From a virus: a DNA stretch of 64,000 nucleotides. The notes under the pieces are model-generated. The model was not told where the DNA came from. It searched no databases and saw only the letters and a list, made by a program, of their open reading frames with translations. A program made the translations under genes and the position numbers. The stretch lies in IMG/VR virus record IMGVR_UViG_3300032246_001783, positions 1 to 64,000 of that record; one strand, given 5' to 3'. Each line of letters opens with the position of its first letter. Position 1 is the stretch's first letter. Shown piece after piece: positions 1 to 64,000 of the stretch.

Positions 1-181
1 CCTTCTTCTGGTGTTGTGCCTCTACGACACCCCTTCTTCTGGTGTTGTGCCTCTACGACACCCCTTCTTCTGGTGTTGTGCCTCTACGACACCCCTTCTT
101 CTGCTGCCTTCTTCTGGTGTTGTGCCTCTACGACACCCCTTCTTCTGCTGCCTTCTTCTGGTGTTGTGCCTCTACGACACC
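1..181. repeat. Tandem 31-bp hairpin repeats
   Basis: Five copies of one 31-bp unit lie at 1-31, 32-62, 63-93, 107-137 and 151-181; the last two are each preceded by a 13-bp partial unit (94-106, 138-150). Each unit has a pyrimidine run (CCTTCTTCT) and an inverted repeat, GGTGTTGT and ACGACACC around a 6-nt loop (GCCTCT), giving an 8-bp stem with one G-T wobble. The array begins at the first base of the window and may extend further left. The open frames across it are low-complexity by-products. Its role is unknown; origin iterons, a packaging or recombination site, or an assembly junction are all possible. Bases 182-290 show nothing recognisable. Confidence 0.95.
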
Positions 182-290
182 CCGGCACTCCAACCTCTTG
201 TGCCCCTCGCCCTGCTGCACATGAGACTAGACTGTACCTTCAAACCTCGGGCCTGTCAACCGTTGTACAAATACAACACACAGATTCTGG

Positions 291-318
291 TTGACCAAAA
301 TCCTAGTTCCTGTATAAT
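291..318 (+). promoter_or_regulatory. Sigma70-like early promoter
   Basis: TTGACC (291-296), a 16-bp spacer and TATAAT (313-318), followed by a GGAG ribosome site at 336-339. It drives the 116-aa gene that begins at 346. Confidence 0.85.
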
Positions 319-345
319 ACGAATATGGACAACACGGAGCAGATG

Positions 346-696
346 ATGGATTACACCTTCGACAGCAACACCGTTTCCGATCTCTACAAAGACGCATATG
401 GTGTTAGGCCCAGCGAACTGTTCTGGGAAGAGTGGATCGGGTCCACAGACGGTCAGCGTCAGGTGATCTGGAACGGTCTGCTCAGGGCCTTGGATATCAC
501 CATGGAACTCGAACGCTGTCGTGAGAAGTTGGCCATTGAGCAGTTTGAGGCCTTGGTCCGGGTAAACATTGACGCAGGTGCAGAGGACCGCGAGACCGCA
601 CTGCGCTGGATCATGGACAATACCAAGTGCAATGGGGACTGGGAGTTCCTGTGCTGGGAGTACGGTCTGCCATATCGTTACTTTGAGCGCGGTTGA
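346..696 (+). CDS. Hypothetical acidic protein, 116 aa
   Basis: Unrecognised soluble protein rich in Asp, Glu and Trp, with no signal peptide or membrane segment. The start chosen is the ATG at 346, because GGAG at 336-339 then lies 6 nt upstream, as in neighbouring units with the same leader (AACACGGAG); ATG 343 and ATG 325 are also in frame. It ends in Gly-TGA, and that GGTTGA is also the -35 region of the next promoter. It is the first of a series of small early genes, each with its own promoter. No function can be assigned. Confidence 0.7.
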   Translation: MDYTFDSNTVSDLYKDAYGVRPSELFWEEWIGSTDGQRQVIWNGLLRALDITMELERCREKLAIEQFEALVRVNIDAGAEDRETALRWIMDNTKCNGDWEFLCWEYGLPYRYFERG

Positions 697-721
697 CAAC
701 AGGGCCGCAAGGCCCTATAAT
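693..721 (+). promoter_or_regulatory. Sigma70-like early promoter
   Basis: TTGACA (693-698), 17 bp, TATAAT (716-721). The -35 box overlaps the TGA stop (694-696) of the preceding gene. The spacer contains the inverted repeat GGGCC/GGCCC. It drives the 44-aa membrane peptide at 751. Confidence 0.92.
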
Positions 722-750
722 ACATACACTAACAACACGGAGTACACGAG

Positions 751-885
751 ATGCGAGACTTCCTCAATGACTTGGCCGGATTTGCGGTGTTGTTGGCAGT
801 GTTTGGATTGGGGTTTGCAGCGGTGGTAGGTGTTGCGACTGCGGCTGAGTACATTGTGGCAACTGCAAAACAACTGTTTGGTTGA
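751..885 (+). CDS. Small single-pass membrane peptide, 44 aa (copy 1)
   Basis: A short protein that begins MRDFLNDLAG, followed by one hydrophobic Val/Ala/Gly-rich segment of about 22 residues and a short polar tail ending LFG. A GGAG leader precedes the ATG at 751. It is paralogous to the gene at 938: both begin MRDF[LI]NDLA and share the promoter, leader and hydrophobic segment, so gene and promoter were duplicated together. It probably sits in the inner membrane. The function is unknown; small early phage membrane peptides often act on host envelope processes, but nothing here shows that. Confidence 0.75.
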   Translation: MRDFLNDLAGFAVLLAVFGLGFAAVVGVATAAEYIVATAKQLFG

Positions 886-910
886 CCTGCGGGCCGAAAG
901 GCCCTATAAT
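882..910 (+). promoter_or_regulatory. Sigma70-like early promoter (duplicate)
   Basis: TTGACC (882-887), 17 bp, TATAAT (905-910). The -35 box contains the TGA stop of the previous gene (883-885). The spacer and leader are almost identical to the unit at 693-750, which supports duplication of promoter plus gene. Confidence 0.92.
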
Positions 911-937
911 ACATACACTGACAACACGGAGCACAAG

Positions 938-1075
938 ATGCGAGACTTCATCAACGATTTGGCCCCCTGGATCCCCGTTCTCATGTTCGGGCTTGTGCTG
1001 GGGTTTGTGATGGTAGTAGGGGCTGCGGCTGCGGTTGAGCACATTGTTGTAACTGTACAACAAATGCTAGGTTGA
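938..1075 (+). CDS. Small single-pass membrane peptide, 45 aa (copy 2)
   Basis: Second copy of the peptide at 751. It begins MRDFINDLAP, has a hydrophobic Met/Val/Gly/Ala-rich helix and ends QQMLG. The ATG at 938 follows the same AACACGGAG leader. Its stop again lies inside the next -35 box. N-terminus and membrane segment are conserved between the copies while internal residues differ, so it is diverging under constraint. The function is unknown. Confidence 0.75.
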   Translation: MRDFINDLAPWIPVLMFGLVLGFVMVVGAAAAVEHIVVTVQQMLG

Positions 1076-1100
1076 CAAGCAGCACAACATACGCTATTAT
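1072..1100 (+). promoter_or_regulatory. Sigma70-like early promoter
   Basis: TTGACA (1072-1077), 17 bp, TATTAT (1095-1100). The -35 box overlaps the TGA stop at 1073-1075. It drives the 91-aa gene at 1134. Confidence 0.85.
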
Positions 1101-1133
1101 ACTAGCACACTAACTAGTAAAGCGTAGCAAAAA

Positions 1134-1409
1134 ATGCAAGCATACACACTTCAGCAAAACGACGTTACTGACGTTTGCACACTTACAATGCAAGTTTTGC
1201 AATTGTATATTAACGACACAATTAGTTTTAACGACGACTTAATTGACGACGTTGCTTATATTACTAGTGCTTTGCAGCAGTTTACTGCTAGCAAAAATAT
1301 TGAGCAATTGCATTACGCTATTATGCGGCAAGACACGTTTGTACGCGACTATTACACAAACGTGCTTAATGTTATTGACGATATTATAAGCGAGCAATCC
1401 GCTGTTTAA
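1134..1409 (+). CDS. Hypothetical protein, 91 aa
   Basis: Unrecognised, probably helical acidic protein beginning MQAYTLQQND. It has its own promoter (1072-1100) and terminator (1418-1453), so it is a single-gene unit. Its DNA is clearly more A+T-rich than its neighbours, with many TTA and ATT codons, suggesting a different origin from the G+C-rich genes on either side. No motif was recognised. Confidence 0.75.
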   Translation: MQAYTLQQNDVTDVCTLTMQVLQLYINDTISFNDDLIDDVAYITSALQQFTASKNIEQLHYAIMRQDTFVRDYYTNVLNVIDDIISEQSAV

Positions 1410-1417
1410 TAATTAAC

Positions 1418-1453
1418 AGCAACAGCACACTCACCCTGTGCTGTTGCTTATTT
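1418..1453 (+). terminator. Intrinsic terminator
   Basis: Perfect 12-bp stem (AGCAACAGCACA with its complement at 1437-1448) around a 7-nt loop, followed by TATTT. It closes the 91-aa gene unit. Confidence 0.88.
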
Positions 1454-1468
1454 GCCACAGCGGGTCGG

Positions 1469-1497
1469 TTGACAGGTAAATAGTGTGGTAGTACAAT
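1469..1497 (+). promoter_or_regulatory. Sigma70-like early promoter
   Basis: TTGACA (1469-1474), 17 bp, TACAAT (1492-1497). A TAGGAGA ribosome site lies just upstream of the ATG at 1521. Confidence 0.88.
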
Positions 1498-1520
1498 GTA
1501 CACACTTAGGAGAACACGCG

Positions 1521-1835
1521 ATGAAGAAGATTGCACTTGCCCTTGCTCTTACTGCTAGCCTAGTTGGCCAGGCTCACGCTCACGCTCACGGTGGCTATCG
1601 TGGTGCGCCAGTTTGGGGTGCTGTGGCAGCAGGTGTGATCGTTGGTGCCGCTTTTGCCGGTGCCCCAGTATATGCTGCTCCTCCCGTGTATGTTGCTCCA
1701 CAACCAGTTTATCCTCAAGCAGTATATCCCCAAACTCAAGGTTGCCCATATGGCACCTACCCGTCCTATACTGCCGTGACTACCTATGATGCCTACGGAA
1801 GAGCATATAGCCAATATCAATTGACCTGCCGATAA
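1521..1835 (+). CDS. Secreted Pro/Tyr-rich protein, 104 aa
   Basis: Begins with a typical signal peptide: MKK, a hydrophobic core of Ala and Leu, then a likely cleavage after AHA near residue 20. The mature part has a His/Gly-rich start, a second Gly/Ala/Val-rich hydrophobic stretch (about residues 27-45) and repeated Val-Tyr-Ala-Pro / Val-Tyr-Pro-Gln units, and it ends with two cysteines. A periplasmic or outer-envelope location is expected. The start follows TAGGAGA at good spacing. It resembles small proline-rich surface proteins of bacteria, so it may be host-derived. Function unknown. Confidence 0.8.
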   Translation: MKKIALALALTASLVGQAHAHAHGGYRGAPVWGAVAAGVIVGAAFAGAPVYAAPPVYVAPQPVYPQAVYPQTQGCPYGTYPSYTAVTTYDAYGRAYSQYQLTCR

Positions 1836-1841
1836 CACATA

Positions 1842-1916
1842 CTGGCCATAGTTAAATGGATATAACAAGGGTCTTCTAAACCCTAATTCCAAGTTCGATT
1901 CTTGGTGGCCGGGCCA
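1842..1916 (+). tRNA. tRNA-Arg (anticodon UCU)
   Basis: A full cloverleaf can be drawn by hand. The acceptor CTGGCCA (1842-1848) pairs with TGGCCGG (1906-1912) with one G-T wobble. The D stem is GTTA/TAAC, the anticodon stem AGGGT/ACCCT with loop CTTCTAA (anticodon TCT), and the T stem CCAAG/CTTGG with loop TTCGATT. The discriminator is G and the CCA end is encoded (1914-1916). It reads AGA codons, which the A+T-rich genes of this phage use often. It lies just after the secreted-protein gene and may be cotranscribed with it. Confidence 0.93.
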
Positions 1917-1944
1917 ACATTAAACTAGAAAGGAAATAAAGAAA

Positions 1945-2121
1945 GTGCCTAAAATTCCAACTCATCAGATCCTCGATGACGAATGGGATGATGACCGTGA
2001 ACACAACATCGAACAGGATGAACCCCGAAACAAACTGGGTGTCAAACGCAGACCCAAACAAGATCTAGAATGGGAAGGCCAGCGCCGCGATCATTGGCGT
2101 AAGAAGAACACTCAAGACTAA
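1945..2121 (+). CDS. Small highly charged protein, 58 aa
   Basis: GTG start at 1945 with AGGAAA upstream. The product begins MPKIPTHQIL, then an Asp/Glu/Trp-rich acidic stretch and a basic C-terminal half rich in Arg, Lys and Gln. There is no membrane segment. It lies between the tRNA and the 48-aa gene, in the same direction. Unrecognised; the reading frame is supported by start, spacing and strongly polar composition. Confidence 0.6.
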   Translation: MPKIPTHQILDDEWDDDREHNIEQDEPRNKLGVKRRPKQDLEWEGQRRDHWRKKNTQD

Positions 2122-2145
2122 CACACACACTGAGAGAGTATACAC

Positions 2146-2292
2146 ATGAACAAACCAGGAACTCAACAACCATCCAGCACCGGCGGCACTATTACCTATA
2201 CCAAAACCGGGCTGGTACACACAGCGGGCAAACATTTTAGTGGATCCACTGCCGAAGCGGATAAACCAAAAACTCCTAAAAAGAAAGGTTGA
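2146..2292 (+). CDS. Small basic protein, 48 aa
   Basis: ATG at 2146 with GAGAG upstream. The product begins MNKPGTQQPS, is rich in Thr, Ser, Gly and Lys, and ends in a Lys cluster then Gly-TGA. The stop codon is part of the -35 box of the next promoter, as in several nearby genes. No function recognised. Confidence 0.55.
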   Translation: MNKPGTQQPSSTGGTITYTKTGLVHTAGKHFSGSTAEADKPKTPKKKG

Positions 2293-2317
2293 CTTTAGGC
2301 AGTCTTGATCGTATAAT
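2289..2317 (+). promoter_or_regulatory. Sigma70-like early promoter
   Basis: TTGACT (2289-2294), 17 bp, TATAAT (2312-2317). It overlaps the stop of the 48-aa gene and drives the AAA ATPase at 2354. Confidence 0.92.
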
Positions 2318-2353
2318 ACACAGACACTTAAATAATATTGAAAGGAAACAGAT

Positions 2354-3217
2354 ATGGCCCGTCCAGCGAAGAGTTCAGCAAGTGTAACCGTGCTTGAGTT
2401 TGATACCGAAGCGATCAAACGGCGTGAACAAGAAGTGGCTCGTGAATCCGATGAGCAGATTCTTGAGCGATTGGCAGAACGGTTTGACATCCTAGACCAC
2501 ATGACCAAGGCTGTTAAGAGTGGTACCGTGCGTGCCATGATTGTATCAGGTCCTCCGGGTGTGGGCAAGAGTTTTGGTGTTGAGCGTGTGCTGGAGCGTG
2601 ATGGTCTACTGGATCAGATCGCAGAACGCAAACCCAAATATGAAATTGTCAAGGGTGCTATGAGTGCCATTGGTCTATACAAGAAACTCTACGAGTTCAG
2701 TGCCAAAGGCAATGTTGTGGTGTTTGATGACTGCGACAGTATTCTTATGGAAGACCTGGCCCTGAACATTCTCAAAGGTGCCTTGGACAGCAGCAAAAAG
2801 CGATTTATCAGTTGGAACACGGACAGCAGGATTCTGCGATCAGAAGGTATTCCAGATCGCTTTGAATTCAAGGGTGCTGCAATCTTTATTACCAATATCA
2901 AGTTTGCTCATATCCGTAGCAAGAAGTTGAAGGATCACCTAGATGCCTTAGAGTCACGCTGTCACTACATTGATCTTGAAATGGATACTAATCGTGAGAA
3001 ATTGTTGAGAATCAAACAGATTATCCAGGAAGGTATGTTGGATGAATATGAGTTTGAGGATTGTGTTAAAGATGAGATTATTCAATTCATTGTAGATAAT
3101 TCAACCTCGCTAAGAGAACTCAGCCTTCGTACTGTACTCAAGTGCGCCGATCTGCGTAAGGCATTTCCTACCAAGTGGCAGTCGATGGCTCGAACTACTA
3201 TTATGAAGAGGACTTGA
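2354..3217 (+). CDS. AAA-family ATPase
   Basis: P-loop ATPase of 287 aa. Walker A GPPGVGKS is at residues 66-73 and Walker B VVVFDDCD at 121-128; a sensor-1-like FITN follows near 182. The N-terminus is a charged helical region. Phages carry such single-domain AAA proteins as putative remodelling or replication-associated ATPases, but the substrate cannot be read from sequence. Its length rules out the gp44 clamp loader only weakly; the canonical gp44 motifs were not recognised. It has its own strong early promoter and GAAAGGAAA ribosome site. Its end overlaps the convergent HNH gene by 17 bp. Confidence 0.85.
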   Translation: MARPAKSSASVTVLEFDTEAIKRREQEVARESDEQILERLAERFDILDHMTKAVKSGTVRAMIVSGPPGVGKSFGVERVLERDGLLDQIAERKPKYEIVKGAMSAIGLYKKLYEFSAKGNVVVFDDCDSILMEDLALNILKGALDSSKKRFISWNTDSRILRSEGIPDRFEFKGAAIFITNIKFAHIRSKKLKDHLDALESRCHYIDLEMDTNREKLLRIKQIIQEGMLDEYEFEDCVKDEIIQFIVDNSTSLRELSLRTVLKCADLRKAFPTKWQSMARTTIMKRT

Positions 3218-3815
3218 ATCGGCAACGATCACCGTGCCAACGATTTAATGTTCCTTTGACAATTTTATTACAGTGAGGACAAGATTGAACAAGACCTTTA
3301 TTCCACGGTGTCGACCCGGTATTTTTACCTTTCCTGTTTTGTTTCATCAATTCAATAGTAGCAGGATCATGCCGATATCCAGCAGGTCGTTTGACTATAC
3401 CGACAGCACTAGCAGACTGTTTAGATTTGGTCTCTTCCGAGTGTCGATAGGTTCCCGCAGGACGAGTAGCGTTACCTTTACGAATTTGACTAAGATACAA
3501 CGAACTTCGAAGTCGGGCTTCGGCAATGACTCGGCTACTTATGATAATATTAGGTCGATGTTGAATAGGTTTAGTAAAACATATCAGAGCGTGAAACATT
3601 TTCTGTCGAGCCTCGCCGGTGGTTATCTTGGTCAGCAATCTGTGACAAATATAATGTTCTCGAGCAGTAAGAATAACTATGTTATCAGATCTTCCATTAC
3701 CACCGAGACTTTTCGGAATGATATGATGCTTTTCGGTATATCCAGAGATTAGTCGACTTTTGGATCTATCAATTAGTCGATTGTAAATTTTAAGATATTT
3801 GTTATTAACGAACAT
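3201..3815 (-). CDS. HNH homing-type endonuclease
   Basis: 204-aa protein with an N-terminal HNH core: EKHHIIPKSLGG at about residues 28-39, then DNIVILTAREHYICH at about 44-58. The C-terminal half is basic, with a NUMOD-like repeat region and a possible zinc site (CPHCN...H..RC) near the end. Such free-standing nucleases are mobile genes of T4-like phages. It lies opposite to all its neighbours and overlaps the end of the AAA gene, consistent with insertion. ATG at 3815 follows AGGAT. Confidence 0.88.
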   Translation of the reverse strand: MFVNNKYLKIYNRLIDRSKSRLISGYTEKHHIIPKSLGGNGRSDNIVILTAREHYICHRLLTKITTGEARQKMFHALICFTKPIQHRPNIIISSRVIAEARLRSSLYLSQIRKGNATRPAGTYRHSEETKSKQSASAVGIVKRPAGYRHDPATIELMKQNRKGKNTGSTPWNKGLVQSCPHCNKIVKGTLNRWHGDRCRFKSSS

Positions 3816-3866
3816 GAGGTATCCTATAATGTATTATTTAGTCTACAAATTTAATGTTGGTAATAA

Positions 3867-4109
3867 ATGAACCAGAGATATATTCAAACAGGTCTAGCCC
3901 TGATTCTTATGGTAGCGGTACTGTCCCTGTTGGGAGCCGACCTAGACAGCCCGCATTCCTGGGCTGTTTGGTCTATCCTAGCCCTAGCAGTGGTTCTAGA
4001 GTATTTGGCCTACATCCAAGGTATCAATCGGGGCATTGAAATGTACCTAACTCTTACACCAGAACAACAACAAGAAATCAATCGAATTATTCGGGACAGT
4101 GAAGAATGA
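3867..4109 (+). CDS. Small two-pass membrane protein, 80 aa
   Basis: Two hydrophobic helices (about residues 8-24 and 33-50) are followed by a polar, Gln/Glu-rich C-terminus ending RDSEE. A possible -10 (TATAAT at 3825-3830) lies upstream. Its last codons overlap the next start (ATGA), so it is translationally coupled to the zinc-binding protein at 4106. Probably an inner-membrane protein; unrecognised. Confidence 0.72.
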   Translation: MNQRYIQTGLALILMVAVLSLLGADLDSPHSWAVWSILALAVVLEYLAYIQGINRGIEMYLTLTPEQQQEINRIIRDSEE

Positions 4110-4315
4110 GTACCTGCGAGTGGAGAAGCGGTTGTGATCATCCAGCCCTAGAAGGCAAGAGTTACTGTGAAGAACATGTTTGGTTAGTATATCAAAAAGG
4201 CAGTGCCTTAAGCAAACGCAAAAAGGATATCAGAGTGGCCAATCGTGTTCATGAACTAGAGAGTCTGATCAATGATGCGGTTGCTGAGTTGATAGACGAA
4301 GGATACGATATCTGA
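4106..4315 (+). CDS. Small Cys/His protein, likely zinc-binding, 69 aa
   Basis: Cysteines and histidines are arranged CEWRSGCDHPALEGKSYCEEH (residues 4-24), a C-x5-C...C-x2-H pattern suited to one zinc ion. A basic segment (SKRKKD) and an amphipathic acidic helix follow. Similar short proteins with PALEGKSYCEEH-like motifs recur in tailed phages as hypothetical proteins (recollection, not searched). ATGA overlap with the upstream membrane protein. No enzyme motif. Confidence 0.75.
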   Translation: MSTCEWRSGCDHPALEGKSYCEEHVWLVYQKGSALSKRKKDIRVANRVHELESLINDAVAELIDEGYDI

Positions 4316-4441
4316 GATATATTCAGTTCCTTTCTCAGCTGTGCCTGTATTTGGCTAAATTTATGTTGATCATTATGATTGTGATACAGATAGCCAAATG
4401 GGCAGGTCGCGAGCAAGAACCAAGAATAGAGGAAGATACTT

Positions 4442-4744
4442 ATGAACGACAATCGAATTGAACCTGTGCTAACAGCTACCCAGACCATGCCCAGTATACT
4501 GGATACCTTTTCAGATCGTGAACGAGAGTTGCTCAAACAGAACAAGCGGCTAAGAGAATTGGTAGTCGCAGTGGCAGATCGACTGCGACCCGGATGGAGG
4601 AACCAAGGATTTGGTTTTGAATCCAGTTGGATGCTAGAGGACATTGACAGCCTAGATCGGGACCGTGTTAATCTGGAAAGAGGTATGGGCAATCTACTGG
4701 AAGTGATAGCACACTACGAAAGGAAGATAAACGATGCCCCGTGA
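4442..4744 (+). CDS. Hypothetical protein, 100 aa
   Basis: Probably all-helical, with a coiled-coil-like middle rich in Glu, Arg and Leu (begins MNDNRIEPVL). ATG at 4442; its end overlaps the next gene by 11 nt, so the two are likely cotranscribed. The 126 bp upstream (4316-4441) holds no gene that I can support. Function unknown. Confidence 0.7.
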   Translation: MNDNRIEPVLTATQTMPSILDTFSDRERELLKQNKRLRELVVAVADRLRPGWRNQGFGFESSWMLEDIDSLDRDRVNLERGMGNLLEVIAHYERKINDAP

Positions 4745-5153
4745 AACCAAAGCCCAGAAACTGGAAAAGAAACGTCAGCAAGAGTTTGAAGATTGGAATC
4801 AGTTTTGGCTAACCTATCCAGATCGTCTAGTACTCCTAATCTATGGTTATGGACAAGAGTTTGCTGAACAAGGTTATACTGTGAGCAAATTTGAATCCGA
4901 TGAGGGTGTATGGTTTCATCTCAGTGCAGGGTCTGATATCTGGGGTCTACCACTTAATCTACAGACCGAAACAGATCGTATTCTAGCCGGAGAACCTATC
5001 AACATGGATCTGATCTACCAGTTAGAGAGTGCAGAGAGTGCGTTATGGCGTGCCCAACAGGCTCGCGATGAAGAACAGCGACTGAAGGAAGTTCGTGCTC
5101 AAGCATTGGCCAAACTGTCAGAAGAAGAACGAGCTCTACTGGGCTTAGAATGA
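4734..5153 (+). CDS. Hypothetical protein, 139 aa
   Basis: Charged N-terminus (MPRETKAQKLEKKRQQ), an aromatic-rich middle, and a long C-terminal helix rich in Glu, Arg, Ala and Gln (about residues 95-135) that looks like a coiled coil. Overlaps the previous gene and shares ATGA with the next. Unrecognised. Confidence 0.72.
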   Translation: MPRETKAQKLEKKRQQEFEDWNQFWLTYPDRLVLLIYGYGQEFAEQGYTVSKFESDEGVWFHLSAGSDIWGLPLNLQTETDRILAGEPINMDLIYQLESAESALWRAQQARDEEQRLKEVRAQALAKLSEEERALLGLE

Positions 5154-5347
5154 AGAATACCGTCTTGATCTTGGTACTGGGGTCTATGTTGGTCATTGCG
5201 ATCACCATATTCAACATCTGGGCCAATCGTGCTCTACATCGTCAGTGTCTAGCACAGGGCGGAGTGTATCATCAGAGTGCCGAGGCGTCAAGAAGCCGTT
5301 GTACATTTGCCACACAGCCAAAACCGGTTGACAAGGGCGGCAGGTAA
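5150..5347 (+). CDS. Small membrane-anchored protein, 65 aa
   Basis: MKN followed by one hydrophobic helix (about residues 4-24) and a polar domain with two cysteines (RQCLAQGG...SRC), likely outside the cytoplasm and possibly disulfide-bonded. The start overlaps the previous stop (ATGA). The next promoter (5328-5356) lies inside its 3' end but in another frame. The arrangement is like small periplasmic anchors or spanin-like peptides; no lipobox and no lysis gene is beside it, so no function is claimed. Confidence 0.7.
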   Translation: MKNTVLILVLGSMLVIAITIFNIWANRALHRQCLAQGGVYHQSAEASRSRCTFATQPKPVDKGGR

Positions 5348-5356
5348 TCATATAAT
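5328..5356 (+). promoter_or_regulatory. Sigma70-like early promoter
   Basis: TTGACA (5328-5333), 17 bp, TATAAT (5351-5356), embedded in the 3' end of the 65-aa gene. It drives the operon from 5383. Confidence 0.9.
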
Positions 5357-5382
5357 ACACACATAGACACTAGAGAGCGAAT

Positions 5383-5622
5383 ATGACAAACAAACTTCTT
5401 TCAGCAGATCAAAGACTTTCCCTTTGGGGCGATCGCCTCAAGTATCACGATTGGTATTACGATTACAGTGACGACCATCGTGTGTGGTCAAGAGGAGACC
5501 AAGATAGCAGGTGGATCCAAAGCGAGAAGGCGTACCTAAACAGTATGGGACTTGAGACTCAAGTAGCCGCTCTTTGGGAGCAGTATTGCCCTTGGAGCAG
5601 GACCAACGGTCGACCACAGTGA
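5383..5622 (+). CDS. Hypothetical protein, 79 aa
   Basis: Soluble, rich in Tyr, Trp and Asp (KYHDWYYDYSDDHRVW at about residues 20-35). ATG at 5383 follows GAGAG. First gene of a tightly packed run to about 7574. Unrecognised. Confidence 0.72.
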   Translation: MTNKLLSADQRLSLWGDRLKYHDWYYDYSDDHRVWSRGDQDSRWIQSEKAYLNSMGLETQVAALWEQYCPWSRTNGRPQ

Positions 5623-5623
5623 A

Positions 5624-5839
5624 ATGGGCACAGGAGTGAGTTATACCGTGTACCAGTTTACTGAAGTTCAGCTCAAGATCATACACGATTTCATGGAACT
5701 GAGCCCTTGGGGTCCTCGTGACGCTTACTGCTGGTTCCGGGGTCTCAAGAACACTGACTCAGTTCGCACTGGTGAGGTAGAAGACTTTGCCTGTGCGTTC
5801 TACACACAATACAATCGAACTTACGGAAGGACCTATTAA
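5624..5839 (+). CDS. Hypothetical protein, 71 aa
   Basis: Soluble protein with aromatic residues (WGPRDAYCWFRGL at about 28-40). The ATG at 5624 lies 1 bp after the previous stop; a GTG at 5636 is an alternative start. Cotranscribed with its neighbours. Unrecognised. Confidence 0.65.
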   Translation: MGTGVSYTVYQFTEVQLKIIHDFMELSPWGPRDAYCWFRGLKNTDSVRTGEVEDFACAFYTQYNRTYGRTY

Positions 5840-5841
5840 CT

Positions 5842-6036
5842 ATGAACAAACAGTGGTGCGACCCCCCAGAGGGTTGGCGTTGGGGTTTTCCCAAGATCTG
5901 GGATCCTAGCCAAGAACCTAACTACACAGAGTGGTTGATCAAAGAAGGCTATCCTAAACAGGAGATTGATCGACTGGGCAATAACTTCTGGAGCCGCCAT
6001 TGGGCAGTAACACCCCAAGAGGAGGACGATCAATGA
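5842..6036 (+). CDS. Hypothetical Trp-rich protein, 64 aa
   Basis: Six Trp residues, with Pro-rich N-terminal motifs (CDPPEGWRWGFPKIWDP at about residues 6-22). The C-terminus is acidic and overlaps the next start (ATGA at 6033-6036). No catalytic motif seen. Confidence 0.7.
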   Translation: MNKQWCDPPEGWRWGFPKIWDPSQEPNYTEWLIKEGYPKQEIDRLGNNFWSRHWAVTPQEEDDQ

Positions 6037-6188
6037 GTTATGTCCTAGTCCTGATACTGACCGCCACAGGCTCTATTACAACCATAGAGGGCTTTGGTTC
6101 GGAAACTGCTTGCCAATGGGCAGCCCGCCGTTTCCAAGAGCAGGCCCGCCCCACACAGGTCCAGGCCTTGTGCGTGACCAAAAGTTGA
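6033..6188 (+). CDS. Small secreted or membrane-anchored peptide, 51 aa
   Basis: N-terminal hydrophobic segment (MSYVLVLILTATGSI), then a short polar part with two cysteines (residues 28 and 47). It overlaps both neighbours: ATGA at the start, TTGA at the end. An exported peptide is plausible; no function recognised. Confidence 0.65.
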   Translation: MSYVLVLILTATGSITTIEGFGSETACQWAARRFQEQARPTQVQALCVTKS

Positions 6189-6397
6189 CCACTGAACGAG
6201 CCTGTGCACTATGCGGCGCACGGGGACACTCACCGGCAAATTGTCCTTGGAGAAAGATCATGATTTGGCAAATCCGCTATCTATATCGTGGCCGCCCCGG
6301 ATACCTAGAACTGGCTGCACCCACTAGATCTCAGGCACTGCGCCAGGCCAGACTACGAGTCAAAACCATAGTCAGTTATCGGCAAATTAGGGGTTGA
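6185..6397 (+). CDS. CCHC zinc-knuckle protein, 70 aa
   Basis: With the TTG at 6185 as start (overlapping the previous TGA as TTGA), the product contains CALCGARGHSPANC at about residues 7-20. This is an exact C-x2-C-x4-H-x4-C zinc knuckle, a nucleic-acid-binding motif. A basic, Arg-rich strand/helix region follows. Starting at the ATG at 6260 (45 aa) would lose the knuckle although it has a GGAG site, so two products are possible. It ends Arg-Gly-TGA inside the next -35 box. Confidence 0.65.
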   Translation: MTTERACALCGARGHSPANCPWRKIMIWQIRYLYRGRPGYLELAAPTRSQALRQARLRVKTIVSYRQIRG

Positions 6398-6422
6398 CAA
6401 CACACCCACAGACTGCTATAAT
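6394..6422 (+). promoter_or_regulatory. Sigma70-like early promoter
   Basis: TTGACA (6394-6399), 17 bp, TATAAT (6417-6422). The -35 box contains the stop of the zinc-knuckle gene. It drives the acidic gene at 6452 and those downstream. Confidence 0.93.
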
Positions 6423-6451
6423 ACTTGAACACTAACGCAATGGAGCACAAG

Positions 6452-6631
6452 ATGAACGAAGATTTCGAGTGGGATGACTATGCTGCTACCGTGGACCACG
6501 ACATGGCCTACGAGGATCGCGACGATGCTACGGATTACTACCCGGATGAATACAGTGACTGCGAATCGGGCAACGAGGACAGTTACTTGGATGCTGCCTA
6601 CGAAGATCGTTATGATCTGGGCGACTACTGA
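6452..6631 (+). CDS. Very acidic small protein, 59 aa
   Basis: About a third or more of the residues are Asp or Glu, with many Tyr (begins MNEDFEWDDY). ATG at 6452 follows the GGAG leader seen at other early units. Strongly acidic early phage proteins can act as DNA mimics that block host DNA-binding proteins, but this is only a compositional analogy. No known family recognised. Confidence 0.75.
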   Translation: MNEDFEWDDYAATVDHDMAYEDRDDATDYYPDEYSDCESGNEDSYLDAAYEDRYDLGDY

Positions 6632-6641
6632 GGCGCTGACC

Positions 6642-6821
6642 GTGAAACGAATTTCAGGAATTAGTCTGATTCTAGCCGCTATGCTGACCCTAACCATACT
6701 GGGCTCAGGAGTCGAAGCGGTACCCGAAGATGCCAGTTGGCTGTGCTGGGCGGGCATTTGGTTCACTGCCCTGTTGGCTATCCTAGTGGGACTGCTGGGC
6801 ATCGAGCGGCTAGAATCATGA
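6642..6821 (+). CDS. Small two-pass membrane protein, 59 aa
   Basis: GTG start at 6642. Two hydrophobic helices (about residues 5-20 and 33-52) are separated by a short acidic loop (EAVPEDASW). It ends by overlapping the next ATG (ATGA at 6818-6821). Probably inner-membrane. Unrecognised. Confidence 0.62.
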   Translation: MKRISGISLILAAMLTLTILGSGVEAVPEDASWLCWAGIWFTALLAILVGLLGIERLES

Positions 6822-6904
6822 AAGCGGGTGTGTTTCTAATCCTAGTCCTGGTGCTGTTCCTGCTGAACTTGGCCCTACTCCGCATGGCCATCGACCGCCT
6901 GTGA
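6818..6904 (+). CDS. 28-aa single-pass membrane peptide
   Basis: Begins MKAGVFLILVLVLF: almost entirely one hydrophobic helix with a short charged end. The start overlaps the previous stop (ATGA) and the stop overlaps the next GTG start (GTGA at 6901-6904). That two-sided coupling is the main evidence that it is translated. Confidence 0.6.
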   Translation: MKAGVFLILVLVLFLLNLALLRMAIDRL

Positions 6905-7209
6905 GCACACCTCAGCAGATCACTGCCGTTATATACGATCGCCGAGGCCGTGTGCTCTCAGTGGGTCAGAACAGTTACATCAAGACCCACCCACTGCAGG
7001 CCGAACACGCTCGCAGAGTAGGAGAACCCCACAAGCAGTTCCTACACGCAGAGATCAGTGCTATAACTAGATGTAAGGACCTGAGCAGAGCCTATAGAAT
7101 GCAGGTTATCCGTTATAATAGAGCAGGTGAACCCGCGCTGGCCCGACCCTGTGCAGTGTGTGAGTCAGCCATCCGAGCCACACCTATCCAACACGTGGAG
7201 CACACATAA
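6901..7209 (+). CDS. Short cytidine-deaminase-fold protein, 102 aa
   Basis: GTG start at 6901. The zinc-dependent deaminase signature is present: HAEISAI at about residues 49-55 (zinc His and catalytic Glu) and PCAVCESAI at about 79-87 (two zinc Cys). The length is near the minimum for the fold and well short of T4 dCMP deaminase (193 aa). It could deaminate a free nucleotide, nucleoside or nucleic acid; the substrate cannot be decided from sequence. Directly followed, with a TAATG overlap, by the HNH-like gene. Confidence 0.75.
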   Translation: MSTPQQITAVIYDRRGRVLSVGQNSYIKTHPLQAEHARRVGEPHKQFLHAEISAITRCKDLSRAYRMQVIRYNRAGEPALARPCAVCESAIRATPIQHVEHT

Positions 7210-7574
7210 TGCAAGATCATGTAAGAGAGTTCTACACCAAAGATTTTCTTAGTACTACTCTACGCAAGACCAAGAGCGATTGTAAACGACGCAGAGATCT
7301 AGAGTTCAGCATTAACCTAGACCATGTGCTACAACTGTTAGAACAACAGCAAGGCCTGTGTGCTCTTACTGGTTGGCCTTTAGAATTCTCTAGGGGCGGG
7401 GACTATCGCGGCGGCAAGAACCCTATGGGCTGCACTATGGACCGAATAGATAATACTCTCGGCTATGTTCCGGGTAATGTGCAGCTGGTCTGCTGCATGG
7501 CCAACTATGTCAAGTCTGACATGCCCCTACAAGACTTCCGTGCCCTGTGTGCAGCGGTGGCCTATCACACCTAG
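7209..7574 (+). CDS. HNH-like nuclease or zinc-binding protein, 121 aa
   Basis: Basic N-terminus (RKTKSDCKRRRD), then GLCALTGWPLEF, a Gly-rich loop and TMDRIDNTLGYVPGNVQLVC. This layout (CxxTG, then DRIDN and a GNVQLVC strand) is typical of small HNH-type proteins in phages, where DxID...GY...N replaces the classic HH. Shares TAATG with the deaminase gene. Likely cuts or binds DNA; specificity unknown. Confidence 0.7.
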   Translation: MQDHVREFYTKDFLSTTLRKTKSDCKRRRDLEFSINLDHVLQLLEQQQGLCALTGWPLEFSRGGDYRGGKNPMGCTMDRIDNTLGYVPGNVQLVCCMANYVKSDMPLQDFRALCAAVAYHT

Positions 7575-7605
7575 GCCGCTGTTACAAGTTGTTACAATTA
7601 AGCAG

Positions 7606-7634
7606 TTGACACACAACTAGTACTAGTGCATAAT
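7606..7634 (+). promoter_or_regulatory. Sigma70-like early promoter
   Basis: TTGACA (7606-7611), 17 bp, CATAAT (7629-7634). It drives only the gene at 7669, which has its own terminator. Confidence 0.85.
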
Positions 7635-7668
7635 ACACACACTGCAACAACACAACAGAGAGCACACA

Positions 7669-7911
7669 ATGTTTGCACAAGCACGTAACACTCTAGCACA
7701 AGCTGTCATTCGCTATAACAAACAAAAAAAGCTGTACAAACTGCTAGTAGCATTTAATGTTACAGAACGCAATGAGAAGGGGCAATTAAAGTTTCCCGTA
7801 CCCGCTCGGTGTGCTTATGTTAGCGGCGACTTTGAGTTCGAAGAACTGTCTACACAAATATCTCGTGCAGCACAACATATTAGCTCTGACAATATTGTGC
7901 TGACTTTTTAA
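7669..7911 (+). CDS. Hypothetical protein, 80 aa
   Basis: Basic helical N-terminus (MFAQARNTLAQAVIRYNKQKK), then a mixed beta-rich part. ATG at 7669 follows GAGAG. A monocistronic unit. Like the 91-aa gene at 1134 its DNA is A+T-richer than its neighbours. Unrecognised. Confidence 0.75.
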   Translation: MFAQARNTLAQAVIRYNKQKKLYKLLVAFNVTERNEKGQLKFPVPARCAYVSGDFEFEELSTQISRAAQHISSDNIVLTF

Positions 7912-7944
7912 TTGAGTTTAAGTTTTAATCGCGTTCATAGATTT

Positions 7945-7971
7945 AAGCAGCCCGCAAGGCTGCTTTTTTTT
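7945..7971 (+). terminator. Strong intrinsic terminator
   Basis: 8-bp stem (AAGCAGCC with GGCTGCTT), 5-nt loop, then a T run to 7971. It marks the right end of the early, G+C-richer region. Confidence 0.95.
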
Positions 7972-8185
7972 GGGAGAGGGTGGGGGGTACTGGGGTTATA
8001 ATTTTAAAACCTTAACTAATAACTTGCAAGCCGCTTGCTAAAAATTCTCTCCTAACTCTCAAAAATTCTCTACTCTAGTAAAACCCCTACCCAGTGTTAG
8101 ATAGAATCACCAGGGGCCGAGATCTCCAAACCTGCTTTTTTTTGCGTAGCAATTTTTTTGTATTGCATATAGCCCCTCGAGCACC
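7972..8185. other. A+T-rich stretch without a gene
   Basis: Lies between the early-region terminator and the first late-type promoter. It contains a G run and short irregular repeats of a TTCTCT kind. I see no start, ribosome site or RNA fold in it; the longer open frame entering the next gene lacks a ribosome site. Confidence 0.6.
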
Positions 8186-8193
8186 GATAAATA
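8186..8193 (+). promoter_or_regulatory. T4-late-like promoter box (GATAAATA)
   Basis: GATAAATA ends 5 nt before the ATG at 8199, with no Shine-Dalgarno site between. It fits the T4 late -10 consensus TATAAATA. Confidence 0.75.
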
Positions 8194-8198
8194 AATTT

Positions 8199-8804
8199 AT
8201 GAGACTTTCTGAACTTACTGGTTATAAAAATCTCCCACAATATAAAACTCTCACTGCTGATCCTTCAATAAAGCAGTTCGTAGATGCAGCTGAACAAAAG
8301 GGATGGGTAATGTATGGTGCCGGTCAAAATGGTGTAGCTTTAAGGAATCCCGGTAAAGATTACATTTATAAAATATTCACTTCTCGCAGTGAGCATATCG
8401 GGTATCATGCGTGGGTCAACTGGGTCATACAGCATCCAAACAATCCTTATGTTCCTAAAATAAGTCGTCCCATACTAATACCCAATACTGCTCATGGACC
8501 TGCAGGTCGATTTCGGCGAGATATTTATTTTGTTCGAGTAGAAGTTCTCGATCCTGCTCGTGGAGAAAATGATCCTAGATTTGAGCGGTATATAAGTAAA
8601 ACATATGATAGAACAAACCCCAATCGCTTCTTTCGCAATTTTGCCGCAGAACCTACGTTATTTGATCATGCCAAGGGTAGTTTATATGACAATGACCCTG
8701 CGTTCAAAGAAATATGGAATTTTGCCAGTGATCAATTAGACCTAGGTATTGATAATGTAATGTTCAGGGGTAATCAGTTAGTGCTTACAGATCCAATGGC
8801 TTAA
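8199..8804 (+). CDS. Small protein-kinase-like protein, 201 aa
   Basis: Starts MRLSELTGYK at 8199, right after the late box. The layout matches a reduced kinase fold. A glycine-rich loop GAGQNGVAL lies at about residues 44-52, with a possible ATP-binding Lys in YIYKIF a few residues later. The C-terminus reads DLGIDNVMFR...LVLTDP: a D-x4-N catalytic-loop-like motif, then a DFG-like TDP. Kinase fold is inference from motif order; a catalytically dead relative is possible. Similar proteins occur as hypothetical virion-era genes in T4-like phages (recollection). Confidence 0.65.
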   Translation: MRLSELTGYKNLPQYKTLTADPSIKQFVDAAEQKGWVMYGAGQNGVALRNPGKDYIYKIFTSRSEHIGYHAWVNWVIQHPNNPYVPKISRPILIPNTAHGPAGRFRRDIYFVRVEVLDPARGENDPRFERYISKTYDRTNPNRFFRNFAAEPTLFDHAKGSLYDNDPAFKEIWNFASDQLDLGIDNVMFRGNQLVLTDPMA

Positions 8805-8929
8805 TATAGTTGTATTTAAAAAAACTTTGCTGTTAAATAGATTCAGTTCTTTAAAATTTTTTTGCAGAGTTTTTCACTCTGCTGCTAAGACCGGTGTGAA
8901 CCACAACCCCGTGGGCAACCCTTTATTTC

Positions 8930-9130
8930 CTATAGTATTAGATAAGGACCTGTATGTGCCATGCTCATCAGCAGCCACATTAGACTCATGGAGTTTGATG
9001 AACCGCACACTATGCTGTCTAGATTGGGATTAATTATACTGACCGCAAATCCTATCAAAAACAGGGGTGCTGGAGCATATTTGACCAATTGTTTTGCATA
9101 GTAAAATAACTGTAAACGGCCCCATTTCAT
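8930..9130 (-). CDS. Small two-pass membrane protein, 66 aa
   Basis: Read from the ATG at 9130, after a TAAATA box 8 nt upstream. The product begins MKWGRLQLFYYAKQ; two hydrophobic segments (about 28-41 and 49-66) flank a short loop with one Cys. Its 5' region overlaps nothing. A holin-like or envelope role is possible from topology alone. 8805-8929 to its left holds only A+T-rich sequence and a short inverted repeat. Confidence 0.6.
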   Translation of the reverse strand: MKWGRLQLFYYAKQLVKYAPAPLFLIGFAVSIINPNLDSIVCGSSNSMSLMWLLMSMAHTGPYLIL

Positions 9131-9138
9131 ATATAAGT

Positions 9139-9144
9139 TATTTA
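9139..9144 (-). promoter_or_regulatory. T4-late-like promoter box (TAAATA)
   Basis: TAAATA on the minus strand, 8 nt before the ATG at 9130. The gap is slightly longer than the usual 5 nt. Confidence 0.5.
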
Positions 9145-9180
9145 CACACACACATTAAGATTTTATATCTGTTCATGTGG

Positions 9181-9186
9181 TAAATA
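9181..9186 (+). promoter_or_regulatory. T4-late-like promoter box (TAAATA)
   Basis: TAAATA followed by 5 nt and the ATG at 9192; no ribosome site between. Confidence 0.65.
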
Positions 9187-9191
9187 TCTGT

Positions 9192-9443
9192 ATGAGAGCA
9201 TTATGGGATCTGCATCCACTACTGCCTTATCAAGCAGTGGCTCCGTGGCCCATTGTGGAAACCCGGGGTCATCCTGATTGGATTGCCAGTGTATTCTATG
9301 TAGAGTCTTGGTTAAATGACCATATAGGGTCACATTTTACCGATTGGACCTGGTACATGTGGAATCTCGAATCTCCCCATCTCTGTGGTGTAGGTTTTCG
9401 TAAAGAATCTAACTGTACACTATTTTTGCTTAAATTTTCTTAA
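9192..9443 (+). CDS. Hypothetical Trp-rich protein, 83 aa
   Basis: Start set at ATG 9192 because the late box lies exactly 5 nt upstream. The product begins MRALWDLHPL and has an unusual number of Trp, His and Pro residues and two Cys. No membrane segment or known motif. Probably a late gene. Confidence 0.62.
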   Translation: MRALWDLHPLLPYQAVAPWPIVETRGHPDWIASVFYVESWLNDHIGSHFTDWTWYMWNLESPHLCGVGFRKESNCTLFLLKFS

Positions 9444-9498
9444 AATCTATCTGTTGATTAACATAACATCTGAGTAACAGTTGTAATGTATATAAAGG

Positions 9499-9505
9499 CT
9501 AAATA
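9499..9505 (+). promoter_or_regulatory. Possible T4-late-like promoter with leader
   Basis: CTAAATA at about 9499-9505, some 45 nt before the ATG at 9550. Here a normal leader with an AAGGAG ribosome site exists, unlike at the other late boxes. Confidence 0.45.
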
Positions 9506-9549
9506 TTTTTCTAATCACATTTATGTGTATATAAAAAAGGAGTCATAAC

Positions 9550-9783
9550 ATGTCCGAGCAAAACAATTCACTAGCACAAGCCACAGCAGAAGCTGTAGAG
9601 GGTGCAGTCACAGGCAAGAAGTTCTGGATGAGCAAGACCTTTTGGGTCAATGTATTAGCCGGTGCAGCCATGCTGGCTCAAATGCGAGTAGGTTTTGTGG
9701 TCAGCCCTGAGTTACAGGCCATGGGTTTAACTGTGGTCAATCTAGTGCTACGCAAGATCACCAAAGAGCCAGTTACTTGGTAA
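9550..9783 (+). CDS. Small membrane protein, 77 aa
   Basis: Polar N-terminus rich in Ala, Gln and Glu, a basic KKFWMSKTFWVN segment, then hydrophobic stretches (about residues 34-52 and 56-68). AAAAAAGGAG precedes the start at ideal spacing. The topology resembles small phage membrane proteins of the holin kind, but no lysin lies next to it, so the function is open. Confidence 0.75.
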   Translation: MSEQNNSLAQATAEAVEGAVTGKKFWMSKTFWVNVLAGAAMLAQMRVGFVVSPELQAMGLTVVNLVLRKITKEPVTW

Positions 9784-9793
9784 TATAGTCCAA

Positions 9794-9816
9794 GGCTGTG
9801 GGTTAGTCCCACAGCC
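9794..9816. terminator. Hairpin between convergent genes
   Basis: Perfect 9-bp stem GGCTGTGGG / CCCACAGCC around TTAGT. It lies between two converging genes; the TAA of the minus-strand gene (9803-9805) is in the loop. No T run, so termination may be weak or bidirectional. Confidence 0.7.
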
Positions 9817-10483
9817 CTTGATAATACTTACCAAACAGCCGCAAGCCGTTATTGATACGGGTTTGATGTTTCTGTAATCCTTCGTGGTCAATTTTAAAAG
9901 TATCTTTAGGGCCCCGTTTCATTTCGTACATGGTGGGCTTGCCCTGTTCATTATGGGCACTGGGTTCAAAATAACTGTCATGCTCACCAGAATAGTATTG
10001 CTGTTCCCAGTCGCAATCAGGGTGTTGTTGTTCAAAAGTCCAAATTAGTTCACTCATTACCCAATCCCATCTACGATGTAGATTTTCATCAGTGTCCCAC
10101 TCATTTTCTTTGGGCTGTGCTTCTGTGGATCGCAGATTCATGCCCTCGGGTACATCCTCGTCGTCAACCAAGGCACTGCCCTTTTTGGTCGCTTGTAGTT
10201 GTTTGAGCATGGGTAAAATAATCATGCTCAGTGTACCATCCATGTTCCAAGTATCATAGTGGTCAATACGAATTTTTACTTTGCGGGTACGTTTTCGATC
10301 AAACCAATTGCAGAAATCATCCACCCATGTATTAGATAACCACTCACCTATGCGATCATGCAGCCGGTAATCCCACCGATCAATGAGATCATCGCTGGGA
10401 TAACGCTCGTGCCAAAAGAAAATGGTATCCACAATTTGATAAGGTCCCCAATAGTTTTTGTATGGTCCTATATACACTTTCAT
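9803..10483 (-). CDS. Conserved-type hypothetical phage protein, 226 aa
   Basis: Begins MKVYIGPYKNYWGPYQ. Very rich in Trp, Tyr, Asp and His, with no membrane segment. Proteins with this MKVYIGPY start and a length near 220 aa recur in T4-like environmental phages as hypothetical proteins (from memory, not searched). It converges on the small membrane gene and lies just downstream of psiE on the same strand, so the two may be cotranscribed. Function unknown. Confidence 0.8.
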   Translation of the reverse strand: MKVYIGPYKNYWGPYQIVDTIFFWHERYPSDDLIDRWDYRLHDRIGEWLSNTWVDDFCNWFDRKRTRKVKIRIDHYDTWNMDGTLSMIILPMLKQLQATKKGSALVDDEDVPEGMNLRSTEAQPKENEWDTDENLHRRWDWVMSELIWTFEQQHPDCDWEQQYYSGEHDSYFEPSAHNEQGKPTMYEMKRGPKDTFKIDHEGLQKHQTRINNGLRLFGKYYQGLWD

Positions 10484-10496
10484 GAGTTATTGTCCT

Positions 10497-10919
10497 TTAA
10501 GAAACATCTTCTGTTTTTCGATCACTGGGATATTTATTGCTGGCCATACGAATAACCAGAATGCTAATGGCCAGCACCAGAGTGGTCCCGCCCAGGGTAA
10601 CTATTTCCCAAACGCGATCTGATCCCACAGCCACAAGGTCCACCAAGTGTCTAGTCAGTGCCGTGATTGCGATATAGACTAGAAATCTCACTGGCATATG
10701 ATTGGTCTTGAAATAGATACCCACCATGGCTCCAATTTCCAAATAGATAAACAGCAGCAGTAGATCCGGGATAGTGGCATGATGTTTTCCAAAAAACTCA
10801 ACCACGGTCCAGCCAGCAGCCCATACAGTGGCAGCACCGATCACAAACAGAGCCAGTCTATGAAATAGACCCACCAGTACGTTGCCCACAGCATCAAGAT
10901 TTTGTAATTGTTTTTCCAT
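10497..10919 (-). CDS. psiE: PsiE-family phosphate-starvation membrane protein
   Basis: 140-aa protein with four hydrophobic helices (about residues 18-38, 50-70, 78-98 and 105-125). The family core DLLLLFIYLEIGAMVGIYF followed by ITALTRHL is characteristic of PsiE, a bacterial inner-membrane protein induced by phosphate starvation whose biochemical role is not known. Length matches bacterial PsiE (about 136 aa), so it looks intact. It is most likely an auxiliary gene taken from a host. A host-like promoter (TTGCAC-17-TATACT) lies directly upstream; no clear Pho box is present. Confidence 0.9.
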   Translation of the reverse strand: MEKQLQNLDAVGNVLVGLFHRLALFVIGAATVWAAGWTVVEFFGKHHATIPDLLLLFIYLEIGAMVGIYFKTNHMPVRFLVYIAITALTRHLVDLVAVGSDRVWEIVTLGGTTLVLAISILVIRMASNKYPSDRKTEDVS

Positions 10920-10950
10920 TTAATTCACACTCTTACAGATAGAGAATAAC

Positions 10951-10979
10951 AGTATAACTTCTTTGTTTAGTTTGTGCAA
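10951..10979 (-). promoter_or_regulatory. Sigma70-like promoter of psiE
   Basis: On the minus strand: TTGCAC (10979-10974), 17 bp, TATACT (10956-10951), about 30 nt upstream of the psiE start. Confidence 0.75.
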
Positions 10980-11054
10980 TTTTTTAAATCAAAATATACC
11001 AACTAAATAAAAATTAACAAATACAATAACTAGAACAAATAGGTTTATTAGGTC

Positions 11055-11783
11055 GTGATAATCAATTTATGGTCAACTCCCAGAACTGGCAGTGTATGGT
11101 ACAGTTATTACCTACAGCATATAAATTCGGGTAGTCTACTGGTAACAGAAATGTTCAATCGATATCATATGAATATATATCACCATGTTGATCCCGAGAC
11201 CTCGATAATCACCAATCATCATCGATACTCGCCGGGGGTGTATTATAGAGATTATTATCTAGAAGATGGATTTTTAAAAATAAAGAAAATTTTTTCTCCT
11301 CGTGTGAGAAGCATAGAAGAACAAGAACTCTATGCCGTGGGTCTACTGCCAGCAGTTAGTAATAAACAAATTTTGATCATGCACAATCATGTGGATCCCA
11401 TCAATCCTGCAGTTAGATCTATGTTAATGTCAATTGGAAAAAATATCTACATTTATAGAAAAAACCTAAGACAACAATTGGCCAGTTATGCCATTGCCTA
11501 TTCTACTAAACAATTTGCAAATTTTAATAATAGACAGCCAAGTACATCATTGGTAGAGGATATCGATTCGAATGTGCTGCATAATCTTATCAGAAGAATT
11601 CAAATTTGGGACACTTTAGAAAAAGATAATAATCAAGTTATTGCCTATGAGGATATCGATTTCATAGAAATTCCTAATTTTCCCCTCAAACAAAATAAAG
11701 ATCACAACAGCAGACTCAGTGATAAAATGAAGGCAGTTATTGACCAACTAGCAACCGATTACGAAAGAGAAAGATCTAAATGA
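11055..11783 (+). CDS. Sulfotransferase-like P-loop protein, 242 aa
   Basis: GTG start; the N-terminus reads INLWSTPRTGSVWYSYYL, matching the 5'-phosphosulfate-binding loop of sulfotransferases (PRTGS in place of the kinase P-loop). A later ILIMHNHVDP and IYIYRKNLRQQLASY fit the second strand and the 3'-phosphate-binding RxxxxxxxS motif. It would transfer sulfate from PAPS to an unknown acceptor. The ATGA overlap with the next PP-loop gene suggests a joint task. The DNA is A+T-rich compared with the region before 7.6 kb. Confidence 0.7.
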   Translation: MIINLWSTPRTGSVWYSYYLQHINSGSLLVTEMFNRYHMNIYHHVDPETSIITNHHRYSPGVYYRDYYLEDGFLKIKKIFSPRVRSIEEQELYAVGLLPAVSNKQILIMHNHVDPINPAVRSMLMSIGKNIYIYRKNLRQQLASYAIAYSTKQFANFNNRQPSTSLVEDIDSNVLHNLIRRIQIWDTLEKDNNQVIAYEDIDFIEIPNFPLKQNKDHNSRLSDKMKAVIDQLATDYERERSK

Positions 11784-12424
11784 CCATTACAAACTCTATA
11801 AACATATGCGATGTTAACATTGATATTATTTCTGGGCCCATTGGAGTCTGTCACAGCGGTGGCGCAGATAGTGCCTTAATACTATATCTGATTATGAAAC
11901 ATGCATCTGGTCCCATTCATGTTTACACCTGTTCCAGTCAACAGAAACATAATATTGCACCCAGAATCGCACTCAATGTTATTCTTAAATGTATGGAACT
12001 AACCGGCAAAAGAGATGTTTTCCATCATACTTTTTTTGTTGAAACACAAACTCTTAAATCTTTGTTGGATCCGATTATTTCGGATATAAAAAAACACGAT
12101 CTTCAAATGGTCTATAACGGGGTAACAGCATTTCCATCTGTTGATACCATGAATGGATTTAAAAATAAAATTCCCGATATTTTCGACAGAAGAGATCCCA
12201 CAGTCAAACGATCAGAATATCAAGGAACTGCAGATATTCCATTTTATTCCCCATTGACTAATGTTAACAAAAAGAAAGTTTTTGAAATGTATCAGTCGCT
12301 GGAAATTTTAGACACAATATATCCGATAACTAGATCTTGTGAAAGTTTAACTTTAACCGAGGGACATTGCGGGGTCTGTTGGTGGTGTGAAGAAAGATTT
12401 TGGGCCTTTAATAAGTACAGTTAA
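11780..12424 (+). CDS. QueC-like PP-loop ATPase, 214 aa
   Basis: The ATP-pyrophosphatase loop SGGADSALI is at about residues 26-34. A C-terminal zinc site C-x9-C-x2-C-x2-C follows (SCES...GHCGVCWWCEERFWAF at about 185-210), the arrangement of QueC (7-cyano-7-deazaguanine synthase). QueC turns CDG into preQ0, used for queuosine or for 7-deazaguanine DNA modification. QueD, QueE, FolE and a DNA-inserting transglycosylase are not seen here, so another ATP-dependent amidation or thiolation is possible. Translationally coupled to the sulfotransferase-like gene. Confidence 0.72.
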   Translation: MTITNSINICDVNIDIISGPIGVCHSGGADSALILYLIMKHASGPIHVYTCSSQQKHNIAPRIALNVILKCMELTGKRDVFHHTFFVETQTLKSLLDPIISDIKKHDLQMVYNGVTAFPSVDTMNGFKNKIPDIFDRRDPTVKRSEYQGTADIPFYSPLTNVNKKKVFEMYQSLEILDTIYPITRSCESLTLTEGHCGVCWWCEERFWAFNKYS

Positions 12425-12445
12425 AATTTAGAAAACATGTCTCAT

Positions 12446-12754
12446 TTAGGCCACCAACCAGTTGTAGTCTTGTTTTAGTCGCACAGTTTCACGACCATCA
12501 TATTCTTCAATTATGAATTCTGCGCCCAGGTCCACCCACTCAACGGTCAGACTCCATGCTGCGCCATAGTAGCCGTCCTGACCATAGGTGTGTTCGCAGT
12601 AGGGTATAATCCGTTCATGCTGCTCATTTTCCACCATGGCCACAATCTCGGGATCAAACAGAATTTCAGGCTTGTCTATCCAGGTAGACCATCCTGCACC
12701 AAAACTCGGGGCAATCAACACTGCCACTTGACCATTTCGAATTACTCGATTCAT
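12446..12754 (-). CDS. Hypothetical protein, 102 aa
   Basis: Beta-rich soluble protein (begins MNRVIRNGQVAVLIAPSFGAGW) with Trp and acidic residues. Last gene of the long minus-strand run of small genes that starts at 16532. AGGATACG precedes the start. Similar short proteins with GAGWSTW occur as phage hypotheticals (recollection). No catalytic motif. Confidence 0.7.
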   Translation of the reverse strand: MNRVIRNGQVAVLIAPSFGAGWSTWIDKPEILFDPEIVAMVENEQHERIIPYCEHTYGQDGYYGAAWSLTVEWVDLGAEFIIEEYDGRETVRLKQDYNWLVA

Positions 12755-12784
12755 TTGCGTATCCTATAGTTAGGTGTACATACA

Positions 12785-13015
12785 TTACAGGTCAACTGAC
12801 CAAGCCCAGTTGACCGTGATCCAATCTGTCAAACAGTCTTCAAATGAGTAGTCGCGGTCAATGACTTCTTGTCCGTACCGTTCACACATTTTCTTATACC
12901 AGTAGGGCCAGTAGGTCTGTCTGACATCATCTTCACTGACCGTTTCCACGTAGCCTCCACTGGCATCTGCTCGTGGATTACCTGGATTATATTCGTTGTA
13001 AGAATAGTATCTCAT
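12785..13015 (-). CDS. Hypothetical protein, 76 aa
   Basis: Start set at ATG 13015 (MRYYSYNEYNPGNPRADASG), which overlaps the TGA of the upstream gene (ATGA) and has GGAA before it; a longer frame to 13054 exists. Rich in Tyr, Trp and Asp. Unrecognised. Confidence 0.68.
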   Translation of the reverse strand: MRYYSYNEYNPGNPRADASGGYVETVSEDDVRQTYWPYWYKKMCERYGQEVIDRDYSFEDCLTDWITVNWAWSVDL

Positions 13016-13224
13016 TTCCGGCCCCACCTTAGCGCATATGGCTGTTTGCCCCAAATACGAACATCAATTTGCCTGATATCAACCTTACATCTTCGGTAGA
13101 CAGCAAGAGCATGTTTTAGATTATAGCATACCTGAAAATTTCTAGATCCGCCATCTGTCTTATGTACTTTACCAGTGTGGACATAGTATCGCTTTTTTGA
13201 CGGCACATATCTGATCTTATTCAT
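13012..13224 (-). CDS. Small basic protein, 70 aa
   Basis: Strongly basic and Tyr-rich (MNKIRYVPSKKRYYVHTGKV). Overlaps both neighbours by short ATGA-type junctions. The charge suits nucleic-acid binding, but no motif supports it. Confidence 0.68.
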   Translation of the reverse strand: MNKIRYVPSKKRYYVHTGKVHKTDGGSRNFQVCYNLKHALAVYRRCKVDIRQIDVRIWGKQPYALRWGRK

Positions 13225-13552
13225 AATTGTTCCACTCGGTGAGAACGAATTTCAGACTGGCCCAGGCCTTGCCCTCCGCATCAATCTCTACGGTGACTTC
13301 AAAGCCACCTGAAGAACTCAAATACTGTTTACCCTCATTATCACGAGCCCACTCAATGCCCTCAATCAGGCGGCGACGAGCCTCGGTTCGCAGTTGGATA
13401 ACATCAGGAACAAAAACTTGTTCAGGTTTATCTGGAAAATGTTTATGCCAGGTCCAACCCAGATAGGTCATTACACTGTGAACACGAGCAAAGTCAAAGT
13501 TCTCCAGAATTTCCCAGACTACATTGTGATCGCTTTCAGTCAAGTTTGCCAT
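13217..13552 (-). CDS. Hypothetical protein, 111 aa
   Basis: Begins MANLTESDHNVVWEILENFD. Helical N-terminal half with a LGWTWH-x-FPD segment, beta-rich C-terminal half (FEVTVEIDAEGKAWASLKF). Similar proteins are known as hypotheticals in freshwater phages (recollection). Overlaps its neighbours by 8 and 17 nt. Confidence 0.72.
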   Translation of the reverse strand: MANLTESDHNVVWEILENFDFARVHSVMTYLGWTWHKHFPDKPEQVFVPDVIQLRTEARRRLIEGIEWARDNEGKQYLSSSGGFEVTVEIDAEGKAWASLKFVLTEWNNYE

Positions 13553-13823
13553 TTTTCAAATCCTCCGCTAATCGTTTGTGAAAAGTATCTTCGCCATCGT
13601 CGCCGCTGACCAGCCAGTCGATGCGTTGAGCGTAAATCAGAGCCTGATTCAACAGTTCAACACCACGCTTGAATTCCCTAATGGTTTCATCTGAGTATTC
13701 ACGACCCTTAGTATAGCCCCAATCGTTGAGTTCTTTAGAATGATTGTCCCGAATCAGTTGCTCAACAGCATCTGAGATGTAGCCTAACCGATACTGTTGG
13801 TATTCAAAAAAGCCCCCACTCAT
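13536..13823 (-). CDS. Hypothetical protein, 95 aa
   Basis: Helical, charged (begins MSGGFFEYQQYRLGYISDAV). ATG at 13823 overlaps the upstream stop. Not clearly related to the FGVEE paralogues that follow upstream. Unrecognised. Confidence 0.68.
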   Translation of the reverse strand: MSGGFFEYQQYRLGYISDAVEQLIRDNHSKELNDWGYTKGREYSDETIREFKRGVELLNQALIYAQRIDWLVSGDDGEDTFHKRLAEDLKNGKLD

Positions 13824-14041
13824 AGTTCAACTCCAAAATGTTTTTTAACCTCTGCACGGGAATGCCAAGGTTCATCATCTTCAGAAGGATCCAGTAAAAA
13901 ACTGTACACCTCGTCAATAATCAACTCGGCGAACTTTTCCATATGTTCCTCTACCGCCAACTCATGACCTTTATAGTTAACTGGCATATATGCTCCGAGA
14001 CCAGAGCGATCATAAAGAGTCAGTAAAAGTCGTTTTTTCAT
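13820..14041 (-). CDS. FGVE-tail paralogue, 73 aa
   Basis: Carries the family pattern: a helical KFAELIIDE segment (about residues 37-45), then a variable part and a C-terminus KKHFGVEL. Member of a tandem paralogous set (13820-14716). Neighbouring members overlap by 4 nt and share an almost identical junction sequence. Short phage proteins of this sort are common and unassigned; no enzyme motif is seen. Confidence 0.75.
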   Translation of the reverse strand: MKKRLLLTLYDRSGLGAYMPVNYKGHELAVEEHMEKFAELIIDEVYSFLLDPSEDDEPWHSRAEVKKHFGVEL

Positions 14042-14250
14042 TCTTCAACTCCGAAATGTTCTTTATACAATGGTAGCAACCGTTCAATAGCAGTGATTGA
14101 CAATTCTTTTGAATTTAATTTCAGACATTCCTTCACAATCAACTCGGCGAACTTTTCAATTGCCTTATGTTCATAGTCGTCCATTTCATCCCAGCATCCT
14201 TGTGCTGTTAATCCTGCATGATACATCAGGTCTTCTATTCGTTTGTTCAT
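14038..14250 (-). CDS. FGVE-tail paralogue, 70 aa
   Basis: Begins MNKRIEDLMYHAGLTAQGC; the core EKFAELIVKECLKL lies at about residues 32-45 and the C-terminus is HFGVEE. It shows the fullest form of the family: MNxRI N-terminus, FAELIVKEC helix, HFGVEE tail. ATGA junctions on both sides. Function unknown. Confidence 0.78.
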   Translation of the reverse strand: MNKRIEDLMYHAGLTAQGCWDEMDDYEHKAIEKFAELIVKECLKLNSKELSITAIERLLPLYKEHFGVEE

Positions 14251-14471
14251 TCTTCAACTCCGAAATATTTAATGATTAAGTCTAATGCCGCAATGTGTTG
14301 AACGTTGCCGGTCACATCTTCTGGATGCATCCAATAGCCATTAGGATTGGTGTCTGACTGTGGATTCTTTTCCCATCGTGCTAGTTCTTTTTTAAGATAC
14401 GCCCGTTGTTCTTTTAGCACAGCCAAAGCAATGCCGTCTGCAATTTCTGCATCTAATTCAATTTTTTTCAT
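14247..14471 (-). CDS. FGVE-tail paralogue (diverged), 74 aa
   Basis: Begins MKKIELDAEIADGIALAVLK. The central FAELIVKEC helix is not present, but the tail YFGVEE and the junction sequence are kept, so it may be a recombinant that shares only the end of the family. A His-Pro-Glu-Asp-Val-Thr-Gly segment precedes the tail. Unassigned. Confidence 0.7.
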   Translation of the reverse strand: MKKIELDAEIADGIALAVLKEQRAYLKKELARWEKNPQSDTNPNGYWMHPEDVTGNVQHIAALDLIIKYFGVEE

Positions 14472-14716
14472 TCTTCAACTCCAAAATGATACTTCATTTT
14501 TGCCACAAGGTGACCACGGAATGCGTTCTCGATCTGATCACGATAATCGCCGTACCATGACGGGTAGTTCTCCACGATGCCGATACATTCCTGCACAATC
14601 AACTGGGCAAACTTTTCCAGGAACAACCTTTGTTGTTCTTCGAACGAAGCATCCGAGTGTTCATTACCAACATAGAAGTCGCAATGTTCAGCAAGTTCAA
14701 GAATTCGGTGGTTCAC
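14468..14716 (-). CDS. FGVE-tail paralogue, 82 aa
   Basis: Begins MNHRILELAEHCDFYVGNEH, with the core EKFAQLIVQECIGIV at about residues 34-48 and the tail YHFGVEE. A typical member of the family. Overlaps the next gene upstream by 20 nt. Confidence 0.78.
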   Translation of the reverse strand: MNHRILELAEHCDFYVGNEHSDASFEEQQRLFLEKFAQLIVQECIGIVENYPSWYGDYRDQIENAFRGHLVAKMKYHFGVEE

Positions 14717-14897
14717 GATTCAAATTCTCCCGGATAAGTTGTTCTAACTCTGCGTACTCTTTTGGATTGCGGTCAATAATTTCTTCAACTACACTATCCA
14801 ATTCCGCAATACTTCGCAACTTGTTTTTTGGATTTCGCATATGATTGAGCATTTCATCTAGAGTGTATTGTTTTCCTGTATTGTTAAATTTGATCAC
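14697..14897 (-). CDS. Hypothetical protein, 66 aa
   Basis: Charged, helical protein (begins MIKFNNTGKQYTLDEMLNHM) with many Asn, Glu and Leu. Overlaps genes on both sides. Unrecognised. Confidence 0.65.
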   Translation of the reverse strand: MIKFNNTGKQYTLDEMLNHMRNPKNKLRSIAELDSVVEEIIDRNPKEYAELEQLIRENLNREPPNS

Positions 14898-15228
14898 GAT
14901 TCATTTCCTCAGTAGGATAATCTGAATATACCTTAATGGTCAGACCAGGATCACTTTTGCATTCTTCTAGCCAGCCATTGAGTATTGATTGGGTTAAGAA
15001 ACTTAAACCTTGATTATGTTTAAAACAACGATAGATGCTGCCCGAATGGTTTAAAAATTCAAAAGCATCGCCAAGGTCCGCAGTATTAACTACACCAGAA
15101 CTCAACTTCCAAGAGTCAGCGCCGGCAAATCCGCCATACCAGCCAGCCAGTATTTTTTGAGTAATGCCTTCTGCTTGTTGAAACTCAACCATTACCCATC
15201 GATCGGGTGTATAAATTTGACTGTTCAC
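14884..15228 (-). CDS. Hypothetical protein, 114 aa
   Basis: GTG start at 15228, preceded by GGAG and by a sigma70-like promoter (15255-15283). Mixed alpha/beta protein with a RWVMVEF strand and Trp/Gly-rich middle (WYGGFAGADSWKLSSGV at about 29-45). Similar proteins are found as phage hypotheticals (recollection). First gene of the second transcription unit of the run. Confidence 0.72.
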   Translation of the reverse strand: MNSQIYTPDRWVMVEFQQAEGITQKILAGWYGGFAGADSWKLSSGVVNTADLGDAFEFLNHSGSIYRCFKHNQGLSFLTQSILNGWLEECKSDPGLTIKVYSDYPTEEMNRDQI

Positions 15229-15254
15229 AAGTTAACTCCGGTTTTCTAGTATAT

Positions 15255-15283
15255 AGTATAACACAGAGTGATCAATTGGTCAA
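15255..15283 (-). promoter_or_regulatory. Sigma70-like promoter (minus strand)
   Basis: Minus strand: TTGACC (15283-15278), 17 bp, TATACT (15260-15255). It drives 15228 down to about 12446. Confidence 0.85.
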
Positions 15284-15290
15284 GGCGAGA

Positions 15291-15506
15291 CTATTTGTTT
15301 TTGGGTACTTGTTTGCGTAGCCCATTCATCCAATTGAGCACACTTTGATCGATAAGCGGTTCGATCGAGTCGTCGGAATTTTTGAACCCGTCCCTCATAA
15401 CATCACGAATTGCTTCTCGTAGAGCATTGTGATCTGGATGTGTAGCAATTAAGGCCTTGACCATTACACTCAATGCTACAAATTGTGCCGCACTTTTTTC
15501 GTCCAT
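15291..15506 (-). CDS. Hypothetical protein, 71 aa
   Basis: Helical protein beginning MDEKSAAQFVALSVMVKALI, with a short acidic/basic C-terminus. Lies upstream of the internal promoter, so it belongs to the first unit starting at 16532. Unrecognised. Confidence 0.65.
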   Translation of the reverse strand: MDEKSAAQFVALSVMVKALIATHPDHNALREAIRDVMRDGFKNSDDSIEPLIDQSVLNWMNGLRKQVPKNK

Positions 15507-15549
15507 TTGTCACCTGAAAATTTTAGGATGTCGTTCGATTAGTTGCTGT

Positions 15550-15903
15550 TTAATTTTTTGGCTCATTTTTTGTTTGCTCAATTTCATCAATAGCAGATTG
15601 TAGTGCAGCAGCATAGTTTAGCGCAACTTGTTTGGAAAACAAAGATGCTGATTCGTATTTGATTACACCAGTGGTCAATAACTGCCAAATCTGCTGCCAA
15701 CGACTTGCTCGCCACGCACTGGTATGCTGCTGAGTGTATACAGAGACGACCACATCGTCCTCATCAAAGTCTACGTCAACTATGTGGTTACAACTCGGTT
15801 CACCGCAGTTACAGTCTACACGGAATCTCTTCCATGTGGGCCTATCTTCTAGTTTAGCAATCTGTGTTGCCGGAGTTTCTGGTTTCATTACGTTTATTCT
15901 CAA
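15550..15903 (-). CDS. Cys/His-containing hypothetical protein, 117 aa
   Basis: Contains CNCGEPSCNHIVDVDFDEDD at about residues 31-50, a probable zinc site with a C-x-C-x4-C-x-H pattern, then a helical C-terminal part. The ATG at 15903 overlaps the upstream gene by 50 nt; the ATG at 15888 (MKPETPATQ) is an alternative start. Unassigned. Confidence 0.68.
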   Translation of the reverse strand: MRINVMKPETPATQIAKLEDRPTWKRFRVDCNCGEPSCNHIVDVDFDEDDVVVSVYTQQHTSAWRASRWQQIWQLLTTGVIKYESASLFSKQVALNYAAALQSAIDEIEQTKNEPKN

Positions 15904-16282
15904 AATGAGTTTTAATTAATTCAGCGTACTCGCTGGCCGGGATGCGTTGATCAACTGCTTGCTGAACCACTGATACACATTCGTCAACTGTGTTATATTC
16001 TAGATTGTGAATATCTAAATATCCGGCATCTTGTGCCTGTACATAAGATTCCATTCCAAATCCAAATACATCATAAAGTGTTCCTCGATAACTTGAATTC
16101 TTAACGAACAAGGCTTTATGAATACGACGAACCACAGCACAGAATACGGATAGCCTTTGATCCTCAGTGAGACTGTTCCAATATGTTTCCTGGTCCTGCT
16201 CAATTTCTTTCATGGCCTGATTGAACACTTCTGAAATGTCTTGTAGTGAGTCAAGTAGTGACTTTTTATTTTCTTCATCCAT
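15854..16282 (-). CDS. Hypothetical protein with NEYA-type helix, 142 aa
   Basis: N-terminal acidic helix, a central part with aromatic residues, and a C-terminus QAVDQRIPASEYAELIKTHF (about residues 110-129). That C-terminal part closely matches the end of the next gene upstream, so the two are partial paralogues. The start follows GGAGG-type sequence. Unassigned. Confidence 0.72.
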   Translation of the reverse strand: MDEENKKSLLDSLQDISEVFNQAMKEIEQDQETYWNSLTEDQRLSVFCAVVRRIHKALFVKNSSYRGTLYDVFGFGMESYVQAQDAGYLDIHNLEYNTVDECVSVVQQAVDQRIPASEYAELIKTHFENKRNETRNSGNTDC

Positions 16283-16286
16283 ATAA

Positions 16287-16532
16287 TTATTGCCTGGAGG
16301 AAAAATGATTAAGAATTAAGTCTGCATATTCATTAGCAGGAACCCCGCGATCTACAGCATCTTGAATAATGTTAACACATTCCTTAACGATCAAGTTGGT
16401 ATATTCGATTAGTTGTTCATCGTTATAATTCATTTCCCAACTGATTAGATCAGGATCATCTGGAGTAGGATCATCATCATAAACAAAGAATCCAGCATCG
16501 CTGGCTAGATGTTTAAATAATTTATTATTCAT
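16287..16532 (-). CDS. FAELIVKEC-type paralogue, 81 aa
   Basis: Begins MNNKLFKHLASDAGFFVYDD. The core YTNLIVKECVNII (about residues 44-56) relates it to the FGVE-tail family, and its DAVDRGVPANEYADLILNHF end is shared with the gene at 15854. It links the two sub-families. First gene after the 16560-16587 promoter. Confidence 0.75.
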   Translation of the reverse strand: MNNKLFKHLASDAGFFVYDDDPTPDDPDLISWEMNYNDEQLIEYTNLIVKECVNIIQDAVDRGVPANEYADLILNHFSSRQ

Positions 16533-16559
16533 GATTTATCTTTTTGACTGTATAATACT

Positions 16560-16587
16560 ATTATAACAAAATTTAAATTTTTGTCAA
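16560..16587 (-). promoter_or_regulatory. Sigma70-like promoter (minus strand)
   Basis: Minus strand: TTGACA (16587-16582), 16 bp, TATAAT (16565-16560). It drives the small-gene run leftward from 16532. Confidence 0.88.
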
Positions 16588-16620
16588 GACGCATTATCAT
16601 TTAATTAAATAATTGCACAT

Positions 16621-17166
16621 ATGAAAAAATCAACTTTTTATTTAGACATGGACGGCGTGGTCGCTAATTGGTCCGAGGGTATGTATGAAATAATCGGGCG
16701 GCGAGTCGATGATCCATCTGCACGACTCACTGATGCCGAATGGCAACTGGTATTAGACAATCCTAGAGTATTTCGAACACTACCCAAAATGTCAAATGCA
16801 GATATACTAGTCGATATGTCCCGCAAGTATAGGGATTTGTTAGGTTGGGATCTTTTATTTTTAACTGCTATTCCCCACGACAATGACATGCATTGGGCAT
16901 TCTATGATAAGGTAGAATGGGCACGAGAATTTTATCCAGATATTCCTGTACATTTTGGACCGTATAGTCGTGACAAACATCTGCACTGCCGACCCGGTGA
17001 TATATTAGTCGATGATCGACCTGACAATTGTTCAGACTGGGTCGATTCTGGAGGGACTGCATTTATGGTGCAAGGGCCTGTTTTGTCTGTGTTTGATCAA
17101 ATTCAATCAGACTTTGATGAACGAGTTAGACTCAAATCTCTTCGAGATCTTACTTTGATTGTTTGA
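16621..17166 (+). CDS. 5'(3')-deoxyribonucleotidase (HAD family)
   Basis: 181-aa HAD-superfamily phosphatase. The nucleophile motif LDMDGVVANW is at residues 8-17 (Asp9, Asp11), TAIPHD near 80-86 supplies the second motif, and a C-terminal ILVDDRPDN (about 121-129) supplies the acidic metal-binding motif. This layout is that of NT5C-type 5'(3')-deoxyribonucleotidases, which remove phosphate from dNMPs; T4-like phages use them in nucleotide salvage. Monocistronic, closed by a strong terminator. Confidence 0.88.
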   Translation: MKKSTFYLDMDGVVANWSEGMYEIIGRRVDDPSARLTDAEWQLVLDNPRVFRTLPKMSNADILVDMSRKYRDLLGWDLLFLTAIPHDNDMHWAFYDKVEWAREFYPDIPVHFGPYSRDKHLHCRPGDILVDDRPDNCSDWVDSGGTAFMVQGPVLSVFDQIQSDFDERVRLKSLRDLTLIV

Positions 17167-17167
17167 T

Positions 17168-17198
17168 AAAAAAAAAGGAGCATTATGCTCCTTTTTTA
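17168..17198. terminator. Bidirectional intrinsic terminator
   Basis: GGAGC / GCTCC stem around ATTAT, with an A run on the left and a T run on the right, so it can terminate both the nucleotidase and the converging minus-strand genes. Confidence 0.92.
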
Positions 17199-17396
17199 TT
17201 ATGCACCCATTATTTGATCATATCTGTCCAATGCTTTTAATCTGGCTAAACGAAGTTTATCCTTAACATAGTCTGATAGATCATCGGGTTCTGTGTCGAC
17301 AATTCGGAATCTACGGTAACTGACGTGTATATCAGTGTATTCGGCTCCGCTGATTTCAGAATCATCATCTAACTCAAGATTACTGCTTTGAAGCAG
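17199..17396 (-). CDS. Short coding frame without a standard start
   Basis: The minus strand is open in a frame ending at TAA 17199-17201. Its predicted sequence looks like a real protein: an acidic segment LELDDDSEISGAE, then SYRRFRIVDTEPDDLSDYV and a basic helix DKLRLARLKALDRYDQ. There is no ATG and no GTG in the frame, and its only TTG is near the C-terminal end. It overlaps the 3' end of the Ala-rich gene in the +1 frame; a CTG at 17396 is the only upstream near-start. It could be made by +1 frameshifting near 17381, a non-standard start, or be a real gene damaged by a sequence error. Confidence 0.45.
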   Translation of the reverse strand: MLQSSNLELDDDSEISGAEYTDIHVSYRRFRIVDTEPDDLSDYVKDKLRLARLKALDRYDQIMGA

Positions 17397-17619
17397 GAGT
17401 TGCCGGCGTTGCGGGCGTGGCTGGAGTTTTAGCAGTAGCAGCCTCTGGGCTTTTAGTGGCCTCTGCTTTCTTCTCTACCTTTTTCTCGTCCTTCTTGGCA
17501 GCGACAGGGGTAGTAGCAGCCTTAACCGGTGCAACAGGAGCAGCCGGTGCAACAGGAGTTTGTGCTAGAGCGACAGATGTTGCTAGAGTAGCGATAATAG
17601 CGGTAACGATTGATTTCAT
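17380..17619 (-). CDS. Secreted Ala/Pro/Lys-rich protein, 79 aa
   Basis: Start at ATG 17619, preceded by AAGGAAA. Signal peptide MKSIVTAIIATLATSVALAQ with a likely cleavage after ALA. The mature chain is low-complexity: Ala-Pro-Val and Lys-Lys-Glu blocks, ending in Pro-Ala-Thr repeats. It resembles small periplasmic Ala/Lys-rich proteins (Asr-like composition). Host-derived origin is plausible; function unknown. Confidence 0.75.
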   Translation of the reverse strand: MKSIVTAIIATLATSVALAQTPVAPAAPVAPVKAATTPVAAKKDEKKVEKKAEATKSPEAATAKTPATPATPATPASKQ

Positions 17620-17716
17620 TTTAATTTCCTTATGGTTTGAAATATCATGCATAAAACTATTCTATGCATACTATATTAACGCACGAGTTAACTGGGTAGT
17701 TTACAAAAATTCTAAT

Positions 17717-18394
17717 CTAGATACTCAAATCTCGATCATGTGCTTGTTCTAGAAAATTAGACAGTTTTTCCAGAATTTTTTCATTTCTTAGGGTTTTGTA
17801 TACTAGATTAGCGACACCGTATTCACCGGTCTGTTTTAGGCCTAATTTACGGTATTTTCTTAATAAATCTAGAAGTTTTTTGGCGGTTTTGACGTCGTTT
17901 GACCTAATTATAAACAGAATTATTTTACGCCACACTCTATACATTTTATTAATTTCTGCAGTATCTATTTCGATAGATTCTGCTGGGTTGGGTTCAACCT
18001 TCCATTGATTATCTTTTAGACTCCAACTAGCACCGGTAGCCGGCATTTTTTTGTTTTCAACATACAACTCTACATCAATTCCTCTAATTTTAATATTAGT
18101 TTTTGTATTGTAGAGCAGCCGCTTGGTATCAAATAATTCTTCTAATTCTGTGTCGCAATCAATATTGGTATAGTCCACAATTAGATGCAGATCTAAGTCG
18201 CTGTGTTTGTTATAAAAATAAGAAGCCTGACTGCCTGTAATAACAATGTCCTCGACTTCAAAAGGTATTCCTACAAACTGTTTAAAGTCGGCTGCGGTCT
18301 TTATTAAAGCAGATCGCACTTCTGGTCTTAAAGCGCCATTGCTCCAAAGAAGAGGATTTAAATTAGATTTGGGGGTTAATTCAACTATTGCCAT
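17717..18394 (-). CDS. Nucleotidyltransferase-fold protein, 225 aa
   Basis: Pol-beta-type nucleotidyltransferase signature: ITGSQASYF followed by SDLDLHLIVD (about residues 52-73), i.e. G-S-x(9-12)-D-x-D, with a third possible Asp/Glu in DVELYV near 106. The C-terminal half is helical and basic. The substrate is unknown; homologues occur as unnamed genes in T4-like phages (recollection). Its late box (18402-18407) is divergent to that of the YqgE-like gene. Confidence 0.75.
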   Translation of the reverse strand: MAIVELTPKSNLNPLLWSNGALRPEVRSALIKTAADFKQFVGIPFEVEDIVITGSQASYFYNKHSDLDLHLIVDYTNIDCDTELEELFDTKRLLYNTKTNIKIRGIDVELYVENKKMPATGASWSLKDNQWKVEPNPAESIEIDTAEINKMYRVWRKIILFIIRSNDVKTAKKLLDLLRKYRKLGLKQTGEYGVANLVYKTLRNEKILEKLSNFLEQAHDRDLSI

Positions 18395-18401
18395 ATTGGA
18401 A

Positions 18402-18407
18402 TATTTA
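18402..18407 (-). promoter_or_regulatory. T4-late-like promoter box (minus)
   Basis: GATAAATA on the minus strand, 7 nt before the ATG at 18394; no ribosome site. Confidence 0.68.
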
Positions 18408-18412
18408 TCGAT

Positions 18413-18418
18413 TAAATA
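18413..18418 (+). promoter_or_regulatory. T4-late-like promoter box (plus)
   Basis: TTAAATA ends 5 nt before the ATG at 18424; back to back with the minus-strand box, only 5 bp apart. Confidence 0.72.
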
Positions 18419-18423
18419 ATATT

Positions 18424-18984
18424 ATGATTTTAGAAAATTACAAAGGTTGTCTACTAGCTGCTCATCCGCAGCAACCAGATTCATCGTTAAGGAAAGCGGT
18501 GGCATTGATTATTGCACATGATAAAACCGGTGCATTAGGACTGCAACTTAATAAAAAATTTGACAGTGATTTTACAATGCTAACAGTCATGGAAAATTTA
18601 GGACTGTATTCAGATTTAGATCAACCCCTCTATAGCGGTGGCCCAGACGCTACAAACAGAATACATGTGGTACATTCCTTGGATTGGTCTACTAGAAGTA
18701 CGATTAAAGTTACTAATCAATTGGGCGTCAGTAATGATATCAGTATACTAGCAGCGATTTCAGAAAATGAAGGACCAGAATATTTTAGAGTAATAGCAGG
18801 ATATACTCGATGGGCGCCTAAGCATCTAGAAGGAGAAATGCAAGGTACTGATCCCTGGTCAGTAACACAAACTTGGTCATCTGTTCCTGCTGATATAGAA
18901 AATGTGTTTAGTCTAGATGATATAGATCAATGGTACAGAACTATAGATGATGCCGGCCGAATTCAAATAGCCAGTTGGTTTTAA
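18424..18984 (+). CDS. YqgE/AlgH family (UPF0301) protein
   Basis: 186 aa, the length of bacterial YqgE. The family landmarks are in order: GCLLAAHP near residue 7, a KAVALIIAHDKTGALGLQLNK block (about 25-45), and YSGGPDATNRIHVVHS (about 75-90), followed by a C-terminal GYTRWAPKHLEGEM. The bacterial family is widespread with an unsettled role; Pseudomonas AlgH was linked to alginate regulation. A complete copy under a phage late box is unusual and suggests acquisition from a host. It converges on gp41 with a 4-bp overlap. Confidence 0.85.
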   Translation: MILENYKGCLLAAHPQQPDSSLRKAVALIIAHDKTGALGLQLNKKFDSDFTMLTVMENLGLYSDLDQPLYSGGPDATNRIHVVHSLDWSTRSTIKVTNQLGVSNDISILAAISENEGPEYFRVIAGYTRWAPKHLEGEMQGTDPWSVTQTWSSVPADIENVFSLDDIDQWYRTIDDAGRIQIASWF

Positions 18985-20426
18985 TCCTTTTCAGGATTAA
19001 TATTTGCTCTAATCATGCTTCGAATATCTGCAACTGATTTAACATTTTTAATTTTTCCCACAGAAGATCCTTGTGTGGGGTCTGGAATAACACCGGCAGT
19101 GTCCGGGCCTTCTTCCGAAGATATTGAACTGGTTCTTTTAAGACTGTTAACAAAATTGTTACCGTTAGATCGTTGTTGGTTAAAACTGGGTTCTTCGTCT
19201 TCTCCTAGGTCAGTAATTCTTAAAGTATCTTGATTAAATTCAAGATCTACTTTTTGTCCTACACCTGAACTGGAACGAGTTTTCATAAATTGAATTTGAT
19301 ATCTCCCACGTTCCTTCATTGCCCTAGATGTAAAAATACCGATCACATTATCTGCAGTCATGATCTTGCTTAACCCCCCTGAGATATGACTATGATCGAA
19401 TTCAATTTCTTCAACTGCACTTCGATTCAACTGACTTGCCGTTACAGTTACGCATTGGGTTTCCATGGCTAAGTTTCGAATCTCTTCTGAGACATACTTA
19501 TCTTTGACAAACAGATCACTGGGACTAACTTTAACACTCAGTGGCATCATTAGATCTAGATAATCAATAAGAAGCACGTCTGGTTTGCATCCTTTCTTAA
19601 CCTGATATTCTTTTAGATATGCACGGATATCGTTACAATTTTTTCCCGAAGGCATATATTTGACCTGCATATTTCCGGACTTCTTACCTAGCATTTTGAC
19701 TTTGAGTTCTACATCATCGATATTTTTAAAAATCTCACGAGTACTAATTCCTGTGGTCATGGAGTCTAGACGCATTGATACTAGCCCTTCGCTAAGTTCA
19801 AATGTTAGATACAATACATTCAGCCCTGCCAATGCCCAATTCACTCCTAGATTAGCCAGGAATAATGATTTGCCGCCGCCCGATCCTGCACAAAAAATAT
19901 TCAACTCTCCTCGATTAAATCCGCCATATAACTTTTTATCAATGCTAGGCCATCCTGTACTGATCTGTCCATTTCCATCTTTAAGTTTGCTGAGTCGTTC
20001 ACGGGGATCTTCAAAATAATCAGTGCCCATATCTTTATTCAAACTGATCTGAATAGCATCCTTGATTAGTTTTTCTACTGGGCCGTAATCCCCTTTTTCT
20101 AGTAGATCAGCAGATTCTAAAATTGCTCGTTCTAATCCTTTATGCCTACTGAAGTTTTCGAACTCATCCATCAGCCATTCGTAGTTTTCTTTGGGCAATG
20201 ATACTGCCTGTAGATCAGTGCCGCATGAAGAATTTACAATGGCTACTTCAGGCATGATCTTGTACTTGTCAACATATTTGTTAACAAACTCTGCAACATC
20301 ATATAATTTTCTATCGAAATTTTTCGGATCAAAAATGTTTTGACACCGAATAAATGTTTCTGCATCCGATAGAAACATTTCTAAATAAAGACGTTGAACC
20401 TCGAGATTATAATTTGGTTTAGTCAT
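18981..20426 (-). CDS. 41: Replicative DNA helicase, gp41 (DnaB-like)
   Basis: 481-aa hexameric helicase of the DnaB/gp41 family. The N-terminal helical domain is followed by a RecA-like core with Walker A AGSGGGKS at 180-187 and Walker B VLLIDYLDLM near 282-291; an Arg-finger region and Ser/Asn-rich C-terminal tail follow. It unwinds the fork 5' to 3' and assembles with the primase gp61, whose gene lies immediately upstream and overlaps by 8 nt. Length agrees with T4 gp41 (475 aa). Confidence 0.95.
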   Translation of the reverse strand: MTKPNYNLEVQRLYLEMFLSDAETFIRCQNIFDPKNFDRKLYDVAEFVNKYVDKYKIMPEVAIVNSSCGTDLQAVSLPKENYEWLMDEFENFSRHKGLERAILESADLLEKGDYGPVEKLIKDAIQISLNKDMGTDYFEDPRERLSKLKDGNGQISTGWPSIDKKLYGGFNRGELNIFCAGSGGGKSLFLANLGVNWALAGLNVLYLTFELSEGLVSMRLDSMTTGISTREIFKNIDDVELKVKMLGKKSGNMQVKYMPSGKNCNDIRAYLKEYQVKKGCKPDVLLIDYLDLMMPLSVKVSPSDLFVKDKYVSEEIRNLAMETQCVTVTASQLNRSAVEEIEFDHSHISGGLSKIMTADNVIGIFTSRAMKERGRYQIQFMKTRSSSGVGQKVDLEFNQDTLRITDLGEDEEPSFNQQRSNGNNFVNSLKRTSSISSEEGPDTAGVIPDPTQGSSVGKIKNVKSVADIRSMIRANINPEKD

Positions 20427-21414
20427 TGATATTTTCTAATTTTTTCTTTAACAGTTGTATTTTTATCTCGTTAGTTTCTCGATAGTGTAGTATTGTGAAT
20501 AGGGTATAAAGTCTACCGTATCTTTTTACTGCGTCGGCTACGTCTTTTATATCCTCTTCCCAAGGCGGCATGCTCACAGACCATCCATTTTCTATAGCCG
20601 CTTTGATTAACTTAGCACCGGGGCGATCTCGGTCCGGTACTACAATAACATCTTTACCTAGGGCGTTTATTCGTGCACATTGAGTTTCATTTGGGTCATT
20701 GTGCATGACTGCTATTCCGTCGACGGCAATTGCATCAAATTGCCCTTCTACTACTATGACGTATTTTCTGTCATATCTTTGTCGATCTAAATTAAAAACA
20801 TATCCCGGCTGTGTATCTGTAAGATACTTGGGTTTACCCTCTCGAATTTTTCTACCGGTGTAGCCGACAATTTTGCCTTCATAATAGAAAGGTATTACAG
20901 CCCTATCTCGAAATCCTTTTGAAGAAGACCACATCCAAGTATACCAATCGAGACTCATTCCTCGTTGATCGATATAGTCAATAACAGAAATCAAATCAGG
21001 TTCGTCACATCCATCTTTTATCCATTGAGTAATATTTTTACAGTTGTCTGGTAGAGGTTTTTCCACCAGATCAAAGTTTAATTTCTTTTTAATTGAACTT
21101 TGATCTTCTTTAAGTTTAAGGGCCGAAAGAGCTAGTTTTCCAATATCAGCATCTGATAATCCTATCCATTTGAACAGTTGTCGAGTATTGAAACTTAATA
21201 GATGTCCTGTAGACCATCCTGCTTTGTATCCGCAATTAAAACAGTGATATTGAAATCCACCTTTTTGATTAGGTAGCACACCGCCACGTTGCCGGTCGTC
21301 TCGTGACTCGCCCCTATGATGGCAGCAAACCGAATTAAAACTGATCCAGCCACTCGGAGTAGTTTTTCGTTTAGGCGGCAATAGAGCCATCAAGGTAGCA
21401 TAGATTTCGTCCAT
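20419..21414 (-). CDS. 61: DNA primase, gp61
   Basis: 331-aa primase. An N-terminal zinc-ribbon-like cluster (VCCHHRGES, then CFNCGYKAG; residues 30-64) is of the DnaG/gp61 type. The Toprim core follows with VVEGQFDAIAV near 218 and DRDRPG near 255. Makes the RNA primers for lagging-strand synthesis. Overlaps gp41, with which it forms the primosome. Length fits T4 gp61 (342 aa). Confidence 0.95.
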   Translation of the reverse strand: MDEIYATLMALLPPKRKTTPSGWISFNSVCCHHRGESRDDRQRGGVLPNQKGGFQYHCFNCGYKAGWSTGHLLSFNTRQLFKWIGLSDADIGKLALSALKLKEDQSSIKKKLNFDLVEKPLPDNCKNITQWIKDGCDEPDLISVIDYIDQRGMSLDWYTWMWSSSKGFRDRAVIPFYYEGKIVGYTGRKIREGKPKYLTDTQPGYVFNLDRQRYDRKYVIVVEGQFDAIAVDGIAVMHNDPNETQCARINALGKDVIVVPDRDRPGAKLIKAAIENGWSVSMPPWEEDIKDVADAVKRYGRLYTLFTILHYRETNEIKIQLLKKKLENIND

Positions 21415-21423
21415 GCTACGATA

Positions 21424-22260
21424 TTAACTTCTGTATAGGGCTTTGTCAAAAGATCCGTAATAGGCAGGATTATCGTTATCCATATCAAGCAAACTTTGGT
21501 CAGGGATATGTTTTACTCTAATATAAGAATAAACTCCATTAAAGTTCATGTAATCTCGGCCGGAAAATCCGGTGTATACTCGAGAATCTATAACGCTATA
21601 ACTAGTATCCTGACTGGGGCTATTATCGAGTGTGCCCTCAATATATACTGTTCCCCTATAGGCAGATAGATAAAACGCTATGGTGTGTAAAGCGGTGTTG
21701 CCGTTAAACGCAGGATCTGCATAAATGTGTCCGCTCTTATGCTCGTATTTTAATAGTTTGTCATTCCAGTGCTTGGTGAATGCAGATATTACCACACTAT
21801 CCTGTAGAACCGGATAAACTTCATTGGTCAAATGCAGTGTTCCTGCCATTCCATAATAGGTGTTAGAATATGTGGGCAAATATGTGCCGTCCGAGTCTAA
21901 CAGTTTGATAGTAAACTGATAACTGGATCTATCTAAGTCTAATGTATCACTTTCGTTCAAAGTTAATAATGCCAATCCCTTAGTAGAGGTAGTTGCTGTA
22001 TCTAGTATTTCAAGTTCTTTTTCCACCATTAGTCTACGATTAACTGCGTCAAACATGCTGAATACAAAGGTTTGAGTATTATAAATTCTAATCTTTTTTT
22101 GATCACTGTTTTTAAACTGTATTCGAACTTGATTTTTGATGCCTTTTTGAATTTTAAGGTCTCTCTGATACATAACCTGGTTAACTCCTCTTACGGTAGC
22201 ATCCAAATCTAATGTTACATTTATTACATTGGCGTATAAATAGATTGGTAAATTTTGCAT
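21424..22260 (-). CDS. Probable virion structural protein, 278 aa
   Basis: Almost all beta-strand in appearance, with many Tyr and Thr (begins MQNLPIYLYANVINVTLDLD). The start is set by the late box exactly 5 nt upstream (22266-22271). Proteins with a RDLKIQKGIKNQVRIQFKN-like segment recur in T4-like cyanophages as structural proteins (recollection). It sits among replication genes but is late-expressed. A tail or capsid decoration role is inferred. Confidence 0.75.
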   Translation of the reverse strand: MQNLPIYLYANVINVTLDLDATVRGVNQVMYQRDLKIQKGIKNQVRIQFKNSDQKKIRIYNTQTFVFSMFDAVNRRLMVEKELEILDTATTSTKGLALLTLNESDTLDLDRSSYQFTIKLLDSDGTYLPTYSNTYYGMAGTLHLTNEVYPVLQDSVVISAFTKHWNDKLLKYEHKSGHIYADPAFNGNTALHTIAFYLSAYRGTVYIEGTLDNSPSQDTSYSVIDSRVYTGFSGRDYMNFNGVYSYIRVKHIPDQSLLDMDNDNPAYYGSFDKALYRS

Positions 22261-22265
22261 GTTAG

Positions 22266-22271
22266 TATTTA
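22266..22271 (-). promoter_or_regulatory. T4-late-like promoter box (minus)
   Basis: AATAAATA on the minus strand, 5 nt before the ATG at 22260. Confidence 0.75.
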
Positions 22272-22281
22272 TTTTAACGAG

Positions 22282-22659
22282 ATGAGAGAACAGTTCCAGG
22301 AAAATTTCCCATTTATTTCATGTGTTAAATCCAATGACAAGGAATATGTTGGCATCATTATAAATTTTGATGAACACATTGCTAGTATGTATGATTTATC
22401 CATGATTACTGTCGATAATCAGCGGAAAATTTTTCTAGAAATGGGAGAAATTTGGTGGTGGGAAAGTAATAGAAAAATCCCCATAAATATTTTCCTAAAG
22501 GCCGAAATGCAAATATTTCGTAGTTTTATCAAAACTTTTAATTCTAAAGATGTAGAATTAATATTCGGGCCTAGTGTTAATTTAAGCGAAATCGCTGAAA
22601 AACGAATTAAAAGAAAGTCAATACAACTGGTCAGATCTGTTAAAAGTTCCCGAGGCTGA
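22282..22659 (+). CDS. Hypothetical protein, 125 aa
   Basis: Start at ATG 22282 (MREQFQENFPFISCVKSND); an in-frame TTG at 22255 is unlikely. Mixed alpha/beta, with EMGEIWWWESNRKIPINIF at about residues 53-71. The pattern SIxVYDF-like strand then EWWWESNR is seen in unnamed genes of T4-like phages (recollection). Divergent from the structural gene, convergent with the DnaE-like gene (20-nt overlap). Confidence 0.75.
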   Translation: MREQFQENFPFISCVKSNDKEYVGIIINFDEHIASMYDLSMITVDNQRKIFLEMGEIWWWESNRKIPINIFLKAEMQIFRSFIKTFNSKDVELIFGPSVNLSEIAEKRIKRKSIQLVRSVKSSRG

Positions 22660-23215
22660 TCTTTTCACATAGTAAGTTCATGTGAACAACCACTAGCATG
22701 GCATAAGAAAAACTATGCGACTTTTTAAAAAAGTATTCATCTGTATCGGGTTTGACCCAGATTTCATTTAAAATAGTGTTCCAGTCTTGTCCAATTAGAT
22801 ATCTTTTAGCAGGCCTGATCATGGCTAATACCGCTGCCAGTTGCTCTATACTTTTAGGTTTCATTTGTCTAAGCACACCGCCATGGCCGTTTACATGAAA
22901 CAATAAATCAGTAAAATCATCTTGTTCTAACAAGTCCCATAAAGGTTCTCTGTTCATCAATTCTATCAGATGATTTTCATCTTTGATATCTTTGTAGACG
23001 CTGACATTAAGAAAATCAATCTTAAAATATCCACGATTTTCTGCTGTTTTATAATCAAAACTAGCAGCACCTGTGAGTGGATTTAGAGGAATCTCATGAC
23101 AATACACCCCTGTGTTATGTTTTTTAAAACCTTGTTTATCTCGAATAGCGGCAGGAACATGCCTGATAAGATTCAATATCTGTTGTCTGTCAGGAAAATC
23201 TATATCAATGTCCAT
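22640..23215 (-). CDS. Short DnaE-like protein, 191 aa
   Basis: Begins MDIDIDFPDRQQIL, matching the DnaE (Pol III alpha) motif PDxDxDF that carries two catalytic Asp residues. Later MKPKSIEQLAAVLAMIRPAK resembles the DnaE finger segment (K-P-x-S-x5-A-x4-RP), and SHSFSYAMLVVVHMNLL resembles DnaE SHAxAYxxxxYxxAYLK. It is far shorter than DnaE (over 1000 aa), with PHP, thumb and beta-binding parts absent. Either a residual polymerase-derived fold with a new role or a minimal binding module. Overlaps the heptose-kinase gene by 16 nt. Confidence 0.75.
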   Translation of the reverse strand: MDIDIDFPDRQQILNLIRHVPAAIRDKQGFKKHNTGVYCHEIPLNPLTGAASFDYKTAENRGYFKIDFLNVSVYKDIKDENHLIELMNREPLWDLLEQDDFTDLLFHVNGHGGVLRQMKPKSIEQLAAVLAMIRPAKRYLIGQDWNTILNEIWVKPDTDEYFFKKSHSFSYAMLVVVHMNLLCEKISLGNF

Positions 23216-24027
23216 TGTTTTTCTTTATATTCGAGATTGACTAAACCGTATAATTCATCATAAGTGGGGGCATAATTTCCACGATGTTGCACAGTTATAC
23301 CGGCGGCTGCATTAGCGAACATTATAGCAATTTCTATGTCTTCTGTAAAGAGATACTGAGTTACAAGGGCTGCTAAAAACGTATCCCCACATCCACAAAC
23401 ATCCATAACTTCCACCTGTTTGGTCGGAAATATTCGTTCGTCATCTAATTGTTTGAGCATTGCACCATCACTGCCCAGTGTAACAATTAAATTATCGGGC
23501 ATACTGAGTCCATTGTTAAATTCAGTTTCATTAATTTTGATATAAACGTGATCACCTTTAAACTTAGCAAGATCACGTTTCTTAGTATCGATAAAGACAG
23601 ATCCTGTTGCAGAATCGATAAGATACTGAATGTTTTCGTAACTCAAAAATCCTTTGTTATAATCAGAGATAACTATTGCATCATATTGACCTAGATCAAG
23701 AGCAGTGGTCCCATCCCATTGACTGATATCTTTTTCAGAATCGACTCTTAGTAGATGCTGATTGGATCTCTTATCGATATATCTAGTTTTTGTTATCAGT
23801 TCAGTATTGTGCACAAACTCACAGTTCAGGCCTAAATTTTTAAAATTAGCATGGACATTAGAGGACATGCCCGGTAACTTATATTCTTCTACAATCTTGA
23901 TCACAGGAACAGGTGCTTCAGGACTAAGCCTATCCACTGTTCCTATTTTGTATTCGTCGATACAACTATCGCCTATCAATAATACTTTGAATTTTTTGTG
24001 TGGTTGAATATTTTTCAAGTCTGTCAT
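23200..24027 (-). CDS. HldE kinase-domain homologue (PfkB family)
   Basis: 275-aa sugar kinase. GDSCIDEYKIGTVDRLSPEAPVPV at about residues 18-41 matches HldE domain I, D-beta-D-heptose 7-phosphate kinase. The PfkB signature near the C-terminus is DVCGCGDTFLAAL, with the usual GAGD changed to GCGD; the catalytic Asp is kept. Compared with E. coli HldE domain I (about 318 aa) an internal segment after LGLNCEFVHN is missing. Expected to make heptose 1,7-bisphosphate. Overlaps the adenylyltransferase gene by 62 nt. Confidence 0.85.
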   Translation of the reverse strand: MTDLKNIQPHKKFKVLLIGDSCIDEYKIGTVDRLSPEAPVPVIKIVEEYKLPGMSSNVHANFKNLGLNCEFVHNTELITKTRYIDKRSNQHLLRVDSEKDISQWDGTTALDLGQYDAIVISDYNKGFLSYENIQYLIDSATGSVFIDTKKRDLAKFKGDHVYIKINETEFNNGLSMPDNLIVTLGSDGAMLKQLDDERIFPTKQVEVMDVCGCGDTFLAALVTQYLFTEDIEIAIMFANAAAGITVQHRGNYAPTYDELYGLVNLEYKEKQWTLI

Positions 24028-24370
24028 AGAATTCTATCCTTTTACAATATTCAGATCCTATAATCGGTTTGCCTCGATAATCACTGCCTTTGATCATTAG
24101 ATCGGGTTGATAATTTTTTATATAATCTGTTAACTCTTGGTCCGAGTCGAATATATCAACTCTGTCCACTGATTTCAGTGCGGCTAAAAAATAGCATCTT
24201 TCATATTCTGTGTTAACTGGTCTATTCCAGCCTTTTAATTCTCGTATTCGTCTATCACTGTCAATTAACACATAGACGTAAGATCCTGGCCAGGATTTTG
24301 CGTATTCTAATAATTTTAAATGTCCAAGGTGTAATATGTCAAATGATCCGTTAACTACAATTTTCATCAT
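23966..24370 (-). CDS. HldE adenylyltransferase-domain homologue
   Basis: 134-aa cytidylyltransferase-like nucleotidyltransferase with the HxGH motif in NGSFDILHLGHLKLLEYA (residues 8-25), then ELKGWNRPVN and LKSVDRVDIF as in HldE domain II. In bacteria this domain joins ADP to heptose 1-phosphate. In E. coli both domains form one protein, kinase first; here they are separate genes with the adenylyltransferase first. Shares ATGA with the epimerase gene upstream. Glycerol-3-phosphate or other nucleotidyltransferase specificity cannot be excluded. Confidence 0.85.
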   Translation of the reverse strand: MMKIVVNGSFDILHLGHLKLLEYAKSWPGSYVYVLIDSDRRIRELKGWNRPVNTEYERCYFLAALKSVDRVDIFDSDQELTDYIKNYQPDLMIKGSDYRGKPIIGSEYCKRIEFYDRLEKYSTTQKIQSIIDRR

Positions 24371-25137
24371 ATGCTATAGTGTTTTTTTAATTTAGTAGTA
24401 TCAGCACAAGTATATGTTTGATATTGGTCCTTTAAATTATCGGGCATGGGTATATATTCGATTACTGCATCATATTCTTTGGCAATATCTTCGGCAACTT
24501 TTTGAAATGATCTCGGGCGCCCTGTACCTACATTCCATATACCTGATTCCCATACATTGAAAAAAGTTTTATGCACATCAATTACAGTTTCTACAGGTAC
24601 AAAATCTCTAAAATATTGATCAGAATTTTCAAATAGTTTGATCACACCAGTTTCTCGTGCTTGTTTTTCAAACTTATGATAAGGACTGGCCTGATCTCCT
24701 TTGTGATCTTCATGTGGGCCATATACATTAAAGTACCTAAATCCCTGTATATAGATTCCTTTCCAGGTACGACTACAAACATATCTCTCAAATAAATATT
24801 TGCTCCAGGCATAGGGACTTTGCGGACTTACCGGAGCGTTTTCAGAAAAATTTTGTGTCAGACCATATACACTGGCACTGCTTGCGTATTGAAAATTAAC
24901 CTGCCAAAGCCAGCATTCATTGAGTAACCAACAACTAAAATCGTAATTTTGTTGCATGATCATCTCAACGTTTTTTTCAGTAGTAGAACTGTTAGCACCT
25001 AGGTGAATGACCCAGTCTAACCCTCGAACATTTGGCAGAGCATCTCCCCATTCATGAAAAGTTAGATCATGATTCGCCAAATGTTCGGTCATATTTCGGC
25101 CAATAAATCCTCGATGGCCTGTAATTAAAATCTTCAT
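24367..25137 (-). CDS. HldD-like NAD(P)-dependent sugar epimerase
   Basis: 256-aa extended-SDR protein: GHRGFIG (residues 7-13) is the Rossmann glycine motif; ASSASVYG and YAWSK give the Ser and Tyr-x3-Lys catalytic residues; RYFNVYGPHE is typical of sugar epimerases; RDFVPVETV and WNVGTGRPRSF follow as in HldD (ADP-L-glycero-D-manno-heptose 6-epimerase). Somewhat shorter than E. coli HldD (310 aa). Coupled by ATGA junctions to the adenylyltransferase and the cupin. Confidence 0.87.
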   Translation of the reverse strand: MKILITGHRGFIGRNMTEHLANHDLTFHEWGDALPNVRGLDWVIHLGANSSTTEKNVEMIMQQNYDFSCWLLNECWLWQVNFQYASSASVYGLTQNFSENAPVSPQSPYAWSKYLFERYVCSRTWKGIYIQGFRYFNVYGPHEDHKGDQASPYHKFEKQARETGVIKLFENSDQYFRDFVPVETVIDVHKTFFNVWESGIWNVGTGRPRSFQKVAEDIAKEYDAVIEYIPMPDNLKDQYQTYTCADTTKLKKHYSI

Positions 25138-25490
25138 TTTTGACTATCACCCTTGGCCACTCGATAATTGTCTTCTACGCTGTCAGGAGTGCTAACTTCA
25201 ATAATTGTACCTTCTACAAGACAGATAATCTGATGAGGAAACAAAGGTTCATTTCTCCAAGTATCGCCTGCTCTTAGAATACGACTATCTTGAGATGCAT
25301 CTTTAGTATTAATCCATCGAACTTCAAATCTTCCATCGAGAACGTACCAAGTTTCATCTTTTTCTGCGTGAAAGTGCATACTAAATCGAGCACCGGTGTT
25401 AAACTTTAGCAGTTTTCCGCAATATTTTTCATTAGTAGCCCAAATTAGTTCGTGTCCCCAGCCCTTCTCTACAAACCCCTCTAATCTCAT
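25134..25490 (-). CDS. Cupin (mannose-6-phosphate isomerase type II-like)
   Basis: 118-aa single cupin domain. KGWGHELIWATNEKYCGKLL at about 9-28, then FSMHFHAEKDETWYVLDG (about 37-54) gives the metal-binding HxH...E motif, and a second motif FPHQI lies near 89. This matches the C-terminal isomerase half of GDP-mannose pyrophosphorylase/isomerases and small sugar cupins. First gene of the heptose cassette; may isomerise or bind the precursor sugar. The isomerase GmhA and phosphatase GmhB are not seen. Confidence 0.82.
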   Translation of the reverse strand: MRLEGFVEKGWGHELIWATNEKYCGKLLKFNTGARFSMHFHAEKDETWYVLDGRFEVRWINTKDASQDSRILRAGDTWRNEPLFPHQIICLVEGTIIEVSTPDSVEDNYRVAKGDSQK

Positions 25491-25504
25491 AATTTTCCTT
25501 CAAA

Positions 25505-25723
25505 CTAACAAAAGGTCAATATAAATATCATTTCTTTTTTCTTATCACTGATGTTTACTGACCAATAATCTTTTATTAAATGTCCTTTAGGATTATAATC
25601 TGTTCCGGCACTTACAACCCAACCTTCTCCGATTATACTGATCCAATCGTCTTTGATTTTTGGTCCAACATTTTTTGTTAACCAATTGATTATTAATTCA
25701 AAGTCTTGTTCAACCCTTATCAT
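25505..25723 (-). CDS. Hypothetical protein, 72 aa
   Basis: Begins MIRVEQDFELIINWLTKNVG and has a Trp/Gly-rich centre. Its ATG overlaps the stop of the 28-aa gene upstream (ATGA). Unrecognised. Confidence 0.68.
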   Translation of the reverse strand: MIRVEQDFELIINWLTKNVGPKIKDDWISIIGEGWVVSAGTDYNPKGHLIKDYWSVNISDKKKEMIFILTFC

Positions 25724-25806
25724 TTATTATTTTCAATATAAATCCCGTACTTATAATAGTACACTTTTTCACTATACCATTTCCACCAACTAAAGATTTT
25801 TTTCAT
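25720..25806 (-). CDS. 28-aa aromatic micropeptide
   Basis: ATG AAA AAA start at 25806. The product begins MKKIFSWWKWYSEKVYYYKY: three Trp and seven Tyr in 28 residues, and basic. Its ATG overlaps the TGA of the zinc-finger gene upstream and its TGA overlaps the ATG of the 72-aa gene downstream. Both junctions are ATGA, so it fills the only gap in this operon exactly. Likely membrane-associated; function unknown. Confidence 0.68.
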   Translation of the reverse strand: MKKIFSWWKWYSEKVYYYKYGIYIENNK

Positions 25807-26519
25807 TTTATATTAATCTCTTTTAAAATTTCTAGCACTAGGGCTACATCAGCAGGAAATTCTTTAAACTTCTTCAACCAATATTTAACATCAAAGGCCG
25901 GAGCAATCAAAGAGAGTTGTTCATCACTCATTTTGTCAATCATTATTTTTGCCTGATTACTATTAAGTATAACCCAGCAACTAATTTTTCCATTTAAAAT
26001 ATCATGCACTGCACGATTGAGACTAACATAATCAAAATAGTGCTCGTATTGTGATTTGTGCTCTTCAGCCCACTCCATCATGGTTTGTATTGTTCTTTGC
26101 ACCGCAGATTCAACCGGCTCAATTTTGATCATTTCGAAAAGATACTGTTCATACAGTTCATCCCTACACCAATGATCTAATTTAACACCACTCTTGATTA
26201 CATAGTCAACAAACCTATCAGGATATAATGGGTTAACATTATTAATAAAACTTCCGAATTTAACAAATGCATTATAATATGAACTATCTGCAAATTCGTC
26301 ATAGGTTTTTTGTTTTTTAGATTTTTGAGTTAACTGCCAAAATCTATTAAATGCTAAAAAACCCGCTTGTACTCGTTTCTCGTCTTTTTGTAGTGCACGA
26401 CGTTTTCTTTCGCACATGTGGCTAAATAAAGTACGAGAGGACATAAATTTTTTACGACAATGAACGCACTCATTCGGCTGATCTAACAATCCTACATCAT
26501 AGTTTAGGGATTTCTTCAT
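25803..26519 (-). CDS. C2H2-finger-containing protein, 238 aa
   Basis: N-terminal zinc finger CVHCRKKFMSSRTLFSHMC (about residues 18-36: C-x2-C...H-x-C), then a basic helix and a long helical domain. This layout is frequent in T4-like environmental phages without an assigned role (recollection). It lies in the replication operon between the gp62-like gene side and the sugar cassette. DNA or RNA binding is likely. Confidence 0.78.
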   Translation of the reverse strand: MKKSLNYDVGLLDQPNECVHCRKKFMSSRTLFSHMCERKRRALQKDEKRVQAGFLAFNRFWQLTQKSKKQKTYDEFADSSYYNAFVKFGSFINNVNPLYPDRFVDYVIKSGVKLDHWCRDELYEQYLFEMIKIEPVESAVQRTIQTMMEWAEEHKSQYEHYFDYVSLNRAVHDILNGKISCWVILNSNQAKIMIDKMSDEQLSLIAPAFDVKYWLKKFKEFPADVALVLEILKEINIK

Positions 26520-26542
26520 TTAAACTAAAACAATTAATTTAA

Positions 26543-26830
26543 TCATTCTGCAGGTTCGTAAGTTGCTTCAAAAATATCTGGCTTACAGGCATAGAATTCG
26601 CCCTGTACGCCTTTGATAATCCAATCGCCCTCTGTGGCAATATGTTTTACTGTTAAGTGGACGCCATCTTCTAGTGTGCCAATTTCTGCTTCGCCCTTGG
26701 CAGTAGGATGGCGAGCTTTACTAAAATTGCCCAATGCCTTGCCGCAAAATTGCTGAAGTTCATAAATGCCACGTTCACTATATTCAAATTGAATTGCCTC
26801 AATTACCACTGGCTTTTTTCTAAATTTCAT
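26543..26830 (-). CDS. Conserved-type small phage protein, 95 aa
   Basis: Begins MKFRKKPVVIEAIQFEYSER and ends near GDWIIKGVQGEFYACKPDIF (about residues 70-89). This MKxRKKPVVIEA...GDWIIKGV...CKPDIF frame is common in many tailed phages and prophages as a protein of unknown function. ATGA overlap with the gp62-like gene upstream. Confidence 0.85.
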   Translation of the reverse strand: MKFRKKPVVIEAIQFEYSERGIYELQQFCGKALGNFSKARHPTAKGEAEIGTLEDGVHLTVKHIATEGDWIIKGVQGEFYACKPDIFEATYEPAE

Positions 26831-27291
26831 TCATATTCCTTACGTTGTGCTTTATCAAATCCCATATTATCAAAAAGATCTTCAATATCTTTTTTTGACA
26901 TTGTGCTGGCTAAAAATTTTACATCTTCCATTTTCATAGCAGGATAAATTTCTGCCAAAAGTTTTTCAATTTTGTTCGCCTTCTGTTTTTTTCCCGATGC
27001 CAGATATGGATGATAAACCGGAATCCCAGCACCGATACCAGCAAATAATTTCCAAAGAAGTGCTTTGTGATTTTTACTCAATACCCAATGATCTTTATTG
27101 ACTAGTTCGTTAGTTTGCTCAAGAAACCATTCTTGTAGTTCGCGATCTCCTTGTACATTCGAAGTATATCTCATCAAGATATAAGGGCTAAATGCTTTTT
27201 TTTCTTCGTCGGTGAGATTTTCATAAAAGTCATATTCGCGAGCATCTACTGCTTTCAGTTCACGTTTAATGTCTAATTTTGCAGCAGCCAT
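26827..27291 (-). CDS. 62: Clamp-loader small subunit, gp62-like
   Basis: 154 aa from ATG 27291 (MAAAKLDIKRELKAVDAREY). The FSPYILMRYTSNV stretch and the NHKALLWKLFAGIG region resemble gp62 of cyanophage-type T4-like viruses (recollection), and the length is close to T4 gp62 (187 aa). gp62 works with gp44 to load the sliding clamp gp45; neither gp44 nor gp45 is seen in the window, so the gene is displaced from the usual 45-44-62 order. Coding potential certain, the name less so. Confidence 0.65.
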   Translation of the reverse strand: MAAAKLDIKRELKAVDAREYDFYENLTDEEKKAFSPYILMRYTSNVQGDRELQEWFLEQTNELVNKDHWVLSKNHKALLWKLFAGIGAGIPVYHPYLASGKKQKANKIEKLLAEIYPAMKMEDVKFLASTMSKKDIEDLFDNMGFDKAQRKEYE

Positions 27292-27293
27292 TA

Positions 27294-27797
27294 TTACCAA
27301 GCCTTAGTATAATCAATCAATTCATTTTGTCTACTAACTTCTTTGACAAAATATGCACATGTGGGTTTGTCCCCTGAATGTAACGGTGTGCATAAAAGTT
27401 GTCCCGGTTTCATTTTTGGAAAATACCATTTAACATCTTGATAAACATCTATGATATCGATGTCCAAGAATTCCGGTTTAAAACTTGACAATGGATTAAA
27501 ACAGAAAGTTCGAAAACCCCGATCATTGAGACTGGTTAGGGGTAGGACTTCCATTTCCGGTCCTTCAGGATCTCCTACTACAGTACACCAATCAAGCGGC
27601 ATGGAAATTTCGTATTCGCCAATTTTTAATACCGCAGCCGGGCCAGTGAAACTTTCTAAGAAAATTAAGGGAATAAAAAAGTAGTCTGGATTTTGATGGT
27701 CACTATTATCCAATATAGAGAATCTAAAATCTTCGTCGATCTCCTCTGGAAGGTCATTAAGATAGAATGTCGTGTTCTCTAGAGTTAAAATTTGCAT
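27294..27797 (-). CDS. Hypothetical protein, 167 aa
   Basis: Beta-rich acidic protein with a conserved-looking SMPLDWCTVVGDPEGPEMEV (about residues 68-87) and LTSLNDRGFRTFCFNPLSSF (about 90-110). A recurring unnamed protein next to gp62 or uvsW in T4-like phages (recollection). Ends 2 nt before the gp62-like start. Role unknown; its location suggests replication. Confidence 0.78.
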   Translation of the reverse strand: MQILTLENTTFYLNDLPEEIDEDFRFSILDNSDHQNPDYFFIPLIFLESFTGPAAVLKIGEYEISMPLDWCTVVGDPEGPEMEVLPLTSLNDRGFRTFCFNPLSSFKPEFLDIDIIDVYQDVKWYFPKMKPGQLLCTPLHSGDKPTCAYFVKEVSRQNELIDYTKAW

Positions 27798-27878
27798 TAA
27801 TACTTTACCTTTTCTTACAGAATTTTATATCATTATATGATACAGTTTCTTGATAAAAAATACAACGCTCTTGTATCA

Positions 27879-29333
27879 TTATTGATATTTTACTTTCTGA
27901 ATTGAGAAATCGTATTTGGCGTCTTTATAAAATTTCTTTCTATCAGTGAGGTGTCGTTTAGCATACTTAGTTGATGCAGTTAAGTCCCATATCTGAACAA
28001 AGTCTTTATCGTCTGCCTTTCTAATTCCTCGTCCGATACTTTGAATTACTCTAACAAAACTTTTGCCGGCTTCAAGTAAAACTAAATTAAAAATTCTTGG
28101 GATATTAATTCCCACTGCAGCCACGCCATATGTAGCCACAATAATTTTGTTGTCAGCCGTTTTAATTTCGTCGTATTCTTCTTTTCTATCTTTAGTTTTG
28201 ACAGCACCCGAAATAAAAACGCTATCGGGAATTGCTTCAGTAATCAATCTTCCAGATTCAATCCTGTCTACTAATACCAAGGTGTTTCCTGAAAGAGAAA
28301 TTTCTTTAATTAAATTAGAAATCCATGCCATCCGATCACTATCAGTGACTAAAAATTTTAATTCCTCGGCGTAACTACTAAATTCCTTCCACTCGGCTGT
28401 TTGTACAACATTTACGTGGCATTCACTGAGTACGCCTTTTTCTTGAAGTTCATGTGCAGCCACTCGATTTACTACTTCTCCAAGACTAGCACGTATAGTT
28501 TGAAATTCATGATCAGCTTTTGGCACAGTTCCAGTCAATCCCCATCTAATAGGAGCGTGACAAATATTTTGAGTCAACAATTTTTTAAGAACATCTGCCT
28601 TGGCCATATGTACCTCATCTACCATTACGGTCTGAACTCCGTCGAGGAATTCTGCTAGAGACAAAGTATCAGAATCATCATGGGATTTTTTCTCTAAAAT
28701 ATTCAAACTTTGCCATGTACAAATAATATGAGTAGACCCTAGTTCTTTTCTGTCCCCATAATATACTCCGACGTCTAAACCCACATTGATAAAATCTTCT
28801 TCTGTTTGCTCAACTAAACTTTTATTGGGAACAATGGTTATCGTTCGACCATATTTTTCACAAATTTTTGCCAAAGTAGCAGTAGTAATAGTCTTTCCGA
28901 ATCCGGTAGCAATTTCTTGTATACATTGAGGATTTTCTAAAAATTTATTGATCACTTCAACTTGATCATCTCGTAGTCTAATTGGTTGGCCAGCAAATCG
29001 ATGTCCTTGTGGCCAGCAATTTTCTCCCCAAAAATCCTCCGAAATTTTAGGAAATTTCAAATTTGTAGGATTTCTAAGATCTTCTAATTCAATATAATAA
29101 TTTTTGCTTTCTAAAAAATCTAAAACTTGTGGTAGCATGGACAAGTACGTAGTTCCACCGATGCCAAAAAAACTCACAGTACCATCCCAACGACCTAATT
29201 TATACGCAGGGCGGTATCTTGCAGTAGGATCCTCGTACTTAAATTTCTTTACCAAGGCTTTCCTTGCATCAAGATCTAAATTTGATATTTTTACATTAAC
29301 TTCGTCGAGTATGGTAATCTTACAAGAAGGCAA
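27879..29333 (-). CDS. uvsW: RNA-DNA and DNA helicase UvsW
   Basis: 484-aa superfamily 2 helicase. Walker A ATGFGKT is at 142-148, the DEAD-box variant DEVH lies in VMVDEVHMAKAD near 236-247, and motif VI is QSIGRGIRKADD near 434-445. The N-terminal domain of about 110 residues is as in T4 UvsW (587 aa in total with a longer form). UvsW unwinds branched DNA and R-loops and helps switch from origin-dependent to recombination-dependent replication. Overlaps the 392-aa gene upstream. Confidence 0.93.
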   Translation of the reverse strand: MPSCKITILDEVNVKISNLDLDARKALVKKFKYEDPTARYRPAYKLGRWDGTVSFFGIGGTTYLSMLPQVLDFLESKNYYIELEDLRNPTNLKFPKISEDFWGENCWPQGHRFAGQPIRLRDDQVEVINKFLENPQCIQEIATGFGKTITTATLAKICEKYGRTITIVPNKSLVEQTEEDFINVGLDVGVYYGDRKELGSTHIICTWQSLNILEKKSHDDSDTLSLAEFLDGVQTVMVDEVHMAKADVLKKLLTQNICHAPIRWGLTGTVPKADHEFQTIRASLGEVVNRVAAHELQEKGVLSECHVNVVQTAEWKEFSSYAEELKFLVTDSDRMAWISNLIKEISLSGNTLVLVDRIESGRLITEAIPDSVFISGAVKTKDRKEEYDEIKTADNKIIVATYGVAAVGINIPRIFNLVLLEAGKSFVRVIQSIGRGIRKADDKDFVQIWDLTASTKYAKRHLTDRKKFYKDAKYDFSIQKVKYQ

Positions 29334-30498
29334 AATCCGTTTCCTTTTGTGATTTTTTTGCTAGTACATGGATCACATCATGATGCCATTTGATATAATC
29401 TCTTAGTTGGTAATGAATATTATAAAAATTAAAATTGATAATACAATTAAAATAAATTTTTGATTCAAATACTGACTTACGAATCTTATTGCTGACAAAG
29501 ACTGCTTTGGTATCTTGAGTTATCGGAGAATTAAGTTTATTATTTTTCACAAATTCATTAAATTCCGGACCTTTCTCGGTACCGACTCGAAAAAGAACAC
29601 TTACTTCTTTATTAGAAACACCAATTGAATTTAAAAAGTCTAAAGTTACCGATACCTTCTCTAATTCTGTACCCCCAGGAATAACAAATAATGCCGGTGA
29701 CATATATTTTATAATGTCTTCAAGTGAATATAACGTATGCTCTTCTAAATTAATAGAAAAAGTTTCACTGGTACCAGATTTTAAAAATTTAATAGTGGTG
29801 TCATTTAATTGAGATTGGGAAATTTCTTCTTCAATTTGAGAATCCCAAATAGTAATTCCTGCTTTTCTTGCAGAAAATAGTGCCTCAACTAAATTTTCTG
29901 TATTCAAAGTAGGAACATGTTCGTTGACATTTGCAAATTGAAAAGTTTTTCCATTTTTTACCAGCATAGGTGCACAATTTTCAGCATTTTTTATAATTTC
30001 GAATAATTGGTCGCTGTATTTTAGAAATGCAGGGTCGGCTTCAAATCCGTAACTATCTATAAGCCCGGCTAAAAACCTAATAGATGTTTCATTAATGGAA
30101 AATAGCCAAGATTTAGTGTCTTTATCCCATACCGCATGAGTTAAATTCGGTTGAGTGCTTCTAATTTTAAGTAAAATCTCTTCGTTATAAGGAAATTCCA
30201 CTTTAAAAATTTTTCCAAAAGTTAAATCTGAAGAAATTGAGATTTTTTTAGAGACAGCGGGCGTTCGAAGAGGAATTTTATACTTGGGATTATTAATATA
30301 ACTACTAAAATCCTTACCTGTGGCTATATTTAATTTAGTTACTTGCTTTTTTAAAATAGTTCCAATTATTTTGGCCTGTTTTTCAGTAAGTGCATTTCCT
30401 TTAACAATTTGATCACGAAAACTGTTCATCAGTTTAGAATCCCAGGCATTCATTTTGATTGTTTGAACTAACAATATTACAATATCTTCAATAAACAT
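29320..30498 (-). CDS. Hypothetical recombination-region protein, 392 aa
   Basis: Unrecognised large protein. Near residues 110-140 a FPYNEEILLKIRS...AVWDKDTKSWLFSINE pattern resembles the HARP-type segment of annealing helicases (weak, by eye). It is directly upstream of and overlaps uvsW, and follows a uvsY-like gene, so a role in recombination or fork repair is inferred. An in-frame ATG at 30453 (MNAWDSK) is an equally possible start. Confidence 0.7.
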   Translation of the reverse strand: MFIEDIVILLVQTIKMNAWDSKLMNSFRDQIVKGNALTEKQAKIIGTILKKQVTKLNIATGKDFSSYINNPKYKIPLRTPAVSKKISISSDLTFGKIFKVEFPYNEEILLKIRSTQPNLTHAVWDKDTKSWLFSINETSIRFLAGLIDSYGFEADPAFLKYSDQLFEIIKNAENCAPMLVKNGKTFQFANVNEHVPTLNTENLVEALFSARKAGITIWDSQIEEEISQSQLNDTTIKFLKSGTSETFSINLEEHTLYSLEDIIKYMSPALFVIPGGTELEKVSVTLDFLNSIGVSNKEVSVLFRVGTEKGPEFNEFVKNNKLNSPITQDTKAVFVSNKIRKSVFESKIYFNCIINFNFYNIHYQLRDYIKWHHDVIHVLAKKSQKETDFAFL

Positions 30499-30541
30499 AG
30501 TTAAGTTTACTATAAATTTGAAAAAAATTAAAAAATCTGAA

Positions 30542-30997
30542 TTACAGTGTAATATCTTCTAGACCAGCAGCCCTAAGTTTGATAATATTACTCAACTGCC
30601 ATTGTTTAATGTCCAATGCCTTAATAATCCCTAGCCATTGATTACGCAGCATAGCAAATTCATTGATAATTTTTTCCATGTCAACAACATCTGCTTCGCC
30701 GTCGACATATTTTTCAACATCGCGACTGCTCAATGCCCTTTGATAATTTTCTAGATACTTTTTAAAAGTTTTACTACGAATTTTTCGTAGATCAATGTTT
30801 AAGCATTCTAGTATTGCCTCGATCTCTTGAAGTTGATTAAATCGATGCTCTACAATACCGGGCAAAAGTGCTGAGGCCTTTTCAACATTTCCATGTATAC
30901 GGGCCTCAGCTCTTGCAGTATCTAGTTCTTTATAAAAGTATTCTATGCAGTCGGGCAAGTTATTCAAATCCTTGCTAACCTTAGAATACCAAGACAT
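30542..30997 (-). CDS. Possible UvsY-like recombination mediator, 151 aa
   Basis: All-helical charged protein beginning MSWYSKVSKDLNNLPDCIEY. RALSSRDVEKYVDGEADVVD (about residues 90-109) and IKQWQLSNIIKLRAAGLED near the end are seen in small proteins next to uvsX in T4-like phages (recollection). Size fits UvsY (137 aa in T4), which loads UvsX on gp32-coated DNA. No clear signature, so the name is tentative; position three genes from uvsX is the main support. Confidence 0.5.
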   Translation of the reverse strand: MSWYSKVSKDLNNLPDCIEYFYKELDTARAEARIHGNVEKASALLPGIVEHRFNQLQEIEAILECLNIDLRKIRSKTFKKYLENYQRALSSRDVEKYVDGEADVVDMEKIINEFAMLRNQWLGIIKALDIKQWQLSNIIKLRAAGLEDITL

Positions 30998-31254
30998 TAG
31001 TAGTCCTCGTCTTCCTCAAAATCGAGGTCGTCCTCGTCATCTTCGTCATCAATAATTTCTTTATACGCCGACAACACGAGTTCGATAGCAGAATCTAAAT
31101 GAGGATCATAGCCTAGCAGGCCTTCAAAAGTGTCTAGATCAACATCTTGGTTTTCTAGGAAATCAATAAATTGACTTGCGGCAACATCTCGATTTTTTTC
31201 CAAAATATATTCTTTAAAAACTTCCCAAATTTCAATGATTAATTGTTCATCCAT
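30997..31254 (-). CDS. Acidic small protein, 85 aa
   Basis: Begins MDEQLIIEIWEVFKEYILEK, ends in a very acidic tail (Asp/Glu for about 15 residues). Lies between uvsX and the uvsY-like gene with 1-nt TAATG-type junctions on both sides, so all three are translationally coupled. Unassigned. Confidence 0.75.
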   Translation of the reverse strand: MDEQLIIEIWEVFKEYILEKNRDVAASQFIDFLENQDVDLDTFEGLLGYDPHLDSAIELVLSAYKEIIDDEDDEDDLDFEEDEDY

Positions 31255-32312
31255 TATGCATCCCCTGATTCAATGACTTCTGTGATAGGTTGATTAAAAA
31301 CAGACTCGTCCCACTCTTGCATGATCTGCATGAGTTTTTCTTCAGTCCAATTTTTGCGAAACTCGGCAACTATCTCTCCAGTTTGTTTACTGGTATATGC
31401 TAATTTATTGCCTACTTTAGATAGTACATTCATCTTCTCAAACATGTCAACCAATCCAGAGGTCGGAGCCATGCCAGTGGAGTAAGGAATTTTGACCTGC
31501 ACTGATTCGAAAGGTTTTGCATAACGAGTTTTCATGATCTTACAGGCACTTCGAATACCCAATACATCACTGACCTTGTTACCGTCCTCATCCTCTTTGA
31601 GTTTGAGTTTCTTCATAGCAACTACAATACTGGATGCATACACAAATCCTTGCCCGCCACTAATCTTGTCATCTGGATCAAACATGTCTTGACTTGCGTA
31701 TGTGTGATTGGTACATACCAAACCGACATTATAAGATCCGAACATATTTACACAGTTACGAACTAACGCAGTTAGTGCCTTAGGCTTACGACCCATGTCA
31801 CCTTTGAGATCGCCTGCTTCAAATTGATTAAGATCAGTTGGCGTTAGTAGCATACCAAGACTATCAATCACAAACAATACCTTAGGACGTTCCTCATGTG
31901 GCATTGATTTGTATTCTTTCATAAATTCTGAAATAGTTTTAGCCACATCATCAATCATGGCCATATTCAATTTCAGGAGTTTATCTTCCGATGTGTCTAC
32001 TCCTAGAGCATGTAGCCATGATTCATCTAGCGCATTTTCTGAGTCAACAAGGATAACATAAATTCCCTGTTCCTGTGCATGTCGAATAATATTACCGGAA
32101 CAAATATAACTTTTTCCAGCACCACTTTCTCCAGCAAACACAGTTACCTTGCCAAGAGGCACTCCTTTAAAGAAATCCCCCGAAATAAGATAATTCAATG
32201 CATAATTGCCAGTACTGATCCAGTCAGTAGGATCATTAAATCCTACTCCAAGTCCATCAATGCTTTTAGTTAAAGATTTGCGGAACTTGGAGATATCAAA
32301 TGCCTTCCCCAT
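31254..32312 (-). CDS. uvsX: UvsX RecA-like recombinase
   Basis: 352-aa strand-exchange protein. Walker A GESGAGKS is at 61-68; Walker B VLFVIDSLGML near 145-155; a KISGGQGFVYASS motif near 218-230 is the DNA-binding loop region. It forms filaments on ssDNA with gp32 and UvsY for recombination-dependent replication. Length close to T4 UvsX (391 aa). Immediately downstream of gp32. Confidence 0.95.
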   Translation of the reverse strand: MGKAFDISKFRKSLTKSIDGLGVGFNDPTDWISTGNYALNYLISGDFFKGVPLGKVTVFAGESGAGKSYICSGNIIRHAQEQGIYVILVDSENALDESWLHALGVDTSEDKLLKLNMAMIDDVAKTISEFMKEYKSMPHEERPKVLFVIDSLGMLLTPTDLNQFEAGDLKGDMGRKPKALTALVRNCVNMFGSYNVGLVCTNHTYASQDMFDPDDKISGGQGFVYASSIVVAMKKLKLKEDEDGNKVSDVLGIRSACKIMKTRYAKPFESVQVKIPYSTGMAPTSGLVDMFEKMNVLSKVGNKLAYTSKQTGEIVAEFRKNWTEEKLMQIMQEWDESVFNQPITEVIESGDA

Positions 32313-32323
32313 CTTTTATCTCC

Positions 32324-33307
32324 TTATTCTTTGTTTCGGTTACGAATCATTGCAATGATATCGGCTGCACGACTGCCGGCTCCAGAACCTGCAGATGTTT
32401 CTGCATCGTCCTTGGATAAAACTTTAACAGGTGCAGCACTTTCAAAAGGGACGTCATCTTCCTCAATCGCCGGAGCAGAGGGAGCAGCAGATTTTGCTGT
32501 AGGAGCAGACTCGGCTCGATCTCCACCGAATCCCCTAGGTTTGAAATATTGTCCCCAGCGATTCATATCAAACGCATCACCGTCGACACTGGCTTCGAAC
32601 ATTTCTTTCATTACTTTAAGTTCCACATCTGTAGGTTTCTTAGGAAGAAAATCTTTAAGATTAAAGAGACCATATTGTTCAATTGCAGCCTTTTCAGCGT
32701 CACTAAGAGCACGTTCACGACGTGACCAATTGCTGGTCGTATAGTCAGCATAACCACCTTTGGATGTTTTAGCAATCTTAAAGTCCAGGCCACGAACATA
32801 ATCAGTTGGCAGTTCTTCGATTTCACTATCCATTAGAGCATTTTTAACAATGTTAAAAATTTGACTGCTCATAATAAATCGACGAATTGGATTATCCGGA
32901 GTACGATCTTCTTGATATTTTGAATCAACTACAAACCCTTGGAAAAGATAACTTTTCTTTTTCCAATACTTACGACCCATTTCTTCAAGACTCTTATCCT
33001 TAAACCAAGGTCGAACTTCAGTAAGAATTGGACAAGATTCTCCCCACATCTCCATACATGGAACTTGCAATGTCACAGGCTTAGAACCAGTATCTCCTTT
33101 TACACCAGCAAAAGGTAGATTGATCATTGCACGCTCAATCCAGAAAAAAGTGTTATTTGGATCTGCATCCGGAAGGAATCGAATTGTTGCTGTTTGTCCT
33201 TCTGCGATGTTCCAATGTGCGAAAATCGCATTGTCACCGCTTTGATTGCCTGCACCTTGTTGTGCAGATTGTTGAAGTTTTGCTCGAATTTCAGCCAAGG
33301 TTGCCAT
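32324..33307 (-). CDS. 32: Single-stranded DNA-binding protein, gp32
   Basis: 327 aa, with the gp32 layout: a short basic N-terminus for cooperativity, an OB-type core containing IFAHWNIAEGQTATIRFLPD (about 28-47), PFAGVKGDTGSKPVTLQVPC and FQGFVVDSKYQED, then a Pro/Ala linker and acidic C-terminal tail. The core has Cys residues in VPCMEMWGESCPI, matching the zinc-binding part of T4 gp32. AAGGAG precedes the ATG. Placed before uvsX. Confidence 0.93.
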   Translation of the reverse strand: MATLAEIRAKLQQSAQQGAGNQSGDNAIFAHWNIAEGQTATIRFLPDADPNNTFFWIERAMINLPFAGVKGDTGSKPVTLQVPCMEMWGESCPILTEVRPWFKDKSLEEMGRKYWKKKSYLFQGFVVDSKYQEDRTPDNPIRRFIMSSQIFNIVKNALMDSEIEELPTDYVRGLDFKIAKTSKGGYADYTTSNWSRRERALSDAEKAAIEQYGLFNLKDFLPKKPTDVELKVMKEMFEASVDGDAFDMNRWGQYFKPRGFGGDRAESAPTAKSAAPSAPAIEEDDVPFESAAPVKVLSKDDAETSAGSGAGSRAADIIAMIRNRNKE

Positions 33308-33369
33308 AATGTTTTCTCCTTAATGTAGTTGCCTTGATGATATGCCATTCCTTTCTAGCCCACTGACTA

Positions 33370-33406
33370 AAAAGAAAAACTGTGCATAGCGTTAACTATA
33401 CACAGT
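33370..33406 (-). terminator. Intrinsic terminator (minus)
   Basis: 11-bp stem with one mismatch (ACTGTGTATAG / CTATGCACAGT) around a 6-nt loop, then a T-rich run on the minus strand. It separates the 732-aa late gene from gp32. Confidence 0.82.
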
Positions 33407-33440
33407 TTTATTTATCTCTGCAAGAGTATTGATTAATTTA

Positions 33441-35639
33441 TTATTCCAAACCAGCAAGTGTTCTAATTAGGCTGATTTCTTTTGGAACAATTTCTTTAGG
33501 TTGTCCACTTTTATCCAAAACATCGCCCTTGCCTAGGTCCAATCTGGCCTTGTGATTTTCGATTCTGGTTTTGAAGTCTTCCATCTTCTTTACATCGCCT
33601 TGTGCTTTTGCTTGATCATAAAACTGGGTCAATTGTTGTAATTGAGGGCTTGCTTGGTAGGCCTGATTGGCTAGATGATTATTTACTCCCCAAAGGCTCG
33701 CTGCTCCTGCTGCCAGATTACGAATCATGCCTTCATCAGTCATATTGTCAGAGACGTCGAGACTTTCGACTTTTGCTTTAACATTACCCAGCAACTCTTT
33801 TAAGCGTGCCAGTCCGTCATCCCCATGACCATCGGCTACATTACCATGCTTTTGGTGCCATTGCTGAGTAAGTTTTTCCATGAATTGTTCTGCAAGTTGG
33901 CGAGCCTGAACGCCTGCCTTTTCACCAAATTTTTCACTGATTTCTTTTTCTACATCCAATAAGATTCCTTCTTGACCATTAAACGGCCCCACAGTTGGAT
34001 TATCTCTGTTATATCTACTTTTAACAATTTCGGCAATTTGCTTAATCATAGTATTGCCTTGACCTTCTGCAACCGGTTGCTGTACAGGAGGTGCTGCTGT
34101 CGCTGCTGCTGGGGCCGGAGCAGGTGCTGCTGGGGCCGGAGTAGGTGCTGCCGGTTGTTGTACTTGTGGTTCAGGTTGAGGAGCAGGTTCGGCTTCGGGC
34201 TGGCTCAACCCTAACTCATTAGAAATTTCGTTTGCTACGTTTTCAAATCCATTAGCATTAGCCCATTCAATAAAACTAGTGATCGGTGTTTTACTAGAAT
34301 CATGTTCTGCATCTTTTGAGTCGTCCTGTAATCTTCCTTCGAGGTCGTCTATTTTTTCCTGTGGTAAAAATTCAGGACTAATTCCTAGACCTTGGAAAAA
34401 TTCAAATGCGGTTTGACCATCTACTCCAAATTCTAGGGAAGAGTTTTCCTTGATAGCGGATATTAATGATCTAATTTGATCATCGGTTAGTTGCCCTTGC
34501 TCGACTGCTTCGGCCCAGGATTCGAATTGTGAGAATGCGTCTTCTTTTACTTCCTCATCGCACTCACATTTGCTTTCCCACATTCCGCATTCGTCGCACT
34601 TTTCTTCTTCAGTTTCATTGACAAATTCTTCTAGATCTACAGTATTTGTTTCTCGCATGATCTTGTGTAGTAATGGAAAGAACCCTGCTAATTCTTCCTG
34701 AAAATTAGTTTGTGTAAATTTTTGTTTGTACTCTTCCATAGTGACATCATCTATTTCTAGACCGTCATCGTTCACTTCTTGCTCGTTAAATTCTGCAATC
34801 CAATTCTCGTAATGATGTCTCTTGCCCAGTGCTTCGATTTGAGCCTTAAGTTCAGTTAATCGACTTAAGGCACGATCTCTAATTCCAGTAGCATCATCGT
34901 GCAGGGTTTGGTGTTGAATTTTTTTCTGGAATTCACTCAATTGAGCAATTGCTTCACTCATACCAATAATTGCTTTACCTGCAGGATCATGGGGTATTCC
35001 ACCATGGTCAACGTGCTGTGCCATAGCAAATGCTCCGGCAGGATGAATAAATGGATATTTAAAACGCTCGCCGTCTTTATTCTGGATAAAAATAGCCTTA
35101 ATGTTTTTACGCTGACTTCTAGAGCCGGGAAACATATCATCTACCGGGCTACTATGTCTTACAATAACTTCTGTCTTGCCTCGAACTGCTCGGCTGGTTT
35201 TTTTGGTACTTCTATGGTTCCATCTAGATTCGTTCATGTTCATGGTTTCATCTTCCTTAGGGCCCTGGGTTGTGGCCAGATGTTGAAAATCATTTTTATC
35301 AAGATTACTTTTTGATATATCCCTAGTATCAAATCTTAGCAATCTACGCATAGCAAATAATCTCATTTCTTTAAGAAAATCATACCATATCTGCTTGGCA
35401 GGATCATCTTGATTTTCTGTTATACCCTGACTATAATAAATTTTTAAACTGCCTAGGTCGTTAAGACTGATACTAACTCGACCTAGATCGTTGCCCTCAT
35501 TAACAAAATCGAAATCAAAAAATCTTGCTTCTGCGGGGTCAATAGTAACTGCACCTGTTTCGTCACCCATTTCCAAATTGGTAAAACGGCTACGGACTTT
35601 GTCAAAAAGATCCTGGGATATTATTTGTATAGGTTTCAT
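33441..35639 (-). CDS. Large putative structural or morphogenesis protein, 732 aa
   Basis: Unrecognised. Parts seen: an N-terminal mixed region, a basic segment, a coiled-coil-like stretch (about 225-290), a Cys cluster CDECGMWESKCECDEE (about 347-362) able to bind zinc, and a Pro/Ala-rich linker (about 490-520) followed by a helical C-terminal domain. It starts 5 nt after a late box, without a ribosome site, and lies between gp17 and gp32. The position and late box suggest a virion or head-related protein. No catalytic motif. Confidence 0.75.
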   Translation of the reverse strand: MKPIQIISQDLFDKVRSRFTNLEMGDETGAVTIDPAEARFFDFDFVNEGNDLGRVSISLNDLGSLKIYYSQGITENQDDPAKQIWYDFLKEMRLFAMRRLLRFDTRDISKSNLDKNDFQHLATTQGPKEDETMNMNESRWNHRSTKKTSRAVRGKTEVIVRHSSPVDDMFPGSRSQRKNIKAIFIQNKDGERFKYPFIHPAGAFAMAQHVDHGGIPHDPAGKAIIGMSEAIAQLSEFQKKIQHQTLHDDATGIRDRALSRLTELKAQIEALGKRHHYENWIAEFNEQEVNDDGLEIDDVTMEEYKQKFTQTNFQEELAGFFPLLHKIMRETNTVDLEEFVNETEEEKCDECGMWESKCECDEEVKEDAFSQFESWAEAVEQGQLTDDQIRSLISAIKENSSLEFGVDGQTAFEFFQGLGISPEFLPQEKIDDLEGRLQDDSKDAEHDSSKTPITSFIEWANANGFENVANEISNELGLSQPEAEPAPQPEPQVQQPAAPTPAPAAPAPAPAAATAAPPVQQPVAEGQGNTMIKQIAEIVKSRYNRDNPTVGPFNGQEGILLDVEKEISEKFGEKAGVQARQLAEQFMEKLTQQWHQKHGNVADGHGDDGLARLKELLGNVKAKVESLDVSDNMTDEGMIRNLAAGAASLWGVNNHLANQAYQASPQLQQLTQFYDQAKAQGDVKKMEDFKTRIENHKARLDLGKGDVLDKSGQPKEIVPKEISLIRTLAGLE

Positions 35640-35644
35640 AGAAT

Positions 35645-35650
35645 TATTTA
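35645..35650 (-). promoter_or_regulatory. T4-late-like promoter box (minus)
   Basis: AATAAATA on the minus strand, 5 nt before the ATG at 35639. It overlaps the last bases before the gp17 stop at 35651. Confidence 0.75.
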
Positions 35651-37237
35651 TTAAAAATTCGAAATGTAAATGGGCATAGGCATAACAAACTCGTCCTCTC
35701 GTTCTTCCCGCAATTTGTCATAAATCGCAGGATCCCATTCTTGCAGCATCACGGTCATACGAACTGCTAACAACATACTGCTAACTAGGTCATCATTACT
35801 GCCTGTTTTACCTTCAAAACTTATGCCCTTGGCCACATAGGTCTTAAGTTCTGATATAAGAGGTTTAGAATTGATTATGATTCTGTTGCTTTCTATTAGA
35901 TGTTTAAGTTTGGCACAAATAGAAATTTTGCTGCTGTGTGTGGTATTAAATCCTTTGCGGAATCTACGCACATGTCCTTTTTTAATAGGTTCGCTAAGAA
36001 AAAGTCCCGGTATACTTTCTTCGCCTATCTCGCTAATAGCCACTAGTGCTGCTTCACCGACAGCATTGTTTTCTACTGAATAATATATGCTGGCCTGCTG
36101 TCCTTTGGCCGCACATTCATCATTGATATAATTGCAAAGATCTCTCAGGATACGGACCTGTGCCTGTATAGTAGTTAGATTATGCTGCCACTCTGCCACT
36201 TGAGTAAAACTAGGTATTTCTAATATTTGTATAGCAGCAGGGTCGCCACCTGTACCCAAACTAGGATCCAGTGCAACAATATAGGTACTTGAGGGATTAA
36301 TTTTTTTGTACCAGCGTGCTTGCCCCATTTTCATTATAGGATCTGTGCCTTCAAGTTCTGCAAGTTTAAGACTGTTGATTAATGTTTCATCAAAAATCAA
36401 AAATTCGCAGGCGTGTTCTCTCCGGAACCTCTCCTCCCCTACCCTGCTACGCTCAGTATCTGCCCATTTTTCATCACGATCTGGATGTTCATTCCATATA
36501 GCCAAGTAGGGAAAAAATCCGTTTCTACCCAATTCTGTTTGATTGCCAAATTCATCAAATCGTTTGTTTGCCTCTTTCCAGATTAGAGAGAATTGATCCT
36601 CATCACTGTTTGGTGTGCTGGTTATAATGGCCTTACCACCAGTGGCCAGCGTGGGCGAAATACTGGTCCAAAATTCAACGGCGATATTGGGCTCAACATA
36701 GGCAAACTCGTCTAGGTATAATAGCGAAATACTCATACCCCGGCCGGTTGTTTCTGTTGTTGTTTGTGCTACTATTCTACTGCCATTTTCAAACTCTATA
36801 CTCTGCTTGTTATAACTGGTTACACCTGCTCGTACATTGTCAGGGCAAGTTTCATATGCATATCGTAATCGTTGCATAATTTCTTGTGCACCTGTGTACT
36901 TGTGGGCAGCAATAAGAATTGTACTATCCGGTACAAACATAGCATACCAAAGTAAGTAACCTACGGCTGTGGTGGTTTTTCCCATCTGCCTCCCTAACAT
37001 ATTCACGCTAAATCTATGTGTGTGATAACTGTGCAGCAGTTTAGTTTGATATGCATAGGCTTGATATTGTATTTTGCCTTTTACCGGATGCTGGATGAAA
37101 AAGAAATTGTTTAAAAAATAGTCAGCCCCAGTATCAGGATCCATACATTTAGAAAGATCTTCAATGTCTTTTTCAGTGTATTTCTGCGTACTATGAGCAG
37201 TCTTTACCAGTTTATTGTCAACGTTTTTACTAGCCAT
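35651..37237 (-). CDS. 17: Large terminase, gp17
   Basis: 528-aa packaging motor. The ATPase domain has Walker A GRQMGKTT at 82-89 and Walker B LLYLDEFA near 172-179 with the catalytic Glu; the C-terminal RNase H-like nuclease has IVALDPSLGTGGD near 330-342 and NDDLVSSMLLAV near 490-501. It cuts concatemeric DNA and pumps it into the prohead. Preceded by a terminator and a late box 5 nt from the ATG, so it has its own late transcript. Confidence 0.95.
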   Translation of the reverse strand: MASKNVDNKLVKTAHSTQKYTEKDIEDLSKCMDPDTGADYFLNNFFFIQHPVKGKIQYQAYAYQTKLLHSYHTHRFSVNMLGRQMGKTTTAVGYLLWYAMFVPDSTILIAAHKYTGAQEIMQRLRYAYETCPDNVRAGVTSYNKQSIEFENGSRIVAQTTTETTGRGMSISLLYLDEFAYVEPNIAVEFWTSISPTLATGGKAIITSTPNSDEDQFSLIWKEANKRFDEFGNQTELGRNGFFPYLAIWNEHPDRDEKWADTERSRVGEERFRREHACEFLIFDETLINSLKLAELEGTDPIMKMGQARWYKKINPSSTYIVALDPSLGTGGDPAAIQILEIPSFTQVAEWQHNLTTIQAQVRILRDLCNYINDECAAKGQQASIYYSVENNAVGEAALVAISEIGEESIPGLFLSEPIKKGHVRRFRKGFNTTHSSKISICAKLKHLIESNRIIINSKPLISELKTYVAKGISFEGKTGSNDDLVSSMLLAVRMTVMLQEWDPAIYDKLREEREDEFVMPMPIYISNF

Positions 37238-37242
37238 AATAT

Positions 37243-37248
37243 TATTTA
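37243..37248 (-). promoter_or_regulatory. T4-late-like promoter box (minus)
   Basis: GTAAATA on the minus strand, 5 nt before the gp17 ATG at 37237, and only a few bases after a terminator. Confidence 0.78.
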
Positions 37249-37251
37249 CTG

Positions 37252-37278
37252 AAAAAAATAGCCTCCGAAGAGGCTATT
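37252..37278 (-). terminator. Strong intrinsic terminator with UUCG loop (minus)
   Basis: 9-bp stem AATAGCCTC / GAGGCTATT closed by TTCG on the minus strand, followed by a T run. Ends transcription of the 259-aa gene just before the gp17 late box. Confidence 0.95.
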
Positions 37279-37297
37279 TGGTGGGAATGAAATAAAA

Positions 37298-38077
37298 TTA
37301 CTCTTGCTCTTCACTGATAAACTTCTTATATTCTGCCATTAACTGTTGTTCCATTGCTGAAACATGTGCAACAGGATGACCCATCATGTTTCTGCCCTGG
37401 GCTGCACCCGGACTACCTGCCGGATCTTGGTTTGCAGGAACTTCACCGTGCAACTCAGGAATCGACTCGTTATCCCACTCGTCAACTTTCTCTTCTTCAC
37501 TATCTCCTTCACCATCTGCAGGATTCATTTTATCAATAACTGAACGCATAGTAGTAGTAGCATCCATTTCTGGTGGACCAGCAGGTTCCAATGTTTGTGC
37601 TGCAGGTTCTGAACTTACAGGCATTTCTGAATCTTTGTTTAAACCAGCGAGACTCATGATATCTTTGAGCATGCCGCTTAGTTCTTCACCCGAGGCTGCG
37701 GTCATATTAATACTAGCAGGCATATGAGGTTGGCTCATAGAGCCCATCGAGTCCATCATGCCGCATTCTTCTAAACTTTCATTAACACCGGTTAGGCTCT
37801 TAAAAGCGTGCTGCATCTCTTCGGGAGTATTGTGAACAGACACAAACTCATAACCAGTAGTTGACGCAGGACCGACAAATTTATGAATTTCGTACTTACC
37901 GTCGTTTTTGTTTTGAAGTAAAACAAATTCCCCCTTGGGAGTTTTACGGTTAGCGATAATCTTATGACCGCTAGATACCATTTGGTCAATGCCTTCTTCT
38001 ATGCCCTGATGTTGAACAATATTAGGATTTTGTGCATCTAGTTCAGCAAGACGCTTGAGTACATCGATCATTTGCAT
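37298..38077 (-). CDS. Hypothetical late protein, 259 aa
   Basis: Begins MQMIDVLKRLAELDAQNPNI. Low-complexity, rich in Met, Pro, Ser and Glu in the second half, with a structured first third containing KTPKGEFVLLQNKNDGKYEI (about 43-62). Prohead or scaffold-like composition. AAGGAAA precedes the start; read together with the gene at 38080. T4-like phages often carry such small low-complexity head or core proteins; the exact role is unknown. Confidence 0.72.
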   Translation of the reverse strand: MQMIDVLKRLAELDAQNPNIVQHQGIEEGIDQMVSSGHKIIANRKTPKGEFVLLQNKNDGKYEIHKFVGPASTTGYEFVSVHNTPEEMQHAFKSLTGVNESLEECGMMDSMGSMSQPHMPASINMTAASGEELSGMLKDIMSLAGLNKDSEMPVSSEPAAQTLEPAGPPEMDATTTMRSVIDKMNPADGEGDSEEEKVDEWDNESIPELHGEVPANQDPAGSPGAAQGRNMMGHPVAHVSAMEQQLMAEYKKFISEEQE

Positions 38078-38079
38078 AA

Positions 38080-38667
38080 TTATTTCCTTGGGTCTGGTGC
38101 CTGCTGAACAGGACTTTTTTCGTTTATAGCACTGTCTGTATTATATTTGGCAGCACCTTCCGTGGGTATTTCTTCACCGCGTTCTTTGCGTTGCAATTTA
38201 AGAATATCATTTAATTCTTTTACAAAACCGCTGTTATATTTGTCACCATAAAAATCTTCAAACTTAGCATTACCTGCTTCTTTATAATCTGGGTCGTCTA
38301 GTAGTGCACCGCTTCTAGGTTCTTCAATATGCTGATATTCTTCAGTAGGCTCACCGGGACGACGAACTGCTAAATGACTCTTGTTAATACCGCAATGATT
38401 AGCAATATACTCAGTAAGTTCAAACTGTGTAGTAGGATAATCAAGTGTGACTTCATATATATTAACTTCGCAGTTCTTAACTTGAGGGAAATCTAAAGGA
38501 AGATCTTGAATCGGAGTTTTACCCGACTTCTTAAATCCCGCAACTGAATACTTACTTAGAGCAGTTTTTAAATTAGATTCTTGCTCGGCAGTAAAATCTC
38601 CAGCAATTTTAATGCGGAAGTCATATTGTTTTTTAGATTCTGTTAGGTGTTCTTTAAATGATTTCAT
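38080..38667 (-). CDS. Hypothetical late protein, 195 aa
   Basis: Begins MKSFKEHLTESKKQYDFRIK, a start common in head- and core-associated proteins of T4-like phages. A ferredoxin-like alpha/beta N-terminal part (about 15-90) is followed by a disordered C-terminus. Late box 7 nt before the ATG. Structural or prohead role is inferred. Confidence 0.73.
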   Translation of the reverse strand: MKSFKEHLTESKKQYDFRIKIAGDFTAEQESNLKTALSKYSVAGFKKSGKTPIQDLPLDFPQVKNCEVNIYEVTLDYPTTQFELTEYIANHCGINKSHLAVRRPGEPTEEYQHIEEPRSGALLDDPDYKEAGNAKFEDFYGDKYNSGFVKELNDILKLQRKERGEEIPTEGAAKYNTDSAINEKSPVQQAPDPRK

Positions 38668-38673
38668 GATATC

Positions 38674-39153
38674 TTATTTATTCAAGTTCTTGAGTTTTTC
38701 CAGTATGCTGTTTCGATCAGTAACAATATACCCTTCACCTTCCATGGTGTTACCACTACCCTCGCCGTGTTTTTTATCTATGGCCAATTTTTTCAATTGT
38801 AGATCAACCATTTTTAACTTTTTGTCAATCTTGTTTGTTTTAGCAGTAATGGCAGCACTCATCATCTGTGCAGCAACTTCGAACATACGGGCACCATATC
38901 GGGCTTCTACGTTCATACCGAGATTCATAAGATCATCGTAGGCCTGTTCTGCCTTGGCCGCTAGTGCATCAAGTTCTGCGTCACTGACATCACCTAGTCC
39001 CTTGACTCTAGGCAATGCAGCAGCGATTTTATCAAACTCTTCTAGTTTTTCTTGAAGATCAATAGTGGGCACAGGAACATTATCAGCAGGCTCCGGGGCT
39101 ATTACTGGCTCGGCATCAGGTAAATTTAAGATTTCTTCTAATCGTTTTGTCAT
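38674..39153 (-). CDS. 16: Small terminase, gp16
   Basis: 159 aa, all-helical, with an acidic Pro-rich N-terminus. LMNLGMNVEARYGARMFEVAAQMM (about 86-109) followed by a Lys-rich helix is the gp16 pattern; T4 gp16 is 164 aa. It forms the ring that recognises DNA and stimulates gp17. Separated from gp17 by two other late genes, whereas in T4 the two are adjacent. Confidence 0.8.
   Translation of the reverse strand: MTKRLEEILNLPDAEPVIAPEPADNVPVPTIDLQEKLEEFDKIAAALPRVKGLGDVSDAELDALAAKAEQAYDDLMNLGMNVEARYGARMFEVAAQMMSAAITAKTNKIDKKLKMVDLQLKKLAIDKKHGEGSGNTMEGEGYIVTDRNSILEKLKNLNK
38675..38680 (-). promoter_or_regulatory. T4-late-like promoter box (minus)
   Basis: AATAAATA on the minus strand, 7 nt before the ATG at 38667. 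Confidence 0.68.
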
Positions 39154-39167
39154 AATAATTGTACTTA

Positions 39168-39608
39168 TTATTTTTTGCCCGTATTAGAGAAAATATCAGT
39201 TTCATTAAGTACTCTAAATCCTACTCCATTTTGCCGACACCAATTTGATGCGGCAGCCCACTTGGCCTGATTCTTAACAAATTGTGCTTGATTATAAGGA
39301 TTCTTACCCACACGCTCTTTTAGAGTTTGATTAGCAGGTTTGATTTCTACAAGTTCTGCATGTTTCTTCATATTCTTGTCCAGATATATTATTAAAAAAT
39401 CTGGAACATACACAGTTTGTTTACCTGTCAGCGGATCTCTATAGGGAATTTTTAAAGGCTCGCTGCTCCATTGTTGAATACTGGGGTTATTATCGCAGAA
39501 TGTCATAAAGGTGAACTCCCAGCTGCTTCGATATGTAGGCATTTTACCGCCTACATATTTTTCTGGGTTTTTTACCTTATAAACACCTTGGCTAAATCGT
39601 AGGCTCAT
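39168..39608 (-). CDS. 4: Head completion protein, gp4
   Basis: 146 aa (T4 gp4: 150 aa). MSLRFSQGVYKVKNPEKYVG, then YRSSWEFTFMTFCD (about 26-39), VPDFLIIYLD (about 67-76) and AELVEIKPAN (about 83-92). The D...ExK layout is of the TnsA-like PD-(D/E)xK fold noted in this family. It finishes the filled head before neck attachment. Overlaps the upstream gene by 4 nt (ATGA). Confidence 0.9.
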   Translation of the reverse strand: MSLRFSQGVYKVKNPEKYVGGKMPTYRSSWEFTFMTFCDNNPSIQQWSSEPLKIPYRDPLTGKQTVYVPDFLIIYLDKNMKKHAELVEIKPANQTLKERVGKNPYNQAQFVKNQAKWAAASNWCRQNGVGFRVLNETDIFSNTGKK

Positions 39609-39976
39609 GCAATGATATTACGAAATATTTCTTGATTGGGCTTAAAGGGTTGTGCATAGCCTAAACTACTTGTTTTGAATCTATTGTAATTTAGTATTTC
39701 AGAAACTAACCCTGACAGTTCTACATCAGTTAACCCTCGCATGGTATCTAAAATTTGCATAGGATTATACCCGTCTTGCTTGGCCTGTATCATTATTGTA
39801 GTTGCAATAGATTCAGCAGCAACCTCACCAAAGTTTCTGCTGGTAAAATATGCAGTCATTGCAGCCAAGGAGGTAGAGTTCAATTCGATAGGTGCCGAGT
39901 AGTAACTATTGAATGTTTGCACCGTGGCATCTACACTGCCGCTATCGGTAGGAAGATTTGAATAATTCTGGTTCAT
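39605..39976 (-). CDS. Hypothetical virion-region protein, 123 aa
   Basis: Ser/Thr/Tyr-rich N-terminus, then a helical part with TSRNFGEVAAESIATTIMIQ (about residues 49-68). Coupled to gp4. Comparable small proteins sit between the tail-tube and gp4 genes in T4-like cyanophages (recollection). Role unknown. Confidence 0.75.
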   Translation of the reverse strand: MNQNYSNLPTDSGSVDATVQTFNSYYSAPIELNSTSLAAMTAYFTSRNFGEVAAESIATTIMIQAKQDGYNPMQILDTMRGLTDVELSGLVSEILNYNRFKTSSLGYAQPFKPNQEIFRNIIA

Positions 39977-39977
39977 G

Positions 39978-41039
39978 TTATGTTCTATAAATTAAACTGC
40001 TTAATTCAGCCACTATTGTATCGTCAACGCTGGAGTTATAACCTTTAAAAATATTAATTCCTGCATCGCCCGGTGAATTAAATGTACCAAACTGAGATGA
40101 ATAATCAATCCCTGCGTCTATGTTAGATAGATTACCCAAGGTTCCCCCTAAAATAGAATATCCAGCAGGTTGAGATTTACTAGCATTTGTTGAGTCAAAA
40201 GAAAAATTATTTAAACTTACGTTACTTCTTAATGGATTTTCTGCAGTATAAGTCCCCCGAGTGTCTCCTGCTACATCCGATAATGATAAAGATTGTTTAC
40301 TGTTGCCTACTGATAATGATCCGGGTTTAGAATCGTAATAGACTGTTAATTTTGAATTAACATTAGGATCATTCTTGATAATACCTTGATTATAAAGAAC
40401 AGTCTCATATCCTATAGTCATTCGATTTCTCAGTATCTTGGTGTTCTCTCCTTGATCAACTGAATCATGCTGCCATTCAGAGATTTTAGGATTAACTAAC
40501 GTATATTGTGTAAATTTTCCGCCATATAAAACAAAGATGTCGATTGATTTAAAAAATGGTTGATTAGCACCTCTACTATATCTACCGTAGATATACGAAT
40601 TGGTACTATATTTGGTATCGGAGAACTCTGCATCAGTATATTCACTATCTATGTAGTAATGTTTAAAATAATGAGTCCATAGAGAATTTGTAATTTCGCT
40701 ATTATCATCGTGTAGTTCTATAGTAACTGGATTATAAGTTAACTTAGTCTGTACCAATGTTTTTCTATTATACTGATTTACAGTTTCATTGGTAATTGCA
40801 AATTTAGGAAGATCGGCTCGTTTGGCCAGTAACCCAACTTGATCTTTGCCGCCTGTCTGCTTCCAGGTGCTGTCAAGCACTGATGATGGATTAATATTCA
40901 TTTGAAGGAAGTAAATGAACCCAGCCTTAGGTGCCCTTGCATAATTGCTATCAACATATAGTCGAGATGCGTGTTGATAATCTTTTAACCCTAGATCAGC
41001 GTTACCATTTAAAAAATTTTGATAGGCATTATTACTCAT
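39978..41039 (-). CDS. Tail-tube-fold protein (gp54-like)
   Basis: 353 aa. FIYFLQMNINPSSVL (about 42-56), then LLAKRADLPKFAITNETVNQ and LTYNPVTIELHDDNS (about 109-123) are the hallmark strands of tail-tube proteins. It is longer than gp19 and near T4 gp54 (320 aa), the tube initiator at the baseplate, which shares the fold. Directly downstream of gp19, behind its own terminator and late box. The gp54 assignment is by fold, length and place; another tube-like adaptor is possible. Confidence 0.68.
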   Translation of the reverse strand: MSNNAYQNFLNGNADLGLKDYQHASRLYVDSNYARAPKAGFIYFLQMNINPSSVLDSTWKQTGGKDQVGLLAKRADLPKFAITNETVNQYNRKTLVQTKLTYNPVTIELHDDNSEITNSLWTHYFKHYYIDSEYTDAEFSDTKYSTNSYIYGRYSRGANQPFFKSIDIFVLYGGKFTQYTLVNPKISEWQHDSVDQGENTKILRNRMTIGYETVLYNQGIIKNDPNVNSKLTVYYDSKPGSLSVGNSKQSLSLSDVAGDTRGTYTAENPLRSNVSLNNFSFDSTNASKSQPAGYSILGGTLGNLSNIDAGIDYSSQFGTFNSPGDAGINIFKGYNSSVDDTIVAELSSLIYRT

Positions 41040-41044
41040 AATAA

Positions 41045-41050
41045 TATTTA
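41045..41050 (-). promoter_or_regulatory. T4-late-like promoter box (minus)
   Basis: GCTAAATA on the minus strand, 5 nt before the ATG at 41039. Confidence 0.76.
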
Positions 41051-41054
41051 GCCG

Positions 41055-41086
41055 AAAGAAAAGCCTGGGTTTTAAGCCAGGCTTTT
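41055..41086 (-). terminator. Intrinsic terminator (minus)
   Basis: 9-bp stem AAAGCCTGG / CCAGGCTTT around an 8-nt loop, with T-rich sequence after it on the minus strand. Placed between gp19 and the next late box. Confidence 0.88.
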
Positions 41087-41119
41087 GCTTGATTAAAAAT
41101 AGTACTGTTAAGTTATAAA

Positions 41120-41779
41120 TTAACCTTGGAAGATTCCGCCTGCAACTCCAGTAGCAAGTCCTTGATCTGCCGGGCCTCGTATAGCACGGCCTATAGGTTC
41201 ACCGACTCCGGATACTGGACCTTGAGATGTTAACTGTTGTATAACATTATCAGCACTAAGAGTCAATGAAATATCCATCGGATCATTACTGCTATAATCA
41301 CCGCCTTGGTAAGTAACTTGTTTAATATAGCAACCTAAAAATTCAAAAGATTCTAAAACTACAGGTTCATATGCTCCATTGCCGCCGTCTAGGATTTCAA
41401 CTTGCATTCTAAATTTGTAATCTATAGCTGCAGCAGCACTGGCCTGTTCAAAGAAATCAAATTGTTTTTGCATCTGCAGGCCGACAATTCTACTTACGCT
41501 GCCTGATGCATCATCACGAAGTGTAAGTTTTGGCTCGCCAATTGAATGCTTTCCTGCTATTTTAACAGTACTGTTATAAACCGGCAACTTGATTTCTTCA
41601 AAAGTAATCTCAGGTCTTGACACATTCATAACCTGCTTGGTTAATTCGGCGTTTTCGAGTCCTGCACCGAATCCGATTAAATTAACTCGAAAACGATACT
41701 TCAGTTTTGGCATTAATAAGCCTTGCGAGGCTGTGCCAGGTATAGGTACTGAAAATCTTTGTAAACTTGCAATTGGCAT
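41120..41779 (-). CDS. 19: Tail tube protein, gp19
   Basis: 219 aa. YRFRVNLIGFGAGLENAELTK, then VSRPEITFEEIKLPVYNSTV (about 49-68) and AGKHSIGEPKLTLRDDAS are the gp19 core strands; SFEFLGCYIKQVTYQGGDYS is near 141-160. It forms the inner tube of the tail. T4 gp19 is 163 aa; the extra length is mainly at the C-terminus. Follows gp18; AAGGAG ribosome site before the ATG and a TAAATA about 23 nt upstream. Confidence 0.92.
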   Translation of the reverse strand: MPIASLQRFSVPIPGTASQGLLMPKLKYRFRVNLIGFGAGLENAELTKQVMNVSRPEITFEEIKLPVYNSTVKIAGKHSIGEPKLTLRDDASGSVSRIVGLQMQKQFDFFEQASAAAAIDYKFRMQVEILDGGNGAYEPVVLESFEFLGCYIKQVTYQGGDYSSNDPMDISLTLSADNVIQQLTSQGPVSGVGEPIGRAIRGPADQGLATGVAGGIFQG

Positions 41780-41809
41780 TTAATGCTCCTTAATCTTTAA
41801 TATTTATCT

Positions 41810-44770
41810 TTATAGACCCGCTTTTATATCACCGGTATTTTTAATTCTTAATGGAATGTAAATGAACTCAACAGCCTTAATTGGTTCAACTGCGATGTCC
41901 ATATATAGTTCCGACCGATCAATTCTAGCAGGAGTGTTATTGGTCTCATCACAAACAACAATAAAGTCGTTAAGTGCACGTTGACCTATCAACTCAAGCA
42001 TTAGGCTTTCAGCAGCCGATTTGATTTCACGACGTGTTTGTACATCGTTTGGCTCAAATAAGAAAGGTCTTGCTAGAATATCCAGTTGTCTACGTAGATA
42101 GCATACTAGTCTTGCAACATTGATTCTATCTAGAGCAGTGTTAGTGCTAGAACGAGTTCGTTGACCATAGGCAATTAACCCAACCCCATTTAGTGTAGTA
42201 ATAGGATTAATCTTAACGTCATCTAGTGCATCACGAAGTCCTTGTGGTACAGTTGCAACCACAAACTCTCCTTCTGCATTGATATAACCAGCGGAGGATG
42301 CATTGTCGATAACACCCCTACGTGTTCCAGCAGGAGCAAACCACTGAAAACTCTTGGCATCACTGTTAATAATAGTTCTCAACATCATATGGCTAGGCGG
42401 AACAACAATTCTGTTACCGGAATTGTCATTGGTATACCCACTTGGATACCACATGGCCATATAATCATCATAAGTTACGCCACCGTTGTCGCCGTTATCT
42501 GCTGCAGCATTAGAATTTGCACCCCATGCTGTTACGTCAGTGCCAGTTGGCTTCAATCTAAATGGTGTATCACCGACTACGAATGCAGAAAGTCCGCGAT
42601 CTGTATTAAGTGCAACCATATTTTGAATTGCCTCGGGATAACCAGGTGTAGCAATTAGATTGAAGACCAATGTTTCTGCATCTCTAACAGCGATATTGCT
42701 ATCAATTAGACCTTTTAGAGCAGCAACAGTCTGTGCTCTTTGTGCTTTACGACCAAATTGTGGTCCACCGTCTTCGGCCACAGGGTTTTGTGATACCCAA
42801 CGGCTGCTAACGTAATTCATCATAGATTCATTACCATAACGAATATTTTCCCCGTTATTGGCATCAAGATTAATGTGCCCTTCGATATATTTCTTAACAT
42901 TGAATCCAGACCTTCTAGTGTTCCACAGTCTCATTCCTTTTGGATAAAGTGCAGGATCAGGTGCATCTGGATCTAGATAGTTGCAAGTTAATAGATCAGC
43001 AATAGTTGCTGGATCAGTTTCGAAGCCTTCGCAACCCCAACGTGCATCGGCAAATAGCCATCCCTCCGGGCTTGACTGATCGGTTACATCTTGTAGTACC
43101 CATTGATCATCAATACCGCTCCATACATAGATATTTCTTCCGTACATTTCTAAATCGCTAGTATCGATCCAGATATCACCGTTAACTAATGGTGAGCCAT
43201 CACTTTGCCCAGTGTCTTTATCTGGCATAGAAGCACTAACGATTGGGCCAGTTGGACTGGTGCTTGGGAATGCAGTACCGTCTTGATAAGCTACCCATGT
43301 TGTTCCGTTATGATAAAGTATATCAACTTCGTCGACCATCGAATCGTACCAAAGTGTTCCGTCTGACGGATCAGTAACCGGTGCAGTATTTCTTGCTTCA
43401 TAAACTAACGGTTTCCAGTTAGTAGCAATAAAATGACTACTGGTACTACCGGGAGCTAGATATAGATTTGCAGTACCGGTCTTATTGGTGATATCATACT
43501 CTACAAAACCAACTTTATCTAACGGAGCATTAGTACTATCTGTAAGTTCAAATTCGCCGCCTCTTGTATGATTAATGGTTAGTTTATTTGTAGATGCATT
43601 GTAAGTAGATGTTATGTAGGTCAACCCAGCACTGCTTAGGGCAGCAGGAATTAATGAGCCAATAGTAGTTACGGTGCTTGCAGGAGTAATAGTAATTGTT
43701 GCTGTTGAGCTCCACGAAGAACCTAGGCTTTCTCTAATTGAAAATACATAAGTACCTGTGGTTGATTTAATTGTACTAGCAGCACTGGTTACAACTGTTG
43801 TACCTACTGCACTTCTTCTCCAAAGTTTAAAATCTGCAGCAATATTCGCAGATTGATCGTAATTAGTTTCAACTATAACAGAGCCAACAGAAATATTCTT
43901 GCCGCCGTTGTTTGGATCTAGTGCATAGGTAGCAGCACGAAGACTACTATATAGAGGAGCAGCTACAGAAATCCAACTATCTGAACTTGAATTATAATAT
44001 TTTACACTCCAATTAGCACCGTTAGATGGGGTGGTTGTAGTAACCCATACACTACCGGTCGGTGAGGATGAAAAATCTGGATAGTTATAATGTGCACTGA
44101 TTGCAACATCCTTGCCGCCGTCGAACCCGTCTGCTACTGCTACCCAAGCATTACTAGAGTTTTTGTAATAAAGTGTGTTCTCATTATCTTTAGTTACAAC
44201 CATGCAGTATTCGCCCTTGACGCCGATTGAATCTGAAGGAGCCATACTGTTGAAATTTTCAGCAGCCGATTCATCATTAAGAACGATAGGAGTTTTAACT
44301 GTAAACTTAGATGTAGCAGTATTCCATTCTTTAATGCCAAATTTACTAGCATCGGTGTCTACCCAGAAAGTTCCACTAACTGGCATACCTTTTGGGGCAC
44401 TACTTGTCGGAGCCAATTGACCTAAATCTAGATCGGATCTAACAACATAACACTGACTAGCAGCACCGAGCAGGCTGTATGCAGCCTGTAGACCGTATTC
44501 ATTTTGTTCGTCGCCGTGTTTAGAATTGCCATTTACATCAGTATAAAATAAAGGTGTACCAAAGGTGTCTGTTAGATCTCTCTGGCTGGTAATTAACCAA
44601 ACTTTTCCAGCGTTGGCTGCTGTTGTTCCTTGAGCAACAGTACCGCTAGGATTAATTTTGTCTTGAGCAGAGGACACAAATACTACAGGAATTGTGCCAG
44701 GGCCGGCAGGAGTATAAAAACTCTCGTCTACGACTTGTACTTGTGTACCAGGTGATTTCAGTGTTGCCAT
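41810..44770 (-). CDS. 18: Tail sheath protein, gp18 (enlarged)
   Basis: 986 aa, against 659 aa in T4. The conserved N-terminus (SPGTQVQVVDESFYTPAGPG) and C-terminal contraction domain (DVQTRREIKSAAESLMLELI...ELYMDIAVEPIKAVEFIYIP) flank a large insertion at about 130-565. The insertion carries five copies of a W/Y-rich module (G-x-x-W-x-D-T...Y-x-W/N-G-x-x-W-V) at about 133-157, 187-212, 239-270, 471-497 and 531-559. These are probably surface-exposed decoration domains. AGGAG precedes the start. Confidence 0.94.
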   Translation of the reverse strand: MATLKSPGTQVQVVDESFYTPAGPGTIPVVFVSSAQDKINPSGTVAQGTTAANAGKVWLITSQRDLTDTFGTPLFYTDVNGNSKHGDEQNEYGLQAAYSLLGAASQCYVVRSDLDLGQLAPTSSAPKGMPVSGTFWVDTDASKFGIKEWNTATSKFTVKTPIVLNDESAAENFNSMAPSDSIGVKGEYCMVVTKDNENTLYYKNSSNAWVAVADGFDGGKDVAISAHYNYPDFSSSPTGSVWVTTTTPSNGANWSVKYYNSSSDSWISVAAPLYSSLRAATYALDPNNGGKNISVGSVIVETNYDQSANIAADFKLWRRSAVGTTVVTSAASTIKSTTGTYVFSIRESLGSSWSSTATITITPASTVTTIGSLIPAALSSAGLTYITSTYNASTNKLTINHTRGGEFELTDSTNAPLDKVGFVEYDITNKTGTANLYLAPGSTSSHFIATNWKPLVYEARNTAPVTDPSDGTLWYDSMVDEVDILYHNGTTWVAYQDGTAFPSTSPTGPIVSASMPDKDTGQSDGSPLVNGDIWIDTSDLEMYGRNIYVWSGIDDQWVLQDVTDQSSPEGWLFADARWGCEGFETDPATIADLLTCNYLDPDAPDPALYPKGMRLWNTRRSGFNVKKYIEGHINLDANNGENIRYGNESMMNYVSSRWVSQNPVAEDGGPQFGRKAQRAQTVAALKGLIDSNIAVRDAETLVFNLIATPGYPEAIQNMVALNTDRGLSAFVVGDTPFRLKPTGTDVTAWGANSNAAADNGDNGGVTYDDYMAMWYPSGYTNDNSGNRIVVPPSHMMLRTIINSDAKSFQWFAPAGTRRGVIDNASSAGYINAEGEFVVATVPQGLRDALDDVKINPITTLNGVGLIAYGQRTRSSTNTALDRINVARLVCYLRRQLDILARPFLFEPNDVQTRREIKSAAESLMLELIGQRALNDFIVVCDETNNTPARIDRSELYMDIAVEPIKAVEFIYIPLRIKNTGDIKAGL

Positions 44771-44870
44771 TATTTAATCTCCTAAATGGATTACTTTGAG
44801 TTATTTACCATTAACAGACAAAAAAAGTGGATTAAATACAGTCATAAAGGGCAATAAAAGGGCGGGAGTT

Positions 44871-45206
44871 ATGAGAAATTTATGCGGTCTGTGTAAGAAA
44901 AGACCAGTAGCCATCAACTACTATAAAGAAGGAAAACCTTTTTATAGGTCCAAGTGCGATCATTGCTCTAGAAAAAGAACAGACGGCACGCCTAGATGGC
45001 AACGATCCGGATACAAGAAAAAACCTGCATGTGATCGATGCGGGTTTAATTCAAAATATCTCGAACAGTTCGATGTTTTTTACGTTGACGGTAATCCCAG
45101 CAATACAAAATTCTCTAATTTAAAAACAGTTTGTTCAAACTGTCAAAGAATTTTACACAAACTTAAACTACCGTGGAAGCAGGGAGATTTAACTCCTGAT
45201 TTTTAA
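44871..45206 (+). CDS. Zinc-cluster HNH-like small protein, 111 aa
   Basis: Start set at ATG 44871 (MRNLCGLCKKRPVAINY), which has GGGAG before it; the in-frame TTG at 44796 has none. Two Cys pairs (LCGLC...KCDHC) and a second set (PACDRCGFN...VCSNCQRIL) form two zinc sites, as in a degenerate HNH or DksA-like fold. Common beside gp18 or gp1 in T4-like phages (recollection). Likely nucleic-acid-binding. Overlaps the convergent dNMP kinase gene by 44 nt. Confidence 0.72.
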   Translation: MRNLCGLCKKRPVAINYYKEGKPFYRSKCDHCSRKRTDGTPRWQRSGYKKKPACDRCGFNSKYLEQFDVFYVDGNPSNTKFSNLKTVCSNCQRILHKLKLPWKQGDLTPDF

Positions 45207-45846
45207 TCAGTTGTTCTAATTGACTAAACAGTTGATCAATAGTTCCATCATTGTTGATGGTTGCATCAGTGGATAGGCCTACCCAAGCAGTTTCGCTAGC
45301 GTGAATTTTAAGTCGTTCCATTTTCCACTTAGAAGTAGCCCAACTCATATTAGTCGGCCCTGCGTTGACGTTTACTGCATCTTGATACCATTCAGGATCG
45401 AGACCACGCTTAATGCGTACCACTATTCCCCCAGCATTTCTAATTGCTGTAATTTCGTTAGGAAATCGAACATCTGTGATTACAATGTTATCTCGTGTTT
45501 TGAGAATCCTGTGCTCGAGGCTGGCAATCCAGATATCGTCATGAAAGCCTTGACGACAAACTTCAGTCCCCCAGTGCTGTAGCACCCATCGAGGAGTTAG
45601 ATCGGGCATATTCAATCGATCAGCCCACCAAGTGTCTACTTTCTCTCGCCATTCTCGAGATTCTGCAGTTCGACCTTCTAATAGCACTCGATCCCAACCA
45701 AATACAGCAGAAACTGCATCTTTAAGTGCATTAGCAAAACTGTCTCTACGAAATTGGTGATAATTGACTAGATAATCTGCAGCAGTATCCTTGCCACTAG
45801 ATATAAAACCTACAAAGCCTACAACTAGGGGTTTTTTGTCAGTCAC
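45163..45846 (-). CDS. 1: Deoxynucleoside monophosphate kinase, gp1-type
   Basis: 227 aa from GTG 45846, preceded by GAGGAA. P-loop GFISSGKDTAA near 13-23, then a FANALKDAVSAVFGWDR lid region, WVLQHWGTEVCRQGFHDD (about 87-104) and NIVITDVRFPNEI (about 119-131). This is the gp1/dNMP kinase family (T4 gp1: 241 aa), which phosphorylates dNMPs to dNDPs for phage DNA synthesis. It has its own sigma70-like promoter although it lies in the late region. Confidence 0.9.
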   Translation of the reverse strand: MTDKKPLVVGFVGFISSGKDTAADYLVNYHQFRRDSFANALKDAVSAVFGWDRVLLEGRTAESREWREKVDTWWADRLNMPDLTPRWVLQHWGTEVCRQGFHDDIWIASLEHRILKTRDNIVITDVRFPNEITAIRNAGGIVVRIKRGLDPEWYQDAVNVNAGPTNMSWATSKWKMERLKIHASETAWVGLSTDATINNDGTIDQLFSQLEQLIKNQELNLPASTVV

Positions 45847-45874
45847 TTTGTATATTCCTCAAAAATATACTAAC

Positions 45875-45903
45875 AGTATATTACAATTATATTGCGAAAT
45901 CAA
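45875..45903 (-). promoter_or_regulatory. Sigma70-like promoter of the dNMP kinase
   Basis: Minus strand: TTGATT (45903-45898), 17 bp, TATACT (45880-45875), giving early or middle expression to a nucleotide-metabolism gene inside the tail block. Confidence 0.72.
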
Positions 45904-45910
45904 CAAATAA

Positions 45911-46669
45911 TTATCCAATCACAAAAGTTAATGGGGTCCCGCCATCCTTGTAATTGATTAGATCCTGCTCTAACATTTCCAAATCAGCCTTGCCTTCTGA
46001 TTTAAGTGCGGTACCATTTAGAGTGGTTCCGCCCTGGGGACTGGCAATTTGAGCAAATTTTTCACGGGCTTCACCGATCATCATCTTACAAGTTGCTAGT
46101 GTATAATCTTTTAGCCACTGACCTGCATATTGATCTTGCATTAGGTTAAAATCTGGTCGATAGTTGTATAACCATAACATAACCTCTTCCTCTGACCTAG
46201 GACGCTGCATTATGGTTAATTTTTTTGTGGTCTTGTTAAACACAAAATTAATCTCGCCCCCGAACATTTTACCAACCAGTTTTTGATAACTTGCAAAGGC
46301 ATAATAAGTGGCCAAGCCGCCCATGTTTGTGGAGGTTAACAAGTAAGTGTTAGAATACGCAAGATTAAATGGTTCAAACAGTGTACCACCTTGACCCCCA
46401 CCTGATCTGCTGCCGATACTACGTCTGAAAATTTGTCTTACAGCAGAAACTTCTTTAGGCAAAATATATTCGTTCTGATCTAACTCTAACATTAAAAATC
46501 CAAAACTTTCTTCCTCTGCATTACTACTGCGTTGCCTAAACTTGGCCAATGCGCGGTCAATGGCTACATTATAATCTTGAGGATTGAGTTCGACATCTAT
46601 CATATTCCCACCTAACATAGTGTGAACATAGTCGATAATTTGCTGACGTTCGTTTTCATTTTCAGTCAT
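45911..46669 (-). CDS. 13: Neck protein, gp13
   Basis: 252 aa from ATG 46669 (MTENENERQQIIDYVHTMLG), not from 46711: the late box lies exactly 5 nt before 46669. VELNPQDYNVAIDRALAKFRQRS (about 25-47), then SFGFLMLELDQNEYILP and MLWLYNYRPDFNLMQDQYAG are typical of gp13 (T4: 309 aa). gp13 joins gp14 to form the neck at the head-tail connection. Divergent from gp14. Confidence 0.88.
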   Translation of the reverse strand: MTENENERQQIIDYVHTMLGGNMIDVELNPQDYNVAIDRALAKFRQRSSNAEEESFGFLMLELDQNEYILPKEVSAVRQIFRRSIGSRSGGGQGGTLFEPFNLAYSNTYLLTSTNMGGLATYYAFASYQKLVGKMFGGEINFVFNKTTKKLTIMQRPRSEEEVMLWLYNYRPDFNLMQDQYAGQWLKDYTLATCKMMIGEAREKFAQIASPQGGTTLNGTALKSEGKADLEMLEQDLINYKDGGTPLTFVIG

Positions 46670-46674
46670 ACTAA

Positions 46675-46680
46675 TATTTA
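46675..46680 (-). promoter_or_regulatory. T4-late-like promoter box (minus)
   Basis: GATAAATA on the minus strand, 5 nt before the gp13 ATG. Back to back with the gp14 late box. Confidence 0.78.
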
Positions 46681-46696
46681 TCTTTTTATGGTGGGC

Positions 46697-46702
46697 TAAA
46701 TA
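46697..46702 (+). promoter_or_regulatory. T4-late-like promoter box (plus)
   Basis: GCTAAATA on the plus strand, 7 nt before the gp14 ATG at 46710. Confidence 0.72.
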
Positions 46703-46709
46703 TACTACC

Positions 46710-47903
46710 ATGCCAAAACTCAGTCTTTACCGTCCCGAAAAGGGCAATGATTTTAAGTTTTTAGACCGCACTATCAATGAACAATTTCAAGTGGGCGGCA
46801 CTGATGTGTTTTTGCACAAATACCTTGGGCCAGTGAACCCTGAAGAGGGCACTAGCACCCCGACTACTCCAAATAATGCAAATTCTATACCAGAATTAGG
46901 TATACAAGATGTGCTATTCATGGAGAATAGAGACCGGCATTATGAACCCGATATATATGTCATTAGAGGAATTTATACATTACAGGATATAGATTTTAAT
47001 TTGAGCCAATTCGGCCTGTTCCTACAAAATGACAATATAATGATTGTGTTCCATTTGAGGGGAACCGTAGATTCAATTGGTAGAAAAATCATGGCCGGTG
47101 ATGTTATCGAACTACCACATCAGAAAGACGAATATGCACTAGATGAATCTCTAGTATCTCTTAAAAGATTTTATGTAGTATCCGAAGTAACAAGACCAGC
47201 AAGCGGTTACAGTCAAACTTGGTACCCGCATTTGATAAGATGCAAATGTGCTCCGTTAGTAGATACACAAGAATTTAAAGAAATTTTAGATCAAGATTCA
47301 GGTGCCGAAGATGGTACTACCATCCGAGATCTATTGTCTATGCAACAAAAGAGTTTAGAAATCAACGAGCAGATCATAGCACAGGCATTAGAAGATACAG
47401 GAAAAAGTGGATACGACACTGAACATCTTTATGTTGTACCAAGATTAAAAGATGGATTAGTTGACATTGCTGATACTAGTAATACCGAAGCCGATGCCAG
47501 TGTAGATAACCCTGCATTAGACGCCAGTATTGTATTAAATAGTCCTACAAAAAATTATTATGTAGGATATCTAACTGGAGACGGTATTCCGCCCAATGGG
47601 GCTCCCTATGGTTTTGGTATAACATTTCCAAGTAATCCGGTTGAAGGACAATTTTATCTAAGATCAGACTATTTGCCCAATCGCTTATTTAGGTTCGATG
47701 GGCGACATTGGGTCAAGTTTGAAGATAATGTTAGAATGACCACAAGTACCAAAGGTGGAACACAAACTCTAGATCCTGATTTAAACAGACAGACTCAAAA
47801 GTCCGGGTTTATTAATAATACAAATACTTCAACTATTGCTGGCGAAGTTGTGGTTGAGAAACAGGCACTTAGCAAAGCACTAAGGCCCAAAGCAGACAAT
47901 TAA
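46710..47903 (+). CDS. 14: Neck protein, gp14 (with C-terminal extension)
   Basis: 397 aa (T4: 256 aa). KGNDFKFLDRTINEQFQVGG and the FLHKYLGP segment, then QDVLFMENRDRHYEPDIYVI (about 66-85), DFNLSQFGLFLQNDN and AGDVIELPHQKDEYALDE are the gp14 core. A C-terminal extension from about residue 235 holds one W/F module (VEGQFYLRSDYLPNRLFRFD, about 311-330, then HWVKF) of the type repeated in gp18. With gp13 it forms the neck. Confidence 0.87.
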   Translation: MPKLSLYRPEKGNDFKFLDRTINEQFQVGGTDVFLHKYLGPVNPEEGTSTPTTPNNANSIPELGIQDVLFMENRDRHYEPDIYVIRGIYTLQDIDFNLSQFGLFLQNDNIMIVFHLRGTVDSIGRKIMAGDVIELPHQKDEYALDESLVSLKRFYVVSEVTRPASGYSQTWYPHLIRCKCAPLVDTQEFKEILDQDSGAEDGTTIRDLLSMQQKSLEINEQIIAQALEDTGKSGYDTEHLYVVPRLKDGLVDIADTSNTEADASVDNPALDASIVLNSPTKNYYVGYLTGDGIPPNGAPYGFGITFPSNPVEGQFYLRSDYLPNRLFRFDGRHWVKFEDNVRMTTSTKGGTQTLDPDLNRQTQKSGFINNTNTSTIAGEVVVEKQALSKALRPKADN

Positions 47904-47931
47904 GGAGGCTTCGGTTTAACACCGATGTATT
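47902..47931 (+). promoter_or_regulatory. Hairpin-bridged ribosome site and ATT start of gp15
   Basis: AAGGAGG (47902-47908) overlaps the gp14 stop. A hairpin follows: TCGGT (47911-47915) pairs with ACCGA (47921-47925) around TTAAC. Folded, it leaves 5 nt (CT plus TGT) between the ribosome site and ATT (47929-47931), a normal spacing. Unfolded, the spacing is 20 nt. An ATG at 47925 opens only Met-Tyr-stop. Confidence 0.72.
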
Positions 47932-49332
47932 AAGATAGACTATTTTTACGACGGACAAGTAAGAAGATATCTTACTCAATTTATACAACTGCTCAGTAAT
48001 TTTTCTTATAAAGATAATAAAGGGCAATTGGTACAAGTACCTGTTCGATACGGCGATATGACTAGGCAAGTATCTCAGATCTTGAAAAAGAATTCTGAGA
48101 ACACCATTCCCAGTGCACCGTTTATTGCCTGTTATATCAAGGACCTGCAATTCGACCGTGCTAGAATGCAAGACCCTACCTTTGTAAGTAAATTACAGAT
48201 TAGAGAAAGGGAATTTGACGGAAATAATCAAGAATATCTAAACACACAGGGTAGCAATTATACTGTAGAACGTATTATGCCTACTCCGTATATGTTAACT
48301 TTTAATGCAGATTTATGGACCACTAACACGGAACAAAAATTACAAATATGGGAACAGATTGTTGTGCTGTTTAATCCCAGTTTCGAAATACAAACTACAG
48401 ACAACTATATTGATTGGACCAGCCTCAGTTACGTAGAGTTGTCCAGTCAGGTGTGGAGTTCTAGAGCCATTCCACAGGGTGTTTCAGAGGATATAGATAT
48501 TCAAACCTTAACATTTACCACTCCTGTATGGATAACACCTCCTGCAAAAATTAAAAAATTAGGGGTCGTTACCAAAATTATTTCTAACATATTTGCAGTG
48601 GCTAATGGCGAACTGCAACCGAATTATAATATAGAAGGTGCCGCGGAAAAATTTAACGATCGTTCTCCAGATACCTCAGTGGTGGTCACACCCGGGAATT
48701 TTGAACTGTTAGTCTTTAATAATACTGCTAGATTAATTAAATCCAGTGTATCCCAAGCGAATTTAGACCTCGATTCACATGCTAATTCTTCTTCGTGGCT
48801 TAAACTATTAGATCTCTATCCAGGAAAATTCACTGCAGGGCTAAGCCAACTGAGATTTTCTAAACCCGACGGCAATGAAATTGTAGCCTATATTAGCCTA
48901 GATCCTTCAGACGAACATTCTATGGTGCTAAACATCGATAGCGATACTATTCCATCTAATACTATCATTAGCGGCAGAGGCACAGTAGATGCTATCATTA
49001 ATCCAGAGACACACAATCCTAGTAATAAAACAGCAGGTACTAGATATTTGATCTTAGAGGATATAAATGTCAATGATCAGTTTGATACTCCGGGATATGA
49101 TGGTCCAGATGCTTGGAAAAATTCAGACCTATCTGATTTCCAAGCACATGCAAATGATATCATCGAATGGAACGGAACACAATGGGTAATCATTTTCGAT
49201 TCGCAATCATCTAGTAACATCATCTATATAACTAATTCATACACTGGTACTCAATATAAATGGGAGGATGGTATGTGGAGTAAGAGTTATGAAGGAATTT
49301 ATGATGTGCAGTTATGGCGAATGATTCTTTAA
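47929..49332 (+). CDS. 15: Tail sheath stabiliser / tail completion, gp15
   Basis: 467 aa if read from ATT 47929 (I/M-KIDYFYDGQVRRYLTQF). The first standard-type start is TTG 48028, but that would remove the DYFYDGQVRRY segment, which aligns with the T4 gp15 N-terminus (GYFYNSSFRRY); an in-frame stop lies at 47917-47919. Downstream VPVRYGDMTRQ, MPTPYMLTFNADLWTTN and LTFTTPVWITPPAKI fit gp15 (T4: 272 aa). The C-terminal extension has two W/Y modules. It caps the tail tube and sheath. Confidence 0.82.
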   Translation: MKIDYFYDGQVRRYLTQFIQLLSNFSYKDNKGQLVQVPVRYGDMTRQVSQILKKNSENTIPSAPFIACYIKDLQFDRARMQDPTFVSKLQIREREFDGNNQEYLNTQGSNYTVERIMPTPYMLTFNADLWTTNTEQKLQIWEQIVVLFNPSFEIQTTDNYIDWTSLSYVELSSQVWSSRAIPQGVSEDIDIQTLTFTTPVWITPPAKIKKLGVVTKIISNIFAVANGELQPNYNIEGAAEKFNDRSPDTSVVVTPGNFELLVFNNTARLIKSSVSQANLDLDSHANSSSWLKLLDLYPGKFTAGLSQLRFSKPDGNEIVAYISLDPSDEHSMVLNIDSDTIPSNTIISGRGTVDAIINPETHNPSNKTAGTRYLILEDINVNDQFDTPGYDGPDAWKNSDLSDFQAHANDIIEWNGTQWVIIFDSQSSSNIIYITNSYTGTQYKWEDGMWSKSYEGIYDVQLWRMIL

Positions 49333-49754
49333 ACAAAATAGTCTGCAGCGGCGGTCTTTTTTTAGCCAAAGATACTAAAAGATTTTTATTTCTTTTACGA
49401 GCAAAAGGTAAAACCGCAGGCACATGGGGTTTAGTCGGAGGGAAAAAAGAACCAATCGATACTACCCCCGTTGATACTCTAAATAGAGAGATTTCAGAAG
49501 AGATCGGGAAGTCTCCTACAATTAAAAAAATTGTACCGCTAGAACTTTTTATCAGTATGGATCAAAAATTTTACTATAATACCTATGTACTATTAGTAGA
49601 AAAAGAATTTATTCCGTTACTTAACTCAGAACACTCAGGATATGCTTGGTGCAGTTATGATTTCTGGCCAAGACCCTTACATCAAGGAGTAAAAAACAGC
49701 GTGAATAATCGAATAATTCGTGCTAAATTAGAAATACTCTTGGATTTAGTCTAG
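49314..49754 (+). CDS. NUDIX hydrolase, 146 aa
   Basis: The NUDIX box runs GGKKEPIDTTPVDTLNREIS and then EEIG at about residues 42-65, matching Gx5Ex7REUxEExGU with the metal-binding Glu residues kept. NUDIX enzymes cleave nucleoside diphosphates linked to another group, such as ADP-ribose, Ap4A, RNA caps or dNTPs; T4 NudE is one example. Overlaps the end of gp15 by 19 nt, so the two are coupled. Substrate unknown; ADP-sugars are worth testing because the phage makes heptose nucleotides. Confidence 0.9.
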   Translation: MANDSLNKIVCSGGLFLAKDTKRFLFLLRAKGKTAGTWGLVGGKKEPIDTTPVDTLNREISEEIGKSPTIKKIVPLELFISMDQKFYYNTYVLLVEKEFIPLLNSEHSGYAWCSYDFWPRPLHQGVKNSVNNRIIRAKLEILLDLV

Positions 49755-50402
49755 AAGATCTGCGCCAAACGCAAAAGTACCAAGGTGTTTAATTTCTCGA
49801 CTGAGCACCGTGTCAACTTTAATAGTGTATCCCTCGGCAGCGATCTTTTGACAGAGCAACATATCCTCGCCTAAGAAATCATTAGACTCTGGACTCCAAC
49901 CAAATTCAAACCAAGGCTTTCGTATTTCAGCAAAAATCTCAGTTTTCATTAGCATACAACCCATTCCAATACCCTCAATTTCTACTAGATCATCTTCGAT
50001 ATCAAAGGATAGTGGATTTTCCCAATCACCGATTTGCTGATAAGCAACACCTTTTGCCGGAAGTTGCCGTCTAACATAGTTGGCAGCAACTACGGGTTCA
50101 TTATGTGCTAGCAATCTAACTGCCGTTGTAGAAGGAAATACCATATCGCTATCTAACCATAGCATATATTCTGCGCCAAGATCTAGCGCAGCACCGGCCA
50201 GTCTCTCTCTTTGAGTTAACAAAATGGTACTAGCATCCATGAATACATGAGTGTCTATGTCGTTCATGGTATTAAACTTTACCATTTCCGCAAGACTCAG
50301 TGCGTGAGAAGAATGCAGTGTATCGCGTGTAGGAATACAAATTGCTAGTTTGCCTTTTTTGTTTGACCAACCTGTTGTGGAAAATACCGATTTCTTTTTC
50401 AT
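49746..50402 (-). CDS. GT-A family glycosyltransferase, 218 aa
   Basis: LAICIPTRDTLHSSHALSLAEM (about 19-40), then AEYMLWLDSDMVFPSTTAVR (about 78-97) with the DxD nucleotide-sugar and metal motif, and GMGCMLMKTEIFAEIRKPWF (about 145-164) with FLGEDMLLC. This is a complete small GT-A fold, similar to phage-encoded glycosyltransferases. Start overlaps the next gene upstream by 4 nt. Acceptor may be a virion protein or host surface sugar. Confidence 0.85.
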   Translation of the reverse strand: MKKKSVFSTTGWSNKKGKLAICIPTRDTLHSSHALSLAEMVKFNTMNDIDTHVFMDASTILLTQRERLAGAALDLGAEYMLWLDSDMVFPSTTAVRLLAHNEPVVAANYVRRQLPAKGVAYQQIGDWENPLSFDIEDDLVEIEGIGMGCMLMKTEIFAEIRKPWFEFGWSPESNDFLGEDMLLCQKIAAEGYTIKVDTVLSREIKHLGTFAFGADLLD

Positions 50403-50872
50403 GCTCCGGCTACATCCTTACTTAAAGTTTCTCCCTTGATAACCAAACCATGTATGGCATTGATTAAATCCTGGGTGCGTTTAGCACATAGTATAAAGTC
50501 ATTAGGACTGAGTTTGCAAGCAGTAGTCATAGTGTCGAAGCCCAATTTACCGTTAGTCAAAATTTCAATTGCACTGACCTTGGCTAGATTTTCGATAAAA
50601 ACTTCTCGAGACAAATCATCGGATTGATCGGATAAATCTTGTATATCTTCTTCATCCATTTCTTCTAGAAGTTCTAAAAGATAAGATCGTTCCTTAGATT
50701 CACTGTCAGACAAAGAGTCTTTAGCATCAGTTAACTGTTGTATTCTAGATAAGAATTTTGATAGAGTATCTGGATTTGTATATCTATCGTGATATACAAT
50801 AGTATCCAGTTCCCATTTATTTGGGCCAACAGGGAGGCTTTTTAAAATATCGTTAATTTTCTCTATTTTCAT
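50399..50872 (-). CDS. Hypothetical protein, 157 aa
   Basis: Helical protein beginning MKIEKINDILKSLPVGPNKW, acidic middle (LLELLEEMDEEDIQDLSDQS at about 67-86), Cys and Lys near the end. Lies between the glycosyltransferase and a small Gly-rich gene, so perhaps structural. Unrecognised. Confidence 0.7.
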   Translation of the reverse strand: MKIEKINDILKSLPVGPNKWELDTIVYHDRYTNPDTLSKFLSRIQQLTDAKDSLSDSESKERSYLLELLEEMDEEDIQDLSDQSDDLSREVFIENLAKVSAIEILTNGKLGFDTMTTACKLSPNDFILCAKRTQDLINAIHGLVIKGETLSKDVAGA

Positions 50873-50875
50873 TTT

Positions 50876-51103
50876 TTAGTAATTATAAGGAGTAGATTTC
50901 CCGCCAAATGTGCTAGCAAAACTTATTTGTGTGCCAGTATTTTGACCAATACCATAGGTAGGATTATAACCAAGTACCGAACTTAAACTGATATTTTGTC
51001 CTCCTGTAGGAGCATTGCCTGCTGCACCGGGGATATTATTTGTAAAAGCCTGGTTAACCTGTCCAAATGCTATCTGTGATCCTGATCCTGGTAATATTGC
51101 CAT
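50876..51103 (-). CDS. Small Gly/Ser/Gln-rich virion-like protein, 75 aa
   Basis: Begins MAILPGSGSQIAFGQVNQAF and is made of repeated Gly-x-Q-I-S/A-F type motifs. The composition is of a fibrous or adhesive virion protein. AAGAGA precedes the ATG, and a CATAAATA late box with AAGGAGG follows further upstream (about 51120). Unassigned; similar short proteins recur in T4-like phages (recollection). Confidence 0.72.
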   Translation of the reverse strand: MAILPGSGSQIAFGQVNQAFTNNIPGAAGNAPTGGQNISLSSVLGYNPTYGIGQNTGTQISFASTFGGKSTPYNY

Positions 51104-51243
51104 AAGTTTCTCTTGCGGCCTCCTTATTTATGGGCCAGTATTTTTGCTCTCGTTAAAATCTGATTGTGATAATACAGTACTTATCATCTTGTATTTAACA
51201 GATTTTGACGCAAAATTCTTTTTAATAATGGTTACAAGAGAAC

Positions 51244-51942
51244 CTATTCAATTTTAATCACACCGTTATCCCCAGTGTATCCCTGTACACCAATGGGTTT
51301 AAACACCGCTATTTTATCTGGATCAACCAGTCGAAGCATAGATTTCTCTAGATTATTGTCCACAGAGATCATATGCCAAAACAGTCTAGGAATCAACTGT
51401 TCAAATTCTTCAAACAGCGAATGGCAAAAGGACCATAATCTAGTTTCAAAATAAACTACCCTTTCCCTAGTAGCAAAATTATCAAAACTAACATCCCATT
51501 CGTTAATTCGGGCCACATACTTATTGTACAGTCCAGGGTCGCTATATACACTAATGTCAAAGTCATCATTTAACCAGTATCTGCCCGAGATCTTGAACAC
51601 TCTACGGCCCACTAAATTGTGCTGCTTGAGCAAGCGGGCAATTTCATACCACTGATATAGTTCTGCAGCACCTTTAAAAGCCATATTGCTGTTGAAGAAT
51701 TCTGTGATTAGATTGCGTTCTATAGGATAAAATATGTCAACACCTTGAGCAAGAGTGCTCGCCTGTTCTGAGTTGAGAGGAACTGTAGAGGAATCAGTCA
51801 TTATGATTCGAGAGCCCGGCACCTTTGTTCGTATAGATTCTATGGTTTTTAGTGTCTGCTCATATCGCGTAGTACAGTCAACCGCGGTCTGTGTGGTATT
51901 GATTGCAGAAGTTATAGCAAAGGTATAAAAATCATTTATCAT
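51244..51942 (-). CDS. Putative surface-sugar transferase (WavE-like), 232 aa
   Basis: Start at ATG 51942 (MINDFYTFAITSAINTTQTA); a TTG at 51954 would give a 236-aa form. YEQTLKTIESIRTKVPGSRIIMTDSS, RVFKISGRYWLNDDFDISVY (about 115-134) and a Trp/Phe-rich FETRLWSFC are reminiscent of WavE-type lipopolysaccharide enzymes. The similarity is by eye only. Its place in the glycosyltransferase block supports a sugar role. Confidence 0.6.
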   Translation of the reverse strand: MINDFYTFAITSAINTTQTAVDCTTRYEQTLKTIESIRTKVPGSRIIMTDSSTVPLNSEQASTLAQGVDIFYPIERNLITEFFNSNMAFKGAAELYQWYEIARLLKQHNLVGRRVFKISGRYWLNDDFDISVYSDPGLYNKYVARINEWDVSFDNFATRERVVYFETRLWSFCHSLFEEFEQLIPRLFWHMISVDNNLEKSMLRLVDPDKIAVFKPIGVQGYTGDNGVIKIE

Positions 51943-53347
51943 CGATTTGCTCAATTAAACAGTTAGTTAGTTCTGCCAAGGGCTTAGTCCAATCCTTGGG
52001 CACAGTTTGCCTAAAGAAACGCAGATTATCCCCATACCATATACTGGTATTACTGGGACGACCCTGTGTCGGAGGACTGAGCCAGGTGAAATATGCAGAT
52101 ATAGGTATTAGACCCAGAGTGCGTGTGCCCATAATAGCCGCAGCGTGTAGCACAGAGGTACAAGAACTGACCACAAAGTCCAAGTTCTCCAACAATGCAA
52201 AGGTATCATCGTAGGATTCAATACGATCTGACACATCAATCAGTTCTGGATACTTGATCGTTTCTTCTGAACCATCCCCGATCTGTAGTGAATAGTATTC
52301 AACATCGTGGCCTTCTAGTGCCAATTTCAGTGCCGGCATAATTTTGTCCAAGGGCACTCTGCGATGCAGGTCCCGCTCGTTTTTAGCATTGCCCTGCCAG
52401 CGTACACCAATGCGAATTTTTTCGCTATTTTTAACCCAGGCCCATTTATCTCTGGCTGCTTGAGAAGGGTGTAGATAATTCTCTCTACGCACCTGCTCGG
52501 GTTTAACCTGTAACCATAGAGGCACCTGCATAGCATAGGTCCACATGGCATCTTTGGGCACATTGTCCAAATTCATTACGCAGTCATAACCGCAGCGAGA
52601 GAAAATATCATAAATATCTTTTCTTGCGGTATAGTACACAGGATTAAATCCTAGATTTTTCAAGTCCTGCATCCAGCGTACGGTTATAAATTCATCACCG
52701 ATTCCGCCACCTTCCATAAACAGTATCAGGGTCTTACCTGGATACGCTCCACCATTCCAATAGGTGTAGGGCAGTTCCTTGGGACTGAACCACAGTTCTA
52801 ATTTTTTAACATTGATTAAAAATCCACCCAGACCTTTGAGAAAATGACCGGCCTGCATGTCATATGTGCCTAAATTAAAGTTGACAATGTCCCTGTGTCG
52901 TTCTGATAATGTATGCTCATTTGCTTTCATATCTCGCAAGATGGCTTCTGCTTCAGTGTTACGGCCCAACAGGTATAGGGAAAACACCATCTCCAGTTTG
53001 GTGTCAGGATCATTGGGAGTTACGGCGGCATTGATCCTAGAATAAAACAGAGACTTTTCTGGTTCATTGACATTGTTATACATCTTGCCTAGATTGGCTC
53101 GTGCGTTGTATTTGCTTTCAGGATTCGGTGCTAGGTCTAATACTTTTAATGCGTACTCTTCTGCTCGTTCTACATTTCTAACATCCAGATACAGTTTGGC
53201 AATTAGGTTAATCTGTTCTATATTATTAGAATACTTGGCAAACACATCAATAACATCACTGGCCAACTGATCGTAATTGGCCTTTTCTAAAAATTCTACC
53301 ACTTGTGCCAGCGGATCATCTTTGGCATACGCTTGATCTGGTCTCAT
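51932..53347 (-). CDS. TPR-glycosyltransferase fusion (GT9/GT41-like), 471 aa
   Basis: The first about 190 residues are tetratricopeptide-like helix pairs (NIEQINLIAKLYLDVRNVER, AEEYALKVLDLAPNPESKYN). The C-terminal part has KTLILFMEGGGIGDEFITVRW, IRIGVRWQGNAKNERDLHRR (about 308-327) and DFVVSSCTSVLHAAAIMGTR (about 392-411), the two Rossmann halves of GT9/GT41-type enzymes; GT9 includes the ADP-heptose transferases. It may use the heptose nucleotide made by the 23-25.5 kb cassette. Overlaps the gene downstream. Confidence 0.83.
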   Translation of the reverse strand: MRPDQAYAKDDPLAQVVEFLEKANYDQLASDVIDVFAKYSNNIEQINLIAKLYLDVRNVERAEEYALKVLDLAPNPESKYNARANLGKMYNNVNEPEKSLFYSRINAAVTPNDPDTKLEMVFSLYLLGRNTEAEAILRDMKANEHTLSERHRDIVNFNLGTYDMQAGHFLKGLGGFLINVKKLELWFSPKELPYTYWNGGAYPGKTLILFMEGGGIGDEFITVRWMQDLKNLGFNPVYYTARKDIYDIFSRCGYDCVMNLDNVPKDAMWTYAMQVPLWLQVKPEQVRRENYLHPSQAARDKWAWVKNSEKIRIGVRWQGNAKNERDLHRRVPLDKIMPALKLALEGHDVEYYSLQIGDGSEETIKYPELIDVSDRIESYDDTFALLENLDFVVSSCTSVLHAAAIMGTRTLGLIPISAYFTWLSPPTQGRPSNTSIWYGDNLRFFRQTVPKDWTKPLAELTNCLIEQIDDK

Positions 53348-53348
53348 A

Positions 53349-54068
53349 TTATTCCCATACTGTTCCTGTAAAGTCTAACCAATAGGTTTCTAAACGCCCT
53401 TTGCGTTTGCTAAGATAGTAAAATGGCAGTGTGTGTAGTAGGCAATGAGAAGAATAAATGTAGACTAATTCTTCGGGGCCTGGCTCTAGTACAGAAGCAA
53501 AATGGCTGACACCCGTGTCACCGCCCGCAAACACTAAGGCAGTCATTATGTGCTGGATATTCGTATCAAAGTCTGTGCTTACTGTAAATCCATGCATGTC
53601 AAAATTTGAAGGGGGCTGCTCTCGAGCACAGACAATTCGTTCATAGTCGGGATATCGTTCATTACATTCTTTGAGTATGTTGTAAAATGCTGCCATACTC
53701 CAGTTGCGCTGAACATTGTATTCGGCGTCATAGACTGGAAAGACCACAACCTTCTTTTCTTGTGTATGTGTATTCACAATGGTGACATAGTCTCCCACAA
53801 TGTCTCTGTAATCCCATACCCCTACATTCTTCCAAGGTAGGCTTTGCTGCCCCGGATATAGAGAAAAACAATCTGTCAAGGTACACAGTGTTCGAAAAAA
53901 TTTCTGTATATAATCTTGAGGATTTAAAACACCTGGTTCTAGGTAGAACTGTAGTCTAGGATCATCTTTCTCTTTTCTTAGGCTGTGTACAATGTTACAT
54001 ATGGCCACTAGGTCACCATTACGCACTCCCAGTGGACCAAATGTTCGAGGATTGATGTTATAAATCAA
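53349..54068 (-). CDS. GT9-like glycosyltransferase half, 239 aa
   Basis: Read from TTG 54068 (M/L-IYNINPRTFGPLGVRNGD), which overlaps the TGA of the sulfotransferase gene as TTGA with GGAAG 7 nt upstream; a longer form to 54101 exists. VVVFPVYDAEYNVQRNWSMA (about 131-150) and VFAGGDTGVSHFASVLEPG (about 191-209) match the C-terminal GT9/GT41-type nucleotide-sugar domain (GGDTGxxH). Probably a companion of the TPR-GT gene. Confidence 0.72.
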   Translation of the reverse strand: MIYNINPRTFGPLGVRNGDLVAICNIVHSLRKEKDDPRLQFYLEPGVLNPQDYIQKFFRTLCTLTDCFSLYPGQQSLPWKNVGVWDYRDIVGDYVTIVNTHTQEKKVVVFPVYDAEYNVQRNWSMAAFYNILKECNERYPDYERIVCAREQPPSNFDMHGFTVSTDFDTNIQHIMTALVFAGGDTGVSHFASVLEPGPEELVYIYSSHCLLHTLPFYYLSKRKGRLETYWLDFTGTVWE

Positions 54069-54838
54069 CGCCACACTTCCATGCCCTGAACACGCTGCCA
54101 CACATCAGGAGGTAGGATAGTCTGTCTTTCAATGTATTCTACTCGCTTGCGTGTCTTGTGTAGACCGGGTAGTTGTATATCATCATCGAATTCATCATAA
54201 CTAGCTTCAACATCATTAAAGTCGTGTTGGTAGTGGGGTTCTTCGATAAAATTATACAGTGCTCTAAGTGTCTGCTCTGGATTACGGGCCAACTGCTCAT
54301 ATTCTAGTAGCATAATACTGCTCTTGTGTTCACTGGTAATGGCCTGCTTAACTGCGGAATAGGCGAATCCCAATGTACGAGAAGGATTTAACAGTGTTTC
54401 GCAACGACTGTACACATTGACATTTTCATCTGGGCTAAACATACTGGTAAAACTATAGGGATTTTTTCTCACCAAGGTTTCAAAACTGTCCAGTACCCAA
54501 CCAATGTCTCGTACGCACAAGATCATTTTTAAATCTGGGTACAGATCTTTCACTGTGGGCAACAGCAAGGGCCACCCTCGATTATGATTGAAGTAAACTT
54601 GTTTACCTGGTGTATCGTGATAGTTATCAAACAGGCCCGCAATTAGGCGTTTGCGTCGCTCGGGAGGACATTCGTATTTGTATCCTCCTTGGCTAGAAGA
54701 TTCTGTGATTATGGCTCGTACAAATCTAGCCAGTGGCCCGCTAATGCTGGCTTCAAATCTGGGGTTTTGATTCAGTATGGTGCCAAGTAAGGTACTGCCC
54801 GCACGAGGCAGGCCCGCGGTTAGAACAAATTTTTTCAA
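54065..54838 (-). CDS. Sulfotransferase, 257 aa
   Basis: TTG start at 54838 with GGAG upstream. FVLTAGLPRAGSTLLGTILN (residues 4-23) is the PAPS-binding loop; DLKMILCVRDIGWVLDSFET (about 104-123) contains the 3'-phosphate-binding RDxxxxxxS; MLLEYEQLARNPEQTLRALY follows (about 177-196). A full sulfotransferase fold, unlike the shorter relative at 11055. May sulfate a glycan on the virion or host. First gene of the block, from its own promoter. Confidence 0.88.
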   Translation of the reverse strand: MKKFVLTAGLPRAGSTLLGTILNQNPRFEASISGPLARFVRAIITESSSQGGYKYECPPERRKRLIAGLFDNYHDTPGKQVYFNHNRGWPLLLPTVKDLYPDLKMILCVRDIGWVLDSFETLVRKNPYSFTSMFSPDENVNVYSRCETLLNPSRTLGFAYSAVKQAITSEHKSSIMLLEYEQLARNPEQTLRALYNFIEEPHYQHDFNDVEASYDEFDDDIQLPGLHKTRKRVEYIERQTILPPDVWQRVQGMEVWR

Positions 54839-54861
54839 TTGTAATTCTCCTGAACACTATT

Positions 54862-54890
54862 AGTATATATGTTCAGTGATAGCGTGTAAA
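54862..54890 (-). promoter_or_regulatory. Sigma70-like promoter of the glycan block
   Basis: Minus strand: TTTACA (54890-54885), 17 bp, TATACT (54867-54862), about 25 nt upstream of the TTG start. A TGAACA/TGTTCA inverted repeat overlaps its -10 region and could be an operator. Confidence 0.68.
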
Positions 54891-54895
54891 GAGTT

Positions 54896-57079
54896 TTATG
54901 GCAAATCTGGGCTTTGTATGGCAGCAGTGTGATAATAACCGCAAGAACCATACACTGTGCTTTTCCAAGAGGTCAGCGTGCCTACTTGTACAGGGCTAGA
55001 TGTGTTTGAACCGCTACCGCTATTTCCATTAGCCAACTGTCCGTAATTATTTCTTCCCCAACTCCACAATGTGCCGTCAGTCTTTATGGCTGTAGTCCAC
55101 CCATACCCGCAACTTATCTGCTTCCAATTAGATAACGAACCCACCTGCACCGGACTACTTTGATCAGTGGTGTTCCACGAACCCAATGCCCCATCACTAT
55201 TTTGCCCCCACATCCACAGTTTACCATCATTGGTGATTGCGGCCATATGATGGCGACCTCCGATGACAGATCTCCATGTGGTCAATGCGCCCACCTGTAC
55301 TGGACTACTGTAGTTAATGGTATTGCCAACCCCAAGTTCACCACTACTATTTGTTCCCCAAGTCCACAGTGTGCCGTCAGTTTTTATAGCGGCAGAAGAT
55401 CGGGCGCTGGCCGCTACCTGTTTCCACGTAGTTAATGAGCCTACTTGCACCGGGCTGCTATATGCGTCCTCAGAAGTATTCAATCCTAGCCATCCCCCTA
55501 CACCAAAGTATGCGTTTTCTCCCCAAGCCCATAACGTACCGTCATTTTTTGTAGCCAGCACATGAAAACTACCTGCAGAAATCTGTTTCCAATCAGTTAA
55601 GGTACCTACCTGTACAGGACTACTGTAGTCGACAATGTTACCTTGACCTAGTTCTCCATATCCATCGCGGCCCCAAGCCCACATCGTGCCATCAGTCTTT
55701 AAAGCAACTACAGTACCATATCCACAAACTAAACTCTTCCATGAGGTCAACGTTCCCACCTGCACCGGACTGCTACGATCAGCGGTGTCTCCCTGACCTA
55801 ATTGTCCGAAACCATTCCAACCCCAAGTCCACAGTGTGCCGTCAGTTTTTATAGCGGCTCCCGATCGATAACCACAACTGACCTGTCGCCAAGTGGTTAG
55901 TGTTCCGACCTGAACCGGACTATAGGTATCACTAATACTATTTTGCCCAGTTGCTCCGTAATCACCAATACCCCAAGTCCACAGGCCTGCAGTGAGATAC
56001 TGTTCTTTTCTTAGAAACATATCTCCCATATCCACTACAGTGGAGGTAGCAGCACCGTTGGCATCTCGAATAGGGAATCTTATGTTAGCGGGAAATACTG
56101 TGCCGCTAGCAGAAGGTTCTTCCCAGGATCCAATAGATGGTAGTGTAAGGCTTCTCGCACGGCCCACGATATCGAGGTCACTGGTATAGGTCGCATCTCG
56201 TGTGCCGCCTCGAATCAGGGGCGAGGATTTTCTCAATCTAAAATTCCCTGTACCTGTTGTGGTGTCAACAAATTGTGCAGATGTAGTTAACCCTGTTAAG
56301 GAGTTTGATCCCCAGTTTGTAGGGCCTGAGGATAAGTTAGTGGCATTATTATTGCTGCTAGTCGAGAATGTTACTCCACTGCCGCCGGTGAACAGCGTAT
56401 CGAAACCAAATATGGCGCAATTTTTTACAATTGGATTGGAATATTCGTTAATAATTGCAGTTCGAGCAGAATAAGCACCTGTATTAATAATAGTCGAGTT
56501 GATAATAGCACTTGCATTAGCAATGCCATAGCAGCCTTTTGATACAAAAAGACAATTTATCACTACATTTGTAAACCAAGATATTAAACTATAGGCAGCA
56601 GACACTCCATCGTAGTTTGAAGTAATGATGCAATTTTTAAGTGTCGAATTTTGCCCCAACGAGTCACTAGTAATAACACCTGAACCACTATATAGAAAAG
56701 TAGTCTGCGTTTGTTTTAGTTGTAAGCCTTCTATAACGGTATACGCACATTGATTACCTAAAACTCCGTGTGCTCCATAAAGTGCGATACCTTTTATTGG
56801 ATCATAATTTGCAGGTCCTGTTGCTGATCTGTCTGAGAATCCTAATCCCGGATAAGGCTTAATACGAATGAATCTAGTTGCGTCAGTAGTTTTACCACTA
56901 ATACTGGTCCCGTAGTTTCCTGCATTCCATTCATAGTTACCCGCAGCACTTTCAGCAATTAAAATATCCCATTGCTGATCAGCAGTGACTAGATTAGAAG
57001 GTACAGCGGCCAATGCGGCAGCCAGTGATGTGTAATCACCTCCAGTATATCGAACAATTTTGGTTACAACGGTAGGCAT
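54896..57079 (-). CDS. Tail protein: beta-helix plus RCC1 propeller, 727 aa
   Basis: The N-terminal about 330 residues are a parallel-beta-helix type (many short repeats such as VIEGLQLKQTQ, STLKNCIITSN, VKNCAIFGF). A linker with NIRFPIRDANGAATSTVVDM follows, then from about 365 RCC1 repeats of about 50 residues (TDGTLWTWGWNGFGQLGQGD...SSPVQVGTLTSWK), about seven, enough for one propeller. Probably a virion adhesin or receptor-binding protein. One of three RCC1 genes in this region. Confidence 0.85.
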   Translation of the reverse strand: MPTVVTKIVRYTGGDYTSLAAALAAVPSNLVTADQQWDILIAESAAGNYEWNAGNYGTSISGKTTDATRFIRIKPYPGLGFSDRSATGPANYDPIKGIALYGAHGVLGNQCAYTVIEGLQLKQTQTTFLYSGSGVITSDSLGQNSTLKNCIITSNYDGVSAAYSLISWFTNVVINCLFVSKGCYGIANASAIINSTIINTGAYSARTAIINEYSNPIVKNCAIFGFDTLFTGGSGVTFSTSSNNNATNLSSGPTNWGSNSLTGLTTSAQFVDTTTGTGNFRLRKSSPLIRGGTRDATYTSDLDIVGRARSLTLPSIGSWEEPSASGTVFPANIRFPIRDANGAATSTVVDMGDMFLRKEQYLTAGLWTWGIGDYGATGQNSISDTYSPVQVGTLTTWRQVSCGYRSGAAIKTDGTLWTWGWNGFGQLGQGDTADRSSPVQVGTLTSWKSLVCGYGTVVALKTDGTMWAWGRDGYGELGQGNIVDYSSPVQVGTLTDWKQISAGSFHVLATKNDGTLWAWGENAYFGVGGWLGLNTSEDAYSSPVQVGSLTTWKQVAASARSSAAIKTDGTLWTWGTNSSGELGVGNTINYSSPVQVGALTTWRSVIGGRHHMAAITNDGKLWMWGQNSDGALGSWNTTDQSSPVQVGSLSNWKQISCGYGWTTAIKTDGTLWSWGRNNYGQLANGNSGSGSNTSSPVQVGTLTSWKSTVYGSCGYYHTAAIQSPDLP

Positions 57080-57080
57080 A

Positions 57081-57407
57081 TTAACTTAACATTTCCTGGT
57101 TATATAATCCTATAAGCGGAGAATCAAGATCAGGTTTCTTAAACTCACAATCCCAATAGGCTTCTTCACTGATTACTTCTATCTCATGAAACAATCCAGC
57201 GGCCACTAAAAATCTGCAAGGACCCGCATACACAGTTTCTTTTACTGGCTCTCCATCTAAACTATACTTATACTTGACTCGTATTGTGGTGCCGGGGTGA
57301 ACATAACTATCGTGATCGACCCAATGTCTATGGCCACGGTAGACAAATCCCTGCGGTAGTGGACCGTGGCAGCGTATCCAAATATCTCCTTGATCAACTT
57401 CTCGCAT
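57081..57407 (-). CDS. Hypothetical small tail-region protein, 108 aa
   Basis: Begins MREVDQGDIWIRCHGPLPQG; beta-rich with several His and Trp (GFVYRGHRHWVDHDSYVHPG at about 20-39). The His pattern could suit a metal or cupin-like fold, but nothing decides it. Between two RCC1 genes, so probably a tail accessory or chaperone. Confidence 0.72.
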   Translation of the reverse strand: MREVDQGDIWIRCHGPLPQGFVYRGHRHWVDHDSYVHPGTTIRVKYKYSLDGEPVKETVYAGPCRFLVAAGLFHEIEVISEEAYWDCEFKKPDLDSPLIGLYNQEMLS

Positions 57408-57415
57408 AGTTGTCC

Positions 57416-60400
57416 TTATACTTGTCCATCGGATATGGCTACAATATGATAGGTTCCAGCGGCGGCTGATTTCCAGGTAGTTAGTGAACCTACCTGCACT
57501 GGACTGCTATATTTAACGGTATTACCTTGTCCTAGTTGTCCAGAATCATTGTTCCCCCATAGCCACAATGTACCATCAGTTTTAATAGCACATACTGTAT
57601 TGCCTGAAAAGACTTTGGTGCCTCCTGATACAGTTTTCCAATTAGTCAATGATCCAACCTGTATCGGGCTGCTATAGTTAACGGTATTACCTACACCTAC
57701 TTGCCCATTATTGTTATAACCCCAGGCCCACAATGTGCCGTCAGTTTTTGTAGCATAACTAGTATAACCGCCAGCAGCAACATATTTCCAAGTATTCAAA
57801 GAACCTATTTGAACCGGGCTAGCATATACTACAGTGTTATTTAGACCTAAGCTGCCATAAGTATTATATCCCCATGCCCATAGTGTGCCGTCTGTTTTTA
57901 CTGCAACAGTATGTGAATAACCGCAGGCCAATTGCCCCCAATTAGTATCCGCACCCACTTGTACAAAGGTAGTACCGGCGGACGCACTCAGGTATCCGAT
58001 TGAATAACCACATCCCCATAATGTGCCATTGGTCTTTATACCAAAGGTATTATATCCTTGCGGAGCAACGTATCGCCAATCAGTATCGGTACCGGCTTGG
58101 ACCGGGCTGCTACGACCAGAGGTATCGCCTAAACCTAACCCTCCGTATGAATTATTCCCTCCCCAAGCATAAAGTTTTCCGTCAGTTGTTATGGCAAAAG
58201 AATTTCTATACCCTGCTGAAATATATTTCCAGGTAGTTAAGGACCCTACCTGCACAGGACTACTATAGTTGACAATATTATTCACACCCAATTGGCCAGA
58301 TCCGTTATACCCAACGCTCCATAATGTTCCGTCATTTTTGATCATAAGAGACCAATCATTTCCTGCAAAAATACTCTTCCACGAGGTTAATGATCCAACC
58401 TGTAAAGGACTGCTATAGTTAATGCTATTGTTGCCTACTCCTAACTGTCCGTAGAAGTTGCCGCCCCAAGCATACAGGCCAGGACTGGTTCTACCTGGCA
58501 CCAGATTGGGATATACATCTAGACCATAGTCCTTGCTAACATAATAACTGCCCATATCAACTACAGCACCGGTCTGTGGGTTTCGACTCTGTATACCAGT
58601 GACCAGTCTATTAGACAAATACTCCCAGGCCCCTATAGTGGGTGCTGCGGTGCTGCGGGGTCGACCTATAATGTCCGCATCTCCTGTGTACTGTTGATCA
58701 CGAACCGCATTATTAATTAAAGAACTGTATTCTCTAATTCTATAATCTTCAGAACCAGAGGCGATATTATTAAATTGACTGCTGGTGGTTAGGCTTACCA
58801 CAGTGCCGGTACTGGTCCAACCTATGGTAGATAAATTAGTGGCGTTATTGGTAGAACGACCTTGATCTATTTTGCTAATGCCATTAGTAAAGGTATTCCA
58901 ATTAAACACCGCACAATTCTTTACTACATTTCCTCCGGCGTAGGCATCGTGAAATTTAAATGCATACCAAGATCCGGCGCCAATAAGTGTGGAATTTCTA
59001 AATAGTGAATTGTACCCGAGATACTCACTGGTCAATGAAACATCAGGGGAGGTAACAGTTACTAGACAATTATTAACCACCGTTGCGTTATGAAACGGAA
59101 CGCCAATAGTGGCCTGTAGGATACAAGAATCATATATAACGCCCGCACCACTTGACATAATAAAACCTCCTGCGCCGGAAGTTTTTCTAATCTGTAAACC
59201 GCTAAGAAGAGTTCGGGGAGTAGTAGTATAACTCATCACAGAAGTATAGCTATCAGCTAATGCTATTGATACACCGGTATTGGTATTATAAGCTAGAGCA
59301 GTTCCGCCAGATATATTATCTCTAAAACTTTGTCCCGGGGCAGCAGTTAACCAAAAATATCTAGCAGCATCTGACCCAGCAGGCGGCGTGCCAACTCCGG
59401 CATTATTGTACGTCCATTCTCCCCCGGGATTAGAACCTTCCTTGAACAGTACTCCCTTCCAAACCCAATCTTTAGTGGTCAGCGTAGGTGCTGCTTCGGC
59501 CCAACTTTTTACTGTAGAATAAGATCGTTGCGTGGTTGCTGAACCGGTACTAGGTGCCGCAGTGGTAGAAAATGGATCTCCTACCACTGTTAATGTAGTG
59601 CCTGTAACTGCCGTGATCACATAACTGTTAGCGCCAGTGACCAACTTGTCCCCTACATTGGTCACAGTGGAGGTTGCGGTTAGTGTAACTTTATAAGCAT
59701 AACTGTGTCCATCTACAGTAGCAGACTCCTGTGTGCTCACAGTCACAGTACTGGTCGAACGTGTGCCTATAGAAAGAGGCACAGTAGCCACACTTAACGT
59801 TTGTATAACTAAAGAAGTAGCGGTTTGTGAATTGCCGCCCCCATTATCAAATATTTGATAACTGGCCCAATTTCCCTGTGGTAGAGGATACGGATCGGTA
59901 TATGATGTAGAATAAGTATTACCTCCATATGTAATAGAAGCAGTTACAGTACCGGGTATGGTACAATCTAGTACCACTGAGGTTAACAGGTTAGTCCACC
60001 AAGTGCCTGCTGTACTAATACTAGATACATTGGAGCTAACACCGTTTTCTACTCGAAGGATTGAAGGAGATTCTATGCCGCCCCCCCTTAGATAAAATTG
60101 ATAATAACTACTTGCGCTGTCTGCACTTGATGCGTTGGCATTCAAAAGAAAATAAAAGTTTCCGTTATTCAATCCCTTCACACTAATAGCAGACACACGC
60201 TGCGAAGGAGTATTAACACGGTAGGCTAGTGGATAATAATTGCTTCCTACAATACCACCTGTAGCACTTCGATAGTGACCGCCTCCATAGTACTGAGTCT
60301 GCTGCCACTTATTACCTAATTTATTAATAGGATCAGGATAGGTACCGTTGAGTGTGCTAGTTCCTGTGGAACTTTGTTGGACAAGGGTTACTAATGGCAT
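57416..60400 (-). CDS. Tail protein: beta-sandwich, beta-helix and RCC1, 994 aa
   Basis: Three parts. Residues about 1-290 are Thr/Ser-rich beta-sandwich-like; about 300-630 a beta-helix type with repeated NNxLV/STLIG strands; from about 655 RCC1 repeats (KNDGTLWSVGYNGSGQLGVN...YSSPVQVGSLTTWK), about seven. A late box lies 7 nt before the start. Likely a fibre or receptor-binding protein; its RCC1 part is paralogous to the genes at 54896 and 61099. Confidence 0.85.
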   Translation of the reverse strand: MPLVTLVQQSSTGTSTLNGTYPDPINKLGNKWQQTQYYGGGHYRSATGGIVGSNYYPLAYRVNTPSQRVSAISVKGLNNGNFYFLLNANASSADSASSYYQFYLRGGGIESPSILRVENGVSSNVSSISTAGTWWTNLLTSVVLDCTIPGTVTASITYGGNTYSTSYTDPYPLPQGNWASYQIFDNGGGNSQTATSLVIQTLSVATVPLSIGTRSTSTVTVSTQESATVDGHSYAYKVTLTATSTVTNVGDKLVTGANSYVITAVTGTTLTVVGDPFSTTAAPSTGSATTQRSYSTVKSWAEAAPTLTTKDWVWKGVLFKEGSNPGGEWTYNNAGVGTPPAGSDAARYFWLTAAPGQSFRDNISGGTALAYNTNTGVSIALADSYTSVMSYTTTPRTLLSGLQIRKTSGAGGFIMSSGAGVIYDSCILQATIGVPFHNATVVNNCLVTVTSPDVSLTSEYLGYNSLFRNSTLIGAGSWYAFKFHDAYAGGNVVKNCAVFNWNTFTNGISKIDQGRSTNNATNLSTIGWTSTGTVVSLTTSSQFNNIASGSEDYRIREYSSLINNAVRDQQYTGDADIIGRPRSTAAPTIGAWEYLSNRLVTGIQSRNPQTGAVVDMGSYYVSKDYGLDVYPNLVPGRTSPGLYAWGGNFYGQLGVGNNSINYSSPLQVGSLTSWKSIFAGNDWSLMIKNDGTLWSVGYNGSGQLGVNNIVNYSSPVQVGSLTTWKYISAGYRNSFAITTDGKLYAWGGNNSYGGLGLGDTSGRSSPVQAGTDTDWRYVAPQGYNTFGIKTNGTLWGCGYSIGYLSASAGTTFVQVGADTNWGQLACGYSHTVAVKTDGTLWAWGYNTYGSLGLNNTVVYASPVQIGSLNTWKYVAAGGYTSYATKTDGTLWAWGYNNNGQVGVGNTVNYSSPIQVGSLTNWKTVSGGTKVFSGNTVCAIKTDGTLWLWGNNDSGQLGQGNTVKYSSPVQVGSLTTWKSAAAGTYHIVAISDGQV

Positions 60401-60407
60401 AATGTAT

Positions 60408-60413
60408 TATTTA
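60408..60413 (-). promoter_or_regulatory. T4-late-like promoter box (minus)
   Basis: TTAAATA on the minus strand, 7 nt before the ATG at 60400. Confidence 0.68.
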
Positions 60414-60414
60414 A

Positions 60415-61086
60415 TCACTGTGGACCAGGCCTAGAGGGATTAGGTCTAGAATTTTCTTCCAGTGCGGCACCGATCACTTTCAATGCGGCCATATCCTCTG
60501 CTGCGTCAATGGCATCCCCCTGTGCCTTTTCCCAGTCAAATGCTGCTTGAACGTGCGCGGCAATAGCAGACACCATTAGTTCAACATTGGCCAAATCTAA
60601 TTCCAAGAATCCTTCTGGAAATTTCCAATTGACTGTGCCAGTACCGATAGTGGTCAATAAGTTATTCCACTGTGTTCTAGCATCGCCTCGAGCAGTGGAT
60701 AAGTTAATGGACACTGTGTCTATAGTGGCTGTAGTGCCGCTGACTTCTCGATTGTATCGTTGACCTGCTACTTGATCCTTGAGACCTTGACGCACAATAT
60801 GTAGTGGTTTATCCTGTTTGGTATATGTCTCCAATGCGGTCATATTGGGCATGATAGTCCAAGTTGGTCCCACTGGATCTTCATACCTATTATCGATATC
60901 AGGTGATTGTGTTTCTGCAATAGGAAATATCTCCAACTCTGGAGTGAACTGTAAGTAGCCCTGTTCGGTGGGTGGTACAATGTAGGCCACTTCCAGGTCA
61001 TCTAGTTCACTCTGAATAAATCTATACCGCCAGTCTATGGGGCCTAGTAGTACAGTTTGTCTATTTTCCATTAATACATATTTCAT
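60415..61086 (-). CDS. Tail-fibre accessory protein (DUF4376-like), 223 aa
   Basis: Begins MKYVLMENRQTVLLGPIDWR; the C-terminal half has GQRYNREVSGTTATIDTVSI, ARTQWNNLLTTIGTGTVNWK (about 135-154) and FLELDLANVELMVSAIAAHV, the usual pattern of DUF4376 domains found in or beside phage tail fibres. Such domains occur in fibre assembly or adaptor proteins. Placed between two RCC1 genes. Confidence 0.75.
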   Translation of the reverse strand: MKYVLMENRQTVLLGPIDWRYRFIQSELDDLEVAYIVPPTEQGYLQFTPELEIFPIAETQSPDIDNRYEDPVGPTWTIMPNMTALETYTKQDKPLHIVRQGLKDQVAGQRYNREVSGTTATIDTVSINLSTARGDARTQWNNLLTTIGTGTVNWKFPEGFLELDLANVELMVSAIAAHVQAAFDWEKAQGDAIDAAEDMAALKVIGAALEENSRPNPSRPGPQ

Positions 61087-61098
61087 TTTTATACTCTC

Positions 61099-62250
61099 TT
61101 ATATTTCTCTGTAGGTTACGGCCCCGAGTGAGATTCTATCTGACGAAGCCTGTTTCCAATATGTCGATGAACCCACCTGCACAGGACTGCTATAGTCAGC
61201 GGTATTTCCCTGACCCAATTGGCCGGTATTGCCGGCTCCCCAAGCCCATAATGTGCCGTCGGTTTTAACCGCCGTCGTCAGTCCTCCTTTATTAGAGACC
61301 TGTTTCCAATTAGTTAGTGTGCCTACCTGTACCGGACTGCTATAGTTAACGGTATTACCGATACCCAATTGTCCAGAACTGTTCAACCCCCACCCCCACA
61401 GTGTACCATCGGTTTTTATAGCAAATGAAGTATGGCCGACTTCATCACTTAGTCTTTTCCAATTAGTCAATGTGCCTACCTGTACGGGGCTGCTATAGTT
61501 AGAGATATTTCCTAGTCCCAATTGTCCTTGAGCGTTATATCCCCAGGCATAAAGTTTTCCGTCAGTTGTTATGGCCATTGTATAGTCGGGGTCGCCGGGA
61601 GTTGTTCCGTATCCACAGACTACCTGTTTCCATGTGGTGTTAGTACCTACTTTCACTGGACTACCTCGATCGGTTGTGTCCCCTAATCCTAACGCACCAA
61701 CATTGTTATATCCCCAGCCCCAGAGTGTTCCGTCAGTTTTTATGGCCATTTTAGCGTTTTGACCGCAACTAACCTGTCTCCAGTTATTATCTGAGCCAAC
61801 TAGAATTGGGCTGCTAGTACCAGTATCATACCCCCACTCCCAAAGTGTTCCATCGGTTTTTATGGCTTTAACAAAGCCCCCCCCAAGAGACACCTGTTTC
61901 CATGTACTGCCGCCTCCTGCTAGAACCGGACTACTATAAGAAACGGTGTTGCTATTTCCAATTTCTCCGTTACGATTATATCCCCAGCCCCATAGTGTTC
62001 CGTCGGTTTTTATTGCTACCGTACTACTGTACCCACAACAAATCTGTTTCCAGTTAATTAAACTACCTACCTGTGTTATACGACTTCGACCGGTAGTATC
62101 TCCTAAACCCAATTGCCCCCTACCATTATATCCACAACTAAACAATACATTACCCACATACTGGTCCACAAGCCAGGCATCGGTGACATATTCATCATCA
62201 AGGTCCTTGTCCCCCAGTTGTGCGTCGGGCATTCTAATGTTTACTGTCAT
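61099..62250 (-). CDS. RCC1 propeller protein, 383 aa
   Basis: A short N-terminus (MTVNIRMPDAQLGDKDLDDE) is followed by seven RCC1 repeats filling the whole protein, each with TDGTLWGWG and SSPVQVG cores. This fits one seven-bladed propeller with no extra domain. ATGA overlap with the fibre gene upstream, so it is likely its partner tip or adaptor. RCC1 proteins in cells bind chromatin or act in ubiquitin ligases; here it is an extracellular-type adhesin by context. Confidence 0.86.
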   Translation of the reverse strand: MTVNIRMPDAQLGDKDLDDEYVTDAWLVDQYVGNVLFSCGYNGRGQLGLGDTTGRSRITQVGSLINWKQICCGYSSTVAIKTDGTLWGWGYNRNGEIGNSNTVSYSSPVLAGGGSTWKQVSLGGGFVKAIKTDGTLWEWGYDTGTSSPILVGSDNNWRQVSCGQNAKMAIKTDGTLWGWGYNNVGALGLGDTTDRGSPVKVGTNTTWKQVVCGYGTTPGDPDYTMAITTDGKLYAWGYNAQGQLGLGNISNYSSPVQVGTLTNWKRLSDEVGHTSFAIKTDGTLWGWGLNSSGQLGIGNTVNYSSPVQVGTLTNWKQVSNKGGLTTAVKTDGTLWAWGAGNTGQLGQGNTADYSSPVQVGSSTYWKQASSDRISLGAVTYREI

Positions 62251-64000
62251 CGTTTAAGATCTCGTATTTCTTGCTGTAGAGCCAGTATCTGCTGCTGTTG
62301 TTCTTTGATCGCTTCAACTAACAAACCCACCAAGTTACCATAGCCCACAGTGAGTCTATCACCAGTTTCAGAGACCGCAGCAGGTACCAGTGGCTGTACT
62401 TCTTGTGCGATCAGGCCCAGACCAGGTTCACTATTGTGCGTCCACTTGTACTCAACACCTCGCATCTGTAGCACAGTATTTAGAGCGTTGGTAATAGTGG
62501 TGATGTCTTTCTTGAAATTAACATCCGAAGTAGACTGTAGTACTGTGGCATAAGCCGTTCCGCCTACCCAAAGGTCACTGCCAATACCTGCGCCACCGGT
62601 GACCTGCAGTGCCCCGGTACTGGATGATGTGGCATTGGCCGCACTGCGTACTCCCACGGTACCATTAACATCAAGTAGAGCACTAGGAGTGGTTGTACCT
62701 ATGCCCATATTGCCCACACTGTCTATTCTAAATCTTTCTACGGTACCTGCTGCCACAATCACTGTGCCAGTCATACCCGCTGTGCCACTCACGCTGCCTA
62801 TTATGGTATTATTGGTGCCAGTGGTAATACTGTTGCCGGCCTGGTAACCTATGGCAATATTGTATTGACCGGTACTAACCGCATACAAGGAGTTATCACC
62901 TAAACTGGTGTTGTAACTTCCTCCAAAATTGTTTACTTGGCTGTATGCTCCTACAGCAGTATTGTAAGACTGACCAGTTACTTGATATAGACTTTGATAA
63001 CCTACCCCCGTATTTCTAGTACCACTGGTGATCAATCTTATTGATTGGCCACCAACTGCGGTATTATAATCACCGGTTACTGTAGTATTTCCTTCTAAGG
63101 CTTGATAACCAATTCCCACACTATATTGTGCTGTAGTTATTCCATAGCCTGCGTAGCAGCCTATACCGGTATTAGCAGTTCCGCTAGTATTGCTATAAAG
63201 TGCTCTATATCCAAAGGCAGAGTTGAAACTTTGTGTAGTGAGTGCGGTCAGTGCGTCGGCACCAAACGCTACGTTATAGGCACCAGTTGTAATAGCAAAA
63301 CCCGCTCTATATCCTAGTAAACTATTATTGCTACCCGAAGAATTAGTGGCCCCTGCATTCGAGCCTACAGCAACGTTGTTCGATCCACCATTATTGCTGC
63401 CTAGAGAATTATATCCTATAGCAGTATTGTGGTAATCAGTGGATTGAATATCCAATGCCTGAGATCCCACAGCGGTATTATATCGACCAGTGGTGTTGCT
63501 GTTCATTGAAAGGTAACCGACAGCAACATTGTCTGTACCTGTACTATTGGTGTCCAACGCACCATTACCGACCACAGTGTTATAAAGATTAGCACCAACC
63601 CCTCGACCGACTCGCACTCCATTATGATATGCATCTAGGCCTGTGTACAGTGCGCCGCCAATACCCACTCCGCCTATGACCTGTAGTGCACCGGTAGTAG
63701 TACTCGAAGCAGCAGTTGTTCCCGATATTGTAGCAGATGTTGCGGCTACTGTACCAGCAACATCAAGAGCCACAGAAGGCACAGATTTACCTGTTCCAAT
63801 ACCAACATTACCAGCAAAATAGTTTTGTGCGGTACCTGTGGCATATACATTCCATTTACCAGTTCCACTTGCGATAGTACCAAGAAATCCATAGGCATTG
63901 GTTGCTGCCGTACCTAATGTGGCATCTGCTACGAATCCGTAGGCATTGGTGATGGTACTGCCTGCACCCACTGTGCCAACACCTGCATGAAAAGCACGAT
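62247..64000 (-). CDS. Tail fibre with S74 chaperone domain (5' end outside window)
   Basis: The frame stays open to the window edge upstream of 63971 (reads RAFHAGVGTVGAGST), so the N-terminus is missing. The visible part is long repeats of YadA-head type (GSNNVAVGSNAG, GAYNVAFGADALT), then a linker. The C-terminal about 95 residues are the intramolecular chaperone: STSDVNFKKDITTI with the Ser-Asp cleavage region, GVEYKWTHN, GLGLIAQEVQPLVP, and a coiled coil (EAIKEQQQQILALQQEIRDL). S74 domains trimerise the fibre and then cut themselves off. Confidence 0.9.
   Translation of the reverse strand, partial: RAFHAGVGTVGAGSTITNAYGFVADATLGTAATNAYGFLGTIASGTGKWNVYATGTAQNYFAGNVGIGTGKSVPSVALDVAGTVAATSATISGTTAASSTTTGALQVIGGVGIGGALYTGLDAYHNGVRVGRGVGANLYNTVVGNGALDTNSTGTDNVAVGYLSMNSNTTGRYNTAVGSQALDIQSTDYHNTAIGYNSLGSNNGGSNNVAVGSNAGATNSSGSNNSLLGYRAGFAITTGAYNVAFGADALTALTTQSFNSAFGYRALYSNTSGTANTGIGCYAGYGITTAQYSVGIGYQALEGNTTVTGDYNTAVGGQSIRLITSGTRNTGVGYQSLYQVTGQSYNTAVGAYSQVNNFGGSYNTSLGDNSLYAVSTGQYNIAIGYQAGNSITTGTNNTIIGSVSGTAGMTGTVIVAAGTVERFRIDSVGNMGIGTTTPSALLDVNGTVGVRSAANATSSSTGALQVTGGAGIGSDLWVGGTAYATVLQSTSDVNFKKDITTITNALNTVLQMRGVEYKWTHNSEPGLGLIAQEVQPLVPAAVSETGDRLTVGYGNLVGLLVEAIKEQQQQILALQQEIRDLKR

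Follow-up and report, generated by a model that had tools for sequence, protein, structure and literature searches.

T4 is the model for late phage transcription, and its late mRNAs carry leaders with a Shine-Dalgarno (SD) sequence. Leaderless phage mRNAs are known mainly from single regulatory genes; those of lambda cI and other repressors begin at the AUG and have no SD. Kasugamycin leaves leaderless translation unaffected (PMC5230787). In T4, the numbering of the late box starts at -13 (PMC2988020). In the jumbo phages CBB and GAP32, an ATAAATA late-like motif has been described (PMC5259590). For the pelagimyophages, the authors reported that late-promoter prediction failed (PMC7029224).

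The window analysed here is a 64,000-nt stretch of DNA (positions 1 to 64,000 of IMG/VR record IMGVR_UViG_3300032246_001783). The source contig is a fragment (71.6 kb) from a jumbo phage of the T4 superfamily, with PA5oct and Atu_ph07 among its relatives, and the genome is AT-rich (GC 41%). In T4, late boxes lie at least 14 nt, mostly 21-32 nt, before the ATG with no short-gap peak; a preliminary description of this DNA had stated that leadered late transcripts are the T4 rule. In the window, by contrast, many boxes lie 4-7 nt before the ATG without an SD. The features concerned are as follows.

8188..8193, plus strand: TAAATA, 5 nt before ATG 8199; 201-aa ORF, function unassigned, no orthologue in the fetched loci
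9139..9144, minus strand: TAAATA, 8 nt before ATG 9130; 66-aa ORF
9181..9186, plus strand: TAAATA, 5 nt before ATG 9192; 83-aa ORF
18402..18407, minus strand: TAAATA, 7 nt before ATG 18394; 225-aa ORF, phrog_36119
18413..18418, plus strand: TAAATA, 5 nt before ATG 18424; AlgH-like, PF02622
22266..22271, minus strand: TAAATA, 5 nt before ATG 22260; virion structural, phrog_14467
35645..35650, minus strand: TAAATA, 5 nt before ATG 35639; 732-aa virion protein, phrog_13484
37243..37248, minus strand: TAAATA, 5 nt before ATG 37237; terminase large subunit, gp17
37256..37279, minus strand: intrinsic terminator (hairpin with T-run), immediately before the gp17 box
38675..38680, minus strand: TAAATA, 7 nt before ATG 38667; virion structural, phrog_14802
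41045..41050, minus strand: TAAATA, 5 nt before ATG 41039; tail-tube-like paralogue, phrog_4542/13438
41801..41806, minus strand: TAAATA, 21 nt before tail tube ATG 41779; leadered, SD AAGGAG, internal contrast
44802..44807, minus strand: TAAATA, 31 nt before tail sheath ATG 44770; leadered, SD TAGGAG, internal contrast
46675..46680, minus strand: TAAATA, 5 nt before ATG 46669; head-tail adaptor gp13, phrog_211
46697..46702, plus strand: TAAATA, 7 nt before ATG 46710; virion structural, phrog_11591
60408..60413, minus strand: TAAATA, 7 nt before ATG 60400; 994-aa RCC1-like repeat protein, none of the fetched loci has an orthologue

The window contains eight copies of TAAATANNNNNATG, one at each of the eight starts for which a 5-nt spacing had been claimed (8199+, 9192+, 18424+, 22260-, 35639-, 37237-, 41039- and 46669-). 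In dinucleotide shuffles TAAATANNNNNATG occurs 1.42 times on average and at most five times, and eight or more copies are found in 0 of 100 shuffles. The coordinates given earlier for the 7-nt spacings (18394-, 38667-, 46710+ and 60400-) and the 8-nt spacing (9130-) are also correct, and none of the listed spacers contains an SD, as had been stated. When the count is restricted to ATGs beginning an ORF of 60 aa or more, at gaps of 0-40 nt, eight sites fall at gap 5, four at gap 7 and 0-2 at every other gap. TAAATA itself is under-represented in the window (54 found versus 77 expected) and is rejected as a generally enriched motif. Because TAAATA is not enriched and exact TATAAATA occurs only twice, the signal lies in the placement of the box. 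The reversed box ATAAAT is not an independent control, since it is contained in ATAAATA one base away. The leadered boxes of the tail sheath (44770-) and tail tube (41779-) had been left out of the preliminary description.

Several of the genes are divergent. The starts at 9192+ and 9130- are 61 nt apart, and this pair recurs in one comparison locus (L289) with gaps of 7 and 8. The ATGs at 18394- and 18424+ are separated by only 29 nt, and L289 is arranged alike. The starts at 46669- and 46710+ are 40 nt apart; an upstream in-frame ATG at 46711 was considered as the gp13 start and rejected, as orthologues favour 46669. The gene at 35639- begins 11 nt past the gp17 stop codon. The gene at 22260- has a counterpart of equal size, with gap 5, at 142652 in a 322-kb relative.

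Across about 160 IMG/VR loci of relatives, the box-to-ATG distance is bimodal. Sites without SD form a sharp peak at 4-7 nt, little is found at 8-14 nt, and from 15 nt upwards a broad class with SD follows. The two classes also differ in their start codons: ATG, GTG and TTG are used 120, 3 and 2 times at gap 5 versus 280, 23 and 68 times at gaps of at least 15 (non-redundant; Fisher p 4e-8). A pyrimidine is present at -1 in 118 of 120 gap-5 ATG sites versus 151 of 280 leadered sites (gap at least 15; p 1e-22), as would be expected if the A of the ATG were +1. A pyrimidine-A step occurs at positions 5/6 after the box. An SD is present in the -20 to -4 region at 14 of 203 sites with gaps of 4-8 versus 175 of 280 with gaps of at least 15 (p 3e-39). 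Within the box-to-ATG spacers at gaps of 4-8, no SD is found (0/203). Of the leadered spacers, 47-76% carry an SD between box and ATG, versus 13-33% of shuffled spacers. Divergent pairs 27-64 nt apart contain both boxes, and the 322-kb relative (48% GC) has 12 sites at gap 5. No terminase relative was confirmed in bacterial genome contigs, so no host is named.

The preliminary description had proposed a check of spacing in the upstream regions of relatives, and the spacing proves to be conserved. Counted as distinct upstream regions per gene, the box lies 4-7 nt before the ATG (the leaderless class) in 63/75 for gp17, 74/78 for 35639-, 67/77 for 41039- and, at 5-7 nt, 31/36 for 46710+. The start-choice rule in this survey favours ATGs near a box; under the same rule the leaderless class is empty for the controls, tail sheath (0/72) and tail tube (0/75). 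An SD is present in 71/72 tail sheath and 75/75 tail tube orthologues, and the capsid genes are also leadered with an SD. The leaderless pattern is missing from about 18% of gp17 orthologues. For six genes of the window, orthologues are absent or nearly absent from the fetched loci.

In two genes, 38667- and gp13, the box shifts among orthologues from 5-8 nt to 15-30 nt and an SD is gained. For 38667-, 30 orthologues are leaderless (SD in 1/30) and 39 are not (SD in 35/39). For gp13, an SD is found in 2/22 leaderless orthologues and in 16/17 where the box has moved away. A hairpin with a T-run abuts the box in 44/63 leaderless gp17 upstream regions and in 40/67 for 41039-. Box usage is late and not early, as in T4-type late promoters: structural genes have the box, and no box is found within 45 nt of uvsX (45/48) or gp32 (55/56).

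A gp55-family sigma (phrog_12791) is present in 10 of 15 relative contigs and in PA5oct and Atu_ph07, and phrog_234 is distributed likewise. No gp55 gene was detected in the 71.6-kb source fragment. T4-type gp45 (phrog_223), the sliding clamp coactivator, is present in T4 and in the SAR11 phage HTVC008M; the jumbo relatives and PA5oct gave no match to it, and a diverged clamp is possible there. The two bases before TAAATA are G/A-rich and not TA; the TAAATA core is invariant by definition of the search. If the 8-bp box begins at -13, as in T4, it ends at -6, which at a 5-nt spacing would put +1 on the A of the ATG.

It is very probable that these phages use gp55-type late promoters with one leaderless and one SD-leadered gene class. 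TAAATA would be the -10-like element, read by host RNA polymerase with the phage gp55-family sigma. In one class the box is fixed 4-5 nt, sometimes 6-8 nt, before the start codon. Transcription would then start at the A of the AUG at 4- and 5-nt spacings and up to about 3 nt earlier at 7 nt. The mRNAs would be leaderless or nearly so and have no SD, and their translation would follow the leaderless route, in which 70S or 30S-IF2 complexes recognise a 5'-terminal AUG. In the second class (sheath, tube and major capsid), the mRNA would have a leader with a strong SD. Leader type may set protein dose: terminase and the neck, head-closure and baseplate parts, as low-copy products, would come from leaderless mRNAs and high-copy proteins from leadered ones. 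This link to dosage draws on a small number of gene families and on copy numbers in T4.

The leaderless late mRNAs suggested earlier agree with the conserved fixed spacing, the -1 pyrimidine, the almost exclusive ATG starts, the absence of SD and the upstream terminators or divergent genes; box-SD switching and gp55 homologues are observed as well. As a mixed strategy, the leaderless reading is well supported in silico. The systematic shift that had been envisaged would hold for many low-copy virion genes and fails for sheath, tube and capsid, and a universal leaderless strategy is rejected on the same grounds. Similarly, placement of +1 on or beside the ATG fits the geometry at 5 nt, but at sites with 7 nt a short leader of 3 nt is probable (A-Y-Y-AUG).

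Alternatively, the boxes might be late promoters whose genes are translated chiefly from longer read-through transcripts, through re-initiation or coupling, with leaderless RNA a minor product. Coupling could occur at 35639-, so close to the gp17 stop, and at 38667-, which lies just past its upstream gene. This is nevertheless quite unlikely, as a terminator shields gp17 and 41039- in most relatives, divergent pairs lack any preceding gene on the same strand for tens of nucleotides, and a read-through mRNA of leaderless orthologues without SD would have no ribosome site. It is very unlikely that TAAATA is no promoter and acts as an AU-rich, Kozak-like translation-initiation element on a longer leader, as in SD-less Bacteroidetes. 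Such an element would likewise keep a fixed distance to the ATG, and AU-rich starts stand in for the SD in some phyla (PMC6847099). However, the box also occurs 15-40 nt upstream with an SD between, its shift in orthologues is accompanied by SD gain, terminators stop right at it and early genes do not have it. The -1 pyrimidine followed by A fits a transcription initiator, and the SD is used elsewhere in these phages (sheath and tube, 146/147).

Chance or composition has next to no probability. An AT-rich genome would favour TAAATA before an ATG, but the shuffled controls already refute a fixed spacing of this origin. The pattern also holds in the 322-kb relative, whose GC content is 48%, and over 120 non-redundant genes, and is absent from the more AT-rich T4 and PA5oct.

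A short-gap peak is missing in T4, PA5oct, Syn9, 121Q, Atu_ph07, Phosso, Vibrio 2.275 and XbC2, and a trait of all T4-like phages is rejected on the basis of these eight. Pattern counts in RM378, P-SSM2, RaK2, phiM12, PhiW-14, KVP40 and Cr30 give no excess worth following. The literature search, with most subscription journals outside its scope, found no report of leaderless late phage transcripts of this kind.

If gp55-type late promoters do produce conserved leaderless structural mRNAs, one of the commonest groups of phages would have a second strategy for late expression. The failure of leader-expecting promoter finders in pelagimyophages would be accounted for, and many start-codon annotations would be corrected. 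These mRNAs would also offer a natural system for studying how leaderless and SD mRNAs are handled by ribosomes when a single sigma produces both in one cell.

The system shares with the T4 late promoters, which depend on gp55, gp33 and gp45, the TAAATA core, late virion genes on either strand and, in relatives, a gp55-family sigma; the full TATAAATA is the T4 form and is rare here. The CBB and GAP32 motif has the same core, at structural genes of related phages, and leaderless spacing is not reported there (PMC5259590). Leaderless mRNAs of the lambda cI type are single regulatory genes, whereas here a class of late structural genes shares one promoter geometry. The same geometry is found in the cultured SAR11 phage HTVC008M (Kyanoviridae), although this phage is only distantly related and its genome is much smaller. 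It has 12 late genes with TAAATA 5 nt before the ATG, including gp2, gp4, gp48, gp53 and gp3 homologues, and a -1 pyrimidine at 12 of 13 sites with gaps of 4-5. There is about an even chance that a large clade of T4-superfamily jumbo phages, and separately the SAR11 myophages, split their late regulon by leader type, one gp55 promoter motif yielding leaderless mRNAs for low-copy assembly proteins and SD-led ones for bulk virion proteins, so that box-to-AUG distance alone would select the initiation route and virion stoichiometry. Because HTVC008M is cultured, this is directly testable.

The 64-kb window belongs to a 71,591-base IMG/VR virus record and contains genes for the tail sheath (986 aa), tail tube, terminase gp17, head-tail adaptor gp13 and a gp4-type head-closure protein, together with uvsX, gp32, helicases and two RCC1-repeat proteins. 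The latter are large (727 and 994 aa) and adjoin one another amid late genes (54896-60400, minus strand). Among named phages, the jumbo phages PA5oct, Phosso and Atu_ph07 are closest; the PA5oct sheath and gp17 are 36% and 55% identical to those of the window. The phage is a T4-superfamily jumbo phage and not a close relative of T4.

All 13 late boxes from which the preliminary description proposed leaderless late mRNAs are present at the spacing claimed. TAAATA-N5-ATG occurs eight times, compared with 1.4 times in shuffled sequence. Among ORF starts (ATG, at least 60 aa), a gap of 5 nt between box and ATG is found at eight sites and a gap of 7 nt at four, while every other gap has zero to two. 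A further TAAATA box (9500-9505, plus strand) lies 44 nt before a Shine-Dalgarno (SD)-led gene at 9550 (AAGGAG) and possibly marks another leadered late unit. Elsewhere, successive small genes (13536-14471, minus strand) share a near-identical start region, GGAGTTGAAGA-ATG, which suggests a repeated translation-initiation cassette of a small-gene operon.

The spacing is conserved in relatives, of which approximately 160 loci were retrieved. When distinct upstream sequences are counted, a TAAATA or TAAGTA box stands 4-7 nt before the ATG in 63/75 orthologues of gp17, 74/78 of the gene starting at 35639 (-), 67/77 of 41039 (-) and 31/36 of 46710 (+), and in about half of those of gp13 and 38667 (-). 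Before gp17, TAAATA-N5-ATG (N4 in some) recurs in dozens of relatives with variable spacer bases. TAAGTA replaces TAAATA at the same 5-nt spacing in some distant relatives (L048, L070, L082 and L085), so the box sequence drifts and the spacing holds. In a tree of gp17, the leaderless label applies to every one of the 37 sequences in the clade that includes the window; across all 91 rows, it requires at least five changes.

Controls handled under the same start-choice rule answer the concern that this rule itself produces the pattern. No box lies at 4-7 nt in the sheath (0/72) or tube (0/75) upstreams, of which 71/72 and 75/75 carry an SD, and the early genes uvsX and gp32 have almost no boxes. 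Sheath and tube boxes lie 15-39 nt away, except for one sheath TAAATA at gap 0. The most telling comparison is within gp13 and 38667 (-) orthologues, where an SD is gained when the box is more distant: 2/22 with the box at 5-8 nt versus 16/17 farther off for gp13, and 1/30 versus 35/39 for 38667 (-).

T4 late boxes are counted from -13 (PMC2988020). An 8-bp box then ends at -6, and N5 would set +1 on the A of AUG. At gap 5, the -1 base is T or C in 118/120 non-redundant genes, compared with 151/280 leadered genes and with 54% of SD-led starts. This forms a pyrimidine-purine step, which is preferred at transcription starts, and gives independent support for that +1. Gap 4 sites have the step at positions 4/5 after the box. 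Gap 7 sites have a second step there (85% and 85%), so N7 genes may carry a 3-nt leader, AYY-AUG. Gap-5 genes start with ATG in 120 cases, GTG in 3 and TTG in 2, versus 280, 23 and 68 in leadered genes, as expected since leaderless initiation requires AUG.

A long leader at gap 4-7 genes is unlikely on several sequence features. The box-to-ATG histogram is sparsely filled at 8-14 nt, distances that give a leader too short for an SD, which speaks against a long leader. Among the leaderless upstream regions, 44/63 of gp17 and 40/67 of 41039 (-) have an intrinsic terminator that ends directly at the box. In divergent pairs, for example 18394 (-) and 18424 (+), whose ATGs are 29 nt apart, both boxes lie in the space between; in relative L289 (88% protein identity), this pair keeps the spacings of 7 and 5 and the intervening sequence is changed.

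The proposal of leaderless late mRNAs is well supported in silico. It does not extend to the sheath, tube and major capsid, which are SD-led, and late expression would be a mixed strategy. The putatively leaderless genes encode low-copy products (terminase, neck, head closure, baseplate parts and a tail-tube-like paralogue); the portal is mixed. From this handful of families and T4 stoichiometry, leader type would tune protein dose.

PA5oct, Atu_ph07 and 10/15 relative contigs encode a gp55-family late sigma (phrog_12791); the contigs that lack it are fragments, like that of the window. Neither the jumbo relatives nor PA5oct gave a recognisable T4-type gp45. In the 322-kb relative, a peptide deformylase gene starts with TAAATA-N5-ATG (L209:696-1193, minus strand). 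This relative also encodes a homologue of ribosomal protein bS21 (L196, record position 37144-37296, minus strand), as do HTVC008M, PA5oct and Atu_ph07. Since bS21 is located near the anti-SD region, a link to leader strategy is conceivable, yet PA5oct has bS21 without leaderless late genes.

In pelagimyophages, prediction of late promoters is reported to have been unsuccessful (PMC7029224). The cultured SAR11 phage HTVC008M has 12 gap-5 sites, with a pyrimidine at -1 in 12/13 gap 4-5 sites. The sites coincide with the starts annotated for homologues of gp2, gp4, gp48, baseplate wedge, tape measure and tail-completion proteins; the divergent genes gp2 and gp4 are separated by 26 nt, and gp13 has gap 8. 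The genomes of T4, PA5oct and Syn9, and the sampled regions of other jumbo phages, have no short-gap peak. With its putative leaderless/leadered layout, the window phage has a new variation on the T4-type late promoter system.
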